Shown in pieces: positions 1-64,000 of a DNA stretch of 64,000 bases. The DNA is taken from contig NZ_OY764015.1 of assembly GCF_963667775.1 (NCBI RefSeq), forward strand, positions 3,251,643 through 3,315,642, written 5' to 3'. Numbering within the stretch: position 1 is the stretch's first letter; every line of letters starts with the position of its first letter. Made by a program: the position numbers and the translations under genes. Source of the DNA: an uncultured Trichococcus sp. Lineage in GTDB: Bacteria; Bacillota; Bacilli; Lactobacillales; Aerococcaceae. The notes under the pieces are model-generated. The model was not told the origin of the DNA, searched no databases, and saw only the letters and a program-made list of their open reading frames with translations.

Positions 1-1242
1 CATACAGAGCGCAAGATGATCACGTCCTTATTCGAAATCGTCCAAGTGTTCGGGAAAGCACCATACGGTTGGCGCGAGGACGACATTTTGGTCAGCTTGA
101 TCCGTTTGTTGAAGGACGAAAAAATTCTGTTCAAATCCAGCGGCAACACGATGAACATTCATGATGCCATGTTCCCAAGAACCATCAAACAAAATCCATC
201 GCAAGCGAAAATCATGGTCGAGAAACGTACAGTCATCGGCGAAGAACTGATCCGCAATGCGAAAGTAATCGCGAAAGAAATGTACGGGAAAAATCTGGTG
301 TCCGAAAAAGAAGATGAGTTGAAAGAAGAAACGATGCGTTTATTTGTCGGTACCCAAAAGACAATGGCAAACTTACAGGAAGAATATCGTCACCGCAGCT
401 ATCCTGGCGAAAAGGAAATCGAAGCGTTATTGCAGACGCTGAAAGAAATTCTCAAGTATCAGGATGCCGATCAATTCTTCAGATGCCTGTTTGACAAGCG
501 TGACGAGTTGTTGGATCTGTACGATGATATCCAACCTGTCCAAGCCTTCTTCGAATCCCAAAAACCGGTGTTCGATACCAGCTTCAAGCTGCGCAAACGC
601 TATGAAATCGATAAAGATTTGCTGCAGACTGCCGAAGCAAAAACTGCCGGTCAGCGCATCTCGGAAATATTGGCGATGAGCATGCCGTATGACTTCATTA
701 AAGAATTGCCGGATCTGAATATGCAGTACGAGCAAGCATTGATTGCAGAATTGGATAAAGAATCCGACCCCCTGCTTGAAGTGATCCAACAAAAAGTGGC
801 TACCTTGGAGGACACCATTACAGCGATGGAAACAGTCAGAGCCAAATTTGAACCGGTCATCAAAGAGCGTTTCACGCTTTTGAAGAGCAAGATATTGACT
901 GCGGAAACTCTGACGGATCTTTTCTCCTATCGGTCACAAATCGATCATTTGACACAACTGTTAAGCACGCAAATCAATGATTTCATCTCGAAAATACAGC
1001 CTAAGCCTGTCCCGCCTATACCTGTATCTCCGAAACCACCAATTGACGGTGGAGGTGGTCCGGTTGTTGTGGATCCAGTAACTCCAGTAACCAAGACACC
1101 GGAATTTGTGCATAAAAACAAACTGATTCCGCTGAATTTCGAGAAAATCGAAACGGAAGCAGAGCTGAATGACTTGTTGGCTGCCATCCACGACGAACTG
1201 GAAAAAGTTCTCGAACAAGGCAAAACCATTCGTTTCATCTAA
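1..1242 (+). CDS. brxC: BREX P-loop protein BrxC, C-terminal part (5' end outside window)
   Basis: The reading frame is open from base 1, so only the last 413 residues are visible. The Walker motifs of this roughly 1200-residue ATPase lie outside the window. What remains is a helical, charged region, then a Pro/Gly-rich linker (about bases 1000-1110) and a short C-terminal tail. The call rests on resemblance of the remaining sequence (for example FGKAPYGWREDDI, DILFKSSGN-like segments) to BREX BrxC/PglY tails and on the position directly before pglX and pglZ, the conserved BREX order. BrxC is a core BREX component required for phage restriction in characterised systems. The stop codon lies 32 bases before the preferred pglX start, so the two genes are surely one transcript. 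brxA and brxB would be expected upstream. Confidence 0.85.
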   Translation, partial: HTERKMITSLFEIVQVFGKAPYGWREDDILVSLIRLLKDEKILFKSSGNTMNIHDAMFPRTIKQNPSQAKIMVEKRTVIGEELIRNAKVIAKEMYGKNLVSEKEDELKEETMRLFVGTQKTMANLQEEYRHRSYPGEKEIEALLQTLKEILKYQDADQFFRCLFDKRDELLDLYDDIQPVQAFFESQKPVFDTSFKLRKRYEIDKDLLQTAEAKTAGQRISEILAMSMPYDFIKELPDLNMQYEQALIAELDKESDPLLEVIQQKVATLEDTITAMETVRAKFEPVIKERFTLLKSKILTAETLTDLFSYRSQIDHLTQLLSTQINDFISKIQPKPVPPIPVSPKPPIDGGGGPVVVDPVTPVTKTPEFVHKNKLIPLNFEKIETEAELNDLLAAIHDELEKVLEQGKTIRFI

Positions 1243-1274
1243 TGATTAAAAATTGCAACAAAGTGAGGGTAACA

Positions 1275-4200
1275 ATGGATAATACAGCATTAAAGAAATT
1301 TGCAGTTAGTGCCCGACACAAAATAACAACTGGTGTCCGCAATCGTGCGGCCCAGTTTGGTATTACCGCCCAAGGGATTGCACCTATCCAATCCCTTGCT
1401 GACGGTTTTATCGTAAATGGACACATTTTTGATAACAAGACGCAAACGCAATATGAACATCTGCGCAGAAGAGTAGAGATTGATGGCTACGAAGCAGTTA
1501 TGGAGACGGCAAGTTATACTTGGTTCAATCGTCTGGTCGCCTTGCGTTTCATGGAAGTCCATGATTACTTGCCGATCCGAACGCGCATTTTATCGTCTTT
1601 GAAGGCGAATAAAGTGGAGCCGGATGCGGTTACGGAAGTCCTGCAACTGGTTGAGGAATTGTCGCTTGATAAGGAACTGATCTATCACTTACAAGATACG
1701 CATAATACCAACGAATTATTTAAATACATCATCGAAAAACAAGGGATACAACTGGAAAAAATGTTGCCGAATGTTTTTTCGCCAGTGGAAGGAGATTTCT
1801 ATCTGCTGCTACCGAATGATTTGTTGCAGGACAACGGCATCATCAGGGACTTGATTACGCTTATCCCTGAAGAAGCATGGGATGATATCGAAATCGTTGG
1901 GTGGTTGTATCAATTCTATGTTTCCGAAGAAAAAGACCAGATCTTTTCGGACTTGAAGAAGAACAAGAAAATCGGCAAACAATCGATAGGACCCGCTACA
2001 CAACTGTTCACGCCTAAATGGATCGTTGAGTATCTGGTCGATAATTCTTTGGGGCGCCTGTGGCTAGAGAATAATGCATCCAGCAATCTGAAGGATAAAC
2101 TGCATTACTATTTGGATGCAGCCGAACAAACACCGGAAGTTATGGAACAATTGGCAGCCCTAAAGTATGAGAGTTTGAAACCGGAAGACATCAAAGTGAT
2201 GGATCCCGCTATGGGGTCTGGACATATGCTGCTGCATGCCTTTGATGTTCTTCGTGAAATCTATCTGGAACGAGGATACAATCCAAGAGAAATTCCGCAA
2301 TTGATTGTGGAAAATAATCTGTATGGAATGGATATCGATAAACGCGCAGCACAATTAGCTTCATTCGCAATCGCCATGAAGGCTCGTTCCTATGACAGAC
2401 GCTTCTTCAGCAGAGAAGTTACGTTTAATCTGATTGGATTTGAGGAAAGCAATGGGTTAGCATTATTCCACAATACATCTTTACCTAATGAAGATGACGT
2501 AAATGCGGCACTAGAAAATCTGTATGCTCAATTTTTTGATGCAAGGATATATGGTTCTATTCTAAAATTTGAATTCATTGATGTGGAGCTTATAGAAGAA
2601 GCTATCAAACAGTTAAGAACTAGCCGTGTTGAAGATATCATAGCTCAAGGCTATTTAAATTTTGAGGTTCCTATTATTGAAGAACTTCTTGAACAATATA
2701 GATTGCTAACAATGAAATATGATATTGTTGTGACGAATCCGCCGTATATGGGTGGAAAAGGTATGGATGAAAAACTTGATAAATATGTTAAAAAACATTA
2801 TCCAAATACAAAATCAGATTTATATGCAGTTTTTATGGATGTATCAATAATTGTGACACAAAAATATGGTTACTATGGAATGATTAATCAACATTCTTGG
2901 ATGTTTCTATCATCATTTGAAAATTTAAGAGAAAATATTATTCGGAATCAGACAATAGTAAATATGTTGCATACAGGGACCAGAACTTTCCCGGAAATAG
3001 GGGGAGAAGTTGTTCAGAATACTGCGTTTATAGTTAAAAATTTTTTGCTTGATTTATATAAAGGTCGCTACGTTCGATTAGTTTCTTTCACCAATACTGA
3101 TGAGAAAGCAAGAAATATAATGAATGAAGATTGTACTTACTACAGAAACCAAAATAAATTTAAAAGCATTCCAAGTTGTCCAATAGCGTATTGGGCAAGT
3201 GAGAAAGTATTTGATATATTTTCTAGTAGCTTAAAAATTGATGATATAGGACATGCCAAAAAAGGTTTAGATACCAGTAAGAATGATATTTTTTTAAGAG
3301 GATGGCATGAAATAGACATTAATCTCAAAGGAGAAAAATGGGTTCCATTAAATAAGGGGGGCCAATTTAGAAAATGGTATGGGAATCAGTATTATGTAAT
3401 AGATTGGGAAGAAAATGGTAAAAAACTTAAAAATTATAAATCTTCAAATATAAGAAATGAAAAATTTTACTTTAAAGAAGGAATAACATGGTCAGACTTA
3501 ACCAGTGGAGATTTTGGAGCACGTTATTTTCCAGAAGGTTTTATTTTTGAAGCTACTGGACCATCTTTTTTTAGTGAAGACCTAGAAAATACACTTGGCT
3601 ATTTTAATAGTAAAGTATTTAATTTTTTAGCAAAATACACGATGTCAACTATGCACTATACGAATGGTAGTGTTGCAAAAATGCCATATAAAGAATTTGA
3701 TGTAGATATACAATCTACAGTTTGTGAAAATATAAGTATTTCTAAAAATGATTGGAACTCATTTGAAACCTCATGGGATTTTGAAAAACATCCTCTGATA
3801 ATTGATTCAGAACGTTATTCAACAATTTTCGAAGCGTATGCAAATTGGAATGCTATTGCAGAAGAACGATTCAACCAATTAAAATCCAACGAAGAAGAAC
3901 TGAACCGCATTTTCATAGAGATTTATGACTTGCAAGATGAACTGACTCCAGAAGTCGAAGACAAAGACGTCACCGTTCGTAAAGCAGAGGTCGATCGTGA
4001 TGTCCGCAGCTTCTTGTCTTATTTGGTCGGTGTAATATTCGGTCGATACCGCTTGGATAAACCAGGTCTTGCCTTTGCGGGTGGTGAATTCAACCTTGAT
4101 GAATTTGGTTCGTACAAACCGGATAAGGATAATATCATACCGATTACAGCTGAACATTATTTTGAAGATGATATCGTTTCGAAGATTACAGAATTGGTTG

Positions 4201-4748
4201 CGATCATTTATGGCAAGGATACATTGAATGAAAACCTGCAGTTCATCGCAACGCATTTGGGGATGAAGGAATCCGAGACAGCTGAAGACACGATCCGCCG
4301 TTATTTCATGAAGGATTTCTACAAGGATCATCTGAAGATTTACCAAAAGCGTCCGATTTATTGGCAGTTCAGCAGCGGGAAGAAGGGCGCCTTCAAGGGC
4401 TTGATGTATCTGCACCGTTATGATAAATACACGTTGGCGCGTATCCGTACCGACTATGTCTTGAAATTGACGACTACCTTGAACCAACTGATCGAACATG
4501 CGCAGGTCATCATCGACGGCAATGTTTCCGCTAAAGAAGTGGCGCGTGCGCGAAAGGAAAGAGAAGCTTATGAAGCGCAACTGCAGGAGTTGCGCGAATA
4601 CGATCTGATTCTGAAACAGTTGGCCGATCAGGAAATCGATTTGGATTTGGACGATGGCGTAAAAGTGAACTATGCCAAATTTCAGGACATCCCGTTTAAG
4701 AAAGACAATGGCCGTTCTGATAAAAAAAATCTATTCGAAAAAATCTAA
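1275..4748 (+). CDS. pglX: BREX adenine-specific DNA methyltransferase PglX
   Basis: A protein of 1157 residues, the usual size of BREX-1 type PglX. The SAM-binding motif is DPAMGSG at about residues 310-316 and the catalytic motif NPPY starts at residue 488, giving an N6-adenine methyltransferase. PglX methylates the asymmetric BREX site on host DNA and takes part in blocking unmodified phage. I chose ATG 1275 because GAGGGT precedes it; an upstream ATG at 1242 overlaps the brxC stop but lacks a good ribosome site. Base composition changes sharply: about 2450-3870 is much richer in A+T than both ends of the gene. That stretch includes the NPPY motif and the probable target-recognition domain, which suggests exchange of the specificity module. 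A terminator follows immediately. Confidence 0.93.
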   Translation: MDNTALKKFAVSARHKITTGVRNRAAQFGITAQGIAPIQSLADGFIVNGHIFDNKTQTQYEHLRRRVEIDGYEAVMETASYTWFNRLVALRFMEVHDYLPIRTRILSSLKANKVEPDAVTEVLQLVEELSLDKELIYHLQDTHNTNELFKYIIEKQGIQLEKMLPNVFSPVEGDFYLLLPNDLLQDNGIIRDLITLIPEEAWDDIEIVGWLYQFYVSEEKDQIFSDLKKNKKIGKQSIGPATQLFTPKWIVEYLVDNSLGRLWLENNASSNLKDKLHYYLDAAEQTPEVMEQLAALKYESLKPEDIKVMDPAMGSGHMLLHAFDVLREIYLERGYNPREIPQLIVENNLYGMDIDKRAAQLASFAIAMKARSYDRRFFSREVTFNLIGFEESNGLALFHNTSLPNEDDVNAALENLYAQFFDARIYGSILKFEFIDVELIEEAIKQLRTSRVEDIIAQGYLNFEVPIIEELLEQYRLLTMKYDIVVTNPPYMGGKGMDEKLDKYVKKHYPNTKSDLYAVFMDVSIIVTQKYGYYGMINQHSWMFLSSFENLRENIIRNQTIVNMLHTGTRTFPEIGGEVVQNTAFIVKNFLLDLYKGRYVRLVSFTNTDEKARNIMNEDCTYYRNQNKFKSIPSCPIAYWASEKVFDIFSSSLKIDDIGHAKKGLDTSKNDIFLRGWHEIDINLKGEKWVPLNKGGQFRKWYGNQYYVIDWEENGKKLKNYKSSNIRNEKFYFKEGITWSDLTSGDFGARYFPEGFIFEATGPSFFSEDLENTLGYFNSKVFNFLAKYTMSTMHYTNGSVAKMPYKEFDVDIQSTVCENISISKNDWNSFETSWDFEKHPLIIDSERYSTIFEAYANWNAIAEERFNQLKSNEEELNRIFIEIYDLQDELTPEVEDKDVTVRKAEVDRDVRSFLSYLVGVIFGRYRLDKPGLAFAGGEFNLDEFGSYKPDKDNIIPITAEHYFEDDIVSKITELVAIIYGKDTLNENLQFIATHLGMKESETAEDTIRRYFMKDFYKDHLKIYQKRPIYWQFSSGKKGAFKGLMYLHRYDKYTLARIRTDYVLKLTTTLNQLIEHAQVIIDGNVSAKEVARARKEREAYEAQLQELREYDLILKQLADQEIDLDLDDGVKVNYAKFQDIPFKKDNGRSDKKNLFEKI

Positions 4749-4754
4749 TAATAG

Positions 4755-4801
4755 AAAAAGTTGCCAAGAGGGAAAAATGTTTCCTTTTGGCAACTTTTTT
4801 G
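4755..4801 (+). terminator. Rho-independent terminator after pglX
   Basis: The stem AAAAAGTTGCC pairs with GGCAACTTTTT and ends in a run of T. It separates the brxC-pglX transcript from pglZ, which has its own promoter-like sequence. Confidence 0.85.
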
Positions 4802-4843
4802 TATTTGCTAACTGGTGGATGTGACATTTTGGCAACAATAGAA

Positions 4844-4872
4844 TTGTGGTTCGCTCCCGTTTGCTATAAGAT
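4844..4872 (+). promoter_or_regulatory. Probable pglZ promoter
   Basis: TTGTGG, a 17-base spacer and TAAGAT lie between the pglX terminator and the GAGGGG ribosome site of pglZ. The elements are imperfect, but a promoter is needed here because of the terminator upstream. Confidence 0.5.
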
Positions 4873-4899
4873 AAAGGGAGATATTTTTTTGAGGGGATA

Positions 4900-7449
4900 A
4901 TGGACATGTATGAAGCAGAAAAAAGGTTGCAGGAAGTTTTTCAGCAACCACTAAAGGATTATCAGAAACGCCGCATCGTCTTCTGGTATGATAAATCCCA
5001 ATCATTTTCGGATGAACTGAAGGAATATCAACTGGAGGATTTGTTGGTGTTGCGCTGCGATGACCAGCATTATTTTGAAACGAAGTATTTGGTGGAACAT
5101 GTGCATCCCGAACAGAACGTACTCATCTATTTTGAGCATGAGCGGCCGGAGAACGAAAAGAATCCGTTGTTGGATATGTATTTTTACAGCCAAGAATTTA
5201 AAATGGACCCCATGGAGAATCTGAAGGATGAATTGGGCATCCGGTTTGAGGCAAGTGATGTGTTCTTCAAATCCTATCAATTGTTTTTTAATAATAAACA
5301 ACGCCGCAAACAATTTGTGAACGTGTTGGCGGAGAAACAAGATATCACCGAAATGGATTTGGAACTTGCGATACTGTGTGTGTTGACCAAGACAAAGGAA
5401 TTGCATCCTTTCGGCGTCTTTCGCTCACTCTTCACGGAGTACGGAAGCGGCCAGGACAATCTTTGGCAACAAGTGGTCAAGTTCGGCAGGCCGGCCGCTT
5501 TTTGGCAATTGGCTAAATTATCCTTCGGTTATGTGCAGGAAACGCCAAGCATCGCCACTTTATGCCAAGCTGTATTCCAAACGAAGTTGCATGCAGAGTT
5601 CGAAGGGAAAATCCCGGCGAATTGGGAGAAGCAGTTGCTGAGACAAGCGAATAACTGCGTCGTATTCCTGAACCGCTGGATGAACCTGCGCGACGAACAG
5701 GGCAGCTACAACCGGCTATCTGATGTACTGTTCGAAGACTTGCAGATCGTGAAGTGGATGAAAAACAAGCCGGCGAAATGGTTGGCGCAGTCAGATACGT
5801 TCCAAGCTTTTGATAAGCAACTGGTAGAAGGCATCGCTGTGCAATTGGCGGAAGGCGCTATCCTATTTGATGAATTCGAGAACATCATCTTGAACCGTCG
5901 CGCGTCCTATTGGTTTGATTCCTTCGGTAATGAGTATGAAGCTTTGCTGGCGGCCAGCCGCTTGCTGAAGCAAATTCATTTGATTGAAAAGGAAGGGTTC
6001 CCTTATCAGAAAGAGGCATTCTGGAAAAGCTATCAGGAACGCTATTATCAATTGGATAGCTATTATCGCCAATTCTACGTTGCCTTTGACAAAGGGAGCG
6101 CGTTGTCCGATGCTTTTGCGGACTTGCGCATGACGGTAGAAAACTATTACAAGAATGGTTTTCTTGCCAAATTGGCCGAGACTTGGATGACCTTCTTCAA
6201 AGATGCGACTGCTTTTTCGGTTGAGAATACCTTGAAGCAGGAGCGTTTTTACAAAGATTGGGTCAGTCCCTATGCTGTAAAAGAAAACCGGATCTTCGTG
6301 ATCATTTCGGATGCCTTGCGCTATGAAGTAGCCGTAGAGTTGGGCCAACAACTGGAGGCAAGTATGCACTACAATGTGACGACACACGCGTTACAGGGGG
6401 TCGTTCCGTCCTACACGGAACTGGGCATGGCAAGTCTCCTGCCGCATCATCAGTTAAGCCTGTCCGCAGCCGGCGAGGTTGTTGCCGATGAAATGGGCAC
6501 AAAAGGCCTGCACCAACGGAATGCCGTCTTGGAAGCCAAGTTGGGTGTAGACAGAGCGAAGGCCGTCGATGCCAAAGCAGTATTGAACAGTTCCAGAAGC
6601 GAACTGCGGGAAATGTTTAAAGGCAGCAACTCAATCTACTACATCTATCACAATACGATTGATGCAATCGGGGACCATGCCGCCAGCGAAAGCCATGTCT
6701 TCGAGGCTGTCGAACTTGCACAGCAGGAACTGATTCGATTGATCGACAAACTCTTCAACGGAGTCAGTGCCGTTCGCTTCCTTGTGACGGCGGATCACGG
6801 CTTCCTTTATACGCGGGATACCTTGCGTACGTTGGATAAAGTGAATGCCGATAGAACGGATGTCATCGCCTCGAACCGTCGTTTCTTCACGAATCGGGAA
6901 GCTGACAGCCAGAATCCGGGATTGCTGGATTTCAAAGTGGATGCCTTGGCGGATGAAGATGTGTATGTTCATATACCAAGGGGGGCCGCTCGATTAGCTA
7001 TTCAAGGCGGCGGATCCAACTTTGTCCACGGTGGTATTTTGCCTCAGGAAGTGATGATACCTGTCTTGGATATCACGACGGAGCGCGGCAAGGAAATGCA
7101 TAAATCAGTGGATGTGCAATTGATCAGCAACACCGACCGCATCACGAACATCGTTACCTACCTTGATTTCCTACAGGTACAAGCTGTTTCAGTGGAACGA
7201 AGGGCAAGGAAAGTGAAACTGTACTTCAGCGATGGGATGGATAATCTTATTTCCAATGAAGTCACGCTATTGGCGGATTCGCCCAATGAACAGGCCATTG
7301 ATCGGATGGTTCGTGAGAAATTTGTCTTGATGAGCCAAGCCTATGATCTGCTCAGCGAGTACCAATTCATCATGATTGATCTGGAAACAGGAGAAGAAAT
7401 CAACCGCAAGAAATTTGTGATTGATTTGCCGGATGCAGGATTATTTTAA
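4900..7449 (+). CDS. pglZ: BREX alkaline-phosphatase-fold protein PglZ (type A)
   Basis: An 849-residue protein whose central segment matches the PglZ domain: a metal-binding motif FVIISDALRYE in the alkaline phosphatase fold (about residues 466-476) and FLVTADHGFLY further on (about residues 627-637), the DHGF being typical. PglZ is the hallmark protein of all BREX/Pgl phage-defence systems and acts with PglX and BrxC; its enzymatic role is not settled. The start is ATG 4900 with GAGGGG six bases upstream. In type 1 BREX the next gene would be brxL. Here the next element is instead a tracrRNA, and the BREX-linked brxD and brxHI appear only after 12 kb of CRISPR-Cas and hicBA sequence. Confidence 0.93.
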   Translation: MDMYEAEKRLQEVFQQPLKDYQKRRIVFWYDKSQSFSDELKEYQLEDLLVLRCDDQHYFETKYLVEHVHPEQNVLIYFEHERPENEKNPLLDMYFYSQEFKMDPMENLKDELGIRFEASDVFFKSYQLFFNNKQRRKQFVNVLAEKQDITEMDLELAILCVLTKTKELHPFGVFRSLFTEYGSGQDNLWQQVVKFGRPAAFWQLAKLSFGYVQETPSIATLCQAVFQTKLHAEFEGKIPANWEKQLLRQANNCVVFLNRWMNLRDEQGSYNRLSDVLFEDLQIVKWMKNKPAKWLAQSDTFQAFDKQLVEGIAVQLAEGAILFDEFENIILNRRASYWFDSFGNEYEALLAASRLLKQIHLIEKEGFPYQKEAFWKSYQERYYQLDSYYRQFYVAFDKGSALSDAFADLRMTVENYYKNGFLAKLAETWMTFFKDATAFSVENTLKQERFYKDWVSPYAVKENRIFVIISDALRYEVAVELGQQLEASMHYNVTTHALQGVVPSYTELGMASLLPHHQLSLSAAGEVVADEMGTKGLHQRNAVLEAKLGVDRAKAVDAKAVLNSSRSELREMFKGSNSIYYIYHNTIDAIGDHAASESHVFEAVELAQQELIRLIDKLFNGVSAVRFLVTADHGFLYTRDTLRTLDKVNADRTDVIASNRRFFTNREADSQNPGLLDFKVDALADEDVYVHIPRGAARLAIQGGGSNFVHGGILPQEVMIPVLDITTERGKEMHKSVDVQLISNTDRITNIVTYLDFLQVQAVSVERRARKVKLYFSDGMDNLISNEVTLLADSPNEQAIDRMVREKFVLMSQAYDLLSEYQFIMIDLETGEEINRKKFVIDLPDAGLF

Positions 7450-7492
7450 TAACACTGTTTAAATTTTTGGATAATAAAGTTTAAGAAAGTGT

Positions 7493-7521
7493 TTGCATTT
7501 CATTGGATAGTAGGTTATAGT
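7493..7521 (+). promoter_or_regulatory. tracrRNA promoter
   Basis: TTGCAT and TATAGT are separated by exactly 17 bases, placing the transcript start near 7528, just before the anti-repeat. Confidence 0.8.
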
Positions 7522-7527
7522 TTGTTT

Positions 7528-7632
7528 ATAAAGTTTTAGCCGACTTTATAAGGAAATTATAGTAAGAGCTCCCTTCGGGGACTCTCGCAAAGCTCTAACC
7601 CCAGTTTCTTCGGAAGCTGGGGTTATCTTTTT
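7528..7632 (+). ncRNA. tracrRNA of the type II-C CRISPR system
   Basis: The transcript would start near 7528. An anti-repeat occupies 7534-7563 and reads almost the same as the last 30 bases of the plus-strand array repeat, with four differences. Paired with the reverse-complement crRNA repeat these become two mismatches and two G-U pairs, a good duplex. After it come an AGAGCT...AGCTCT stem (7565-7596) containing a nested GGG/CCC hairpin with a TTCG loop, and then the terminator hairpin. Because the anti-repeat must be complementary to crRNA, the array must be read from the minus strand. The gene is unusual in being separated from cas9 by an unrelated fic gene. Confidence 0.88.
7597..7632 (+). 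terminator. tracrRNA terminator hairpin
   Basis: A twelve-pair stem starting AACCCCAG and closing CTGGGGTT around a TTCG tetraloop, followed by ATCTTTTT. It is both the 3' structure of tracrRNA and its terminator. Confidence 0.9.
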
Positions 7633-7730
7633 GGGTTTTATTGAAAAATAAAGTCAAAAAATTCAAAAAATTGACTTTATATGTTTTGTTGAGTAAAATA
7701 AATTGGAATAATGATTTTAGGAGGGGGATC

Positions 7731-8852
7731 ATGGCAAGAAGAGGAATAGCTAAATTACCAATCGTTGTATCAACCGAAAAGGCGCTTGAAATTTTCCAGT
7801 TGTTGGCAGATGTAAACAGAAAGATAGGTCGCATGAAAAGTGAATTTAGTCATTCCGTTGTGAATGACTCAGTCGTTAACATGTTTTCTTTGAAAGAATC
7901 AGTCCAGTCAACCAGAATAGAAGGAACGCAAGTTACATTTACGGATATGGTAGAAGAAAGAGGCGAAAAAAATCCGAGTTGGGAAAGAATTGAGGTGCTC
8001 AATTATCAAGAAGCTTTACAACAAGGCTCTTCAAGTATAAGGTCAGGTTATCCCATCAGCACACGTCTAATTAAGGAATTGCACCGAATATTAATGGAGA
8101 ACGCTAGAGGGGCGAATGCCTCTGGAGGGGAATTCCGGAAAATTCAAAACTTCATTGGACCAACAAACCGGATAGAAGATGCAGTCTATATTCCTGTTGA
8201 TGCAAATGAAATAGATAGCTATATGGAAAATTTAGAATTTTATATAAACGGAACCTCGCATAGTAGTTTTAGAAAATTCAACAAAATGGACGGATTCGTT
8301 TTTGATGAGGAATGTGATCCAATCATTAAAGCTGCTGTTATGCACGCTCAATTCGAATCGATCCATCCTTTTTTGGATGGCAACGGCAGGTTAGGAAGAA
8401 TCTTAATCGCCTTAATAGCGATAAAAGAGGATTTAGTTGATGTCCCGGTATTCTTTGTCAGTGAAGAATTGGAAAAGGAGCGCGCTCGTTACTACGATTT
8501 GCTTAATGGTGTTAGAGGGGACAATCCTGATTGGTATGCATGGATTAAGTTCTTCATTACAGCATGTGCCCGAATGACAGACACGCTCTTAAGCAAATTG
8601 AAAGCTGCAGAGGATTTGGCTTTAAAAGGACTGAAATTATGTACGCTTGAGTCTGAAAAAAACATTTGGTTATATACTTTTTCTGATCCTTATACAACTG
8701 CAGCGCGCGTTGCAGAAAATTTGAGCATGTCCCCTGCAACTGCTCGTAAAGGATTGAGAGCTCTATCTGATGCAGGCCTTTTGTACGCGGATGAGAGCAC
8801 GATCAGGAACAGGAAGTATCGCAACTATGATTTGATGAGGATTTTGGACTGA
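7731..8852 (+). CDS. Fic family protein with C-terminal winged helix
   Basis: A 373-residue protein starting at ATG 7731 behind AGGAGGGGG; a possible TTG at 7641 lies in the tracrRNA terminator tail and is not used. The Fic catalytic motif HPFLDGNGRLGR starts at H212. An N-terminal STRIEG (residues 60-65) fits the [S/T]xxxE[G/N] inhibitory motif of self-inhibited Fic proteins. The C-terminus carries a helix-turn-helix-like segment (SMSPATARKGLRALSDAG). Fic enzymes generally transfer AMP from ATP to protein hydroxyls, and this Fic-HTH architecture is widespread. It lies between tracrRNA and cas9, with its own terminator, inside a defence island. A toxin-like or regulatory role is possible but not shown. 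Confidence 0.9.
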   Translation: MARRGIAKLPIVVSTEKALEIFQLLADVNRKIGRMKSEFSHSVVNDSVVNMFSLKESVQSTRIEGTQVTFTDMVEERGEKNPSWERIEVLNYQEALQQGSSSIRSGYPISTRLIKELHRILMENARGANASGGEFRKIQNFIGPTNRIEDAVYIPVDANEIDSYMENLEFYINGTSHSSFRKFNKMDGFVFDEECDPIIKAAVMHAQFESIHPFLDGNGRLGRILIALIAIKEDLVDVPVFFVSEELEKERARYYDLLNGVRGDNPDWYAWIKFFITACARMTDTLLSKLKAAEDLALKGLKLCTLESEKNIWLYTFSDPYTTAARVAENLSMSPATARKGLRALSDAGLLYADESTIRNRKYRNYDLMRILD

Positions 8853-8869
8853 ATAAATATCGCTTTGGA

Positions 8870-8905
8870 CAACAGAGGCTTTCTTCGGAGGCCTTTTTTT
8901 TGTTG
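8870..8905 (+). terminator. Terminator after fic
   Basis: An AGGCTT/AGGCCT stem within flanking ACAACA...TGTTGT, with a run of eight T. It isolates fic from the cas operon. Confidence 0.75.
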
Positions 8906-8931
8906 TATAAAACGTTTTCTTTTGGTACGAT
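8903..8931 (+). promoter_or_regulatory. Probable cas9-cas1-cas2 promoter
   Basis: TTGTAT, 17 bases, TACGAT, located after the fic terminator and 45 bases before the cas9 start. Confidence 0.55.
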
Positions 8932-8976
8932 AATATTAAAATATTGACATGAATTGAAGAATCAGGAGGCCTTTAA

Positions 8977-11900
8977 ATGGGAATCAAGATTGGATTGGAT
9001 GTGGGAATCACATCGGTTGGGTATGCTGTGTTGCGTACTGATGATGAAGGTGTCCCTTATAAAATAGAAACACTTAATTCTGTTATTTTTCCGGCTGCGG
9101 AAAATCCAAAATCGGGCGAATCATTGGCGGCACCACGTAGAGGCAATAGGGGTTCGCGAAGAAGGACACGCCGTACCAAGTTCCGTAAATACCGCACGAA
9201 GCGCTTGTTTATTCGTCATGGTTTACTGACGGCCGAGGAAATTGAAGATGTTTTCAATCAAAAATTAGGGCATAAAACGATTTATGAATTGCGGACAGAA
9301 GCTTTGGATCGGAAGCTTACAAACGAAGAGTTATTCCGGATTCTGTACTTCTTTGCAGGACATCGCGGCTTCAAATCGAACCGTAAGGCAGAAACGGTAA
9401 TCGCAAATGTCGATGCAGAAACAGGAATGGTGTTGGCTGCCATCAATGAAATCCAAGCAGCATTGGAAGCGGGGACTTACCGTACTTTGGGCGAATATAT
9501 GCACGCCCATCCGAAATATGAGGAGCATAAACGAAATAAAGATGGCAAAGATCGTTATTTAGGTACCGCTCGACGAGATTTTATCACTGACGAAATTAAA
9601 CAGATCTTAAATGCTCAACGCGGATTCGGCAATGAGGCTTTGACGGATGCATTCGAACAGGAATTCATCGGTAACGCTGAAGGCGAAGCAGCCGGTATCT
9701 TTACTGCTCAGCGCGACTTCGATGAGGGCCCAGGTAAGGGAAGTCCTTACGGTGGAGATCAAATCGAAAAGATGATCGGCTGGTGTACCTTTGAGAAGGA
9801 AGAACACCGTGCGGCAAAAGGTACGTATACTTTCCAATATTTTGAACTGTTGAGTAAATTGAATAATCTGAAAATCCAGGAATTTGCCGGAGATGATTGG
9901 AAGGAATTGAATCCTGATCAAAGGCAAATGATCATCGATAAAGCCTTCAGCAAGGATAAGCTGCAATATGTGGAAATTAAAAAATTGTTGAAGTTGGAAC
10001 CGGAAGCGAAATTCAATTTGTTGTCCTATGGCAGCAAGACTGAACAGGACAAAACCGAGAAGACTAATTTTGTAGCACTACGCAGCTACGACAAAGTACG
10101 CAAGGCGCTCGGTAAGGAAGTCTACGAAGCGATGCCGAACAGCCTGAAGGATGAAATCGGAACAATCTTGACGACTTATTCCAGCGACAAGAGCCGGCGC
10201 AGAGTGTTTGCTGATAGGTTGAGTTTGACAGCTGAGCAAATTGAAGCACTCTTGCCGCTTACGATGACACAATACGGACACCTATCATTAAAAGCAATGC
10301 GAAATATCATCCCTTATTTAGAGATGGGGCTTATTTATAATGAAGCGTGTAAGGCTGCGGGATATGATTTCAAACATAACGCAATAGACAGAGCCTTCAT
10401 ACATGAAAATGTGTCCAATCCGGTCGTAAAACGCGCCGTCAGCCAATGTATTAAGGTCGTAAACCAATTGACCCGCGAGTACGGCAAACCGGATGCAATC
10501 AATATCGAGTTTTCCCGTGAGCTTGGAAAGAACTTTGATGAACGCCGTAAAATTGAGAAGGGCCAGAAAGAGAACATGGCGCGCAATGAGAGTATTGCCA
10601 ATGAGCTACGCGAAAACGGCATAGCTGTTAACGGAGAGAACATCACGCGGTTGAAATTGTGGAGAGAACAGGGAAATATGGATCCTTATACTGGTCAATA
10701 CATTCCTTACGAGGAAATTTTCTATGGAAATTATGATGTCGACCATATCATTCCTTACAGTATTTCATTCGATGACAGCTTTGGGAATAAGGTATTGGTG
10801 AGTTCAGCAGCCAACCGAGAGAAGGGTAACCGGATCCCGATGGAATATCTGGCGAATGATCCGATTCGCATAAAGAGCCTGGAGAATATTGCGGGAACCA
10901 TCCGTAATTATAATAAACGCGAAAAATTGTTGAAGAAAAAATTGAGCAAAGAAGATGTGGAAGGCTGGAAATCACGCAATATCAATGATACGCGCTACAT
11001 TGCCAGATTGTTGCGTAATTATTTCAGACAGAACATCGAATTTTCCGAAAAAGAAAACATTAAAGAGAAAGTTGCCGTTAATAACGGTACTGTAACTGCC
11101 AGAATGCGAGCGCGTTGGGGTCTAGGGCCTAAACATAGGGATAATGACCGGCATCATGCGATGGATGCAGTCGTAGTTGCTTGTATGACTCCAGCATTTG
11201 TCAGAAGGGTCACAGTCTACAGTAAGCGCCAAGAAGTGCGCTTCAACAAATCCTTGTGGAATGAGGGCACCTTGGAATCAGATCTAGCCCACATGAGTTT
11301 GGAGAAGCGTGAAGAATACGAAAAAATGTTCAGTAAAGCTTTCCCTCAGCCTTGGGAAGGGTTCCGGGACGAATTGAATGCCCGCTTATCGGATAACCCG
11401 AAAGAATTGATCAAGAACATCAAGAATACTTTGGGAACCTATACCGATGAAGAAATCGATAAACTGAAGCCGATGTTTGTGGTGCGAAGACCGAATAAGA
11501 AAATTACTGGGCCGGCACATCTGGAAACAATCCGCAGTGGTAAGTTGTTGAATGAAGGAAAATCCCTGAGCCGAGTAAGCATCAGTAAGCTGAAGCTGAA
11601 CAAGAATGGCGAAATCGGAACGGGAAATGCTGAGTTTTATAAGTCTGAGGATAATGGCTGGATGCCTGTTTATAATGCCTTGAAAGCAGAAATGGAGAAA
11701 AATGGCGGCAGCGGTGAGAAAGCCTTCCCCGATGGTGTGTTTACTTATACGCAAGAAAATGGGCAAACCCATACCGTCCGAAAAGTGAAAGTCGTTCAAA
11801 AATCTACGCTGCAAGCCGTACTGAATGACGGTAAAGCAATGGCGGATAATGGATCAATGGTGCGTATTGATGTGTTCAGAACACCTAAGAAGTATGTGTT

Positions 11901-12306
11901 TGTGCCGGTGTATGTCAAGGATACCGTGGCGAAGGAGCTGCCGAAAAGGGCAAGTGTACCATTGAGACCTTATGAGGAATGGTATACGATTTCGGATGAA
12001 GATAAGTTTCTATTCTCTCTTTATCAGAATGATGTTATCCACATTAGCCATAATAAGGGGATTACTTTGAAATACAACGGTGAGAACAGTGGTCCAGAAA
12101 AAATAACAGATTTTATAGGATATTATGTTGGAACAAATATTTTCACATCTAGTTTATCTATTAGGGCCAGTGATAGTTCGTATACCGCAGAAGGCGTAGG
12201 TTTAGCATCTTTACCTCTTATAGAGAAGATGCAAGTTGATTATCTAGGTAATTTAAGTAAAGTCAAAGAAAGAACCAGACAAACATTCTCCAATATGAAG
12301 AGGTGA
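8977..12306 (+). CDS. cas9: CRISPR-associated endonuclease Cas9, type II-C
   Basis: A compact Cas9 of 1109 residues, the size of II-C enzymes. All nuclease motifs look intact: RuvC-I GLDVGITSVGYA with D8, the arginine-rich bridge helix (about residues 54-83), RuvC-II INIEFSREL with E511, HNH DVDHIIPYS with D589-H590, and RuvC-III HHAMDAVVVA with H726/H727 and D730. It cuts DNA guided by crRNA paired with tracrRNA. ATG 8977 follows CAGGAGG. The last 80-100 codons (about 12020-12303), within the PAM-interacting part, are richer in A+T than the rest. The stop lies six bases before the cas1 ATG, so cas9, cas1 and cas2 form one operon. With no csn2 or cas4, subtype II-C is the best call. Confidence 0.97.
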   Translation: MGIKIGLDVGITSVGYAVLRTDDEGVPYKIETLNSVIFPAAENPKSGESLAAPRRGNRGSRRRTRRTKFRKYRTKRLFIRHGLLTAEEIEDVFNQKLGHKTIYELRTEALDRKLTNEELFRILYFFAGHRGFKSNRKAETVIANVDAETGMVLAAINEIQAALEAGTYRTLGEYMHAHPKYEEHKRNKDGKDRYLGTARRDFITDEIKQILNAQRGFGNEALTDAFEQEFIGNAEGEAAGIFTAQRDFDEGPGKGSPYGGDQIEKMIGWCTFEKEEHRAAKGTYTFQYFELLSKLNNLKIQEFAGDDWKELNPDQRQMIIDKAFSKDKLQYVEIKKLLKLEPEAKFNLLSYGSKTEQDKTEKTNFVALRSYDKVRKALGKEVYEAMPNSLKDEIGTILTTYSSDKSRRRVFADRLSLTAEQIEALLPLTMTQYGHLSLKAMRNIIPYLEMGLIYNEACKAAGYDFKHNAIDRAFIHENVSNPVVKRAVSQCIKVVNQLTREYGKPDAINIEFSRELGKNFDERRKIEKGQKENMARNESIANELRENGIAVNGENITRLKLWREQGNMDPYTGQYIPYEEIFYGNYDVDHIIPYSISFDDSFGNKVLVSSAANREKGNRIPMEYLANDPIRIKSLENIAGTIRNYNKREKLLKKKLSKEDVEGWKSRNINDTRYIARLLRNYFRQNIEFSEKENIKEKVAVNNGTVTARMRARWGLGPKHRDNDRHHAMDAVVVACMTPAFVRRVTVYSKRQEVRFNKSLWNEGTLESDLAHMSLEKREEYEKMFSKAFPQPWEGFRDELNARLSDNPKELIKNIKNTLGTYTDEEIDKLKPMFVVRRPNKKITGPAHLETIRSGKLLNEGKSLSRVSISKLKLNKNGEIGTGNAEFYKSEDNGWMPVYNALKAEMEKNGGSGEKAFPDGVFTYTQENGQTHTVRKVKVVQKSTLQAVLNDGKAMADNGSMVRIDVFRTPKKYVFVPVYVKDTVAKELPKRASVPLRPYEEWYTISDEDKFLFSLYQNDVIHISHNKGITLKYNGENSGPEKITDFIGYYVGTNIFTSSLSIRASDSSYTAEGVGLASLPLIEKMQVDYLGNLSKVKERTRQTFSNMKR

Positions 12307-12311
12307 CAGCG

Positions 12312-13214
12312 ATGGGGTTTCGAAATATTTATATAGAAAATCCAGCCCGATTAAGCATCAAAAATCGTCAACTGATTATTTCACAGGACCAGGATATTTC
12401 GATCCCTGTTGACGATATTGATAGCATTGTGATTGATTCTTTACAATGCACATTAACAGCACCAACCATTTCTTTTTTGGCAGAAAATCAAGTTGTCCTC
12501 TATACATGCAATAAGCAGCATATGCCCTGTGCTGTTTTGAATCCACTCGGAAATCATTCAAGGAAGCTAATCATCCTACAGAATCAGATGGGTGTGACTA
12601 AACGATTCAAAGATAGGGCTTGGCAAAAAATCATTCGGCAAAAAGTGTTGAATCAAGCTAGGTGTTTGGAGCTGACTTCTTCTCCCAATGTGGCTGAAGT
12701 GAATAAGTTGGCCACAGAAGTTTTGGAAGGAGACAAGTCTTTCAAAGAATCTAGTGCAGCAGCCCTATATTTTCGTTCACTTTTCGATACAAATTTTAAT
12801 CGCAGGCATGAAACGGTTCATAACGCTGCGCTTAATTATGGATATGCCATAGTGCGTGGAGCGATATCCAGGGATTTGTGTGCATATGGTTTTGAGCCAG
12901 CACTGGGAATCCACCACCACAATGAACTGAACGCATTCAATCTTGCGGACGATCTGATTGAACCGTTCAGGCCATATGTAGATTTATGGGTGGCACAAAA
13001 TGTTGATCCCGAAGAAAAAGTTCTTACTTCCTCTTACAAACGTGATCTTGTTTCCTTATTATTTACAGAAGTAAAAATCGATAATGAATTACATTCCCTT
13101 ACCAATGCAATCCGAAAAACTGTATCTTCCTACACAAGTTGTTGCAGAAATAATTCAACGGCTCATCTGAAATTACCAGAATTGATCCCGTTGCGACCGC
13201 ACGAGTATGAGTAG
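12312..13214 (+). CDS. cas1: CRISPR integrase Cas1
   Basis: A 300-residue type II Cas1, the integrase subunit that inserts new spacers as a complex with Cas2. The conserved C-terminal helical core is visible (NYGYAIVRGAISRDLCAYGF, then GIHHHNELNAFNLADDLIEPFRP), including the His and Asp/Glu metal ligands. ATG 12312 is preferred because GAAGAGGTGA, at the end of cas9, gives a proper ribosome site; a GTG at 12303 overlapping cas9 is possible but would overlap that site. The gene overlaps cas2 by eight bases, indicating translational coupling. Confidence 0.96.
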   Translation: MGFRNIYIENPARLSIKNRQLIISQDQDISIPVDDIDSIVIDSLQCTLTAPTISFLAENQVVLYTCNKQHMPCAVLNPLGNHSRKLIILQNQMGVTKRFKDRAWQKIIRQKVLNQARCLELTSSPNVAEVNKLATEVLEGDKSFKESSAAALYFRSLFDTNFNRRHETVHNAALNYGYAIVRGAISRDLCAYGFEPALGIHHHNELNAFNLADDLIEPFRPYVDLWVAQNVDPEEKVLTSSYKRDLVSLLFTEVKIDNELHSLTNAIRKTVSSYTSCCRNNSTAHLKLPELIPLRPHEYE

Positions 13215-13530
13215 CCGGTTTATGAGAATGGTGGTTATGTTCGACTTACCCGTGGAAACAAGAGAACAAAGAAAAATTGCAACAAAATTTAGGAAATACC
13301 TATTGGATGAGGGATATGTAATGATGCAGTTCTCGGTTTACTATCGAATCTGTAACGGAAAAGATATGGTGAATAAATATCTGTTGCGCTTGGAAGATAA
13401 TGTTCCGGAAAAGGGTTCTGTCAGGTTGATTACCTTGACAGAAAAGCAATTTAGTGAAATGAAAGTTTTGGTAGGTGGCGTTTCACCTATAGAAGAGAAG
13501 CTGGATTCCAGTAATCTGTCAGTATTTTAG
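13207..13530 (+). CDS. cas2: CRISPR-associated protein Cas2
   Basis: A 107-residue protein beginning MSSRFMRMVVMFDLPVETRE, with the ferredoxin-like first strand and Asp of Cas2. It forms the structural core of the Cas1-Cas2 integration complex. The ATG lies inside the end of cas1. A bidirectional-looking terminator follows within 15 bases, so the cas operon ends here and should not read into the array. Confidence 0.95.
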   Translation: MSSRFMRMVVMFDLPVETREQRKIATKFRKYLLDEGYVMMQFSVYYRICNGKDMVNKYLLRLEDNVPEKGSVRLITLTEKQFSEMKVLVGGVSPIEEKLDSSNLSVF

Positions 13531-13541
13531 ACACGTCAAAC

Positions 13542-13572
13542 GGCCCTACATAGTTGATATGAAGGGCTTTTT
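13542..13572 (+). terminator. Terminator of the cas operon
   Basis: GCCCT and CATA pair with TATG and AGGGC around GTTGA, followed by TTTTT. It lies in the 52 bases between cas2 and the first repeat and would also tend to stop minus-strand array transcripts. Confidence 0.75.
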
Positions 13573-13582
13573 CGCGCGAGGT

Positions 13583-16500
13583 GTTTTATTTTAGCCGATT
13601 TTGTAAGGAAACTATAGCCATCGAATGAAGTCCCGGTCGCTGACATAAGTTTTATTTTAGCCGATTTTGTAAGGAAACTATAGCAAATTGTATTTCCATC
13701 ATGTCTGCCATATGGTTTTATTTTAGCCGATTTTGTAAGGAAACTATAGCGCTTCTGCATAGGATTCGCCGGTATTTTTTGTTTTATTTTAGCCGATTTT
13801 GTAAGGAAACTATAGCCTTATCGTAACAATTTCAATTCCTTTTTCTGTTTTATTTTAGCCGATTTTGTAAGGAAACTATAGCAGTGGCGTCAATTTCTTT
13901 GTATAGGGGGAAGTTTTATTTTAGCCGATTTTGTAAGGAAACTATAGCATTTGATTCTGCTTGCCAAATATGCTTCCAGTTTTATTTTAGCCGATTTTGT
14001 AAGGAAACTATAGCTCAAATACGATAAGCTTCTTCTCTCTATCTGTTTTATTTTAGCCGATTTTGTAAGGAAACTATAGCGTATGTTCCTTCAGAAATGC
14101 CAATGGCTTCGTTTTATTTTAGCCGATTTTGTAAGGAAACTATAGCGCTGATGGCTTTGGTCGGTATGCAGGGGACGTTTTATTTTAGCCGATTTTGTAA
14201 GGAAACTATAGCGAGGTGGACAACTACGCGCGCCCGGCCTACGTTTTATTTTAGCCGATTTTGTAAGGAAACTATAGCGCTGAATGTTCGTATACTCCTT
14301 GATGCCGGGTTTTATTTTAGCCGATTTTGTAAGGAAACTATAGCCGTATTGTTTAGCCATGTTAATCAATCTCCGTTTTATTTTAGCCGATTTTGTAAGG
14401 AAACTATAGCTCATGGCACTATCCCCTTTATAATTTATTCGTTTTATTTTAGCCGATTTTGTAAGGAAACTATAGCAAAGTAACTGATGTTTGAAGTAAC
14501 ATGTAGGTTTTATTTTAGCCGATTTTGTAAGGAAACTATAGCATAAGGAGGGATAAAATGGCACGGACGAAAGTTTTATTTTAGCCGATTTTGTAAGGAA
14601 ACTATAGCCGGTTTAGATGTAACAATAATCAAATACATGTTTTATTTTAGCCGATTTTGTAAGGAAACTATAGCCGATCGTGATAGATGTATATTTACTA
14701 GCTAGTTTTATTTTAGCCGATTTTGTAAGGAAACTATAGCTGGCGGGCAAGAGAGGTGTGGAGGTTTTTAGTTTTATTTTAGCCGATTTTGTAAGGAAAC
14801 TATAGCTTGTTATCAATCACTCGTTCAAAGTCATCAGTTTTATTTTAGCCGATTTTGTAAGGAAACTATAGCTGTAATTGCCGAGTGTTTCTCTTGCGTG
14901 TAGTTTTATTTTAGCCGATTTTGTAAGGAAACTATAGCTACCCGATGGTTTGTTAGTGTTGAATACGAGTTTTATTTTAGCCGATTTTGTAAGGAAACTA
15001 TAGCAGCACACAAAGCGTGGATTACTTGACCGAGGTTTTATTTTAGCCGATTTTGTAAGGAAACTATAGCTTGCTTGTATATGATCGTTGTATTTATTCA
15101 GTTTTATTTTAGCCGATTTTGTAAGGAAACTATAGCTTAATAGATAAGTATAAAGCATGGTTTCATGTTTTATTTTAGCCGATTTTGTAAGGAAACTATA
15201 GCCGCTTTCCGAGTTTTTCACGACCTTTATAAGTTTTATTTTAGCCGATTTTGTAAGGAAACTATAGCGAAAAGGCATGTGGATTGGCGAAGCTTACAGT
15301 TTTATTTTAGCCGATTTTGTAAGGAAACTATAGCATCTTGCTTCTTAATTCATAGGTTTTGGCCGTTTTATTTTAGCCGATTTTGTAAGGAAACTATAGC
15401 CAACGGTTTGATTAACTCTTTTAAATAAGAGTTTTATTTTAGCCGATTTTGTAAGGAAACTATAGCTTCAAGGCTTTGGGGGTTCGGGGGGGTCGAGTTT
15501 TATTTTAGCCGATTTTGTAAGGAAACTATAGCCGTGAACCTCATCGAATAGGGCTCCATGTAGTTTTATTTTAGCCGATTTTGTAAGGAAACTATAGCAG
15601 TTTTGCCGTTGCATTATTGGTTAACTCCGTTTTATTTTAGCCGATTTTGTAAGGAAACTATAGCATTTGAATTTCGTGACAACTCACCGCCTTAGTTTTA
15701 TTTTAGCCGATTTTGTAAGGAAACTATAGCAGTGTGATTGCTTCGTACATAATAGTCACTGTTTTATTTTAGCCGATTTTGTAAGGAAACTATAGCTGAT
15801 ATTCAACGAGGCGACATAACGGTTGGTTTTATTTTAGCCGATTTTGTAAGGAAACTATAGCAATGCTTTTAAGGTTGATTGTTCCAGCTGAGTTTTATTT
15901 TAGCCGATTTTGTAAGGAAACTATAGCTGTTCGTATCGGTATTTGTTTGGACTACACGTTTTATTTTAGCCGATTTTGTAAGGAAACTATAGCGCGCCGG
16001 AGATGTTCGTTTTAAGGAATTTAGTTTTATTTTAGCCGATTTTGTAAGGAAACTATAGCGTGGAACCTCAGCAACGAGGGGCATGGCATGTTTTATTTTA
16101 GCCGATTTTGTAAGGAAACTATAGCATAAATTTTTCAATATCAGTTTTATAATTTGTTTTATTTTAGCCGATTTTGTAAGGAAACTATAGCGTTTTTGCA
16201 ATTGCTCTTGAGATGGTTGTGGTTTTATTTTAGCCGATTTTGTAAGGAAACTATAGCACTCCCGCTAGTGTGCCATCGCCGCCGACTGTTTTATTTTAGC
16301 CGATTTTGTAAGGAAACTATAGCGAGAACGCCGCTCGACGCAACTGCCATTTAGTTTTATTTTAGCCGATTTTGTAAGGAAACTATAGCCGTGTTCATCA
16401 GGTGTACCGCCATAGGTGAGTTTTATTTTAGCCGATTTTGTAAGGAAACTATAGCTCCTGCGATCCCGGACGGAACGTGCTGCGGGTTTTATTTTAGCCG

Positions 16501-18440
16501 ATTTTGTAAGGAAACTATAGCTGATGTTGCCGCCGTTCTCGTTCCTTATCTGTTTTATTTTAGCCGATTTTGTAAGGAAACTATAGCGCCAATTTGACAC
16601 GTTCCATGTAACCCATTGTTTTATTTTAGCCGATTTTGTAAGGAAACTATAGCCTCAGATACCTGTAACCGTTTACTATCAAAGTTTTATTTTAGCCGAT
16701 TTTGTAAGGAAACTATAGCTGCATCCGCTCTAACACCTAACAATTCACCGTTTTATTTTAGCCGATTTTGTAAGGAAACTATAGCGTGGCGCCCTGGTAT
16801 AGGCAAGGCGGGTAAGTTTTATTTTAGCCGATTTTGTAAGGAAACTATAGCCGTGATATAATAAAATTAATTAAGAAATCGGTTTTATTTTAGCCGATTT
16901 TGTAAGGAAACTATAGCCATCGGAGAAACACTCAACAACCGATACCGGTTTTATTTTAGCCGATTTTGTAAGGAAACTATAGCGCAGGGGATGAACTAGG
17001 CGAGAACTTTATTGTTTTATTTTAGCCGATTTTGTAAGGAAACTATAGCCTTCCGCTTTATTGCCAATTCCAATTCCGTGTTTTATTTTAGCCGATTTTG
17101 TAAGGAAACTATAGCCGGTTGATCGTTCGGGTGTTCGTCGCGCGGGTTTTATTTTAGCCGATTTTGTAAGGAAACTATAGCTGGCCGAAAAGCCTTATAT
17201 ATCAACGATTTTGTTTTATTTTAGCCGATTTTGTAAGGAAACTATAGCTGGTCCTTACGTTTTTCAGCCTCACGCTCAGCGTTTTATTTTAGCCGATTTT
17301 GTAAGGAAACTATAGCACGTCGTCATGGCCCAAGTCCTCAACGATTGTTTTATTTTAGCCGATTTTGTAAGGAAACTATAGCTGGTCCTTACGTTTTTCA
17401 GCCTCACGCTCAGCGTTTTATTTTAGCCGATTTTGTAAGGAAACTATAGCACGTCGTCATGGCCCAAGTCCTCAACGATTGTTTTATTTTAGCCGATTTT
17501 GTAAGGAAACTATAGCCGTCACCTCTTGATAGTTGCCTTCGACGATGTTTTATTTTAGCCGATTTTGTAAGGAAACTATAGCTTTAACTCTGGATAGCGT
17601 TCAAATTCTTCTGTTTTATTTTAGCCGATTTTGTAAGGAAACTATAGCTCGCGGCACGCTTGACCGGACATAGCAATAGTTTTATTTTAGCCGATTTTGT
17701 AAGGAAACTATAGCATGTGAATTCACGCTATGCAAAAGCATTGGGTTTTATTTTAGCCGATTTTGTAAGGAAACTATAGCCCTACCATCATGTTATTGCC
17801 GTTCATCCCAGTTTTATTTTAGCCGATTTTGTAAGGAAACTATAGCTGCTGTAGCTCTTTCTCTATCTCTTTATCTGTTTTATTTTAGCCGATTTTGTAA
17901 GGAAACTATAGCCAAACAGGGTGCAACCGAAATTGGGTTCATGTTTTATTTTAGCCGATTTTGTAAGGAAACTATAGCCATTGGAACAGCAAAGACACTG
18001 GACTTTAGGTTTTATTTTAGCCGATTTTGTAAGGAAACTATAGCACCATTACAAGAATAGTCACCACAGGCACTGTTTTATTTTAGCCGATTTTGTAAGG
18101 AAACTATAGCGAATCAGCCGTGATAACTTCCTTCGCATAAGTTTTATTTTAGCCGATTTTGTAAGGAAACTATAGCCATAGGGCTCTTTCATGTTCATAC
18201 TGGACTGTTTTATTTTAGCCGATTTTGTAAGGAAACTATAGCCGAATGATGTTGCAAAAACACTTGGTTACCGTTTTATTTTAGCCGATTTTGTAAGGAA
18301 ACTATAGCCACGAGCCACGCGATCTTTTACGATTTTCTGTTTTATTTTAGCCGATTTTGTAAGGAAACTATAGCTCAAGCCTTCTCATTCTGTTAAAAGA
18401 TGCCGTTTTATTTTAGCCGATTTTGTAAGGAAACTATAGC
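13583..18440 (-). CRISPR. CRISPR array, 74 repeats and 73 spacers
   Basis: On the plus strand each 36-bp repeat begins GTTTTATTTTAGCCGA and ends GTAAGGAAACTATAGC. I counted 74 copies by position. All look identical, including both terminal ones. Spacers are 30 bp except one of 29 (before 15826), one of 31 (before 17213) and two of 32 (17249-17280 and 17383-17414), so the normal period is 66. The tracrRNA anti-repeat orientation implies transcription on the minus strand, with crRNA repeats starting GCTATAGTTTCC, which resembles other II-C repeats. In that orientation TAAAAT sits five bases from the repeat end and could be a -10 element, as in II-C arrays whose repeats carry promoters. There is no room for a long leader at either end. 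Confidence 0.98.
17213..17480. repeat. Tandem duplication of two repeat-spacer units inside the array
   Basis: The 134-bp block 17213-17346 (two repeats plus a 32-base and a 30-base spacer) is repeated exactly at 17347-17480, so spacers 17249-17280/17383-17414 and 17317-17346/17451-17480 are identical pairs. Recombination or slippage between identical repeats explains it better than independent acquisition. Confidence 0.95.
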
Positions 18441-18455
18441 TGGGAACATGTATAT

Positions 18456-18484
18456 GAAAAAAGAGTCCAGCAAGCTAGACTCTT
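18456..18484 (-). terminator. hicB terminator next to the array
   Basis: AAGAGTC and GACTCTT form a stem followed, on the minus strand, by TTTT. It overlaps the hicB stop codon and ends only 16-20 bases from the last CRISPR repeat. Confidence 0.75.
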
Positions 18485-18876
18485 AATTTTTCTTTCAAGG
18501 CTTCGGTTAATGTCGCAGAGAAATTGATGCCGGCTTCTTCAGCCTTTTCAGCCAGATCGACAGGGATTGTCGTATTCTTTCTGACAACAGGCATTTTTAC
18601 TTTTTTTGCGGCCGCAATCAGATCAACCATAATATAGCTCACAATCGCTTCGGGATTATCTGCTTGGACATCTGGTAAGTAGGAGGCTTTCGGCAGGTCT
18701 TTTTCATCGTAAAGCATCAATTCCAATGCCTCGGCACCTTTAGCAAGTGCATCTGGAATTCCAACACCTTGGGAAATGGCCCCCGGGACATCCGGAAAGG
18801 TTACTGTGTATGTTCCTGGATCATTTTCTCTGTCATCTAGAATCGCTGGATAAGCAACATAGTGTGTATGTGCCAT
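18475..18876 (-). CDS. hicB: HicB family antitoxin
   Basis: A 133-residue protein with the HicB fold: an N-terminal degenerate RNase-H-like domain (YPAILDD...TYTVTFPDVPGAISQG, residues about 8-38) and a C-terminal DNA-binding segment (PVDLAEKAEEAGINFSATLTEAL) of the ribbon-helix-helix type. HicB neutralises the mRNA interferase HicA and represses the operon. ATG at 18876 has AGGAGGAA in front. It lies downstream of hicA on the minus strand, the usual toxin-first order. The antitoxin frame is intact although the toxin is broken. Confidence 0.9.
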   Translation of the reverse strand: MAHTHYVAYPAILDDRENDPGTYTVTFPDVPGAISQGVGIPDALAKGAEALELMLYDEKDLPKASYLPDVQADNPEAIVSYIMVDLIAAAKKVKMPVVRKNTTIPVDLAEKAEEAGINFSATLTEALKEKLRV

Positions 18877-18907
18877 GATGATTTCCTCCTCTTTATTAAT
18901 AAAACAA

Positions 18908-19099
18908 TTATTTTAGTCCGGCTTGCTTAAGGATGTTGTTGTACGTACCAGGAGCTATTTCATCTTTGAGGCTGCTGTAAGGGACAGTTACTTTATGTCC
19001 TGTTTCATCTTCGTATCGATGATGGTCACCGATGATGCGAACTTCTATAAATCCATGCTCCTTTAATAACTTTAAAACTTGTCAGGCTGTCTATGGCAT
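18908..19099 (-). pseudogene. hicA: HicA toxin gene with two in-frame stop codons
   Basis: Read on the minus strand from ATG 19099, the 64-codon frame encodes MP-stop-TA-stop-QVLKLLKEHGF and continues through GDHHRYEDETGHKVTVPYSS to KQAGLK, a clear HicA match with its catalytic His. Codon 3 is TAG and codon 6 is TGA; the latter could derive from CGA by a C-to-T change, the former from AAG. A ribosome site (CAGGAG) and a good promoter remain. No alternative start lies between the stops and the conserved region. HicA is a small double-stranded-RNA-binding-fold RNase; this copy should be non-functional unless the stops are read through. Confidence 0.85.
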
Positions 19100-19124
19100 T
19101 TCTGCAACTCCTGTCCATATTCAC

Positions 19125-19153
19125 ATTATATACGCACTATGCGCATATTTCAA
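19125..19153 (-). promoter_or_regulatory. hicA-hicB promoter
   Basis: On the minus strand TTGAAA (19153-19148), exactly 17 bases, then TATAAT (19130-19125), a near-consensus promoter 26 bases upstream of the hicA start. Confidence 0.85.
19128..19148. promoter_or_regulatory. Probable HicB operator
   Basis: The inverted repeat ATATACGCA-CTA-TGCGCATAT has one mismatch and fills the space between -35 and -10, the expected place for autorepression by HicB. Confidence 0.6.
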
Positions 19154-19347
19154 TGCAGTGATTAATTTAATCAAATTTATTCTCCAGAGTTTTTCTATCC
19201 ATCAATCCTTTAAAATATACGAAATTTTACTTTGGAAATTTTTTAAAATTTCGTCTTTTCAACAATATTTTACTCACAAACGTTTTGTGATTTGACTTGA
19301 ATGCAATTGAAGAGTGCTTTATTCCAATCTTTACAGAACACGCGTTC

Positions 19348-19376
19348 TTGAATATGTGCCTCAATAGACGTATACT
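19348..19376 (+). promoter_or_regulatory. Promoter of the terB-brxD-brxHI operon
   Basis: TTGAAT, 17 bases, TATACT. The transcript would start near 19383, which rules out translation starts upstream of that point and supports ATG 19420. The rest of the 320-base gap between hicA and this gene is A+T-rich and holds only the divergent hic promoter. Confidence 0.75.
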
Positions 19377-19419
19377 TAAGACGTATCTTTACAGCGACTG
19401 GGGAAGGGGGACCTCGAAA

Positions 19420-21291
19420 ATGTTCGAATTCATAAATAAAATATTCAAAAATAAAAAACTAACCGAAGCAGAAAAGACATCAATCATCGAATTGGTGCAT
19501 ACGGAGGAGTCTTTCATCAATCCACGAGATCTTATCGCGGAGCAGGAACGTCAGAAAATAGCTCAAAAGAAAGCCGAGAAAAAGGCTGCGGAAAAAGCTT
19601 GGATCAGCTACGTTTCGCCACCAGTAAGATTGAATGACAATTTTACACAGCAAATCGAGGAAGTGGTTAGTGCATTATTTGAAAGATTATGCACTGTCGT
19701 CGATGTTGAGCTCAAAAAAAAGCATAAGAACATCAAACACGTGAAACATGAGCGTTATTATTACCAAGTGACCGCTTTTGATGAAATCTATCGGCTATCG
19801 AGAGAGGTGGTCTGTTCTACTTACAGGCTGGATAATGTCCAGGTGTCTGTGTTTTTTTCTTACGATCTGAGAACCATGCTGCCCAGAGATATCCAAAAAA
19901 TCATTACGCATGAGGTTGATGCATTCCGGGGAAATGTACCCTTTCCGGATGAAGAGACTAGGGATAAATTTGGCTTGACGCCATTCGGCACCAAAATGGT
20001 CTGGTGGGATCCGTCAGGAGTGCTGCGGGACAAGCAACTCTTTGAAAGTAACGAAATGGATTATTTCGATCAGCTGAGGAAAAGGGTGACGAGGTTTACG
20101 GAAGTGCCGACTGTCATGACCCTTTGTTTGGGAAAATACGCAGACCTCATGCAGATTGTGTTGCATGACCTTGAGGATGGATCCATCAAGTGGAAAATCA
20201 AGCCCAATAATTATTTCAGGAAATATTTCCGATTGCCGCTAGATGATGAGCGTATCTGGGCAGAAACAGCCGGGCTGCAAATGGACCTTTATCTCCTGGC
20301 TGAAAACATGGTCCGCCAGGAAATCGAAGGGATCCGCGTGCTGCCCGCTGAGGAAAGCATGCAAAATCTGCAAAAATATTTGCCTATAGAAACGTTCCAG
20401 AGGATCCAAATATATCTGAGCCAAAAAGTTGAGCTGGAGCTGGATTATCAGACCGTAACAGCCTTGCGGAACGTGAACAAGACTGTTTGGCATGAGGCCG
20501 CCAATCTGCTCATCAGACAATCGCTTGAGCAGGTTAGTGGGCTGCTTGAGGTTGTTGCACAAGATTCGGATTTGAAAAAGATAGCCACGAAGGTGATCAA
20601 GCAAAGCGAGGATCCGGACAAGCGCATCCTGTTTATTTTCTTGATGGAAAAGATGGATTTGCCGGTTTCAAAAGCGCTGCAAAAAGAACGGGATGGCTTC
20701 GTTCATCCAACCAGACAGCCCGATTATCAGCGGTTACTGGCTGATGCGGATCTGACTTTCGAAAGTTTGCCAGAGCTTTTGAAGGACTGCACGCAACCGA
20801 TGCGCAGAGAAATCAAGCTGGACACAGCCTTGATCACCGCATCACATTCTGCCTTGGACACCATCATTGAGATGGTCGACACCTACCTGAGTGAGGATGA
20901 AACAAGCGAAGGGATGGATTCGGCTGTGAGCTTGAACATTATTACTGAGATGGAGATGTCGTCGGCTGAGGAACAAAGTGAAGCGGAAAGTGTGGTCTCC
21001 ACATCGGTATCTGCTACGGCCTGTATTATAGAAGAAGCCGAAAATCCGGACAGTGAGCAGGAGTCTGAGCATATGCTGTTCTTGAAACAGATGGTGGCAA
21101 ACAATGGGATATCTTTGGATGATTTCAAGGAACAGGCAAAAAATAAAGGCAAACTTCATCAGGCATATCTAACGGAATTGAACGAAGTGCTGTATGAAAT
21201 ATTTGATGATCAAGTGTTGGTGATCAGCCAGCAACAGGTCATCATTGAAGAGGATTTTATGGAAGAAATGAGGGAATGGATAGATGGCTGA
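19420..21291 (+). CDS. TerB-like protein of a BrxD/BrxHI module
   Basis: A 623-residue protein from ATG 19420, preceded by GGAAGGGGGA and the promoter at 19348-19376. In-frame TTG/ATG codons further upstream lie before the promoter. The N-terminal part is rich in Lys/Glu helices (EQERQKIAQKKAEKKAAEKAW), the middle (about residues 90-400) resembles proteins annotated with a TerB N-terminal domain, a Ser/Glu-rich acidic linker spans about 500-560, and the end (FLKQMVANNGISLDDF...) resembles a TerB C-terminal domain. No catalytic motif is evident. TerB-domain proteins occur in tellurite-resistance-like and phage-defence loci. It overlaps brxD by eight bases, so the product likely works with that ATPase. 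The domain names come from memory, not from a search. Confidence 0.65.
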   Translation: MFEFINKIFKNKKLTEAEKTSIIELVHTEESFINPRDLIAEQERQKIAQKKAEKKAAEKAWISYVSPPVRLNDNFTQQIEEVVSALFERLCTVVDVELKKKHKNIKHVKHERYYYQVTAFDEIYRLSREVVCSTYRLDNVQVSVFFSYDLRTMLPRDIQKIITHEVDAFRGNVPFPDEETRDKFGLTPFGTKMVWWDPSGVLRDKQLFESNEMDYFDQLRKRVTRFTEVPTVMTLCLGKYADLMQIVLHDLEDGSIKWKIKPNNYFRKYFRLPLDDERIWAETAGLQMDLYLLAENMVRQEIEGIRVLPAEESMQNLQKYLPIETFQRIQIYLSQKVELELDYQTVTALRNVNKTVWHEAANLLIRQSLEQVSGLLEVVAQDSDLKKIATKVIKQSEDPDKRILFIFLMEKMDLPVSKALQKERDGFVHPTRQPDYQRLLADADLTFESLPELLKDCTQPMRREIKLDTALITASHSALDTIIEMVDTYLSEDETSEGMDSAVSLNIITEMEMSSAEEQSEAESVVSTSVSATACIIEEAENPDSEQESEHMLFLKQMVANNGISLDDFKEQAKNKGKLHQAYLTELNEVLYEIFDDQVLVISQQQVIIEEDFMEEMREWIDG

Positions 21292-22612
21292 AATCAAGCT
21301 GAGAAAGAAGGATGCCCAAACGATTATTGCCTCGCTTGAGGCGGGCGTCGTACCTGTAAAAGGGGTACAGCATGTGTTGGTGGGCAGGAGCAATGAGGTC
21401 AAGGAAATCATCGACACCTTGCAAAAATTGGAGGAAGGCAATAGCGATCTGCGGTTTTGGGTAGGCGACTTCGGTTCGGGCAAAAGTTTCGTTCTGCGGA
21501 CGATCGAATCGCTGGCGCTGCAAAAGAATTTCGTAGTCTCCACAATCGACTTGACCCCGACGCGTCGTTTCTATGATTCATCCGGGAAGGCCTTGGCGCT
21601 CTATAACGAAGTCGTCAATAAAATCGTCATCAAGAATAACCGCGACGGGAATGCGATCGAAATGATCGTCCAGCAATGGATTCAGGTTCTGCTCGAGCAG
21701 ATTGCCGCGGAAAACAGCCTCACCGTTCCTGTTTTGATGGAAAAAACCCATTGGAAATTGGTGGAGAATGCTATCCTGAAGACGACGAATTCCTTCTATT
21801 CATCGGGGCTTTCCTATGAATTTGGGCAAGCGCTGATGAAGTATTTCGAAGGGATTGCCGGCGATAATATGTCCCTGCAGATTGAGGCGATTCGCTGGAT
21901 CCGCGGTGATATCACAACGAAAACGGAAGCCTCAAAAGAATTGGGCATCAAGAACGTCATCAACGACTTGAACTATCTCATCGCATTGAAAAATCTGGCG
22001 GAATTGTTCCTGAAAATCGGCTACAAGGGATTTGTCATAAACTTTGATGAGTCAGTCAATCTGTATAAATTACCCCGTTCTTTGACCCGGGAAAAAAATT
22101 ATGAAATGATCCTCAATCTGTATAACGAAACGAAAACGAATGAAGCTAAAGGCCTATTCATCAATTTTGGCGCAACGAAGAACACGGTATATGACGAACG
22201 CAGAGGATTGGCCAGCTATGGCGCTTTGAAAACACGCTTCGGGAACGAATTGATGAAAAATAAGGACTATGTCAATGTGAACAGCACCGTCATCGATCTG
22301 AAGCCGTTGACACCGGAAGAGATCTTTATCCTTTTGACCAAGCTGTTGGAAATTTACAATACAGCCTATCAAACGACGCTGATGGTGAAGGACAGCGAAA
22401 TCCAGCAATACATGGAAGACCAGCTGAACCGCCCGGGAGCTGCAGCATTTTTGACGCCGCGGTCCGTCATCAAGGATTATATCGAAATTCTGTCCTTGCA
22501 GCGCCAGAACCCGGACCATTCTTTCAGCCATATACTTGCCGATCGCTTCGGCAGAAAGTCTTCCGTTGTGGTGAAGGATGCAGATGACCACGATGAGATA
22601 GAGGTTTACTGA
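21284..22612 (+). CDS. brxD: BREX ATP-binding protein BrxD (DUF2791)
   Basis: A 442-residue P-loop ATPase. Walker A is GDFGSGKS (residues 61-68, K67) and Walker B is FVINFDES (D255, E256). The segment after the P-loop (VSTIDLTPTRRFYDSSG) is typical of the DUF2791/BrxD family, which accompanies BrxHI in type 2 and type 6 BREX systems. The family function is unknown beyond its need for defence in those contexts. It overlaps the TerB-like gene by eight bases and brxHI by one, so the three are made together. The nearest pglX and pglZ genes are 12 kb upstream, beyond the CRISPR locus. Confidence 0.85.
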   Translation: MAEIKLRKKDAQTIIASLEAGVVPVKGVQHVLVGRSNEVKEIIDTLQKLEEGNSDLRFWVGDFGSGKSFVLRTIESLALQKNFVVSTIDLTPTRRFYDSSGKALALYNEVVNKIVIKNNRDGNAIEMIVQQWIQVLLEQIAAENSLTVPVLMEKTHWKLVENAILKTTNSFYSSGLSYEFGQALMKYFEGIAGDNMSLQIEAIRWIRGDITTKTEASKELGIKNVINDLNYLIALKNLAELFLKIGYKGFVINFDESVNLYKLPRSLTREKNYEMILNLYNETKTNEAKGLFINFGATKNTVYDERRGLASYGALKTRFGNELMKNKDYVNVNSTVIDLKPLTPEEIFILLTKLLEIYNTAYQTTLMVKDSEIQQYMEDQLNRPGAAAFLTPRSVIKDYIEILSLQRQNPDHSFSHILADRFGRKSSVVVKDADDHDEIEVY

Positions 22613-24687
22613 TGCAGGCATTCGATAGTCTCAGCCGGGATATCCAGCAGTACATCTATGATAAAGGCTGGCCAAGCTTAACGCGCATCCAAAATGCAGC
22701 CATCAAACAGGTTGTCAATACCGATCACAACCTGATTCTGTCCGCTCCGACGGCATCCGGGAAAACGGAAGCGGCATTCATCCCGGCGCTGAACAGTGTG
22801 GAAGATTGGGAAACGGGGCTGAAGGTGCTGTACATCTCTCCTTTGAAAGCACTGATCAATGATCAATTCCAGCGCATCAGCGAACTCAGTGAGTATCTGG
22901 ATATTCCGATTACGCGCTGGCATGGTGAAGTATCCCAGGCGCAGAAAAAGAAAGTTGTCAATCAACCGAAAGGGGTTCTATTGATCACGCCGGAATCGAT
23001 TGAGGGCATGCTGGTGAATCGTCCTGGCGAAGCGCAGCACCTCTTTAAAGGGGTGGAGTGGATCATCATCGATGAACTGCACAGTTTCCTGGGGACGGAA
23101 CGGGGTGTTCATTTGCAATCGTTGCTGCAACGAATCAGCCAATTCATGCAAGCGCCACGTTTCATCGCGATGAGTGCAACCTTAAACAAGAAGGATTTCG
23201 GTTATGCGAAAGCCTTCTTCGGCAGCCAGCGGGATACGGATATTCTCGTGGATCGCGATAAAAATGATCTGCTCATCACGATAGACTACACGAGTGGTGA
23301 GGCAGGCCCATTCGTTGCAAGAGAATCCCTGGCAGCGATCTATCAGTATTCCAAAACGGAAACGATGCTGATTTTTCCGAATTCCCGCAATCGGGTGGAA
23401 GAAATCACCCATAAATTGGATAAGATGGCAAAAAAGGAGAACGCGCCCATCCGCTATTTTGCCCATCATTCATCGGTGGACAAACTTCTGCGTGAAGAAG
23501 TGGAATTTTTTGCCAAAAACAACGAGGATCAGCTGTTCACGATCACCTGCACCTCCACTTTGGAATTGGGAATAGACATCGGATCTGTGGACAGCGTGGT
23601 GCAGTACGGCTCCCCGCCGTCCACGTCTTCGCTCAGCCAAAGACTGGGGCGCAGTGGCCGGAGAACCCACCAAAGCATCCTGCATATTGTAGAAGATGAC
23701 TCCTGGGAAATGCTTCAGACCTATGCCGCACTGGATCTGCTGGAACGCGGTGAATTGGATGCCACGGAAATGATCGAGACACCCTACAATGCGTTGGCGC
23801 ATCAAGTGATGGCGGTTCTCTTCCAAAAGGTCAGTATGCCGATGCTGCAATTGCTGCAGCTTAATAAAACCTTTCCGGTCTGGAGAGCGATTCCGGATGA
23901 AGATTTGGCGGTATTGATCGACTACATGGTGGAAAAGGATTTTATCGAAATCATGGATGATGAGGCGATTGTCGGCTTGGAGGGGGAACGACTGCTGCGT
24001 TCCAGGGATTTCTACGCGCTGTTTTTCACGACCAGTGATTTTTCTGTCCATTACCAGCACGAGCGCATCGGCAGCCTGCCGTTCACGCCAGAAATCCAAA
24101 TCGAAAGCAAAATTCTGTTGGCGGGCAGGGTGTGGATCGTGAAAGATATCGATGCCAAAGCCAAGCGAATCATGGTGGAAATGACAAAAGAAGGAAGGCC
24201 GCCGAAATTCATCAGCGACGAAGGCTTTGTCTCCAACGAAGTGCGCGAAAATATGGAAAAGCTCTTGCGGACAGGGGAGTATCTGAACCTGAACAATGAC
24301 AAAATCACGCGTGATTTTGATTTTCTGAAGAGTGCACTCTACTACGATGACGGGAACTATTGGTATGAGGACAATCAGACGAGTATAGGCATCGTGACAT
24401 TCAGGGGGACCAAATTCAACATCGCGTTGTTGCTTCTAATCAAGAGCATTGCGGCTGAGGGTGAAAAATATCAATTGCATGACAAGCACTCCTTGATAAC
24501 GGGTCCCGACATAAAAAGAATGGTGGAACGACTTGCTGGAGGGGATGTTTCTTTGGACACTGTCATAGTGTATCTGGAGAAAAACGAGAAGGCCATCGAA
24601 GAGTTGACGGCCCATCAAAAATTCATGCAATTGGTTCCCAAAGCCTTGAAAATCAAGTGGATCTTGAACAATTTCTTTTCGGTTTGA
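22612..24687 (+). CDS. brxHI: Lhr-like DEAD/DEAH-box helicase BrxHI
   Basis: A 691-residue superfamily 2 helicase. Motifs in order: Walker A SAPTASGKTEAA (K51), DELH (154-157), SATL, and the C-terminal RecA domain with TSTLELGIDIGSVD and QRLGRSGRR. The residues around these motifs resemble Lhr-like helicases, and BrxHI is the BREX member of that group. ATG 22612 is in the overlap TGATG with brxD. No terminator was found in the next 90 bases. In BREX types 2 and 6 brxD-brxHI close the operon after pglZ, which supports reading these genes as part of, or derived from, a BREX locus. Confidence 0.85.
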   Translation: MQAFDSLSRDIQQYIYDKGWPSLTRIQNAAIKQVVNTDHNLILSAPTASGKTEAAFIPALNSVEDWETGLKVLYISPLKALINDQFQRISELSEYLDIPITRWHGEVSQAQKKKVVNQPKGVLLITPESIEGMLVNRPGEAQHLFKGVEWIIIDELHSFLGTERGVHLQSLLQRISQFMQAPRFIAMSATLNKKDFGYAKAFFGSQRDTDILVDRDKNDLLITIDYTSGEAGPFVARESLAAIYQYSKTETMLIFPNSRNRVEEITHKLDKMAKKENAPIRYFAHHSSVDKLLREEVEFFAKNNEDQLFTITCTSTLELGIDIGSVDSVVQYGSPPSTSSLSQRLGRSGRRTHQSILHIVEDDSWEMLQTYAALDLLERGELDATEMIETPYNALAHQVMAVLFQKVSMPMLQLLQLNKTFPVWRAIPDEDLAVLIDYMVEKDFIEIMDDEAIVGLEGERLLRSRDFYALFFTTSDFSVHYQHERIGSLPFTPEIQIESKILLAGRVWIVKDIDAKAKRIMVEMTKEGRPPKFISDEGFVSNEVRENMEKLLRTGEYLNLNNDKITRDFDFLKSALYYDDGNYWYEDNQTSIGIVTFRGTKFNIALLLLIKSIAAEGEKYQLHDKHSLITGPDIKRMVERLAGGDVSLDTVIVYLEKNEKAIEELTAHQKFMQLVPKALKIKWILNNFFSV

Positions 24688-24776
24688 TTGGGACAGTCGA
24701 TGGAAGTGGGTTACCTCAAAGTTGCCGGGAAATTATTGGCCTGATTCGAGGTGGCGATTAAAGAAAGGAGTCTTTT

Positions 24777-25091
24777 ATGATATTTTTTTTCCCGACAGTT
24801 ATGCTTTTGATAGTTGGCTGGCTGATAAAATACAAAAAAGTAACATGGCTGATTTCAGGATATAATCTAGCTCCCAGAGAAGAAAAACAGCAATACGACA
24901 TTGAAAAGCTATGCAAATATATGGGTAATTTTATATTCATATTGGCAAGCATATTTTTTGTGATGGCAATTACAAGCCTTTTATTCAACAAATATGTTGA
25001 CACGATTACAAGGTTTGGTTTTGGAGTATTGATCATTGTCACAGTATCTGGAATTGTATATTTAAATACAAATAATAGGGTGAAAAAGTAA
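24777..25091 (+). CDS. DUF3784 family membrane protein
   Basis: A 104-residue protein with a hydrophobic N-terminal helix (IFFFPTVMLLIVGWLI), a short soluble loop (SGYNLAPREEKQQYD) and two further hydrophobic helices. The loop and spacing are characteristic of DUF3784, small membrane proteins of Firmicutes with no known role. AAAGGAG precedes the ATG at good distance. It is separated from brxHI by 89 bases with no recognised signal, so read-through from the helicase gene is possible, but nothing ties it to defence. Confidence 0.75.
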   Translation: MIFFFPTVMLLIVGWLIKYKKVTWLISGYNLAPREEKQQYDIEKLCKYMGNFIFILASIFFVMAITSLLFNKYVDTITRFGFGVLIIVTVSGIVYLNTNNRVKK

Positions 25092-25137
25092 CAAATGATT
25101 TACCAGATGAGGATTATTAAAGTAGTGTTTTATAAAG

Positions 25138-25184
25138 AAAATCGCATTAAAATGGGAATTCAGGTCCATTTTATTGCGGTTTTA
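25138..25184. terminator. Imperfect terminator hairpin after the DUF3784 gene
   Basis: A long stem AATCGCATTAAAATGG against CCATTTTATTGCGGTT with a few mismatches, then TTT. It is the first recognisable signal in the 364-base gap between 25092 and 25455; the others are a stem-loop repeat copy and the gntR promoter, listed separately. Confidence 0.55.
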
Positions 25185-25246
25185 TTGTTTGCTTTTCCCG
25201 TTGCTCATTTGTGGAGAGTTTTTTTGATTGCGAGCTAACTTTGGTG

Positions 25247-25279
25247 CGTTGTCCGATAACCCGAAAGAATTGGACAACG
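25247..25279. repeat. Single copy of the TTGTCCGAT stem-loop family
   Basis: CGTTGTCCGATAACC...GGACAACG forms a hairpin and matches the unit found four times at 29059-29243 except for one stem base, which stays paired as G-T. Confidence 0.8.
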
Positions 25280-25338
25280 AAGAGTGATCAGAATGTTGAA
25301 GACGCCTGTTGATTTCTGGCGGCATGAAGAAGAAATGA

Positions 25339-25367
25339 TTGTCTTCAAGTCATAATTTGTGTATGCT
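25339..25367 (+). promoter_or_regulatory. Probable gntR promoter
   Basis: TTGTCT, 17 bases, TATGCT, with the start codon about 90 bases further on. Confidence 0.5.
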
Positions 25368-25455
25368 AAAAATATAGACTTTTTAGAGGAAATCCACTTA
25401 ATTTGATCTTGCCCTTGAAAGGCCAGACATTTAAAGAGAGGTGCGGTGCTAAGGT

Positions 25456-26169
25456 ATGCAAAAATATGTCATCATATCCAATGATATCCGGAACAAAATC
25501 GTAAAAGGGGAGTACGTGGCCAATCAACAGATACCTTTCGAAAAAGATATGTGCATTCATTACAACGCAAGTAAAATGACGGTCAAAAAAGCATTGGATA
25601 TTCTGGTTGCGGAAGGCCTGGTCATCAAGAGGAGAGGCTCCGGTACTTTTGTTAAGGATCTGAACTTGGAAGAAATCGAGCGTGTTACGATGGCGAATCA
25701 ATTCCGCGGCACGACTGCGCTCAATGCAGGGAAGAAGGTCCACAGCAAAATACTTAATTTTTCAATCGTGAAGGTACCGGAAGAAGCAGCGAAAAAGCTG
25801 AATATTTCAGCGGGCAGTTTTGTATACGACATTTATCGGGTACGCTATGTGGAGGGCGAGCCCACCGTGATGGAAAAAATCTACATGCCGATTGATTTGA
25901 TACCGAACATCAAGGATAAAAATGTCACAGGCTCGATCTATGAGTATATCGAGAACGAGCTAAAGTTGAACATTCAGAGTGCGCACAGGACGGTTTCTGT
26001 CCGCAAAGCGACTGATTTTGAAGCGGAGGAGCTTGGACTGGAAAAGGGTGATCCTGTGGCGGTAGCCGAGCAAATCGGCTATTTCGATACCGGAAATGCG
26101 TTTGAATTCTCCACCTCTGTCCATCGCTACGATAAGTTTGCCGTCGAAATCGTTTTGGCGCGCAATTGA
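25456..26169 (+). CDS. GntR family regulator with UTRA domain (HutC subfamily)
   Basis: A 237-residue regulator. The N-terminal winged helix (residues 5-70) shows the GntR signature SKMTVKKALDILVAEGLVIKRRGSGTFV. The rest is a UTRA ligand-binding domain (FVYDIYRVRYVEGEPTVMEKIYMP), which usually senses sugar phosphates or other small metabolites. The ATG follows AAGG closely. Neighbours on both sides are unrelated, so its target cannot be read from context; many UTRA regulators of Lactobacillales control PTS genes, and the beta-glucoside operon lies 7 kb away but has its own antiterminator. Confidence 0.88.
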   Translation: MQKYVIISNDIRNKIVKGEYVANQQIPFEKDMCIHYNASKMTVKKALDILVAEGLVIKRRGSGTFVKDLNLEEIERVTMANQFRGTTALNAGKKVHSKILNFSIVKVPEEAAKKLNISAGSFVYDIYRVRYVEGEPTVMEKIYMPIDLIPNIKDKNVTGSIYEYIENELKLNIQSAHRTVSVRKATDFEAEELGLEKGDPVAVAEQIGYFDTGNAFEFSTSVHRYDKFAVEIVLARN

Positions 26170-26286
26170 GCGGAAGTTCAGTGAGGGCAGTTGCGATTCG
26201 GCGGTTCGGCGGCTTGAACTCCGGTGATGCTGTCGTTGGACGGAGAAGGGGATTTGAATCGCTCCCGTCATTAACTACTAAAATTT

Positions 26287-26337
26287 TAAAAACAGAAGGT
26301 TCTCCTCATTTTTCGAGGCGAATCTTCTGTTTTTTCT
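26287..26337. terminator. Bidirectional terminator between gntR and the Nudix gene
   Basis: AAAACAGAAG pairs with CTTCTGTTTT with an inner CCTC/GAGG stem; T runs exist on both strands, serving two convergent genes. Confidence 0.8.
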
Positions 26338-26338
26338 C

Positions 26339-26755
26339 TTAGTTTTTCATGCCTTCAATGAAATCGATGGCGGACTGCAGGATGTTTTTGTCGTTGTCGT
26401 AGGTGATGGCCTGCAAAGCTTCGTTGAACGGCATCCAGGCGAAGTCGGTGACTTCGGCATCCTGTTTTTCGATCGTTTCCGTGTGAGCGAAAGCGATGAA
26501 GTAGACGACTTCTTTCATGACGCCGGGAGCCGGGGAGTAGCTGACGGATTTCCGGAAAGCGGTGCTGAGGTCAGCGTTCAGGCCGGTTTCTTCCTTGATT
26601 TCCCTCAATGCTGTTTCGACTTCCGTTTCGCCTTCCTCGACGTGGCCTTTCGGGAATGCCCAATGGCCGCCGTTCTCATGTTTGATCAATAATACTTTTC
26701 GGTTCGTGTTGTCTGGGGAGAGCACGATGGCTCCGCATGATTTCTCTGATTTCAT
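26339..26755 (-). CDS. Nudix hydrolase, Ap4A-hydrolase-like
   Basis: A 138-residue protein starting at ATG 26755 (GGAG nine bases before); a longer frame upstream has no ribosome site. The complete Nudix box is present: GHVEEGETEVETAL followed by REIKEETGL, matching GX5EX7REUXEEXGU, so the Mg-dependent diphosphate hydrolase should be active. The N-terminal KSCGAIVL and HWAFPKGHVE segments resemble bis(5'-nucleosyl)-tetraphosphatases, which clear Ap4A. Family members differ in substrate, so the precise nucleotide is inferred. Confidence 0.88.
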   Translation of the reverse strand: MKSEKSCGAIVLSPDNTNRKVLLIKHENGGHWAFPKGHVEEGETEVETALREIKEETGLNADLSTAFRKSVSYSPAPGVMKEVVYFIAFAHTETIEKQDAEVTDFAWMPFNEALQAITYDNDKNILQSAIDFIEGMKN

Positions 26756-26982
26756 AGTTGATGCTCCATTCATTTGTTTCGTCATCCATACAGATGTGTG
26801 CTTACAGTATAGCAAAAAAATGGTTCACGTCGTATCCGAATCAGTCAAAAAAATTTTTTCATAATTCGGCATTTTCAATACAAATTCATGTAAATTCTCT
26901 TTAACGTTCGCTTTTAAACTCTATAACGCCTGAAAATGTGAAGATTCTCATAATGAAAGCCCTTATAATTCGGCATTTACAC

Positions 26983-27011
26983 TTTACAATTGTATGTGAT
27001 ATCGATATAAT
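26983..27011 (+). promoter_or_regulatory. Promoter of the nucleobase permease gene
   Basis: TTTACA, 17 bases, TATAAT. The transcript would begin near 27018. Confidence 0.75.
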
Positions 27012-27026
27012 TTTATTTGTCGTTAA

Positions 27027-27068
27027 TAAACGAATTATATTTTATTCTGCAATCATTAATGTTCGTTA
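27027..27068. promoter_or_regulatory. Possible PurR box pair
   Basis: Two inverted half-elements, TAAACGAATTAT and AATGTTCGTTAT, with core CGAA and TTCG 27 bases apart. This resembles the paired PurBoxes of Gram-positive PurR. They sit in the 5' untranslated region between the promoter and the start codon. No purine riboswitch was recognised here. Confidence 0.35.
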
Positions 27069-27082
27069 TCAGGAGGAGAATC

Positions 27083-28396
27083 ATGGAAGAGAAAGTACAT
27101 ACAGGCCTGACCTACGGTGTGGAAGACAAACCGGATTTAGGCACAACAATCGTTTTAGGGTTTCAGAACGTCATCACCGCTTTCGGTGGTTTAGTGGCAG
27201 TTCCGCTTATCATTGCCGGAATCGCAGGTTTCGGGGTTGAGGATACTGCTTATATGGTCAGCGCGGCGCTTTTGGCTTCGGGCATCGTTTCGATCATTCA
27301 ATCAAAAGGTTTCGGTCCGAAGTGGTTCCGTGTCGGTGCAGGCTTGCCGACGATCATGGGAACGGACTTTGCTTTTGTGGCACCGGCTGCTTCCGTCATC
27401 GGTGCGGGCGGCATCACTGCCTACTTCGGCGGTACGATGTTGGGTGCTTTGTTGGAAGTTGGTTTGAGTTATTTCGTAAAACCATTATTGAAATTTTTCC
27501 CGCCGGTCGTTACCGGATCGGTTATCTCCTTGATGGGGATGACGCTAATGTCCGTTGCGATGGGCTGGGCAGGCGGCGGTTTCGGGTCTGAGGATTTCGG
27601 TAATCCGATGAATATCGGTATCGCAGTGCTCGTGTTCCTGATTATCGCTTTGATCAACCATTACGGACCAAGCAGAATCGCGCCAGCCGCTGTTCTGATC
27701 GGTGCCGCAATCGGTTATGTCGTCTGCATTCCGTTGGGGATGGTCGACTTCGGCCAAGTTGTTGCCGCTGAATGGTTTGCCTTACCCCAATTCTTCAAAT
27801 TCGGCGTACCTGATTTCAAGCTTGAGTACGCGATTCCATTTGTTTCTGGATATCTCGTAACCGTCATTGAAACAGTCGGCGTTATGCAGACGCTTGGTGC
27901 TGTTACGGAAACGAAACTGACGGATGAAAGAATAGCTGCCGGCGTCCGCGCGGATGGTTTCGGTTCGTTCATCGCGCCTTTCATCGGTTCCGGTCCTGCC
28001 GCAACCTTCAGCCAAAATGCCGGATTGATTCCGTTGACCCGCAATGCTTCCCGTAAAGTCGCTATCATGGGCGGTATCATCATGATCGTGATGAGCCTTT
28101 TCCCTAAATTCGCTACACTGATTTCAATCATGCCGCAACCTGTATTGGGTGGTGCCGGCATCTTGATGTTCGGTACGGTTGCTGCGGCCGGTGTGCAATC
28201 ACTGTCCCGTGTTGAATTCAACAACCGCAACATGATCATCGTCGCTTCTGCCTTGGGTGTCGGTCTGGGTGTTTCCTTTGTGCCGGATACAGTGGCGCAA
28301 TTGCCAGGCATCTTGAGCGGATTGTTCTCTTCCGGTATCTCGGCAGGTACAATCGTTGCGTTGGTGTTGAACATCATTTTGAAAGAAAAAGCCTAA
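27083..28396 (+). CDS. NCS2 family nucleobase (xanthine/uracil/purine) permease
   Basis: A 437-residue polytopic membrane protein from ATG 27083 behind AGGAGGAG. It has the NCS2/nucleobase-cation symporter pattern: FQNVITAFGGLVAVPLIIAG near the start, a conserved PTIMGTDFAFVAP segment, VIETVGVMQTLG in the region that carries the substrate Glu, and GFGSFIAPFIGSGPAATFSQN typical of the signature helix. It imports a free nucleobase with protons. The possible PurBoxes upstream and guanine deaminase 0.9 kb further on suggest a purine, but the substrate cannot be read from sequence alone. Confidence 0.88.
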   Translation: MEEKVHTGLTYGVEDKPDLGTTIVLGFQNVITAFGGLVAVPLIIAGIAGFGVEDTAYMVSAALLASGIVSIIQSKGFGPKWFRVGAGLPTIMGTDFAFVAPAASVIGAGGITAYFGGTMLGALLEVGLSYFVKPLLKFFPPVVTGSVISLMGMTLMSVAMGWAGGGFGSEDFGNPMNIGIAVLVFLIIALINHYGPSRIAPAAVLIGAAIGYVVCIPLGMVDFGQVVAAEWFALPQFFKFGVPDFKLEYAIPFVSGYLVTVIETVGVMQTLGAVTETKLTDERIAAGVRADGFGSFIAPFIGSGPAATFSQNAGLIPLTRNASRKVAIMGGIIMIVMSLFPKFATLISIMPQPVLGGAGILMFGTVAAAGVQSLSRVEFNNRNMIIVASALGVGLGVSFVPDTVAQLPGILSGLFSSGISAGTIVALVLNIILKEKA

Positions 28397-28423
28397 ATAT
28401 AAGCTGCTTGAGCAGCTTGAATG

Positions 28424-28472
28424 AAAAGAAACACGTAAGCATCCGCTTGGCTGCTTGCGTGTTTCTTTTTGG
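28424..28472 (+). terminator. Terminator after the permease
   Basis: AAGAAACACG with AAGCA pairs to TGCTT and CGTGTTTCTT, followed by TTT. Confidence 0.8.
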
Positions 28473-28527
28473 ATAAATGAAAGCATATCGTCTTTTCAAT
28501 ATGCTTACGTTTAAAATATTCGAAAAA

Positions 28528-28908
28528 TTATTTTGCGCGCTTTACTTCAATTCGATAGCCATCAGGGTCCGTCACAAAGAAATAGGTGGGTGTGCCACCT
28601 GAAAGTCCTTTTAACTCACCGGTTTCGTAAGCAGAAGCTTTACAAACTTCATGCATTTTTTCTAAGTCATCGACAGTCACGCCTAAATGACTGAAGCCAT
28701 CTCCTACATTATAAGGCTCAGCATCGTAATTGTATGTAAGCTCAATTTGGACAGAAGAACCAGGCGAATTCAAATAAACTAAATCAAATTTATTTTCAGG
28801 GAATTCTCTGCGACTGGCAACTTCAAAATCGAATAAATTAGTATAAAAATCTAAAGTAGCATCAATATCTCTGACACGCAGGCAAATCTCAACGAGTTTT
28901 TGGTTCAT
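28528..28908 (-). CDS. VOC superfamily protein, glyoxalase I-like
   Basis: A 126-residue protein from ATG 28908 (GGAGG eight bases upstream). It keeps the order and length of GloA lactoylglutathione lyases: RVRDIDATLDFYTNLF, VQIELTYNYD, FSHLGVTVDDL and FVTDPDGYRIEVK. In GloA the metal ligands are His/Gln, Glu, His, Glu. Here the first position appears to be Glu (VEICLRV) instead of His, while Glu (QIEL), His (SHLG) and Glu (RIEV) remain. It could detoxify methylglyoxal with another thiol cofactor or act on a different substrate. It is transcribed alone. Confidence 0.8.
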   Translation of the reverse strand: MNQKLVEICLRVRDIDATLDFYTNLFDFEVASRREFPENKFDLVYLNSPGSSVQIELTYNYDAEPYNVGDGFSHLGVTVDDLEKMHEVCKASAYETGELKGLSGGTPTYFFVTDPDGYRIEVKRAK

Positions 28909-29058
28909 AATATCATCCTCCAATAGTTTCTTATTCTCATTCTATCATGATTAGATCATATAGGCATTTTATTTACCCAAAACCAGAGCTTACTAAAGGA
29001 GTTGAGGGACCCGTATCATAACTACTGATAAAAAACGCAGAGACAAACGATACGGAGG

Positions 29059-29243
29059 TTGTCCGATAACCCGGAAGAATCGGACATTCCGAGCCCGGAC
29101 GATGATGCGGTTGTCCGATAACCGAAAAGAATCGGACAACCAGCTTCCGGACGACGATGCAGTTGTCCGATAACCCGAAAGAATCGGACAACCAGCTCCC
29201 GGACGACGATGCGACTGTCCGATAATCCAGAAGAATCGGACAA
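29059..29243. repeat. Four tandem 52-bp stem-loop units, TTGTCCGAT family
   Basis: Units start at 29059, 29111, 29163 and 29215, exactly 52 bases apart. Each has a 29-base hairpin (TTGTCCGAT paired with ATCGGACAA) and a 23-base linker ending GATGCGG or similar. They fill most of the 368-base gap between the VOC gene and guanine deaminase; the remainder (28909-29058) shows nothing else. Confidence 0.9.
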
Positions 29244-29276
29244 GAAACGGCCATGGACAAAATATCGAATGCACGG

Positions 29277-30647
29277 TTACTTCCGTTTATCCACGCATTC
29301 CCCCTGGACCCAGACCTCGCGGATGTTTTCCGGACGGCTCAAAAAGAGGATCTTGTGCAGCAGATTTTCCATCGAAATCCCGTCGTCGAACAGCGGCAGT
29401 TCGGCGTTCAGCGCGTTGACGTCGATCACTTGGACATCCCAGGCATAGTTTTCCTCCAGGCGCCCGATCGGCAGGCTCAGGCTCTCTCCTCCGCTGGCAG
29501 TCGCATAGTAGAACGCCTCGTTGGCGGTAATCCGAGAATGCGGCAAGCCGCGTTCCGGAGCCGCAAGCGACGGATCAACGCCTTCCTCCAGCATCCTCGA
29601 GGAGATGACAGCCTGTCGGATATTGTCGAAAAGGCTGGGGGAGAAGCCTCCGGAGATGTCCGTTCCCAAGCCGATGTCGATCCCTTTCCGAGTGAAACGG
29701 GCAGCGGGAAGGACACCGTTCGAAAAGCAGACATTCGAAATCGGACAATGAGCGATTGCTGTGCCGGTTTCGGCGAATAAATCGGCATCCGTATCCGAAA
29801 GGAAGACGGCGTGCGCCATGACCGCTTTGTCCTGCAGAAGCCCCAACTCATTGAGCGCAAACGTGTCGCTCTTGTGCATACGTTCGAGGACGTAGTTGTG
29901 CTCCCAATCGCTTTCGCTGCAATGTGATTGGATGTGCGTGCCATATTTTTTCGCCAACTTGCCGAGACCCGCCAACGCTTCGTCCGTGCAGCTCGGGATG
30001 AAGCGGGGCGTCACGACCGGATAGACACCTTGTTTGGTCGTCTTGTCCAATTCCTGGACCAGTTGGATGAAACTTTCCGTATCCGCTAATGCGGCTTCTG
30101 TGCTTTCATCCCGGTAATATTCCGGATTCTCTTCCTTGTCGTCCATGACCACTTTCCCGACCAATCCGCGTTGACCCTTGTCGGCGCAGATCTGGGCCAA
30201 CAGATAGCTGGCTTCCTTGTGGACGGTCGCAAAATAGAGCGCAGTCGTCGTTCCGTTCGCCAACAAGGTCATGACGAGATCCTGGTAGACTTTGCGGGCG
30301 AAATCCAGATCGGAGAATTTCGATTCTAATGGGAAGGTATAGGTGTCCAGCCAATCATGCAAAGGGATGTCCATGGCAGTGCCGGCCTGCGCCCATTGCG
30401 GAGCGTGGATGTGCAGATCGATGAACCCCGGCAGAAAATACTGTCCCTCAGCAAGCTCGTGGAATTTTTCCGTTCCGCTGTAGGCGGCTAAAACCGTTCC
30501 GTAATCGTGATCTTGCGGCTTCAGGATGCGCCGGATCACGCCTTTTGCATCCAGACAAAATAGACAATCCTCCAATGCATTCACTTCCTGCGGCGACTTG
30601 CTGGTGAAGGCCGTCCCCCGAAACACTTTAGCATATGCATGATCCAT
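29277..30647 (-). CDS. guaD: Guanine deaminase
   Basis: A 456-residue amidohydrolase from ATG 30647 behind AAGGAGG. The metal and catalytic motifs of guanine deaminase are in order: PGFIDLHIHAPQW (HxH with the QW of the family), TTTALYFAT, QSHCSES, MAHAVFLSD and GLGTDISGG. It converts guanine to xanthine and ammonia in the cytoplasm, linking guanine salvage to xanthine. The nucleobase permease upstream on the other strand fits a small purine-salvage neighbourhood. The coding sequence ends next to the stem-loop repeat cluster, which may serve as its terminator. Confidence 0.92.
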   Translation of the reverse strand: MDHAYAKVFRGTAFTSKSPQEVNALEDCLFCLDAKGVIRRILKPQDHDYGTVLAAYSGTEKFHELAEGQYFLPGFIDLHIHAPQWAQAGTAMDIPLHDWLDTYTFPLESKFSDLDFARKVYQDLVMTLLANGTTTALYFATVHKEASYLLAQICADKGQRGLVGKVVMDDKEENPEYYRDESTEAALADTESFIQLVQELDKTTKQGVYPVVTPRFIPSCTDEALAGLGKLAKKYGTHIQSHCSESDWEHNYVLERMHKSDTFALNELGLLQDKAVMAHAVFLSDTDADLFAETGTAIAHCPISNVCFSNGVLPAARFTRKGIDIGLGTDISGGFSPSLFDNIRQAVISSRMLEEGVDPSLAAPERGLPHSRITANEAFYYATASGGESLSLPIGRLEENYAWDVQVIDVNALNAELPLFDDGISMENLLHKILFLSRPENIREVWVQGECVDKRK

Positions 30648-30788
30648 ATGAATTCCTCCTTGTCCTGTTTTCCTTGCCTCCATTATATCACTCCGGAAGA
30701 AAGAGCAGATCATGAAAGCAATGATATCTAAGCGAAGATTATTCAGGTATACTTAAAGAAAGAGAACTATCAGGAAGGATTGAACTAA

Positions 30789-31430
30789 GTGCCCGCCAAA
30801 ATTATGGAACCCGCAATGCCAAAAGAGTTGCCTGAAAAAAATTTCGCCGACTGCTTCAATCCGGATGAACCTTATGTAGAGCATGCCCTCTTCAAAGACA
30901 CTGCCATCGACATTTGCGACAGACGGGGAGTGGAGTTCACCGAAGTCAGATTCCAGAACGTGACTTTCAGCGAAGCGACGGTGACGCAAATGTACTTGCG
31001 CGATGTCATCTTTGAAAGTTGCGATTTCGCCAACGTGCAACTGGATGAAGTGACGATGAAGCGGGTCCGCTTTGTGAATTGCCGACTCATCGGCACCTCG
31101 ATGACCGAAGGCGTCTTTGAGGACGTGCTCTTCCGGGAATGCAACCTGCAGATGGCGGCTCTGGGATTCAGCCGGCAGAAGAATGTCCGTTACGAGAACT
31201 GCCGCCTGAATGAAGCCGATTTTTACACATGCAAACTGAAGAAAATCGATTTTTCGGAGTGCGATCTGTCCGGAATCAATTTCACGGGAACACCTTTGAA
31301 GGCGATCGATATCAGCAGCTGCCGATTCGAGCGCATCAGCGTCACGCTTGAGGATCTCAAAGGCGCAATCGTCAGCGAGGAACAGGCGCTGGACTTCGTT
31401 GTGATGCTCGGGCTGGTCATCAAAAATTAA
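30789..31430 (+). CDS. Pentapeptide-repeat protein
   Basis: A 213-residue protein with about 25 consecutive A(D/N)LXX-like pentapeptides across residues 35-195 (for example VRFQNVTFSE, CDFANVQLDE, CDLSGINFTG), predicted to fold as a right-handed quadrilateral beta-helix. GTG 30789 has AGGAAGG eight bases upstream. Related proteins (Qnr, MfpA) mimic DNA and bind gyrase; many others have no known role. The Cys-rich repeats (ESCDF, VNCRL, RECNL) resemble Qnr-type spacing, but the sequence alone does not prove gyrase protection. Confidence 0.85.
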   Translation: MPAKIMEPAMPKELPEKNFADCFNPDEPYVEHALFKDTAIDICDRRGVEFTEVRFQNVTFSEATVTQMYLRDVIFESCDFANVQLDEVTMKRVRFVNCRLIGTSMTEGVFEDVLFRECNLQMAALGFSRQKNVRYENCRLNEADFYTCKLKKIDFSECDLSGINFTGTPLKAIDISSCRFERISVTLEDLKGAIVSEEQALDFVVMLGLVIKN

Positions 31431-31476
31431 AAAATGCGAAGGAATGCGAAAGATAGAATAGAACAAGGAGGCAGAT

Positions 31477-32133
31477 ATGGAGAAAAAAGTGTTGGCAAGT
31501 GAACTTGCCTTGGCGATGGGCGTGATGTGCAACGCCATTGCCGTGTCGTTGATGATCAAAAGTGAATTAGGGGTGTCGACGATTTCATCCGTTCCAGTAG
31601 TGTTGAACGAAATGTTTGCGCACGTGACGATCGGCAGCTGGAACTTTCTCTTCCAAGTGGTCCTTGTGGTGGTGATGGCTCTGATCACGCGGAAGTTTTT
31701 GGGATATGTCTTTTCGATTATACTGGCTTTGCTTTTCGGCTACCTGCTGGATTTCTTTGAATTGCTTTTTTCGGGCATTGTCGCAAACATACCGTTGCGG
31801 ATCGTGTTCTTTTTCACCGGATTTTTCATGTTGTCGCTCGGGATCAGTCTGATGCTGAATTGCCGCTTGCCGGCTCTTCCATTCGATTTGTTTGTGCGCG
31901 AGATGTCCGAGCATTTCGGACTAACCGTCAAGCAGATGAAGACGGGATTCGACGTCGTCTGCGTCGGATTGAGCGTTGTCTTCTCGTTGCTGTTCCTGGA
32001 AGGAATCGCCGGAGTCGGACTTGGGACCGTGTTCGCCATGCTGTTCACCGGTACGGTCACGCAGCATTTCGCGAACCGATTGAACAGCCGCTTCGTTTTC
32101 CAGAAAATGATGACAATCAAAGAACGCGCGTAA
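31477..32133 (+). CDS. YczE/YitT-like integral membrane protein
   Basis: A 218-residue protein with five to six hydrophobic helices, beginning LALAMGVMCNAIAVSLMIKSELGVSTISSVP and ending in a soluble basic tail. The helix order and the GISLMLNCRLPALPFDLF segment resemble the YczE/YyaS/DUF6198 group of Firmicutes membrane proteins. Function is unknown. AAGGAGG precedes the ATG. It begins 46 bases after the pentapeptide-repeat gene with no terminator between, so the two may be cotranscribed. Confidence 0.75.
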   Translation: MEKKVLASELALAMGVMCNAIAVSLMIKSELGVSTISSVPVVLNEMFAHVTIGSWNFLFQVVLVVVMALITRKFLGYVFSIILALLFGYLLDFFELLFSGIVANIPLRIVFFFTGFFMLSLGISLMLNCRLPALPFDLFVREMSEHFGLTVKQMKTGFDVVCVGLSVVFSLLFLEGIAGVGLGTVFAMLFTGTVTQHFANRLNSRFVFQKMMTIKERA

Positions 32134-32195
32134 CGCAATGGCTGCCTCCTAGCGAGGCGGCCACTTTTGTCATCAGAAGTCAGAATGTCGGCCAC

Positions 32196-32277
32196 AAAGA
32201 TGAATAAAAGCAAAGAATCCATCTTTTCGATGCGGAATACGGTCAAAAAGATGGATAAACGCAAGTTATCCATCTTT
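32196..32277. repeat. Two stem-loop units, AAAGATGGAT family
   Basis: Two hairpins 51 bases apart. The second is perfect: AAAGATGGATAA pairs with TTATCCATCTTT. The linkers (GAATGTCGGCCAC, GAATACGGTCAA, GAATGTTGCTCC) are also related, so the repeated unit is larger than the hairpin. They lie in the 409-base gap before licT, whose remaining part holds only the licT promoter and RAT switch. Confidence 0.75.
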
Positions 32278-32394
32278 GTAGCGCAGAATGTTGCTCCGCA
32301 ACAGACTAGTCATAAAGCCACTGACATTCGTTTTCAAAAAAATGCTGTTCCACCAATACGCTAAATGAAAATGAGGTTTTTTTAAGGAAAGGGC

Positions 32395-32423
32395 TTGCAT
32401 CTTTTTATTGGAAGTGCTAACAT
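32395..32423 (+). promoter_or_regulatory. Promoter of the licT-bglP-bgl operon
   Basis: TTGCAT, 17 bases, TAACAT, just before the first RAT element. Confidence 0.7.
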
Positions 32424-32433
32424 GTTGTTCATA

Positions 32434-32518
32434 GGATTGTTACTGGTTGTGCAGGCAAAACCTAAATTGATACGAGATGATGTGCACATCATTTGGTGTT
32501 AGTTTAGGTTTTTTTTAA
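32434..32518 (+). promoter_or_regulatory. RAT antiterminator overlapping a terminator, upstream of licT
   Basis: GGATTGTTACTGG...GCAGGCAAAACC (32434-32462) is a classic LicT/BglG RNA target. Its 3' end overlaps the stem AAAACCTAAA / TTTAGGTTTT with a T run (32457-32518). Bound LicT would stabilise the RAT hairpin and prevent termination, so licT controls its own expression. Confidence 0.9.
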
Positions 32519-32542
32519 TGGAAGGGGGAATGGGGAGAAACG

Positions 32543-33382
32543 ATGAAAATCGGAAAAGTCTACAACAACAACGTGGTCTTGGCAGAGGCCGGAGACGCAT
32601 CCGAAGTCATTGTGATGGGGAAAGGGATTGGCTTCCAGAAAAGAACGGGAGACGCAATCGACAAGTCTTTGATTGAGAAGACTTTTGTCATCCAGGAAAA
32701 TGATTCAGCTGACCAACTCAAGGCCATTTATCAAGATTTACCGCAAGAAGAATCAGATGCCATCTTTAAGATCATCCAAGAGGCCGAGACGAGGCTGGAT
32801 CACATCTTCCAGGCAAACGTCTACCTGACGCTTGCCGACCATATCCATTACGCCATCCAGCGGACAAAGGAAGGGATCGATTTGACTAATCCTTTGGCCT
32901 TCGAAGTGAAGAAGTTCTATCGACGGGAATACGAGCTCGGCAAAATCGGGCTGGAACTTATCGCGGAGCATACGGGTGTCATGATGGCACCCGATGAAGC
33001 GACATCCATCGCTCTTCACTTCGTGAATGCGCAGAAGGAAGGGCAATTGATTGAAGAGACGATGAAAGTGACCCGGATCGTTCAGGACATCCTGAACATC
33101 GTCCGCTTGCATTTCGGAGTCGCCTTCGATGAAGACTCGATTTCCTATAATCGGTTCTACACCCATCTGCAGTATTTTGCGCAGCGGGTCGTCATGGGGG
33201 AAGTTTTCCAGACGGCTCCGGACACTTTCTTGTTGGAGCAAGTGAAGGGAAACTATCCGGCTGCTTTTACTTGTGCCAATAAAATATCGACCTATGTCGG
33301 AGGGGCCCATCATTTCCAGGTCGGGACCGACGAAATTGTTTACCTCACAATCCATATCCATCGGGTTGTGCAGCAAAAGTGA
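32543..33382 (+). CDS. licT: BglG/LicT family transcription antiterminator
   Basis: A 279-residue protein with an N-terminal RNA-binding (CAT) domain (residues 1-55: KIGKVYNNNVVLAEAG...VIVMGKGIGFQ) and two PTS regulation domains. PRD1 contains LADHIHYAI, PRD2 contains YNRFYTHLQYFAQR and TIHIHRV, the conserved phosphorylatable histidines. LicT binds RAT RNA when beta-glucosides are present; phosphorylation of PRD1 by BglP inhibits it and phosphorylation of PRD2 by HPr activates it. The RAT elements on both sides and the bglP gene downstream establish the circuit. Confidence 0.95.
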   Translation: MKIGKVYNNNVVLAEAGDASEVIVMGKGIGFQKRTGDAIDKSLIEKTFVIQENDSADQLKAIYQDLPQEESDAIFKIIQEAETRLDHIFQANVYLTLADHIHYAIQRTKEGIDLTNPLAFEVKKFYRREYELGKIGLELIAEHTGVMMAPDEATSIALHFVNAQKEGQLIEETMKVTRIVQDILNIVRLHFGVAFDEDSISYNRFYTHLQYFAQRVVMGEVFQTAPDTFLLEQVKGNYPAAFTCANKISTYVGGAHHFQVGTDEIVYLTIHIHRVVQQK

Positions 33383-33403
33383 ATACCTAAGATGCTCTTA
33401 AGA

Positions 33404-33485
33404 GGATTGTTACTGGTAAAGCAGGCAAAACCTAAGTAGACAGCAGGGAAGAAATTCCCGTGCTCTCTATTTAGGTTTTTTTTAT
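33404..33485 (+). promoter_or_regulatory. Second RAT/terminator switch, between licT and bglP
   Basis: GGATTGTTACTGG...GCAGGCAAAACC recurs at 33404-33432 and overlaps a terminator stem ACCTAAGTAGA / TCTCTATTTAGGT with T run. Expression of the transporter needs antitermination a second time. Confidence 0.9.
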
Positions 33486-33509
33486 AAAAAAACAGAAAAA
33501 GAGGGATAA

Positions 33510-35471
<1,962 letters not shown>

Positions 35472-35476
35472 ACGAA

Positions 35477-35609
35477 AGGTATTCGGGAAAACAGTCTCAA
35501 CCGCAAGAAATATTTCCGGATAAAAACCAGATATCCGGGGAAAAGACCTAGACCGCAAGCCACGTTCTCGAATAATAACCAGATATTCGGGAATTAGGTT
35601 TGCGGTCTT
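35477..35609. repeat. 52-bp stem-loop repeats, CCGGATA/CGAATA family
   Basis: Related segments recur every 52 bases: AGRTATYCGGG at 35477, 35529 and 35581, and CCGCAAG at 35501 and 35553. Two complete hairpins are CCGGATA...TATCCGG and CGAATA...TATTCG. The last unit is closed by GGTTTGCGGTCTTAGG, the inverse of the linker CCTAGACCGCAAGCC, making a nested palindrome. The 243-base gap before the next gene otherwise holds a small TTCGGG/CCCGAA hairpin near 35645. Confidence 0.8.
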
Positions 35610-35687
35610 AGGCGCCCGAACCCATTTGGGATGAGTTTTCATAATTCGGGGCTGTCCCGAAATGGGTCAGACCCGTGCATAAAATAG

Positions 35688-38554
<2,867 letters not shown>

Positions 38555-38668
38555 TTAGATTAGCACTACAACAAAATACAGTAGAACGCCCGAATGTCAT
38601 GATATGGCATCAGAGCGTTTTACTGCATTTGTAGTATATATTCATGACAAATTTATTATCGCATAACA

Positions 38669-38683
38669 ATGTAAACGTATTCC
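38669..38683. promoter_or_regulatory. Possible LacI-type/cre half operator
   Basis: ATGTAAACGTATTCC resembles the GTAAACGTTTAC core found near the LacI gene and also CcpA cre sites, with mismatches in the right half. It sits 60 bases before the lipoprotein start. Confidence 0.3.
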
Positions 38684-38742
38684 AAAAGATGGTGGGCGTT
38701 GGCCTAAGAAAATATCAGTCAACTACTAGGAGGAGTAATAAG

Positions 38743-40350
38743 ATGAAAAAGAAGACAGCAGTAACGATCACAGCATCATTGATTGGTGCACTCTTATTGA
38801 CAGGATGCGACAGCGGTTCACAGTCAGCTGTTTCCGAAGAGAGTGAAAGCGGAGTGGCACAAGAGCAAACGCAAGAAAAAGTAAAGGCCCGTACCGTGAT
38901 TACGACAGATGGCGAAGTAGATGACATGAATTCCATGTTGAGGTATTTCCTGTATGCGAATGAAATGGAACTGGAAGGGATTGTCCTGACAAGTTCCATG
39001 TACCATTATGCCGGTGATGAGGAAGCTGGAATAGAGCTTTTCCGATGGACCGGAACAGAATGGCTCAGCAACATGACGGACGCTTATGAAGAGGCTTATC
39101 CAAATTTGATTACGCACGCGGAAGGCTATCCGGAACCGGATTATATTCGCGATGTGACCAAAATCGGCAATATTACGAATGCGGGAGAAATGGAACAAGT
39201 AACAGAAGGCTCCGAGTTTTTAAAAGAACTGTTCTTGGATGATGATGAGAGCGACCTGTACGTACAGACATGGGGTGGAACTAATACCACAGCACGCGCA
39301 TTGAAATCCATTCAGGAAGAGTATGAGAATACGGATGAATGGGAAACGATAAAACAAGCTGTTAGTGATAAACTCGTTCTCTATATCATTCTGGATCAGG
39401 ATGAAAGTTACAGTTCGTATATCGCTACAAACTGGCCTGATATCCGCATCATCAACGATCAATCCAACTTTTGGCACTTCGCTTATGCTTGGAAATTCCA
39501 TACGGATGAAGTGAACAGCAAGCTGCAGGGAGACTGGAACTACGAAAATATCAAAAATGGTCATGGCTCTTTACTTGAAATGTATGCATTGATGGGGGAT
39601 GGAAACATCCTGGAAGGCGAATTGCCTGAAGAACAACGCGGATCTGAAGAATATCTCCAAAACAATCCGCAATACAGTCAGTATGATTTTATTTCAGAGG
39701 GCGATTCCCCTTCCTTCTTCTATCTGATTGACAACGGGCTTAGAAGTATGGAAGATCCATCATTTGGCGGATGGGGAGGAAGATTCGGCGCTGCAAATGA
39801 ACAATTATACCGCAATACCGTTTTGGACTTTGACCCATACACTGAAAGATACGAAGCTGAATATTCATTGATGCGTTGGTTTGATGATATTCAAAGCGAC
39901 TTTGCGGCTCGTGCGGATTGGACCATTACTGCTGATTATGAAGATGCTAACCACAATCCTGCTCTGACAGTGAATGAAGGGATCAATTTGGAAGTCGAAA
40001 AAGGTGAAGAGGTGACCTTGCACGCTAATGCGACTGATCCGGATGGGGATAACTTGACTTACAACTGGTGGAGATACTTTGAAGCGGATACCTATGAAGA
40101 TTCCACAGTCGAACCTCTTGAGGCAGTAGCTGATGTAACAAGTGGCTTGCAATTGGGTCTTCATCGCGACTTAGCAGAAGGTGAAGCCACAGATACGATT
40201 GCATTATCCGGAAGTGACACTGACACTGTAACCTTTACTGTTCCGGAAGATGCTAAATCAGGAGACACTATTCATATTATTGCAGAAGTACAAGACGATG
40301 GGATCCACGGATTGAAACATTACCAGAGAGTAATCTTAACCGTTAAATAG
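38743..40350 (+). CDS. Lipoprotein with DUF1593 nucleoside-hydrolase-like domain
   Basis: A 535-residue protein starting at ATG 38743 (AGGAGGAG upstream); the in-frame ATG at 38644 has no ribosome site. A lipobox LLLTGC after a KKK signal peptide predicts anchoring of Cys20 on the outer membrane face. Residues about 45-340 form a DUF1593 domain, which resembles nucleoside hydrolases and begins ARTVITTDGEVDDMNSMLR with the Asp-rich calcium-site-like motif. Residues about 420-535 form a beta-sandwich (HANATDPDGDNLTYNWW) like that of Sde182-type cellulose-associated proteins. It may cleave glycosides or glycans outside the cell. Its position after the beta-glucoside operon supports a carbohydrate role, but no activity is proven for close relatives I can name. 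Confidence 0.82.
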   Translation: MKKKTAVTITASLIGALLLTGCDSGSQSAVSEESESGVAQEQTQEKVKARTVITTDGEVDDMNSMLRYFLYANEMELEGIVLTSSMYHYAGDEEAGIELFRWTGTEWLSNMTDAYEEAYPNLITHAEGYPEPDYIRDVTKIGNITNAGEMEQVTEGSEFLKELFLDDDESDLYVQTWGGTNTTARALKSIQEEYENTDEWETIKQAVSDKLVLYIILDQDESYSSYIATNWPDIRIINDQSNFWHFAYAWKFHTDEVNSKLQGDWNYENIKNGHGSLLEMYALMGDGNILEGELPEEQRGSEEYLQNNPQYSQYDFISEGDSPSFFYLIDNGLRSMEDPSFGGWGGRFGAANEQLYRNTVLDFDPYTERYEAEYSLMRWFDDIQSDFAARADWTITADYEDANHNPALTVNEGINLEVEKGEEVTLHANATDPDGDNLTYNWWRYFEADTYEDSTVEPLEAVADVTSGLQLGLHRDLAEGEATDTIALSGSDTDTVTFTVPEDAKSGDTIHIIAEVQDDGIHGLKHYQRVILTVK

Positions 40351-40356
40351 AAAGAC

Positions 40357-40406
40357 AAATAGAAAGACAAGCAGGTCGCTGAAACCTGCTTGTCTTTCTA
40401 TTTTTA
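40357..40406. terminator. Strong bidirectional terminator
   Basis: AATAGAAAGACAAGCAGGT pairs perfectly with ACCTGCTTGTCTTTCTATT around CGCTGA, with T or A runs on both sides. It serves the lipoprotein gene and the convergent pdxT. Confidence 0.9.
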
Positions 40407-40455
40407 TTAGTTTGTTCGAAGACCCTAGATCGATTAATGCCTATATGAATCTCCC

Positions 40456-41028
40456 TCAGCTGATTTTCTCCAAAAAATACTCCAACACCGACAGATCATC
40501 GGTCAATTCCGGATGGAAGGCAGTGACCAGAATCTGGTCGTTTTCGGCCGCTACGATTTTGCCCTCAATGCTTGCAAGCACCCGTACGCCGTTGCTGACG
40601 GAGCGGATGTAAGGGGCGCGGATGAAGACGGCTTCCACCGGCTCTGCTATGCCTTCAAAAGGCAGCAGGGCTTCGAAACTATCGACTTGGCGCCCGAAGC
40701 CGTTCCGTTCTACCGCGATGTCGATGAAGCCGAGCCGCAATTCTTCTGGAACATGATCGCTGTCCGTGCTGCAAAGAATCAGCCCGGCACAGGTTCCGAA
40801 AATCGCTTTACCAGTTGCGTAGAATGCCCGCAACGGCTCCTCGAGATGCTGTTCGCGGATCAAACGGCCGATCGCGGTCGATTCGCCGCCAGGAATGATC
40901 AGCCCGTCCAGATTTTTCAGATCGCCGGGCACTTTCACGGCAGTCGCGGTGACGCCCAATTTAGTCAGTGCCTGCAGGTGCTCCGTGACGGCACCCTGCA
41001 AGGCCAATACGCCGATTTTTTTAGTCAT
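40456..41028 (-). CDS. pdxT: Pyridoxal 5'-phosphate synthase glutaminase subunit PdxT
   Basis: A 190-residue class I glutamine amidotransferase. Visible motifs: GVLALQGAVTEH, PGGESTAIGRLI, the nucleophile Cys in FGTCAGLIL and the His-Glu pair in TAFHPELTDD. It hydrolyses glutamine and channels ammonia to PdxS for deoxyxylulose-5-phosphate-independent PLP synthesis. It starts two bases after the pdxS stop and uses a ribosome site inside pdxS (GAGGCTGG), so the two subunits are coupled. Confidence 0.96.
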   Translation of the reverse strand: MTKKIGVLALQGAVTEHLQALTKLGVTATAVKVPGDLKNLDGLIIPGGESTAIGRLIREQHLEEPLRAFYATGKAIFGTCAGLILCSTDSDHVPEELRLGFIDIAVERNGFGRQVDSFEALLPFEGIAEPVEAVFIRAPYIRSVSNGVRVLASIEGKIVAAENDQILVTAFHPELTDDLSVLEYFLEKIS

Positions 41029-41030
41029 AC

Positions 41031-41921
41031 TTACCAGCCTCTTTCCTGCATGCGTTCGGAGGCGTGGAGCGTAGTGATATCGATCCCTTTCATCGGTTCG
41101 CCCAAGCCTTTGGACAGTTCGGCCAACAAGGCATAATCTTCGTAGTTGGTTGTCGCGCGGACGATGGCACGGGCGAATTTTTCGGGATTTTCGGCCTTGA
41201 AGATGCCCGATCCGACGAAAACACCATCCGCACCCAAGCTCATCATCAAGGCTGCGTCAGCCGGCGTTGCGACACCACCGGCTGCGAAGTTCACGACAGG
41301 CAGCTTCCCTAGCAGTTTGATTTCCTTTACCAGTTCGTAAGGTGCTCCGATTTCCTTGGCGAATGTCATCAATTCATCGTCCGATTTTGTGATCAACTGG
41401 CGGATTTGGCCGTTGACTTTGCGCATATGGCGGACGGCTTCCACGATATTGCCGGTCCCTGGCTCGCCTTTCGTACGCAGCATCGAAGCTCCTTCACCGA
41501 TGCGGCGCAGTGCTTCACCCAGATCGCGGCAACCGCAGACGAAAGGAACAGTATAGTCGGATTTCAAAAGGTGGAATTCTTCATCGGCGGGGGTCAGCAC
41601 TTCGCTCTCGTCGATATAGTCGACACCCATCGCTTCCAGGATGCGTGCTTCGGTGATGTGGCCGATTCGGGCTTTCGCCATGACGGGAATGCTCACCGCA
41701 CTCATCACTGCCTCGACGATGCTGGGATCCGCCATTCGGGCAACCCCACCGGCTGCGCGGATGTCCGATGGCACGCGCTCCAAAGCCATGACCGCCACGG
41801 CACCAGCCGCTTCGGCGATCCGTGCCTGCTCCGCGTTCACGACATCCATGATGACGCCCCCTTTTTGCATTTGGGCCATCCCGCGTTTTACTTTTTCTGA
41901 ACCGATGATTTTTGTTGTCAT
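41031..41921 (-). CDS. pdxS: Pyridoxal 5'-phosphate synthase subunit PdxS
   Basis: A 296-residue TIM-barrel enzyme, nearly invariant in sequence ([26 protein letters not shown] with the imine-forming Lys, [32 protein letters not shown]). It builds PLP from ribose 5-phosphate, glyceraldehyde 3-phosphate and ammonia from PdxT, in a dodecamer. ATG 41921 follows AAGGAGG; 36 extra codons in frame upstream are in the promoter region. It is divergent from pdxR, its likely regulator. Confidence 0.97.
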
Positions 41922-42000
41922 TAATAATCCTCCTTGGTTTAAATGATAAAATGATGAAAGAATGGTTAAATCATAATCCCTTTTTGCAGGAACGCCTACA

Positions 42001-42052
42001 TCCAATTGGACTGTTTTCGAACCAACCAATTTGGTGTATAATGATTAAAAAC
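42001..42052. promoter_or_regulatory. pdxS/pdxR divergent control region
   Basis: The 147-base gap contains TATAAT (42037-42042) serving pdxR and related elements CCAATTGGA (42002-42010) and ACCAACCAATTTGGT (42021-42035), which overlap it. Such repeats in a pdxR-pdxST gap are the expected PdxR binding sites; the exact operator is inferred. Confidence 0.5.
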
Positions 42053-42068
42053 CAAGGAGAGTGAAGCA

Positions 42069-43484
42069 ATGGTGGAGTGGAGACTGGATCAGGATAGGGG
42101 CATGCCGCTCTATCAACAGCTGATGCAACTGATCGAAGAGAAAATCAAAGCCGGTGATTTGGTCCCCGGCCGGGCCTTGCCGGCGGAACGCAAGTTGGCG
42201 GAGGAACTGCAGGTCAACCGGTCTACCGTCATCCGGGCACTGGAAGAGCTGACGACGCAGGGGATCCTCATCCGCAAAAGGGGTAGCGGGACATTCGTGA
42301 ATCCGAATAAATGGGGGATGCAGACAAGGCCCACCATCAATTGGCGGACCTCCTTGACCCCGGATAATCTTTCGGTGGACACTCCTTACCAAAGGAACGT
42401 CAAGCAGCTATTGTCACAGCGCAAGTCGCGCGAAATCCTTGATTTGGGCAATGGGGATTTGCCGAAGGACCTCTTGCCGGAACTGAAGATCCCGGATATT
42501 TCGCTGGGGGAAATGTTGCACGGGGAAGCGACCTTCACCAAGGAAAACCGAGGGATCAAGGCAACGAGGGAAAGCGTCCAAAAACACCTGCAGACTGCGT
42601 ACGGGATGACTGTCCCGCTGGAGGAAATCTTCATCACTTCGGGAACCCAGCAATCATTGTTTTTGATTACGCAAGGGCTGCTGAAACCGGGCGATGCTAT
42701 CGGTATCGAAGCACCATCTTATTTCTATTCTTTGCGATTATTCCAGGCTGCCGGTCTGCGGATCATTCCGATTCCGATGGATGGGGAGGGAATGACCGTC
42801 AAGGGCCTCCAGGAAGCTTCCTTGCAGTATCCTCTGAAGATGATTTTTCTGAATCCGGTTTTCCAGAATCCGACAGGAACGGTCATGAGTCCTGAGCGGA
42901 AACAGGCCATCCTTGATTATTGTTTGCTGAAGCGCATCCCGATCGTGGAGGATGATGCATACGGAAGCTTTGTTTTTGATGAATCCGTCGATAACCGTCC
43001 GTTGAAAAGCTTGGATAAAAGGCAACAAGTGCTGTATCTGGGTTCCTTGTCCAAATTTGCCGGCCAGCACATCCGGATCGGTTGGATGGTTGGACCAGCC
43101 GCCATTGTCCGGGAATTGGCCGACATCCGCGATCAGATCGACTCCGGATTGAGTTTCTTGCCGCAGCTGCTGGCCGAGCATTATTTGACCAGCGAGATTA
43201 CTGACCATCTCCCGATCATTGTTAAAGCTTTGAAAGAACGCGCCGACAAATTGCAGACGTGGCTCAGAACCAAATATGGGCAAGAGATAAGTTTTGAGCC
43301 GGCGAAGGGCGGCTACCATCTTTATTGTCATTTCGCCAATAAAACCGCTGCCGAGATGGATGAACTGCTGCAGGAATTGTTGGAAGAAAAAGTGGTCGTG
43401 AAGGAAGGCATCCAATTCGGCGACAAAAAAAATGCCGTTCGTTTCAGTTTTGGCCATTTTTTGGAGCGGGATGAAAAGATATGA
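42069..43484 (+). CDS. pdxR: MocR-type GntR/aminotransferase regulator PdxR
   Basis: A 471-residue regulator with an N-terminal GntR winged helix (residues 10-75: PLYQQLMQLIEEKI...TVIRALEELTTQGILIRKRGSGTFV) and a class I aminotransferase-like domain (about 110-465). PLP would bind the Lys in GSLSKFAGQHIRIGW. PdxR proteins activate pdxST and respond to PLP. The divergent placement next to pdxST identifies it. The ATG lies after AAGGAGAG. Confidence 0.92.
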   Translation: MVEWRLDQDRGMPLYQQLMQLIEEKIKAGDLVPGRALPAERKLAEELQVNRSTVIRALEELTTQGILIRKRGSGTFVNPNKWGMQTRPTINWRTSLTPDNLSVDTPYQRNVKQLLSQRKSREILDLGNGDLPKDLLPELKIPDISLGEMLHGEATFTKENRGIKATRESVQKHLQTAYGMTVPLEEIFITSGTQQSLFLITQGLLKPGDAIGIEAPSYFYSLRLFQAAGLRIIPIPMDGEGMTVKGLQEASLQYPLKMIFLNPVFQNPTGTVMSPERKQAILDYCLLKRIPIVEDDAYGSFVFDESVDNRPLKSLDKRQQVLYLGSLSKFAGQHIRIGWMVGPAAIVRELADIRDQIDSGLSFLPQLLAEHYLTSEITDHLPIIVKALKERADKLQTWLRTKYGQEISFEPAKGGYHLYCHFANKTAAEMDELLQELLEEKVVVKEGIQFGDKKNAVRFSFGHFLERDEKI

Positions 43485-43531
43485 GTCGGAAAGGAAATCT
43501 GTTGCGCCATTTATTTAATAAAAAAAATACG

Positions 43532-43560
43532 TTTACAAAACAAATAACACATGATATATT
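43532..43560 (+). promoter_or_regulatory. Promoter of the LacI-family gene
   Basis: TTTACA, 17 bases, TATATT; an operator half-site (CGTTTAC) overlaps the -35. Confidence 0.75.
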
Positions 43561-43566
43561 ATTCCA

Positions 43567-43580
43567 CGTAAACGTTTACG
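43567..43580. promoter_or_regulatory. Operator CGTAAACGTTTACG (autoregulation)
   Basis: A perfect 14-base palindrome directly after the -10 of the regulator gene, of the LacI-family type with a central CG. Confidence 0.8.
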
Positions 43581-43596
43581 AAATAGGGGATGCTTT

Positions 43597-44610
43597 GTGA
43601 GTACAATACTAGATGTTGCAGAAAAAGCAAAAGTTTCTATCGCTACAGTCTCCAGAGCCTTAAATAATCAGCCTGGCTGTTCGGAAGAAACAAGAAAAAA
43701 AGTTATGAGAATAGCTCAAGAATTGGGTTATGAACCAAACGAAGTCGCCAGAAGCTTAATAAATAAAAAAACGAATACGATAGGTGTTATTATTCCTGAG
43801 ATTTCAAGTCTGTTGAGTTCAGAATTCATCAATGGAATTGATGCTATAGCCAAGCAAGAAAGTTCAAACTTGATTGTCACCTATACGAAATCGAATATTG
43901 TAAGCACAGAAGAGAATCTAAAGATGCTGCACGAGAAGCGAGTGGATGGTATTATATTCGTCAGTGAAATCCTGCGAAAGGAATATTATGACTATATAAA
44001 AAGAAATAATATTCCTTGTGTATTGCTGTCTACGAAATCAGCTGAATATGCGAGTGTCCCATATGTAAAAGTTGATGATTATGATGCATCTTATGCAGCC
44101 ACTAATTATTTGATCGAGATGGGGCATAAAAAAATTGGTTTAATCAGTGGAAGTTCTGCAGATCCAATTGCGGGGAATCCACGAATTGACGGTTACAAAA
44201 AAGCAATATCAGATAATCTTCACATGGAAGTTACAGAAAAACAAGTAGTGTCAGGAAATGGGTTTGGATTCGATGATGGAAGAGATAACTTCATTCAATT
44301 AATGAAGCAATATCCTGATTTGACAGCGATATTTTGTGCGAGCGATGAAATGGCTATCGGAGCGATCTCTGCTGCGTATAAATTAGGTATCAGTATTCCG
44401 GAAGATGTCTCTATTATGGGATATGATAATTTGAAAATATCTGAGATGTCAGTACCGCCGTTGACAACAACAGCTCAGCCATTAGTAAAAATGGCTGAAA
44501 AGGCAACTGAAATATTGTTCAAAATCATAAATAAAAAGGATAGCGATGTGCATTCGATTATCATGCCATATCAAATCATTGAAAGAGAAAGTGTAAAAAA
44601 TATAAAGTAA
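43597..44610 (+). CDS. LacI family transcriptional regulator
   Basis: A 337-residue repressor starting at GTG 43597 (GGGGA upstream). The helix-turn-helix TILDVAEKAKVSIATVSRALNN and hinge (GYEPNEVARSLINKKTNTIGVIIP) are typical, followed by a periplasmic-binding-like effector domain with the conserved CASDEMAIGAISAAYKLG and DVSIMGYDNL. It should repress itself and the downstream ABC transporter/catabolic operon through the CGTAAACGTTTACG palindromes. The effector is probably the transported sugar or a derivative. Confidence 0.93.
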   Translation: MSTILDVAEKAKVSIATVSRALNNQPGCSEETRKKVMRIAQELGYEPNEVARSLINKKTNTIGVIIPEISSLLSSEFINGIDAIAKQESSNLIVTYTKSNIVSTEENLKMLHEKRVDGIIFVSEILRKEYYDYIKRNNIPCVLLSTKSAEYASVPYVKVDDYDASYAATNYLIEMGHKKIGLISGSSADPIAGNPRIDGYKKAISDNLHMEVTEKQVVSGNGFGFDDGRDNFIQLMKQYPDLTAIFCASDEMAIGAISAAYKLGISIPEDVSIMGYDNLKISEMSVPPLTTTAQPLVKMAEKATEILFKIINKKDSDVHSIIMPYQIIERESVKNIK

Positions 44611-44611
44611 C

Positions 44612-44667
44612 AAATTTCCCGATTGACGTAAAAGTTTACCTGGAACGACACGGGAAATTTAGTTTTT
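44612..44667 (+). terminator. lacI terminator containing an operator-like sequence
   Basis: AAATTTCCCG pairs with CGGGAAATTT and T residues follow. The loop carries CGTAAAAGTTTACC (44627-44640), a variant of the operator core. Confidence 0.7.
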
Positions 44668-44670
44668 GAT

Positions 44671-44694
44671 CGCTACGTAAACGTTTACGTAGCG
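44671..44694. promoter_or_regulatory. 24-bp perfect palindromic operator
   Basis: CGCTACGTAAAC is followed immediately by its exact reverse complement. It contains the 14-base core seen before lacI, 87 bases upstream of the binding-protein gene. Confidence 0.8.
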
Positions 44695-44718
44695 GGATGT
44701 GTTAGTTTTTATTTTTTT

Positions 44719-44748
44719 AGCATCAACGAAAACGTTTACGTTGATGCT
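44719..44748. promoter_or_regulatory. 30-bp near-perfect palindromic operator
   Basis: AGCATCAACGAAAAC and GTTTACGTTGATGCT form an inverted repeat with one mismatch, centred 48 bases from the 24-bp operator (44682.5 to 44733.5 is 51 by position). The pair could allow looping by a LacI tetramer or tandem dimers. Confidence 0.75.
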
Positions 44749-44780
44749 GATTTATGACGATATAAAAAGGAGAATGAATC

Positions 44781-46025
44781 ATGAAAACAAAAAAATTATT
44801 AATGACTACTATTTCCATCTCTTCAATTTTACTTTTGACAGCTTGTGGGGGTGCGGCGAGCAGTGAAGGCGCTGAGGAGAACGGTATCACCTTGGAATTA
44901 TTCAGTAATAAAAGTGAAAATATAAAAACTTTGGAATCTGTAATCGAAAAATTTGAAGCAGCAAACCCAGATGTGAATATCGAATTGCAGTCACCACCTG
45001 AAGCCGAAACCGTATTAAAAACGAGGTTAACTAAAAATGATGTGCCAGATATTATGTCTATTGGCGGAAATGCTACATTTGGAGAACTTGCAAGGGCAGG
45101 TGTTTTAGTGGATATATCTGACACAAAATTATTGGAAACCGTCCAGCCAGCTTACCTTGACATGTCCAATAGATTGGTTGGGACTGAGATAAAAGGTGAT
45201 TTTGGTATCCCGTACGCCACAAATGCTAATGGTGTAATAATCAATCAAGACAAATTGGATAAATTGGGGCTTGCCATTCCTACAACGTATACAGAATTTA
45301 TTGCTGCTCTGGAAATTGCAAAAGAGCAAGGAGAAGTTCCGATACTTTTCACTCTCAAAGATGCATGGACCGCATTGCCCATATGGAATGGACTTGGCGG
45401 GAACTTAGCCCCAGAAAATTTTGCTGAACTTAAAAACGCAGGCGATGCCAGTTTTGCTGAAGATTATACTGAAGTAGCAACTAAAATAGCAGAATTAGTA
45501 AAGTATGGCGAGGGCGATATGTTCGGATTGGGTTATGATGACGGTAATAAGCAATTCGCTAATGGAGAAGGACTTTTCTATATACAAGGTAACTGGGCAA
45601 TCCCTGAAATATTAAAAAATAATCCTGAAGCAAACATAAACTTTATGGCTTTACCATCTTCAGACGATCCGACGCAAAATAAACTTGTTTCAGGAATTGA
45701 CGTAATGCTGGCAGTCAGTGAATCATCCGAGCATAAAGAAGAGGCTATGAAATTTGTTGAATTTATGATCAGCGAAGAAATTGCCAGCAAATATATTAAT
45801 GAACAAAAAGCTTTTTCTGCCATCCAAGGTGTACTGCAAGAAGATCCTACCTTTACAAATATCAAAGTATTCTTTGAAGATGGAAACATAGACAGTTTCC
45901 CTGATCATTTCTATCCGGCTGGTTTGGGTGCGGAAAATATTATTCAATCCTACCTAATCGACGGCGAGGAAGATACTTTTCTTAAGTCGATGGACAGCGA
46001 ATGGGATAAAGTAGTAAACCGATAA
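44781..46025 (+). CDS. Sugar ABC transporter substrate-binding lipoprotein
   Basis: A 414-residue family 1 extracellular binding protein. The signal peptide ends in lipobox LLLTAC, so Cys22 is lipidated and the protein is held on the outer face of the membrane. The mature part shows the MalE-like layout (ITLELFSNKSEN, FEAANPDVNIELQ, FYIQGNWAIPEIL, YINEQKAFSAIQG). It captures an oligosaccharide or glycoside for the two permeases downstream. AAAAAGGAG precedes the ATG. It is the first gene of the operon behind two LacI operators. Confidence 0.93.
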   Translation: MKTKKLLMTTISISSILLLTACGGAASSEGAEENGITLELFSNKSENIKTLESVIEKFEAANPDVNIELQSPPEAETVLKTRLTKNDVPDIMSIGGNATFGELARAGVLVDISDTKLLETVQPAYLDMSNRLVGTEIKGDFGIPYATNANGVIINQDKLDKLGLAIPTTYTEFIAALEIAKEQGEVPILFTLKDAWTALPIWNGLGGNLAPENFAELKNAGDASFAEDYTEVATKIAELVKYGEGDMFGLGYDDGNKQFANGEGLFYIQGNWAIPEILKNNPEANINFMALPSSDDPTQNKLVSGIDVMLAVSESSEHKEEAMKFVEFMISEEIASKYINEQKAFSAIQGVLQEDPTFTNIKVFFEDGNIDSFPDHFYPAGLGAENIIQSYLIDGEEDTFLKSMDSEWDKVVNR

Positions 46026-46097
46026 AAATTATCTATTGATCATAAGGGCACTGTATTCATTCAGTACCCTCATGATTGATAGGAATCGAGGGAGAAA

Positions 46098-46958
46098 ATG
46101 AAAAAGTCATTCAATAAAGTCTATCTAGCAATAATGATTCCTGCACTCATTATATTTTTTGTACTTCATACTTACCCACTTTTACAAGGTGTTTTTTACA
46201 GTTTTACGGACTGGAAGGGGTATGGAAATTTTGAGTTTGTGGGTTTAAAAAATTATTTTAACGTTTTTAAAGACGATAGAGTAGGGCATGCCTATCTTTT
46301 TACGATAGGATTTGCAATCATCTCTACTGTCATAACGAACATTATCAGTTTGGCGCTGGCTATCGGATTAAATTCTAAAATTTCATTTAAAAGGTCACTT
46401 AGGGGTGTTTACTTCCTTCCGTACATATTAGGTACATTAGTTATCGGGTACATTTTTAATTTCATTTTTTCATATTTTTTACCAGCCATCGGTAAAAATT
46501 TAGGTATTGCCTTGTTGGCCAATAATATCCTCGGTAATCCGGATTTGGCTTGGATAGGCATCGTCATCGTGGCAGTTTGGCAATCAACTGCATTCAACAC
46601 GATCCTCTATCTGAGCGGCTTGGTCACTATAGATCCTGATTTGTATGAAGCTGCAGATATCGATGGGGCTACGTCATGGATAAAATTTAAGGAAATTACT
46701 TTCCCATTGATAGCACCGTTCTTCATAATCAACGTTGTTGTATCGATGAAAAATTATTTGATGGTTTTTGATCAAATTGTGGCATTGACTGGCGGTGGAC
46801 CTGGTACCTCAACAGAATCCATCTCACTCTTGATCTATAAGGGTGGATTCTCTGGTGGAGAATTTGCTTATCAATCCGCAAATGCGGTCATCTTCTTCAT
46901 CATAGTTGTGGCTATATCCCTGTTCCAAATTAAAATATTAGAAAAGAGGAATGCTTGA
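46098..46958 (+). CDS. Sugar ABC transporter permease (MalF-like)
   Basis: A 286-residue protein with six hydrophobic helices. It has the EAA loop (YEAADIDGATSWIKFKEITFPLI) by which it contacts the ATPase. With the next gene it forms the membrane channel of a carbohydrate uptake family 1 importer. GAGGGAG precedes the start and the stop overlaps the next ATG. No ATPase gene exists in the operon, so a shared MsmK/MalK-type ATPase elsewhere is expected, as is common in Firmicutes. Confidence 0.93.
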   Translation: MKKSFNKVYLAIMIPALIIFFVLHTYPLLQGVFYSFTDWKGYGNFEFVGLKNYFNVFKDDRVGHAYLFTIGFAIISTVITNIISLALAIGLNSKISFKRSLRGVYFLPYILGTLVIGYIFNFIFSYFLPAIGKNLGIALLANNILGNPDLAWIGIVIVAVWQSTAFNTILYLSGLVTIDPDLYEAADIDGATSWIKFKEITFPLIAPFFIINVVVSMKNYLMVFDQIVALTGGGPGTSTESISLLIYKGGFSGGEFAYQSANAVIFFIIVVAISLFQIKILEKRNA

Positions 46959-47785
46959 TGAGCAATTCTAAAACGAACTGGATGACGACAACTTTACTGA
47001 TGATCGGCTCACTCTTTGTTTTATTTCCTTTATACCTGACGATTACGATAGCCTTTAAAACGCCCTTGGAATTAGCTCAAAACAGCATCTTGGCACTTCC
47101 AGAGAGCTGGTCATTGCAGAATTTTGTTACAGCCATAGAGATGACAAACTTCTTTCGGGCGTTGGCGAATAGTTTGCTAATTACGATTCCGACAGTAATT
47201 TTGACAATTTTATTCCATTCAATCATCTCGTATGTAATTACCCGTAATCTTCAAAAAAAAATGTATAAATTTATCTATTTTTATATCATAAGTGCCATGT
47301 TTGTACCATTCTCAATCATTATGTTGCCTATTGTAAAACAAACTTCCAGTTGGAATATGGATAATTTAGGCGGATTAGTGGTCCTATATTTAGTATTGAA
47401 TTTAGCTTTTAATCTTTTTATCTACACAGGTTATATAAAGTCGATTCCTGTTGAATTGGAAGAAGCTGCCATCATCGATGGTGCTACAACATGGCAAGTT
47501 TTTTGGAAAGTCATTTTCCCGCTGCTCAAGCCGATCAACGCTACTGTAGCAATAACCACAACATTGGGTGTTTGGAATGATTTCATGTTACCACTAGTAG
47601 TATTGAGTGGGAAAAATGAAGCTGCGACATTACCACTGACACAATATATATTCCAGTCAGAATTCAGCACGGATTACACCTTATCATTTGCATCGTATTT
47701 ATTATCGATGCTGCCTATGTTGATTCTCTACTTCGTTGCACAAAAAAGAATTATCGCGGGTGTCACTAGAGGTGCCGTAAAATGA
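46958..47785 (+). CDS. Sugar ABC transporter permease (MalG-like)
   Basis: A 275-residue six-helix permease. ATG 46958 overlaps the stop of the previous gene (TGATG) and is preceded by AAAAGAGGA; an in-frame TTG three bases earlier is less likely. The EAA loop is LEEAAIIDGATTWQVFWKVIFPLL. It pairs with the MalF-like subunit. After it, 47786-48002 (217 bases) holds no supported gene, though a minus or plus strand signal could be hidden; the next gene has its own good ribosome site. Confidence 0.93.
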   Translation: MSNSKTNWMTTTLLMIGSLFVLFPLYLTITIAFKTPLELAQNSILALPESWSLQNFVTAIEMTNFFRALANSLLITIPTVILTILFHSIISYVITRNLQKKMYKFIYFYIISAMFVPFSIIMLPIVKQTSSWNMDNLGGLVVLYLVLNLAFNLFIYTGYIKSIPVELEEAAIIDGATTWQVFWKVIFPLLKPINATVAITTTLGVWNDFMLPLVVLSGKNEAATLPLTQYIFQSEFSTDYTLSFASYLLSMLPMLILYFVAQKRIIAGVTRGAVK

Positions 47786-48002
47786 TGGAGGTGTAAGCAA
47801 AGCTGTAGATCACGAAATGTCGGTATTTTATGATACGAGTATAGATACAACTATTCAATCGATTGGAAATTTTGGCGTTATAGTCACATGAAATCTTTAT
47901 CATCAAAAAATAGGATGGATGTTTCGAAAAGAAAGAACGGAAAGTAAGTAACGAATGCGTTCATCACATTAAAACCAGAATAACAGAAGGGGAGTCAGTA
48001 AT

Positions 48003-49109
48003 ATGATCAAAATTGGAATTATCGGTTGCGGAGGAATTGCAAACAACAAACACATGCCAGCTTTGGCTAAAGTGGAAGCTGTTGAAATGGTGGCGTTCTG
48101 TGACATTATCGAGGAACGGGCAAGCAAAGCAAGAGAGGAATTTGGAACAGATGCTGCGAACGTCTACACAGACTACAAAGAGCTTTTAAAAAATCAAGAG
48201 ATTGATGTCATTCACGTCTGCACACCAAATATTTCTCATGCTGAAATCTCAATCGCAGCGATGGAATCCGGTAAACATGTGATGTGTGAAAAACCGATGG
48301 CTAAAACTTCGGAAGAAGCGGAAGCTATGATAGCCGCGATGAATCGGACCGGGAAAAAGTTGACGATCGGTTATCAGAATCGATTCAGAAAAGATTCTTC
48401 CTATTTGCACAAAATCTGTCAAAAGGGAGAATTGGGAGACATTTATAACGCAAAAGCGCATGCGATCAGGAGACGCGCGGTTCCTACCTGGGGCGTATTT
48501 CTCGATGAAGAAGCGCAAGGCGGCGGCCCGTTGATTGATATCGGAACGCACGCGCTTGATCTGACATTGTGGATGATGAATAACTACAAACCAAAGTATG
48601 TTGTGGGGAATACGTATCATAAATTGGCGCAGACTGAAAATGCCGCAAATGCTTTCGGGCCGTGGAACCCGGATGAATTCACCGTAGAGGATTCCGCTTT
48701 CGGCTTCATTGTTATGGAGAACGGAGCGACGATTTTCCTGGAATCCAGTTGGGCTTTGAACACTTTGGAGGTAGGCGAAGCTAAAACGACACTGCACGGG
48801 ACTCAGGGCGGGGCTGATATGAAGGATGGTTTGCGTATCAATGGTGAAGCTGATGGCATGATGTACGACAAAACGATGGTGCTGGAGCCTGGTGGAGTAG
48901 ACTTCTACGACGGATCGGGTGATGATCCCGCCTATCTGGAAGCGAAACAATGGATTGAGAGCATCCAAAACGATACAGAACCGGTTGTGTCACCTGAACA
49001 GGCATTGGTAGTGACCCAAATACTGGAAGCCATTTATCAATCTGCCAAGACCGGAACGCCGGTATACATCAATCAACATAAAGAAGAGTTGGGAAAAATA
49101 CTGGTCTGA
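48003..49109 (+). CDS. Gfo/Idh/MocA family oxidoreductase (first copy)
   Basis: A 368-residue NAD(P)-dependent sugar dehydrogenase. The N-terminal Rossmann fold reads [19 protein letters not shown], the hallmark catalytic EKP is in [16 protein letters not shown], and [20 protein letters not shown] carries the conserved Asp and His. Members oxidise a sugar hydroxyl, often at C3 of a glycoside, or act on inositols. AGAAGGGGAG precedes the ATG. The next three genes are probably in the same catabolic unit. Confidence 0.9.
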
Positions 49110-49125
49110 AGAGGGGGATAATCGA

Positions 49126-49857
49126 ATGAAAGTAACGGTATGGAACGAATATCGGCATGAAAAAACGGATGAGGCTGTAGCAAAAGTCTATCCCAAGGGA
49201 ATACACGGGCAAATCGAAAGTTTCTTGAAGGAAGCAGGTTTGGATGTAAAGACAGCTACACTGGACGAACCGGAGCACGGCTTGACGGAAGCGGTCTTAG
49301 CAGAAACCGATGTGCTTGTCTGGTGGGGACACATTGCCCATAACGAAGTAACGGATGAAATAGTCAACCGCGTCCATGAACATGTCCTGAAAGGAATGGG
49401 GCTGGTCGTTTTGCACTCGGCGCATATGTCCAAAATTTTTATGAAATTGATGGGTACGAGTTGCGACCTGAAATGGCGCGAAGCCGAAGAAAAGGAACGG
49501 ATTTGGGTAGTGAATCCAAGCCATCCAATCGCTGACGGAATCGGCGAATACATCGAGTTGGAAAAAGAAGAGATGTACGGCGAGCACTTTGATGTGCCGA
49601 CGCCGGATGAATTGATTTTTGTCGGATGGTATGAAGGCGGAAATGTTTTCCGCAGCGGGATGACTTATAGACGCGGCAACGGGAAGATTTTTTATTTTCA
49701 GCCTGGTCATGAGACATACCCGACTTACTACAATAAAGATATCCAACAAGTCATCATAAACGGAATCGATTGGTGTAGACCGTCAAAGCGGGCGTATCCT
49801 GCTTACGGAAACAGCCAAGCGTTGGAAGAAATAAAAAATGGGCAGCAACCCGTATAA
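49126..49857 (+). CDS. ThuA-like domain protein (trehalose-utilisation family)
   Basis: A 243-residue protein of the ThuA family, with a class I glutamine-amidotransferase-like fold: [66 protein letters not shown]. In Sinorhizobium thuA and thuB (a Gfo/Idh protein) are needed to use trehalose and related disaccharides, which go through 3-keto forms. The biochemical step of ThuA here is not known. It sits 16 bases after the first oxidoreductase, with GAGGGGG as ribosome site. Confidence 0.88.
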
Positions 49858-49908
49858 AAAGAGGATCAATGCTGGCGTAACATGAAATGAAGAGAGCGAG
49901 GAATCGAT

Positions 49909-50877
49909 ATGAAACTAGGTGTATTCACCCCTTTATTTGCAAATTTAAGTTTTGAAGACATGCTGGATAAAGTTCAGCGCGCAGGTTTGAACGCAGTGGA
50001 GATCGGAACCGGTGGGAATCCCGGGAATCATCACTGTCCGACAGATGAACTATTGGAAAGCGAAGAGAAGCGAGCAGCGTACTTGGATGAACTGAAAAAA
50101 AGGAACTTAACAATCAGTGCATTCAGCTGCCACAGCAACCCGATTTCACCAGATCCTAAAGAGGCAAAGGCAAGCGATGAAATACTAAGAAAAACCATCA
50201 GATTGGCTGCGTTGATGGGGGTACCAGTCGTCAACACTTTTTCCGGAACGGCAGGCGACAGCGAAGAGGCAACAGCACCGAATTGGCCGGTCATTCCTTG
50301 GCCGGAAGTCTACACCGATATTTATAAATGGCAATGGGAAAATAAGTTAATTCCTTACTGGAAAGAAATCGGAGAAATGGCCAGCGAATATGGCGTCAAG
50401 ATTGGCATCGAATTGCACGGCGGTTTCTTATGCCACACACCGTACACGCTATTGAAATTGCGCGAAAATACCTGTGATGCAATCGGCGTGAACCTCGATC
50501 CCAGCCATTTGTGGTGGCAAGGGATTGATCCGGTAGGCGCCATTAAGATTCTGGGCGAAGCCGGAGCGATCCATCATTTCCATGCGAAAGACACCTATCT
50601 CGATCAGGACAACATCAATATGTATGGTTTGTTGGATATGCAACCGTATGGAGAGGTCAAAACGAGAGCATGGACATTCCGATCGGTTGGCTGTGGTCAC
50701 GATGTAAAAGTATGGTCAGATATGATGAGTGCGTTGCGGATGTATGGTTATGATTATGTGGTCAGTATTGAACATGAAGACCCTTTGATGTCCATCGATG
50801 AAGGATTGAACAGAGCCGTTACGAATCTGCAATCCGTGCTGATTAAAGAGACCCCACAGGATATGTGGTGGGCGTAG
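49909..50877 (+). CDS. Sugar phosphate isomerase/epimerase (xylose-isomerase-like TIM barrel)
   Basis: A 322-residue member of the AP-endonuclease-2/xylose-isomerase-like fold. Metal-site residues are recognisable in NAVEIGTGG, GIELHGGFLC, NLDPSHLWWQG and HFHAKDT. Such enzymes isomerise or epimerise free sugars, keto-sugars or inosose derivatives. Between two Gfo/Idh genes it probably processes a keto-glycoside or keto-sugar intermediate. GAGCGAGGA precedes the ATG. Confidence 0.88.
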   Translation: MKLGVFTPLFANLSFEDMLDKVQRAGLNAVEIGTGGNPGNHHCPTDELLESEEKRAAYLDELKKRNLTISAFSCHSNPISPDPKEAKASDEILRKTIRLAALMGVPVVNTFSGTAGDSEEATAPNWPVIPWPEVYTDIYKWQWENKLIPYWKEIGEMASEYGVKIGIELHGGFLCHTPYTLLKLRENTCDAIGVNLDPSHLWWQGIDPVGAIKILGEAGAIHHFHAKDTYLDQDNINMYGLLDMQPYGEVKTRAWTFRSVGCGHDVKVWSDMMSALRMYGYDYVVSIEHEDPLMSIDEGLNRAVTNLQSVLIKETPQDMWWA

Positions 50878-50892
50878 AAAAGAGGATTAACG

Positions 50893-51993
50893 ATGAAGAA
50901 ATTAAAAGTCACGATCATTGGTTACGGGGGCATGGGCAGCTTTCACGCTAAGCTGATTCAGGCAAATCCGGAAGTGGAAGTGCATGGGATATTCGATATT
51001 TTGGAAAGTCGGCAACAGGCTGGCGAAGCGGATGGCTACAGCGCCTATGTCAGTCTGGAAGAGGCTTTGGATGATGAAACGGTGGATGTCATACTGATTG
51101 CAACCCCGAATGATGTACACAAAGAAATCGCTGTCCAGGCGTTGGAGGCAGGAAAACATGTCATTTGCGAAAAGCCGGTGACACTTAACAGCAATGAACT
51201 GTTGGAAATAATGGATACCGCAAAGGAACAGGGGCGCGTATTTATGGTCCATCAAAACCGCCGTTGGGACAGTGATTTTCAGATGGTCAAGGATTTGTAT
51301 GAGAATCGAAAAATCGGAGAGATTTTCCACGTCGAATCCCGTGTTCAGGGAGCCAATGGTATACCGGGTGACTGGCGCCATCTGAAAGCGCACGGCGGCG
51401 GAATGCTCTTGGATTGGGGTGTTCATTTGCTGGATCAGCTTTTGTATATGATCGACAGCCCTTTGACGAAAGTTGCCGCAGATTTGAGTTACATATTGGG
51501 CGATGAAGTGGACGACGGCTTCATCAGCTATCTGACTTTCGAAAATGGCGTAACCGCCCTTGTGGAAGTCGGAACAACCAATTATGTCAAACTCCCGCGT
51601 TGGTACATAAAAGGGACAAAAGGGTCGGCTGTGATAGAAGACTGGGATCTAAAGGGGAAAATCGTGAAACAAAGCGGGATCGAATTTGTGTCGGCACCCA
51701 AACCGATCAAAGCTGGCCAAGGCCTGACCAAAACGATGGCACCGCCTTCTGAAGAGGCGATCATAACAGAAGATTTTCCAAAAGTGATTGCCCAAATGGA
51801 TCCGTTCTATACGAATTTCGCTAAAGTTGTCAGGTGCGAATCGGAACCTATCGTCAAAAATGAAGAAGTTCTTCAATTGATGAAGATCATCGAATCCATT
51901 TTTGAGGCAGCGGAGACGGGACAAATTATGGACGTAAGGGAACACAGCTACAGCAACTCGTGCAGCGAGAAGGGGCCCCTATTTATTGGCTAA
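50893..51993 (+). CDS. Gfo/Idh/MocA family oxidoreductase (second copy)
   Basis: A 366-residue protein of the same family as 48003-49109 but clearly different: KVTIIGYGGMGSFHAKLI, EKP in ICEKPVTLNSNELLEI and GGGMLLDWGVHLLDQLLYMI. The two dehydrogenases could catalyse oxidation and later re-reduction of the same substrate, or act on two sugars. It begins 15 bases after the isomerase stop and has AGAGGATTAACG upstream. The C-terminus (YSNSCSEKGPLFIG) is longer than needed for the fold. Confidence 0.9.
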   Translation: MKKLKVTIIGYGGMGSFHAKLIQANPEVEVHGIFDILESRQQAGEADGYSAYVSLEEALDDETVDVILIATPNDVHKEIAVQALEAGKHVICEKPVTLNSNELLEIMDTAKEQGRVFMVHQNRRWDSDFQMVKDLYENRKIGEIFHVESRVQGANGIPGDWRHLKAHGGGMLLDWGVHLLDQLLYMIDSPLTKVAADLSYILGDEVDDGFISYLTFENGVTALVEVGTTNYVKLPRWYIKGTKGSAVIEDWDLKGKIVKQSGIEFVSAPKPIKAGQGLTKTMAPPSEEAIITEDFPKVIAQMDPFYTNFAKVVRCESEPIVKNEEVLQLMKIIESIFEAAETGQIMDVREHSYSNSCSEKGPLFIG

Positions 51994-52080
51994 AAACTGT
52001 CGGCTGTTCTGTCGATTTTTATGGATGAAACATCAGCTATTGTTGCGGATGAACAAATTTTGATTTGGAGGCACTACGAG

Positions 52081-53055
52081 ATGCAGAAAAAAGTATTGGG
52101 AATAGATTTGGGTGGAACTTCAGTGAAGTTGGCCATACTATCCAAAGAAGGGGAAGTGCTCCAGAAATGGAGTATCCCGACAGACAACAGTGACGGCGGG
52201 GTTAAAATAGTGCCGGGGATTATCGAATCCATCAAACATCATTTGGACTTATACCGACTCACTTCTGAAGACTTTTTGGGCATAGGCATGGGTTCTCCTG
52301 GTGCAGTCAACAGAAGCGAAGGGACCGTTACGGGAGCATTTAACCTGAATTGGAGAGATGTGCAACCGGTAAGGGAGACAATGGAACAAGAAACGGGCAT
52401 ACCATTTATCATCGACAATGATGCCAATGTAGCTGCGCTGGGAGAAAAATGGCGTGGTGCGGGCGAGGACAATCAGGATGTCGTTTTTATCACCTTAGGG
52501 ACAGGCGTCGGCGGAGGGATCATTGCTGAGGGCCAACTGATCCACGGAACAGCCGGCTCGGGCGGAGAAATCGGGCATATGACGGTTGATCCTGATGGTT
52601 TTGACTGCACTTGCGGGAAAAGGGGCTGTTTGGAGACCGTTGCCAGCGCTACCGGGGTCGTCAAGCTAGCACGTAAACACGCAGAGGAATATGCGGGTGA
52701 TTCACTTTTAAAAAAACTGATTGATGATGGCCAGGAAATCACTTCAAAAATAATTTTTGATTTCGCCAAAGATGGCGATGCACTGGCGGTTATCGTCGTG
52801 GATCGCTTTGCTTATTTCTTAGGTCTGGCATGCAGCCATATCGGTAATCTGTTGAATCCGGCTTCCATCATCATCGGTGGCGGCGTTTCTGCTGCAGGGG
52901 AATTTTTGCTTGAAAAAGTCAATAAATACTATTTGGGATTTGCTTTTCCGAATGTACAGCAATCAACAAAATTGAAGCTTGCAGAATTGGGGAACGATGC
53001 TGGCGTTATCGGGGCCTGTTATTTAGCAGTGGCTCATGCGAGTAAGTATCAATAA
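52081..53055 (+). CDS. ROK family glucokinase-like sugar kinase
   Basis: A 324-residue ROK kinase. The phosphate-binding loop is GIDLGGTSVKLAIL, the catalytic Asp is in IDNDANVAALGEKW, and the zinc motif CTCGKRGCLE follows GEIGHMTV. It phosphorylates glucose or a similar hexose with ATP. ATG 52081 has TTGGAGG nine bases upstream; an in-frame ATG at 52021 has no ribosome site and would add a stretch without homology. As the last gene of the cluster it would channel the released sugar into glycolysis. Confidence 0.92.
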   Translation: MQKKVLGIDLGGTSVKLAILSKEGEVLQKWSIPTDNSDGGVKIVPGIIESIKHHLDLYRLTSEDFLGIGMGSPGAVNRSEGTVTGAFNLNWRDVQPVRETMEQETGIPFIIDNDANVAALGEKWRGAGEDNQDVVFITLGTGVGGGIIAEGQLIHGTAGSGGEIGHMTVDPDGFDCTCGKRGCLETVASATGVVKLARKHAEEYAGDSLLKKLIDDGQEITSKIIFDFAKDGDALAVIVVDRFAYFLGLACSHIGNLLNPASIIIGGGVSAAGEFLLEKVNKYYLGFAFPNVQQSTKLKLAELGNDAGVIGACYLAVAHASKYQ

Positions 53056-53095
53056 CTTGCTTTATTTTCAGATTAGAAATGCCATTTTAATGGAA

Positions 53096-53138
53096 AAGAG
53101 TGGCTCCAAATCATTCGAACTGATTTGGAGCCACTCTT
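53096..53138. terminator. Bidirectional terminator between ROK kinase and HD gene
   Basis: AAGAGTGGCTCCAAATCA pairs perfectly with TGATTTGGAGCCACTCTT around TTCGAAC. Confidence 0.85.
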
Positions 53139-53148
53139 ATTTGTGTTG

Positions 53149-53772
53149 TTACTGGTGGCCATCCCATTCGGAATGGAAGTCCTTGAGGAACTGTTCCATC
53201 CGAGTGTGGCGGGCGACCGCCTTTTGTTTGCCGGCTTCCGTGTGCATGCCGTCCTTCAGCAGGAGCAGTTTTTCGTGGAAGTGGCCAATCGTATCGCTAT
53301 CCGGATCCTCACTGTGCTCGGGATCATAGAGAGGCCGGTCTTTGTGCCCGCCATATGCAAAAGCGCGGGCGATGCCGATTGCGCCGATCGCATCCAGGCG
53401 ATCAGCATCCTGCACGATCCGGCCTTCGATCGTTTCCAACACGTGCTTGTTTTTTCCTTGCTTGAAGGAAAGGTTGTTCACGATGTAGATGACCTGCTCG
53501 ATGACGGAGTCGCTCAGCTCGAATGGCCTGAGGATGTCGGTGATGATGGCTTCGCGGTCGTCATCGGTGTAGCCGAATTTATGGTCGGCGATATCATGCA
53601 AAATGGCCGCCAAGCCGATGATGAGGCGATCGCCTTTTCCTTCCGCTTCGGCGATGTCCATGGACGTGTTGTAGACCCGCAATGTATGCCACCAATCATG
53701 CCCCGTTGCTTCGTTCCTCAGCTTTTCAGCGACGATGTGTTTCACATCTTCGATAATGATTTCATTGCGCAT
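53149..53772 (-). CDS. HD-domain phosphohydrolase
   Basis: A 207-residue protein from ATG 53772 behind AAGAGGTG; a longer frame upstream has no start support. The HD motif set is clear: GHDWWHTLRVYNTS (first His), LAAILHDIADHKFG (His-Asp) and RIVQDADRLDAIGAIGIAR (Asp). This pattern matches the YpgQ/YedJ group of metal-dependent (d)NTP pyrophosphatases or phosphohydrolases. It is probably cotranscribed with the YaiI gene upstream, 37 bases away. Confidence 0.88.
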   Translation of the reverse strand: MRNEIIIEDVKHIVAEKLRNEATGHDWWHTLRVYNTSMDIAEAEGKGDRLIIGLAAILHDIADHKFGYTDDDREAIITDILRPFELSDSVIEQVIYIVNNLSFKQGKNKHVLETIEGRIVQDADRLDAIGAIGIARAFAYGGHKDRPLYDPEHSEDPDSDTIGHFHEKLLLLKDGMHTEAGKQKAVARHTRMEQFLKDFHSEWDGHQ

Positions 53773-53809
53773 CTTGAAGCACCTCTTTCTTGATTCGATT
53801 GGGATTCCA

Positions 53810-54253
53810 TTAGGTTTCTTGCAGTTTTGAAGTGAGCAGTTTCCGGAATTTGTGCCGATCCGCATCCGTGAATGGTTTCGGGCCTTTTGTGCGTTTGCCG
53901 CTTTTGCGGACCATCGCGCTCATGTAGCGGTCTTCAAGCAGCCGTTCCATATTGCTGTTATCGTAGGCAAAGCCTTTGTGATGGAGGACGGTGAGTCCCT
54001 TTGGCAAGGCGAGGGAGGCCAAACCGTAGTCCTGCGTGACCAGCAGATCGCCTCTTTTTGCTAGCTGGATGATCTTGAAATCGGCCGCATCGGCACCGGA
54101 ATCGACGTAGACCGTCTTCACTCCGGAGGGGTGGGGGTCGTTGGAGTAGTGGGCAAAGCTGGTGACGATCGTGACCGGTATGTCGCGTTTGATGGCTTCT
54201 TCGATGATGATGTCTTTTACGGGACAAGCATCCCCGTCGATCAGTATATTCAT
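53810..54253 (-). CDS. YaiI/YqxD family (DUF188) protein
   Basis: A 147-residue protein from ATG 54253 (GAGG upstream). It begins [19 protein letters not shown] and contains [36 protein letters not shown] and the C-terminal [16 protein letters not shown], diagnostic of the UPF0178/DUF188 family. The acidic cluster and the PIN-like pattern suggest a nuclease fold, but no function is established. A frame extending further upstream runs into the stem-loop repeats and is not coding. Confidence 0.9.
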
Positions 54254-54360
54254 ATGGCGCCTCGATTCTGTTTCTTTCTGATTCCATTTTACCAAAAGTT
54301 GGCAAAAAAATCCTTGTTGGTTCAGGTGTCTCAAGCGAATCTCTGTGATTTGTTTTTGGT

Positions 54361-54555
54361 GTCGGCTGTTCGCAGCCAGCCGAACGCGGAACAGTCGAGA
54401 GAAATACAATCTGTCGGCTGTTTGCAGCCAGCCGAACACGGAATAGTCGAGAGAAATGCAATCTGTCGGCTGTTCGCAGACAGACGAATGCGGAACAGCC
54501 GAGAGGAATCTAATCTGTCGGCTGTTTGCAGACAGACGAATACGGAACAGCCGAC
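54361..54555. repeat. Four tandem 52-bp stem-loop units, GTCGGCTGTT family
   Basis: Units begin at 54361, 54413, 54465 and 54517, exactly 52 bases apart. Each contains a 39-base hairpin; the fourth is perfect at its base (GTCGGCTGTT paired with AACAGCCGAC), and the others carry compensating or wobble changes. The 13-base linkers are GAGAAATACAATCT-like. The cluster fills most of the 381-base gap between the YaiI gene and thrC; the rest is the thrC terminator. Confidence 0.9.
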
Positions 54556-54572
54556 AAGGCAGCCAGTACGCG

Positions 54573-54614
54573 CAAAAAAGCCGGCAGCCCGGAAACATTC
54601 CGGACCGCCGGCTA
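54573..54614 (-). terminator. thrC terminator
   Basis: On the minus strand GCCGGC and TCCGGAA pair with TTTCCGG and GCCGGC, followed by TTTTTT. Confidence 0.85.
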
Positions 54615-54634
54615 GGCTTTTAAACATATCTGAA

Positions 54635-56122
54635 TCAGTTCAAGCCCAGGATGGACTCGACGCTCTTCTGCATTTCGTCGGAAGCGACAACGGTGTTGTG
54701 GCGAACTTCCGCATGCAATAATTCTTCGATTGCCGCAGGGAAGGCGACGCCGCTCAATTCTTTCAGACGGTCCAACATTTCTTCCATGGAATCATCCGAA
54801 AACTCAGGATCGATGGCAGTCAGGACTGCCTGCGGGAATTTATAAGGGCTGGCAGTCGATGCGATGATGATCGGTGTCTGGTCATCGGTTTCGGCCACAT
54901 AAGCGTTGGCAACATGCGCCGCCACAGCTGTATGCGGGTCGATGACATAGCCATCAGCATGATAAAGCGCAGCGATTTGTGCCGACACTTCTTCTTCAGT
55001 CGCGTAGTCTGCATAGAAATCTTTCGCCTTTTCCTTCATTGCTTCCGTCACTTCGTAGCGACCAATTTCCTTCAATTGGTTCATGAACGTTTGGACTGCT
55101 TCCGCACTCTCATCGGCCATCAGGTACAGCAAGCGCTCCAAGTTGCTGGAAACCAGGATATCCATGGATGGGGAAGTCGTCAAAATGAAGTCGCGGTTGC
55201 GGTCATAAGCGCCGGTATCGAAGAAATCGACCAAGACTTTGTTTTCGTTTGAAGCGATGATCAGTTTTTGGATCGGCAAGCCCATTTGCTTAGCGAAGTA
55301 AGCAGCCAAGATGTTCCCGAAGTTACCGGTAGGAACTACGACGTTCATCGGCTCTCCGGCAGCGATGGCACCTTGTTTTACCATTTGGCCGTAAGCGTAG
55401 ACGTAATAGACCACTTGCGGGATCAGACGGCCGATGTTGATGGAGTTCGCAGAAGAGAATTGGAATCCTGCTGCATCCAAACGTGCAGCCAAATCTGCGT
55501 TTCCGAACATGTTTTTGACGTTCGTCTGTGCATCGTCGAAGTTTCCGTCGATGGCTACAACCGAAGTGTTATCGCCTTTTTGCGTCACCATCTGTTTTTC
55601 CTGGATGGCGCTGACGCCGTTCTTAGGATAGAAGACGATGATCCGTGTGTTCGGGACGTCCGCAAATCCGACTAAAGCTGCTTTTCCGGTGTCGCCGGAA
55701 GTCGCCGTAAGGATCACGATCTCTTTCGTGCTGCCGTTCTTTTTGGCTGAAGTCGTCAATAGGTGCGGCAAGATGGAAAGGGCCATGTCCTTGAAAGCGA
55801 TGGTCGGGCCATGGAACAATTCCAGGTAGTGGTGTCCGCCGGCTTTCACCAACGGGACGATGCTGGAATCGTCGAATTTGTCATCATAAGCTGCATTGAC
55901 GCAGTGTTTCAATTCTTCTTCAGTAAAGTCGTCAAAAAAGTTTTTCATTATTTCGTAGGCTAATTCTTGGTAAGTCATGTCGGCCAGGCGATCCAATGCG
56001 ATGTCCAGAGCCGGAATGTGATCAGGTACGTACAATCCGCCGTCTGGCGCTATCCCTTGTAATATTGCTTGTGAAGCCGTCAGTGTTTTTTCTGCATTTC
56101 GTGTGCTATGATAGGTCGTCAC
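54635..56122 (-). CDS. thrC: Threonine synthase
   Basis: A 495-residue PLP enzyme of the long (yeast/E. coli-like) threonine synthase class. It starts at GTG 56122 with GAGGAG nine bases upstream. Motifs: YHSTRNAEKTLTASQAI and APDGGLYVP at the N-terminus, PLP lysine in HGPTIAFKDMALSIL, and VVPTGNFGNILAAYFAKQMG for the phosphate of PLP. It converts O-phosphohomoserine to threonine. No homoserine kinase gene is beside it, and no T-box leader was recognised in the upstream 180 bases. Confidence 0.95.
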   Translation of the reverse strand: MTTYHSTRNAEKTLTASQAILQGIAPDGGLYVPDHIPALDIALDRLADMTYQELAYEIMKNFFDDFTEEELKHCVNAAYDDKFDDSSIVPLVKAGGHHYLELFHGPTIAFKDMALSILPHLLTTSAKKNGSTKEIVILTATSGDTGKAALVGFADVPNTRIIVFYPKNGVSAIQEKQMVTQKGDNTSVVAIDGNFDDAQTNVKNMFGNADLAARLDAAGFQFSSANSINIGRLIPQVVYYVYAYGQMVKQGAIAAGEPMNVVVPTGNFGNILAAYFAKQMGLPIQKLIIASNENKVLVDFFDTGAYDRNRDFILTTSPSMDILVSSNLERLLYLMADESAEAVQTFMNQLKEIGRYEVTEAMKEKAKDFYADYATEEEVSAQIAALYHADGYVIDPHTAVAAHVANAYVAETDDQTPIIIASTASPYKFPQAVLTAIDPEFSDDSMEEMLDRLKELSGVAFPAAIEELLHAEVRHNTVVASDEMQKSVESILGLN

Positions 56123-56248
56123 GGATTCAGTCTCCTCTACATTATTCTCATTTTTAAATTAAAAATTTCTCATAAAGAGTATGCCACATTTTTGTTGAAA
56201 ACTCAATAACATATCGAAATGCGCCCTGTTCTTATGCATATTTTTATG

Positions 56249-56287
56249 AAAAAACTCCTCGGTCAATCAAAATGACGGAGGAGTTGA
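56249..56287 (-). terminator. Terminator of the thiolase gene
   Basis: On the minus strand AACTCCTCCGTCA pairs with TGACCGAGGAGTT, then TTTT. Confidence 0.8.
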
Positions 56288-56309
56288 TTTGAGTGCTGTC
56301 AAAAACAGG

Positions 56310-57491
56310 TTACGGACGCTCCACAATCATGGCGATTCCCATTCCGCCACCGATGCAAAGGGAGGCGAGACCTATTTTCGTATCGGTGCGTTCCAGTGCA
56401 TGCAGCAACGTCACCAAAATCCGTGATCCGGAGGCGCCGATGGGATGGCCCAAGGCGATGGCGCCGCCGCTGATGTTGATTTTTTCCTCAGGCAAGCCCA
56501 GATCCCTGATTACGGCGATGCTCTGGGAGGCGAATGCTTCGTTCAATTCAAACAAGTTGATGTCTTCCGCACGCAGCCCGGTCTTTTCCAATACTTGCTT
56601 GATGGCATAATAAGGCGCATAGCCCATGATGGCAGGATCGATCCCGGTTTCGGCATAGCCCTTGATTGTGGCCAGATAGGGGATGCCTTTCGCTTCAGCT
56701 GCCGATTTCGGCATCAGCACCAAGGCGGCCGCTCCGTCATTGATTCCGGATGCGTTTCCGGCAGTAACCGTGCCGTTCTTTTGGAAAGCAGGCCTTAATT
56801 TACCCAAGCTCTCGATGGTGGCGTCTTTGCGGATGTATTCATCGTCGGCTACGACCGTCTGCTGGTTCTTGCGGTCCATGAGGATGACAGGCGCAATCTC
56901 TTGCTTGAAGTAGCCCGCTTCTTGAGCAGCGGAAGCCTTCTGTTGTGAGCGCAATGCGAACGCATCCTGAGCTTCGCGGCTCACTTGGAATCTTTCCGCC
57001 ACTGTTTCGGCGGTGATGCCCATGTGCTGCTGATCGAACGCGTCCATCAGGCCATCGTGCACGAGGCTGTCGATGGCGTTGATATCACCGAGCTTGCTGC
57101 CCCAACGTTGGTTAGGTAAGAGATAAGGGGCCTGCGACATGCTTTCGGTTCCTCCGACGACTACTGTTCTGGCATCACCCAGACGGATAGCTTGGCTCGC
57201 CAGGATGATCGTTTTCAAACCGGAGCCGCAGACTTCGTTTATCGTCATGGCTGTTTTTTCATAAGGGATCCCGGCAGCGACTGCGATCTGCCGCGCCGTG
57301 TTCTGGCCGATGCCTGCCTGCAGGACGTTCCCGAAAATGACGGAATCCACTTCTTCAGGGGATAAGCCGGCACGAATCAACGCAGCTTCAGTTGCCGTTT
57401 TCCCCAGCTCGACTGCGGTACAATTTTTGAGGCTGCCTCCGAATGAACCGATGGGGGTTCTGGCAGCACTGACAATTACGACTTCTTCCAT
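56310..57491 (-). CDS. Acetyl-CoA C-acetyltransferase (thiolase)
   Basis: A 393-residue biosynthetic thiolase from ATG 57491 (AAAGGAG upstream). Active-site residues: nucleophile Cys in NEVCGSGLKTI (about residue 88), His in ALGHPIGASGSRI and second Cys in LCIGGGMGIA. It condenses two acetyl-CoA to acetoacetyl-CoA, the first step of the mevalonate pathway. mvaS follows divergently. In many enterococci this activity is fused to HMG-CoA reductase in MvaE; here it is a separate protein. Confidence 0.95.
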   Translation of the reverse strand: MEEVVIVSAARTPIGSFGGSLKNCTAVELGKTATEAALIRAGLSPEEVDSVIFGNVLQAGIGQNTARQIAVAAGIPYEKTAMTINEVCGSGLKTIILASQAIRLGDARTVVVGGTESMSQAPYLLPNQRWGSKLGDINAIDSLVHDGLMDAFDQQHMGITAETVAERFQVSREAQDAFALRSQQKASAAQEAGYFKQEIAPVILMDRKNQQTVVADDEYIRKDATIESLGKLRPAFQKNGTVTAGNASGINDGAAALVLMPKSAAEAKGIPYLATIKGYAETGIDPAIMGYAPYYAIKQVLEKTGLRAEDINLFELNEAFASQSIAVIRDLGLPEEKINISGGAIALGHPIGASGSRILVTLLHALERTDTKIGLASLCIGGGMGIAMIVERP

Positions 57492-57664
57492 TGAATGTCT
57501 CCTTTTGTGTATTGATTGTGTAGGTCTGTTCATTTGGACTGTGTATTAACTATTTTACGTTAACCAGTGCATTTTAGCATATAAGATTTGGTAAAGAATT
57601 ACAACCAAAAGGCAATTTTCAAACAACAGATTTCTAAGATATCCTTAATTTGGAAGGCCTAAGG

Positions 57665-57693
57665 TTGTTTTTTTGACCGGTCTGGTCTATCAT
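57665..57693 (+). promoter_or_regulatory. Possible mvaS promoter
   Basis: TTGTTT, 17 bases, TATCAT; the spacer contains GACCGGTCTGGTC, a short inverted/direct repeat that could be an operator. Confidence 0.45.
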
Positions 57694-57746
57694 TTGGGAT
57701 GAGAGGCATCAAATAAGTTATATATGAACAGTAAGGGGTAGTTGTC

Positions 57747-58919
57747 GTGAAGATTGGGATAGATAAGATTGGCTTTTATGCGCCGCACTTCTTTGTGGAT
57801 ATGGAAAAGTTGGCGGAGGCCAGGGGAGTGGATCCGGCCAAGTATACGATCGGCATCGGGCAAGAAAAGATGGCTGTCGCGCCCATAACGCAGGATGCCG
57901 TTACGTTAGCCGCTAATGCCGCTTTGCGCATCATCGATGAAGAGGATCTGGCGAAAATCGACTTGGTCATTTTCGGAACGGAATCCGGAATCGACAATTC
58001 GAAATCAGGGGCCGTCTACGTGCATGATCTGCTCGGGATCCAGGAACATGCCCGTTGCATCGAATTGAAGCAGGCTTGCTACGGAGCGACTGCCGGCATC
58101 CAACTGGCGAAAGGGCATGTCGCTCTGAATCCGGAAAGCCGGGTATTGGTGCTCGGTTCGGACATTTCCCGCTACGGAATCGGCACGGCTGGTGAAGTGA
58201 CACAAGGTGCCGGCGCAGTCGCCATGATCATCAGCGCAGATCCGCGCATCCTTGCGCTGGAGAATGAAAGCAGCTATCTGACCGCCGATGTGATGGATTT
58301 TTGGAGACCCATCTACTCGGAAACGGCTTTCGTCGACGGTAAATATTCGAATGAGCAGTACATTTCGTTCTTCGTGAACGTTTGGGAAGACTTCAAAGCG
58401 AAATACGGCGCCACCTTGGCTGACTTCGAAGCGATCTGTTTCCATCTGCCTTACACGAAGATGGGCATGAAAGCTCTGCGCGAAGTGCTGGACCAAGGTT
58501 CCGAAGCGGACCAAGAACGTCTTTCAGCGCATTACCGGACAAGCACAGTCTACAACAAAATCGTCGGAAACATCTACACGGGGTCATTGTATCTGAGCCT
58601 GCTGTCCTTGCTGGAACTTTCCGACGACCTGAAAGCGGGCGACAAAATCGGTCTCTTCAGTTACGGATCCGGAGCAGTCGGTGAGTTCTTCTCGGCCACA
58701 CTGCAGGACGGATTCAAGGAGGCTTTGGCCGCCGCTGAACACGGGAAAATGTTCGCCGGACGCGAAGAAGTTACCATCAAAGAATATGAAGAGCTCTTTT
58801 CCCATGTTTTGCCGATCGATGGATCGAGCATCGAATTGGATGTGGATGCAGATCCTGCAACAATCTGCGTAGAAGGAATGGACTACAACAAACGCATCTA
58901 TCTGAACAAATCCCGTTGA
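57747..58919 (+). CDS. mvaS: Hydroxymethylglutaryl-CoA synthase
   Basis: A 390-residue HMG-CoA synthase starting at GTG 57747 (AAGGGGT upstream). The catalytic Cys is in ELKQACYGATAGIQLA, the His in FHLPYTKMG, and the Glu lies in the N-terminal ITQDAVTLAANAAL-containing domain. It joins acetyl-CoA and acetoacetyl-CoA to HMG-CoA. It lies between the thiolase and HMG-CoA reductase genes, each on its own transcript, completing the upper mevalonate pathway in 4 kb. Confidence 0.96.
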   Translation: MKIGIDKIGFYAPHFFVDMEKLAEARGVDPAKYTIGIGQEKMAVAPITQDAVTLAANAALRIIDEEDLAKIDLVIFGTESGIDNSKSGAVYVHDLLGIQEHARCIELKQACYGATAGIQLAKGHVALNPESRVLVLGSDISRYGIGTAGEVTQGAGAVAMIISADPRILALENESSYLTADVMDFWRPIYSETAFVDGKYSNEQYISFFVNVWEDFKAKYGATLADFEAICFHLPYTKMGMKALREVLDQGSEADQERLSAHYRTSTVYNKIVGNIYTGSLYLSLLSLLELSDDLKAGDKIGLFSYGSGAVGEFFSATLQDGFKEALAAAEHGKMFAGREEVTIKEYEELFSHVLPIDGSSIELDVDADPATICVEGMDYNKRIYLNKSR

Positions 58920-58931
58920 CAGACAGAATGC

Positions 58932-58987
58932 AAAGAAAACAGCACGCCATCGACCAGTTACTTGGTTGACGGCGTGCTGTTTTCTTT
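58932..58987. terminator. Bidirectional terminator between mvaS and mvaA
   Basis: GAAAACAGCACGCC pairs with GGCGTGCTGTTTTC; suitable for both convergent genes. Confidence 0.85.
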
Positions 58988-59017
58988 GATGGCTCCGGCG
59001 AGCATCTGCTTGGGTGG

Positions 59018-60322
59018 TCAAACGCGCGGCTCATTTATGCGGATTTGCGCCAAAAGTGCCTGCGCAGTAGCCAGATTCATGTTCTTTTCGCCCTTAAGCT
59101 GCTGGGACAGCTGTTCGATTTCATCTCCGGCCGCGCCCGCGCTGATTGCAAGCGAACGCGAATGCAGGCCCATATGTCCTTTTTGGATGCCTTCCGTCAC
59201 CAGCGCTTTGATGGCGGAAAAGTTCTGTGCAAGCCCGACCGAAACGATGATGGACTCGAGTTCGGATGCCGAACGGTAACCGAGGATTTCCTTCGTCATC
59301 TTAGCGGCAGGGTGGAAGTTGATGGACCCGCCCACAGCTCCGACAGGCAATGGCAGGGTCAGGCTTCCGAGCAGATCCCCGTTTTCCGCTTTTTTCCAGG
59401 TTGTCAGGGACCGGTACTGTCCGCTGCGGGAGGCATAGGCGTGCGCACCGGCGGAAATGGCGCGCCAATCGTTCCCGGATGCAAGCACAATGGCGTCGAT
59501 GCCGTTCATGATGCCTTTATTGTTGGTGACGGCGCGATAAGGGTCGACGTAGGCAAACTGATAAGCTTCGATCAGCCGGTCGCGGACTTCTTCACCGGAG
59601 AACCCGCCTTTGGCCAAAAGTGTGGCCGGAATCCGGCATTCGGCGGTCGCCAAGCAGTCGGTCGCGTAATTGGACAGAATTCCCATCAAAGCTTCGCCGC
59701 CGGTCAGATGCTCCAGGTAAGGGATGACGCCTTCCATCATCGTATTGATGATGTTGGCACCCATCGCCTCCAACGTTTCGACATGGAGATGGACGACAAG
59801 GAACGCCGGTATCCCTTCATCTGGGACGGCAGCCAAACACCTGCTGCTGACGCGGCGAGCACCACCGCCACGGTTCACGATGGAAGGGTGGGCGTCATTG
59901 GCAACCGTCAGGATTTCATCTTGATGCGAAAGAATCAATTGTTCAGCTGTAACGCTGTCCGGGACATTTTTCAAGGCGACTTGGCCGATCATGATTCGTT
60001 CCTGGATCGTTGTCCGAAACCCGCCCGCCTTGGCGATGATTTTCGCGCCGGCGCTGGCCGCAGCGATGACGGAAGGCTCTTCTATGGCCATCGGGACGGC
60101 ATAATCTTTTCCGTCTATCAAAAAGTTCAAGGCGACACCGTAGGGCAACTCGTATGTGCTCAATTGGTTTTCGATCATGTTGTCGGCGATTTCCTGCGGT
60201 AACTTTAATCCCTCCTGAAGCTTGGTTGTCGCTTCTTCATCCAGGATACCGGCCGAATGCAGCGCAGTGATCCTTTCGGCTGGGGTTTTATCGTAAAATT
60301 TCTGAAGATAGTTGGATTCCAT
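59018..60322 (-). CDS. mvaA: Hydroxymethylglutaryl-CoA reductase, class II
   Basis: A 434-residue class II HMG-CoA reductase. Motifs: VPMAIEEPSVIAAASAGAK, NDAHPSIVNRGGGARR, GNDWRAISAGAHAYASR and the C-terminal GHMGLHSRSLAI with the catalytic His. It reduces HMG-CoA to mevalonate with NAD(P)H, supplying isoprenoids for cell wall lipid carriers. AAAAGGAG precedes ATG 60322. It is convergent with mvaS. Confidence 0.95.
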   Translation of the reverse strand: MESNYLQKFYDKTPAERITALHSAGILDEEATTKLQEGLKLPQEIADNMIENQLSTYELPYGVALNFLIDGKDYAVPMAIEEPSVIAAASAGAKIIAKAGGFRTTIQERIMIGQVALKNVPDSVTAEQLILSHQDEILTVANDAHPSIVNRGGGARRVSSRCLAAVPDEGIPAFLVVHLHVETLEAMGANIINTMMEGVIPYLEHLTGGEALMGILSNYATDCLATAECRIPATLLAKGGFSGEEVRDRLIEAYQFAYVDPYRAVTNNKGIMNGIDAIVLASGNDWRAISAGAHAYASRSGQYRSLTTWKKAENGDLLGSLTLPLPVGAVGGSINFHPAAKMTKEILGYRSASELESIIVSVGLAQNFSAIKALVTEGIQKGHMGLHSRSLAISAGAAGDEIEQLSQQLKGEKNMNLATAQALLAQIRINEPRV

Positions 60323-60457
60323 TTTATGCTCCTTTTCCCAAGTGTTTTCACGTGTATTCAGTGTCTGTTTCCTATAATCTTATCATAGAACCATCCTGAT
60401 GGCATCAACCGTTCATTGAGCCGAATGCTAATGGGAAAGAATTCGTCCAATGACCGA

Positions 60458-60486
60458 TGCTTGGTTGGTGCAAAGACGTGTATACT
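60458..60486 (+). promoter_or_regulatory. Promoter of the AI-2E-like gene
   Basis: TGCTTG, 17 bases, TATACT (an alternative -35 TTGGTT lies three bases on). It places the transcript start near 60493, so the in-frame TTG at 60457 cannot be the translation start. Confidence 0.55.
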
Positions 60487-60516
60487 GGATTTATCAAGAG
60501 AAAGCGAGGGGTCGCA

Positions 60517-61014
60517 TTGGATACGATCAGCTATTATATCAAAGAAATCATCAACGCAACCGGAAAGGGCTTGAAGGGATACATCATATCGGCGATCAAG
60601 CTTGCTACAATCAGTTTTGTCCTGTTGTGTCTGGGATTCGTGTACTTCGGCATCGATTTTTGGTTCCTGAAGGCTTTGGGAATCGCGGTTTTCGATCTCA
60701 TCCCGATTCTGGGGAGCGGGATGGTAATGATCCCTTGGGCGGTGATCCATCTGCTGCTCGGGAACACAACGTCGGCTTGGCAAATCGGACTGCTGTACAT
60801 CATTCTTGTGGTTGTTCGTCAGATTGCGGAGCCGTTCATTACCGGCAAGGAACTCGGCATCCGGCCGCTGTACACGTTTCTAGCGACAGTCGTTTGTATC
60901 CTCTTGTTCGGACCAATCGGAGCCGTTCTGGGAGCAGTGGTCGCGGTCGTGATCAAGGCCGTTTTGGAAGTCTCGAGTGTCAGCCGAAACAATTATGACA
61001 AACATCGTCGCTGA
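60517..61014 (+). CDS. Half-length AI-2E family transporter-like membrane protein
   Basis: A 165-residue protein starting at TTG 60517 (GCGAGGGG upstream). It corresponds to the C-terminal half of AI-2E/YtvI-type proteins of about 350 residues: FYFLKALGIAVFDLIPILGSG-like helix, PWAVIHLLLGN, VVRQIAEPFITGKELGIRPL and GPIGAVLGAVVAVVIKAVL. Four to five hydrophobic helices remain. A promoter and ribosome site make it a plausible expressed small protein rather than debris, but it may be a truncated gene; the missing N-terminal half is not found upstream. Family members export autoinducer-2 in some bacteria or act as sodium/proton exchangers in others. Confidence 0.75.
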   Translation: MDTISYYIKEIINATGKGLKGYIISAIKLATISFVLLCLGFVYFGIDFWFLKALGIAVFDLIPILGSGMVMIPWAVIHLLLGNTTSAWQIGLLYIILVVVRQIAEPFITGKELGIRPLYTFLATVVCILLFGPIGAVLGAVVAVVIKAVLEVSSVSRNNYDKHRR

Positions 61015-61034
61015 AAAAAGACAACATTTCACAA

Positions 61035-61070
61035 GCACGGGAGAAGTTGACTTCTTCCGTGCCTTTTTAT
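61035..61070 (+). terminator. Terminator after the AI-2E-like gene
   Basis: GCACGGGAGAAG pairs with CTTCTTCCGTGC around TTGA, then TTTTT. Confidence 0.85.
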
Positions 61071-61183
61071 TTTTTCAAACCCTTATGAGCCTGATGCATC
61101 CACGCATTACTGATGAAAAAAATAAGTAAAAATGCACGAATTATCTTGACCTGAAGGCGTCTATGCCTTAAGCTATGACTTAA

Positions 61184-61198
61184 TGAGAACGATTCTCA
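61184..61198. promoter_or_regulatory. Fur box upstream of feoA
   Basis: TGAGAAC-G-ATTCTCA is a 7-1-7 inverted repeat like the Fur consensus. It lies just after a TTGACC/TAAGCT promoter-like pair (61146-61174), so iron-loaded Fur should repress the feo operon. Confidence 0.75.
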
Positions 61199-61246
61199 AT
61201 TAGTTGCGGGAAACTGTAGTCACAAATAGAAATGGAGGGGACGATT

Positions 61247-61483
61247 TTGACGAATGTAAGGGACTTGCCGATTGGCGTGACTGCAATTGTGAACAAAATA
61301 ACAGGGCAAGGCGCTACTCGCAGAAGATTGATGGATATGGGCATCACGAAAGGCACTGCCATTTATGTCAGAAAAGTCGCTCCATTAGGCGATCCGATCC
61401 AAGTGATGGTGCGCGGATATGAATTATCGATACGCAAAAAAGATGCCGAGATGATTGAGGTTACGTTCGGGGAGGGAAAATGA
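61247..61483 (+). CDS. feoA: Ferrous iron transport protein FeoA
   Basis: A 78-residue SH3-like protein (MTNVRDLPIGVTAIVNKITG, TRRRLMDMGITKGTAIYV, GDPIQVMVRGYELSIRK). It aids FeoB function from the cytoplasm. I prefer TTG 61247, which follows GGAGGGG at proper distance; the ATG at 61232 overlaps that ribosome site. The stop overlaps the start region of feoB. Confidence 0.93.
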   Translation: MTNVRDLPIGVTAIVNKITGQGATRRRLMDMGITKGTAIYVRKVAPLGDPIQVMVRGYELSIRKKDAEMIEVTFGEGK

Positions 61484-63612
61484 TGGGGAAAACCATAGCG
61501 CTGGTCGGAAATCCCAACAGCGGGAAAACGACTTTATTCAACCATTTGACAGGTTCCACCCAACGCGTCGGCAACTGGCCGGGGGTTACGGTCGAACAGA
61601 AAGCCGGTACGTTGCTGCATGACGGCGAGACGCAGGTCATCGATCTGCCGGGCATCTATTCGCTTTCCCCGTACACAATCGAGGAAATCGTCACGCGCGA
61701 TTATTTGACGCTGGATGCGCCGGATCTGATCATCAATATCGTAGATGCCTCCAATCTGGAGCGGAACCTTTACCTGACCACCCAATTGATGGAATTGCAT
61801 CTCCCGATTGTCGTTGTCCTCAATATGATGGATATCGTCGAAAAACGGGGCGATCAGCTCGACGTCGCCGGACTGTCGCGTGCGTTCGGATTGCCATTCG
61901 TAACGATTTCGGCTCTGAAGGAAAGCGGATTGGAGCAGTTGTACAGTACAATCGCTGAGCCGATAGCTATAGCCGACCCGATTGCGTACAGCATCGTCGT
62001 GGAAAGTATTTTGGATACAATCGAAGAAATTATTGCTCCATCGGTTCCGAAAAACTTGCGTTGCTACTACAGCATCAAGCTTTTCGAAAGGGACGGACAG
62101 ACTGCCGGTAAACTTGCGATTCCCGAAGAAGGCCAAGCTGTCATGGAAGGCCTGCTCAGCCGTTATGAAAAGGAATTGGACGACGATTCCGAGGCCATCC
62201 TGATCAATGAACGCTATAAATTCGTGACGAAAATTACCTGCCAAGTGCTCGTGAAAAATAGCGAAAAAGCTTCTTTCTCGGTCACGATCGATCATATCGT
62301 AACGAACCGCTGGCTTGGGTTGCCGATTTTTGTTCTGATCATGTATGCGGTCTACTACTTCGCCATCACTACGGTCGGGGCATGGGGGACCGATTGGGTC
62401 AACGATGTCTTGTTCGGAAGCCTTGTACCGGATGCTGTGCAAGGTTTCTTCGACAGCATCGATATCCATCCGGCTGTCAGCAGCCTTGTGATCGACGGTG
62501 CCATCGGTGGGGTTGGAGCGGTATTGGGGTTCCTTCCGCAGATGGCCGCCTTGTTTTTCTGTCTGACTTTGCTGGAGGACAGCGGCTATATGGCCCGGGT
62601 AGCTTTCGTAATGGACCGGGTTTTCCGCGGCTTCGGCCTGTCGGGTAAATCTTTCATTCCGTTGCTGATCGGTTCCGGTTGTTCGGTCCCGGGCATCCAG
62701 GCTTCCCGCACGATCGAAAATCTGCAGGACCGCCGCATGACGATCCTGACGACTTCTTTCATCCCTTGTGGCGCGAAACTTCCGGTCATCGCCTTGATCG
62801 CCAACGCCATCTTCGGCGGTGCATCCTGGGTAGCTTTGTCGATGTACTTGTTGGGGATTGCGACTGTCATCTTTTCCGGGGTGCTGCTGCGCAAGACAGC
62901 CATCTTTTCCGGGGAAGCATCGCCTTTCGTAATGGAATTGCCGATGTATCACTGGCCGCAATGGAAAAGTATTTTCCGCGCTGTATGGGCCCGTTGTTTG
63001 GCTTTCGTCAAAAATGCAGGGACTGTCATTTTCCTCAGCTCCAGCTTCATTTGGTTTTTATCTTCTTTCAACTGGCAGCTTCGGATGACTGCCGAAAGCG
63101 ATCAAAGCATCTTGGCCAAAATCGGCAGTGCAGTTGCTGTTTTCTTCGCGCCGTTGGGCTTCGGATCTTGGCAAGCGACAGTGGCCACTATCCAAGGTTT
63201 GATCGCGAAGGAAAACGTTGTCGGCACATTTGGTGTATTGATGAACACAACCGGTTCAGAGGTAGAGGTAGCTGCCGCATTCAGCACACTGTTCAATCCG
63301 GTCAGTGCAGTATCGTTCCTGGTTTTCAATATGATCTGCATGCCGTGTTTCGCGGCTGTCGGAGCGATGCGCACCGAATTCGGCAGCGCTAAATGGACTA
63401 TCTTCGGTGTGCTGTATCAAACGACTCTAGCCTACATTTTGGCTTTCATCATCAATCAGCTCGGCTCTGTCATCGTGTTGGGGGCGCCTATCGGTATGGG
63501 AACCGGTATAGCGGGTGCCGCAACGGCGATATTGGTGTTCCTGGTTGTAAGGCCTGCACCAAAAAAAGCTTCCCCGATGTGGGGAAGCTTGGCGAAACCG
63601 ATGATCAAATAG
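61483..63612 (+). CDS. feoB: Ferrous iron transporter FeoB
   Basis: A 709-residue protein with an N-terminal G-protein domain (GNPNSGKTTLFN, DLPGIYSL, NMMD), a helical spacer and a membrane domain with two gate repeats (SGYMARVAFVMD..., GSGCSVPGIQASRTI, PCGAKLPVIALI, KENVVGTFGVL). It imports ferrous iron. Two adjacent ATG codons occur; the second (61483) has better spacing to GGAGGG, while the first (61480) overlaps the feoA stop as ATGA. Translational coupling with feoA is expected either way. Confidence 0.96.
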   Translation: MGKTIALVGNPNSGKTTLFNHLTGSTQRVGNWPGVTVEQKAGTLLHDGETQVIDLPGIYSLSPYTIEEIVTRDYLTLDAPDLIINIVDASNLERNLYLTTQLMELHLPIVVVLNMMDIVEKRGDQLDVAGLSRAFGLPFVTISALKESGLEQLYSTIAEPIAIADPIAYSIVVESILDTIEEIIAPSVPKNLRCYYSIKLFERDGQTAGKLAIPEEGQAVMEGLLSRYEKELDDDSEAILINERYKFVTKITCQVLVKNSEKASFSVTIDHIVTNRWLGLPIFVLIMYAVYYFAITTVGAWGTDWVNDVLFGSLVPDAVQGFFDSIDIHPAVSSLVIDGAIGGVGAVLGFLPQMAALFFCLTLLEDSGYMARVAFVMDRVFRGFGLSGKSFIPLLIGSGCSVPGIQASRTIENLQDRRMTILTTSFIPCGAKLPVIALIANAIFGGASWVALSMYLLGIATVIFSGVLLRKTAIFSGEASPFVMELPMYHWPQWKSIFRAVWARCLAFVKNAGTVIFLSSSFIWFLSSFNWQLRMTAESDQSILAKIGSAVAVFFAPLGFGSWQATVATIQGLIAKENVVGTFGVLMNTTGSEVEVAAAFSTLFNPVSAVSFLVFNMICMPCFAAVGAMRTEFGSAKWTIFGVLYQTTLAYILAFIINQLGSVIVLGAPIGMGTGIAGAATAILVFLVVRPAPKKASPMWGSLAKPMIK

Positions 63613-63630
63613 GAAGCGGAGGAGTAACCA

Positions 63631-63894
63631 ATGAATATACAATCTTGGATCGTTTTGATGCTGTTTTTGAGCCTGATGGGGTACATCTTATTCCGTCAAA
63701 TCCGTTTGATCGCGAGCGGCAAAAAGAAATGCAATGCTTGCACTGTGAAGATCTGCCCGATGTACGAAGCTGTTCCGGCAGAGGAGAAGTCCGAATGCAT
63801 TGCCGGTAACGCGATGATGGCTCAAATGGGAATCGCAAAGGGCACTGAGCCGGCAGAAAAGCATTGCCCGACATCCCAAATCATCAAAGACTGA
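63631..63894 (+). CDS. FeoB-associated Cys-rich membrane protein
   Basis: An 87-residue protein with one N-terminal membrane helix (SWIVLMLFLSLMGYILF) and a cytoplasmic Cys-rich tail (KKCNACTVKICPMYEA, ECIAGN, EKHCP). Such small proteins commonly follow feoB in Firmicutes and may handle iron or replace FeoC. GGAGG precedes the ATG, 18 bases after the feoB stop. Confidence 0.88.
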   Translation: MNIQSWIVLMLFLSLMGYILFRQIRLIASGKKKCNACTVKICPMYEAVPAEEKSECIAGNAMMAQMGIAKGTEPAEKHCPTSQIIKD

Positions 63895-63913
63895 AATGAA
63901 TAGCCAACAAAGT

Positions 63914-63957
63914 GGGTGCTTCAATCAAAAAAATGATTGAGGCACCCATTTTTTGTC
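63914..63957 (+). terminator. Terminator of the feo operon
   Basis: GGGTGCTTCAATCA pairs with TGATTGAGGCACCC, followed by ATTTTTTG. No gene is visible in the last 40 bases of the window. Confidence 0.85.
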
Positions 63958-64000
63958 TGGAGAAAAGTGCGAAATCTTCGGCGAAGAGAACAAACAGACT

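Follow-up and report, generated by a model that had tools for sequence, protein, structure and literature searches.

A type 1-like BREX locus without BrxL and a type II-C Cas9 system are conserved neighbours, with Shango beyond them in Trichococcus

The window analysed here, the terminal 64 kb of one 3.3-Mb Trichococcus contig, carries a BREX locus, a CRISPR-Cas locus and a Shango trio in close succession (Table 1). On the plus strand, brxC-pglX-pglZ is followed by a tracrRNA gene, fic and cas9-cas1-cas2; a CRISPR array and a minus-strand hicB-like gene come next, and sngA-sngB-sngC, again on the plus strand, complete the run. The brxC frame, 1202 aa in full, begins to the left of the window (L002:17277 into the window) and contains the Walker A motif GFFGSGKS. 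Just left of the window lie brxA and brxB, preceded by an abiEi-like gene (L002:15049-15726); in another Trichococcus genome, G069, an extra 281-aa ORF that is not seen in the window's genome separates the abiEi-like gene from brxA. The original prediction for this DNA gave the gene order correctly from brxC to the last of the three plus-strand genes, including a type II-C CRISPR system after pglZ, and its names for those three genes were wrong. The hicBA pair that it proposed is half there: hicB is intact, and no intact hicA frame was found on the minus strand beside it at 18880-19124, where the sole ORF is one of 32 aa (19026-19124).

Table 1. Annotated features of the window; positions are counted from its first nucleotide.
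Feature	Position	Strand	Evidence
brxC, 3' part	1..1242	+	PADLOC BrxC; Pfam BrxC domains
pglX (brxX), adenine methyltransferase, 1168 aa	1242..4748	+	PADLOC PglX 1423 bits; NPPY motif
pglZ, 849 aa	4900..7449	+	Pfam PglZ 1.1e-48; PADLOC PglZ; conserved polar residues kept
tracrRNA: anti-repeat, two hairpins, T-run terminator	7530..7635	+	anti-repeat matches array repeat
fic (Fic/DOC family), 373 aa	7731..8852	+	Pfam Fic 1.1e-18
cas9, type II-C, 1109 aa	8977..12306	+	Pfam HNH_4, RuvC_III; PADLOC Cas9; catalytic motifs intact
cas1, 303 aa	12303..13214	+	Pfam Cas_Cas1; PADLOC Cas1_II
cas2, 107 aa	13207..13530	+	Pfam CRISPR_Cas2; PADLOC Cas2_II
CRISPR array, 74 repeats (36 nt), 73 spacers (71 different)	13583..18440	-	strand inferred from tracrRNA anti-repeat
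hicB-like antitoxin	18475..18876	-	Pfam HicB_lk_antitox 4.5e-10
sngA (Shango, TerB-C domain)	19420..21291	+	PADLOC SngA 52 bits, 2.4e-14, C-terminal part only; Pfam TerB_C
sngB (Shango ATPase)	21284..22612	+	PADLOC SngB 465 bits vs BrxD 146
sngC (Shango DEAD helicase)	22612..24687	+	PADLOC SngC 622 bits vs BrxHI 378

The BREX half consists of brxA-brxB-brxC-pglX-pglZ in one run, with motifs kept and the five genes in the order that they have in type 1 BREX (brxA-brxB-brxC-pglX-pglZ-brxL). In type 1 BREX brxL follows pglZ, whereas here cas9 occupies that place, and the whole genome yielded no match to BrxL (PF13337, E 0.001). In type 6 BREX, brxE precedes brxA. Of the upstream genes that had been sought, brxA and brxB are present, and PADLOC assigned the four ORFs scanned to the left of brxC to AbiEi, BrxA, BrxB and, in one case, to nothing, so that brxE was not met among these four. 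PglZ is described as a nuclease in which T538 and H741 matter in Escherichia fergusonii (PMC12205998), and we take these, by order and spacing only, to correspond to T506 and H710 of the window's PglZ, which are kept in every locus compared (9/9 and 12/12). BrxL is described as a needed effector of BREX in E. coli and Acinetobacter and not in Salmonella (PMC12839542, PMC12205998). A 2026 survey of 3,937 BrxC-anchored taxa found BrxL in 74% of them; it also describes auxiliary nucleases (BrxU/GmrSD, HKD-BrxL and OLD-TOPRIM) that, like the Cas9 of this locus, are extra nucleases beside the BREX core genes, and the word Cas9 does not occur in its main text (PMC12839542).

The CRISPR-Cas half has the composition of type II-C: Cas9, Cas1 and Cas2 without Csn2 or Cas4, an array directly after cas2, a tracrRNA with an anti-repeat, 36-nt repeats and 30-nt spacers. 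Among solved structures, the closest chains belong to Cas9s about 1080-1150 aa long, 21dz_A being the best. The array, with its 36-nt repeat at a 66-nt period, is not attributable to chance; within it, a 134-nt stretch is exactly duplicated in tandem (17211-17478). Rfam at gathering score matched nothing within the window, the tracrRNA included. With the terminator of the tracrRNA placed after pglZ and ahead of cas9, these two genes are probably not on one transcript. The window's own spacers matched no phage or plasmid, those of the G084 array matched no phage, and four of the 73 own spacers, searched as exact patterns in viral contigs, gave no match; with no targets found, no PAM can be derived.

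Relatives of the pair were identified in 395 Lactobacillales genomes, one per species. Cas9 matches at E up to 1e-100 occur in 10 of them, nine being full-length at identities of at least 55% and the tenth, in G315, truncated at 45% identity. The nine genomes with the full-length Cas9 are also the nine best of 39 PglZ matches, and their loci constitute what we call clade A (the window, G069, G070, G067, G051a, G084, G119, G166 and G180; the G067 locus spans two contigs, which have the array repeat in common). The tracrRNA and cas9 follow pglZ in 9/9 of these loci, and in none does brxL do so; in the genomes searched, this Cas9 family was met only beside clade-A BREX (9/9). The start of cas9 lies 230-1531 bp after pglZ. 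The distance is 230-711 bp in five loci; in those from Trichococcus (the window, G069, G070 and G067), the only four in which fic stands between the two genes, it is about 1.5 kb. The other five show no match to SngB or SngC in the stretch read. Pairs are still seen where PglZ identity has fallen to 40% and Cas9 identity to 54%. The pairing also survives rearrangement in G166, where cas1-cas2 and the array lie between brxA and brxB, with a gap of less than 30 bp from brxA to cas1.

Both halves of clade A look alive, given their intact motifs and their long, differing arrays. The PglX NPPY motif, the BrxC Walker A motif and the RuvC and HNH motifs of Cas9 are intact in 9/9 loci, and in 9/9 the pglZ-cas9 gap contains a tracrRNA with anti-repeat, hairpins and terminator, both sides having changed in 11 of the 30 predicted hairpin pairs. 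The arrays of eight genomes are long and together hold 474 spacers, none of them common to two genomes. Two loci have peculiarities of their own: in G180 (L042:4300-4600) brxA was not found and a short regulator-like ORF precedes brxB, and PglX is only 53% identical between G084 and G119 (L036, L038), against 92-100% for most proteins, as if methylation specificity had been swapped.

The PglZ, BrxC and Cas9 trees all have the form ((G166,G180),((G051a,(G084,G119)),Trichococcus)), with SH-aLRT support for clade A of 99 (PglZ), 98 (BrxC) and 99/94 against G315 (Cas9). Since G051 belongs to the family of Trichococcus and G084/G119 to another, these congruent trees suggest joint transfer of BREX and Cas9, which are inherited together across genera and two families. 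Cas9 and PglZ identities correlate at 0.99, a value driven by close and distant clusters.

A sister group, clade B, comprises 13 PglZ loci at 33-36% identity, none in a genome with BrxL; in clade A, the one genome with BrxL is G051, where brxL follows a second pglZ. Clades A and B form one clade (support 100) on both the PglZ tree (22 rows) and the BrxC tree (16 rows). In 9 of the 13 clade-B loci (G076, G119b, G176, G122, G222, G095, G143, G197 and G080), type II-A, SaCas9-like cas genes and a long csn2-like gene lie beside pglZ, convergent to it in eight and co-directional in G095. Of 345 genomes, 12 have the clade-B Cas9 family, and clade-B BREX is carried by 11 of these; for the exception, G140, no PglZ was among the matches listed. 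In G119 the cas9 beside pglZ (G119b) is cut by a contig edge and the best clade-B Cas9 match lies elsewhere on the contig; in G169 the contig ends in an array of the clade-B repeat family, in G162 it ends 2.4 kb after pglZ, and in both a clade-B Cas9 is found on another contig. The halves can also part: G143 has a broken pglZ with an intact Cas9, G183 keeps csn2 only, and G094 has BREX without CRISPR in the stretches read. Outside both clades, the BREX contig of G628 opens with a CRISPR array, seven exact copies of the core repeat with which its Cas9 contig ends, and no brxL match was seen in the downstream stretch read. The two G628 contigs appear to adjoin; here, as wherever a locus crosses contig ends, we infer adjacency.

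Sixty PglZ loci were compared, 22 of them with brxL after pglZ. Cas9 lies near none of these 22 in the downstream stretches read, which are short at contig ends (e.g. G395, G476), nor upstream in any of the 19 that were read upstream; one brxL-bearing locus, G423, has a type I-C-like array. For adjacency, p = 7e-11 is a rough value that ignores kinship; it sets 21 of 23 loci, counted for any CRISPR part (all 9 of clade A, 11/13 of clade B including the csn2-only G183 and the contig-end array of G169, and G628), against the 0/22 brxL loci with Cas9. The co-occurrence values (p about 5e-18 and 2e-18) likewise ignore kinship and are rough, the clade-B value mixing draws from 395 and 345 genomes. 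Kinship also makes the locus counts much larger than the event counts; as clades A and B share one ancestor, few independent pairing events are implied.

Loss of BrxL does not require Cas9, because with clades A and B and G628 set aside there remain 15 loci whose flanks, as far as read, contain neither brxL nor a Cas9 gene. Eight of these form one long-branched group, with a DrmD/BrxH-kind helicase after pglZ in 4/4 scanned; the other seven (G244, G275, G323, G249, G172, G291 and G146) have no BrxL in the genome and no known replacement, and PADLOC matched nothing to the single downstream protein scanned in each of G275, G323 and G249. Conversely, of eight further Bacilli with a II-C Cas9 at 38-43% identity, seven, some on short contigs, have no BREX beside it, the eighth being G628. 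In G553 and G494 (L079, L080), a II-C Cas9 at 42-43% identity comes after a set of conserved ORFs of 865, 124, 572 and 877 aa; the two of these proteins scanned, in G553, gave no PADLOC match. In plasmid records, PglZ reaches at most about 33% identity among the 60 of 267 matches listed, none of clade A, and Cas9 matches of no more than 39% identity occur in six records.

The three genes beyond the array were originally read as terB-brxD-brxHI of the BREX locus. In type 2 and type 6 BREX, brxD and brxHI come after pglZ; SngB is akin to BrxD and SngC to BrxHI, and the candidate genes score higher as SngB and SngC (Table 1). Shango is defined by a TerB-like protein, an ATPase and a helicase (PMC10250203), and genes of these kinds stand in a row here in the order of that description and of the PADLOC models, SngA differing in that it matches its model in the C-terminal part only. 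By sequence, then, the trio is Shango SngA-SngB-SngC, a system separate from BREX.

The genomic site bears this out. The next gene after Shango, gntR, is present in 12 of 13 Trichococcus genomes, and Shango stands before the same gntR in all 10 of the 13 in which the site was read. What lies on its other side varies. The genome of the window has BREX-Cas9 there, as do G069, G070 and G067, whereas G060 and G066 have type I-C cas genes. In two genomes the site runs into a contig edge, with nothing but a type I-C-like repeat seen in G063 and nothing but hicB in G062. G061 and G068 have no BREX and no CRISPR at the site; their sngA follows the left flanking gene at a distance of about 1.2 and 1.9 kb. 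Since Shango is constant at the site while BREX-Cas9, type I-C or nothing varies, BREX-Cas9 is an exchangeable cassette beside it. Of the two possibilities that the original prediction offered, the second therefore stands: the island is composite, and the trio in it is a system of its own.

We favour, at a probability of roughly 0.6, the reading that the locus is a two-system unit, in which a type 1-like BREX without BrxL is fixed beside a complete type II-C CRISPR-Cas system, with an independent Shango beyond, and in which the first two may act as cooperating layers. BREX and Cas9 probably cooperate as innate and adaptive defence. PglX would mark host DNA, and a BrxB-BrxC-PglX-PglZ complex would block or nick unmarked phage DNA; the stalled or cut phage DNA could then serve both as a target for Cas9 and as material from which Cas1-Cas2 take new spacers, in which case innate defence would feed adaptive defence. 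Restriction cleavage is said to feed type II spacer acquisition (PMC12931967, citing Maguin 2022). Cas9 might also make the decisive double-strand break, a step that in other BREX systems falls to BrxL and associated nucleases. In a stronger form, which we hold doubtful, Cas9 would have taken over BrxL's job as an RNA-guided effector finishing DNA caught by BrxB-BrxC-PglX-PglZ, possibly in dependence on the PglX methylation state; were it true, this would be a BREX system with an adaptive restriction step. Against a strict dependence speak the terminator in the pglZ-cas9 gap and the decay of some clade-B pairs.

The alternative that survives best, possible and yet clearly the less likely, is that two full, independent systems travel in one transferred island and have spread as cargo without a functional tie. 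Each half is indeed complete with its own signals, the halves can part (G143, G094, G183, G140), the Trichococcus slot that holds them also takes type I-C CRISPR, and the common ancestry of clades A and B leaves few events to explain. Such passive carriage sits less well with a pairing that is kept at the low PglZ and Cas9 identities given above, that has outlasted both the change of Cas9 type between the clades and the reshuffling of gene order inside the unit (G166, G095, G628), and that is shown by none of the 22 BrxL loci.

That Cas9 regulates BREX instead of serving it as a nuclease, for example with a guide that represses a BREX promoter, we consider very unlikely. It was suggested by a single CRISPR repeat, inverted, that G166 has a short way upstream of brxB (L040:4428), in an orientation unlike that of the array; the 30 nt flanking that repeat, however, match nothing in the locus better than shuffles do, the tracrRNA is the sole strong repeat-like match outside the array in the other eight clade-A loci (with one weak further match in G067), and the spacers of eight arrays matched none of the loci compared outside arrays. 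A guide directed against BREX itself accordingly has no support. Least credible of all is the original prediction's first reading, a CRISPR system inserted into a type 6 BREX locus so as to part pglZ from its own brxD-brxHI: the kinship of SngB and SngC to BrxD and BrxHI and their position downstream of pglZ speak for it, and we reject it on the Shango scores, on the TerB-C gene that heads the trio, on the five other clade-A loci, in which cas9 follows pglZ with no SngB or SngC match in the stretch read, and on the Shango-only sites of G061 and G068, which come close to the finding named in advance as fatal to a split locus, namely relatives with the trio far from pglZ.

The preferred reading, a BREX-Cas9 unit with Shango as its neighbour, goes beyond what had been expected of this DNA. 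Two interleaved defence systems had been proposed; the adjacency is real, and that description understated it, for the adjacency of BREX and Cas9, as read from the assemblies, is conserved across genera and two families. We recognised no published report of such a pairing in a survey of the literature that drew mostly on the opening lines of abstracts, with most subscription papers, bioRxiv preprints and supplements outside its scope; CRISPR systems near BrxR regulators have been counted (PMC9122601), which is different from a BREX-Cas9 pair. For annotation, the locus is a warning that SngB-SngC is easily mistaken for BrxD-BrxHI. A BrxL-less clade that travels with Cas9 is a natural test of the role of each half, and bears on the way in which BREX stops phages and on the need of some BREX systems, and not of others, for BrxL. 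The pairing suggests a lasting tie between innate, methylation-based defence and adaptive defence, kept as Cas9 changed from type II-C to type II-A between sister clades.
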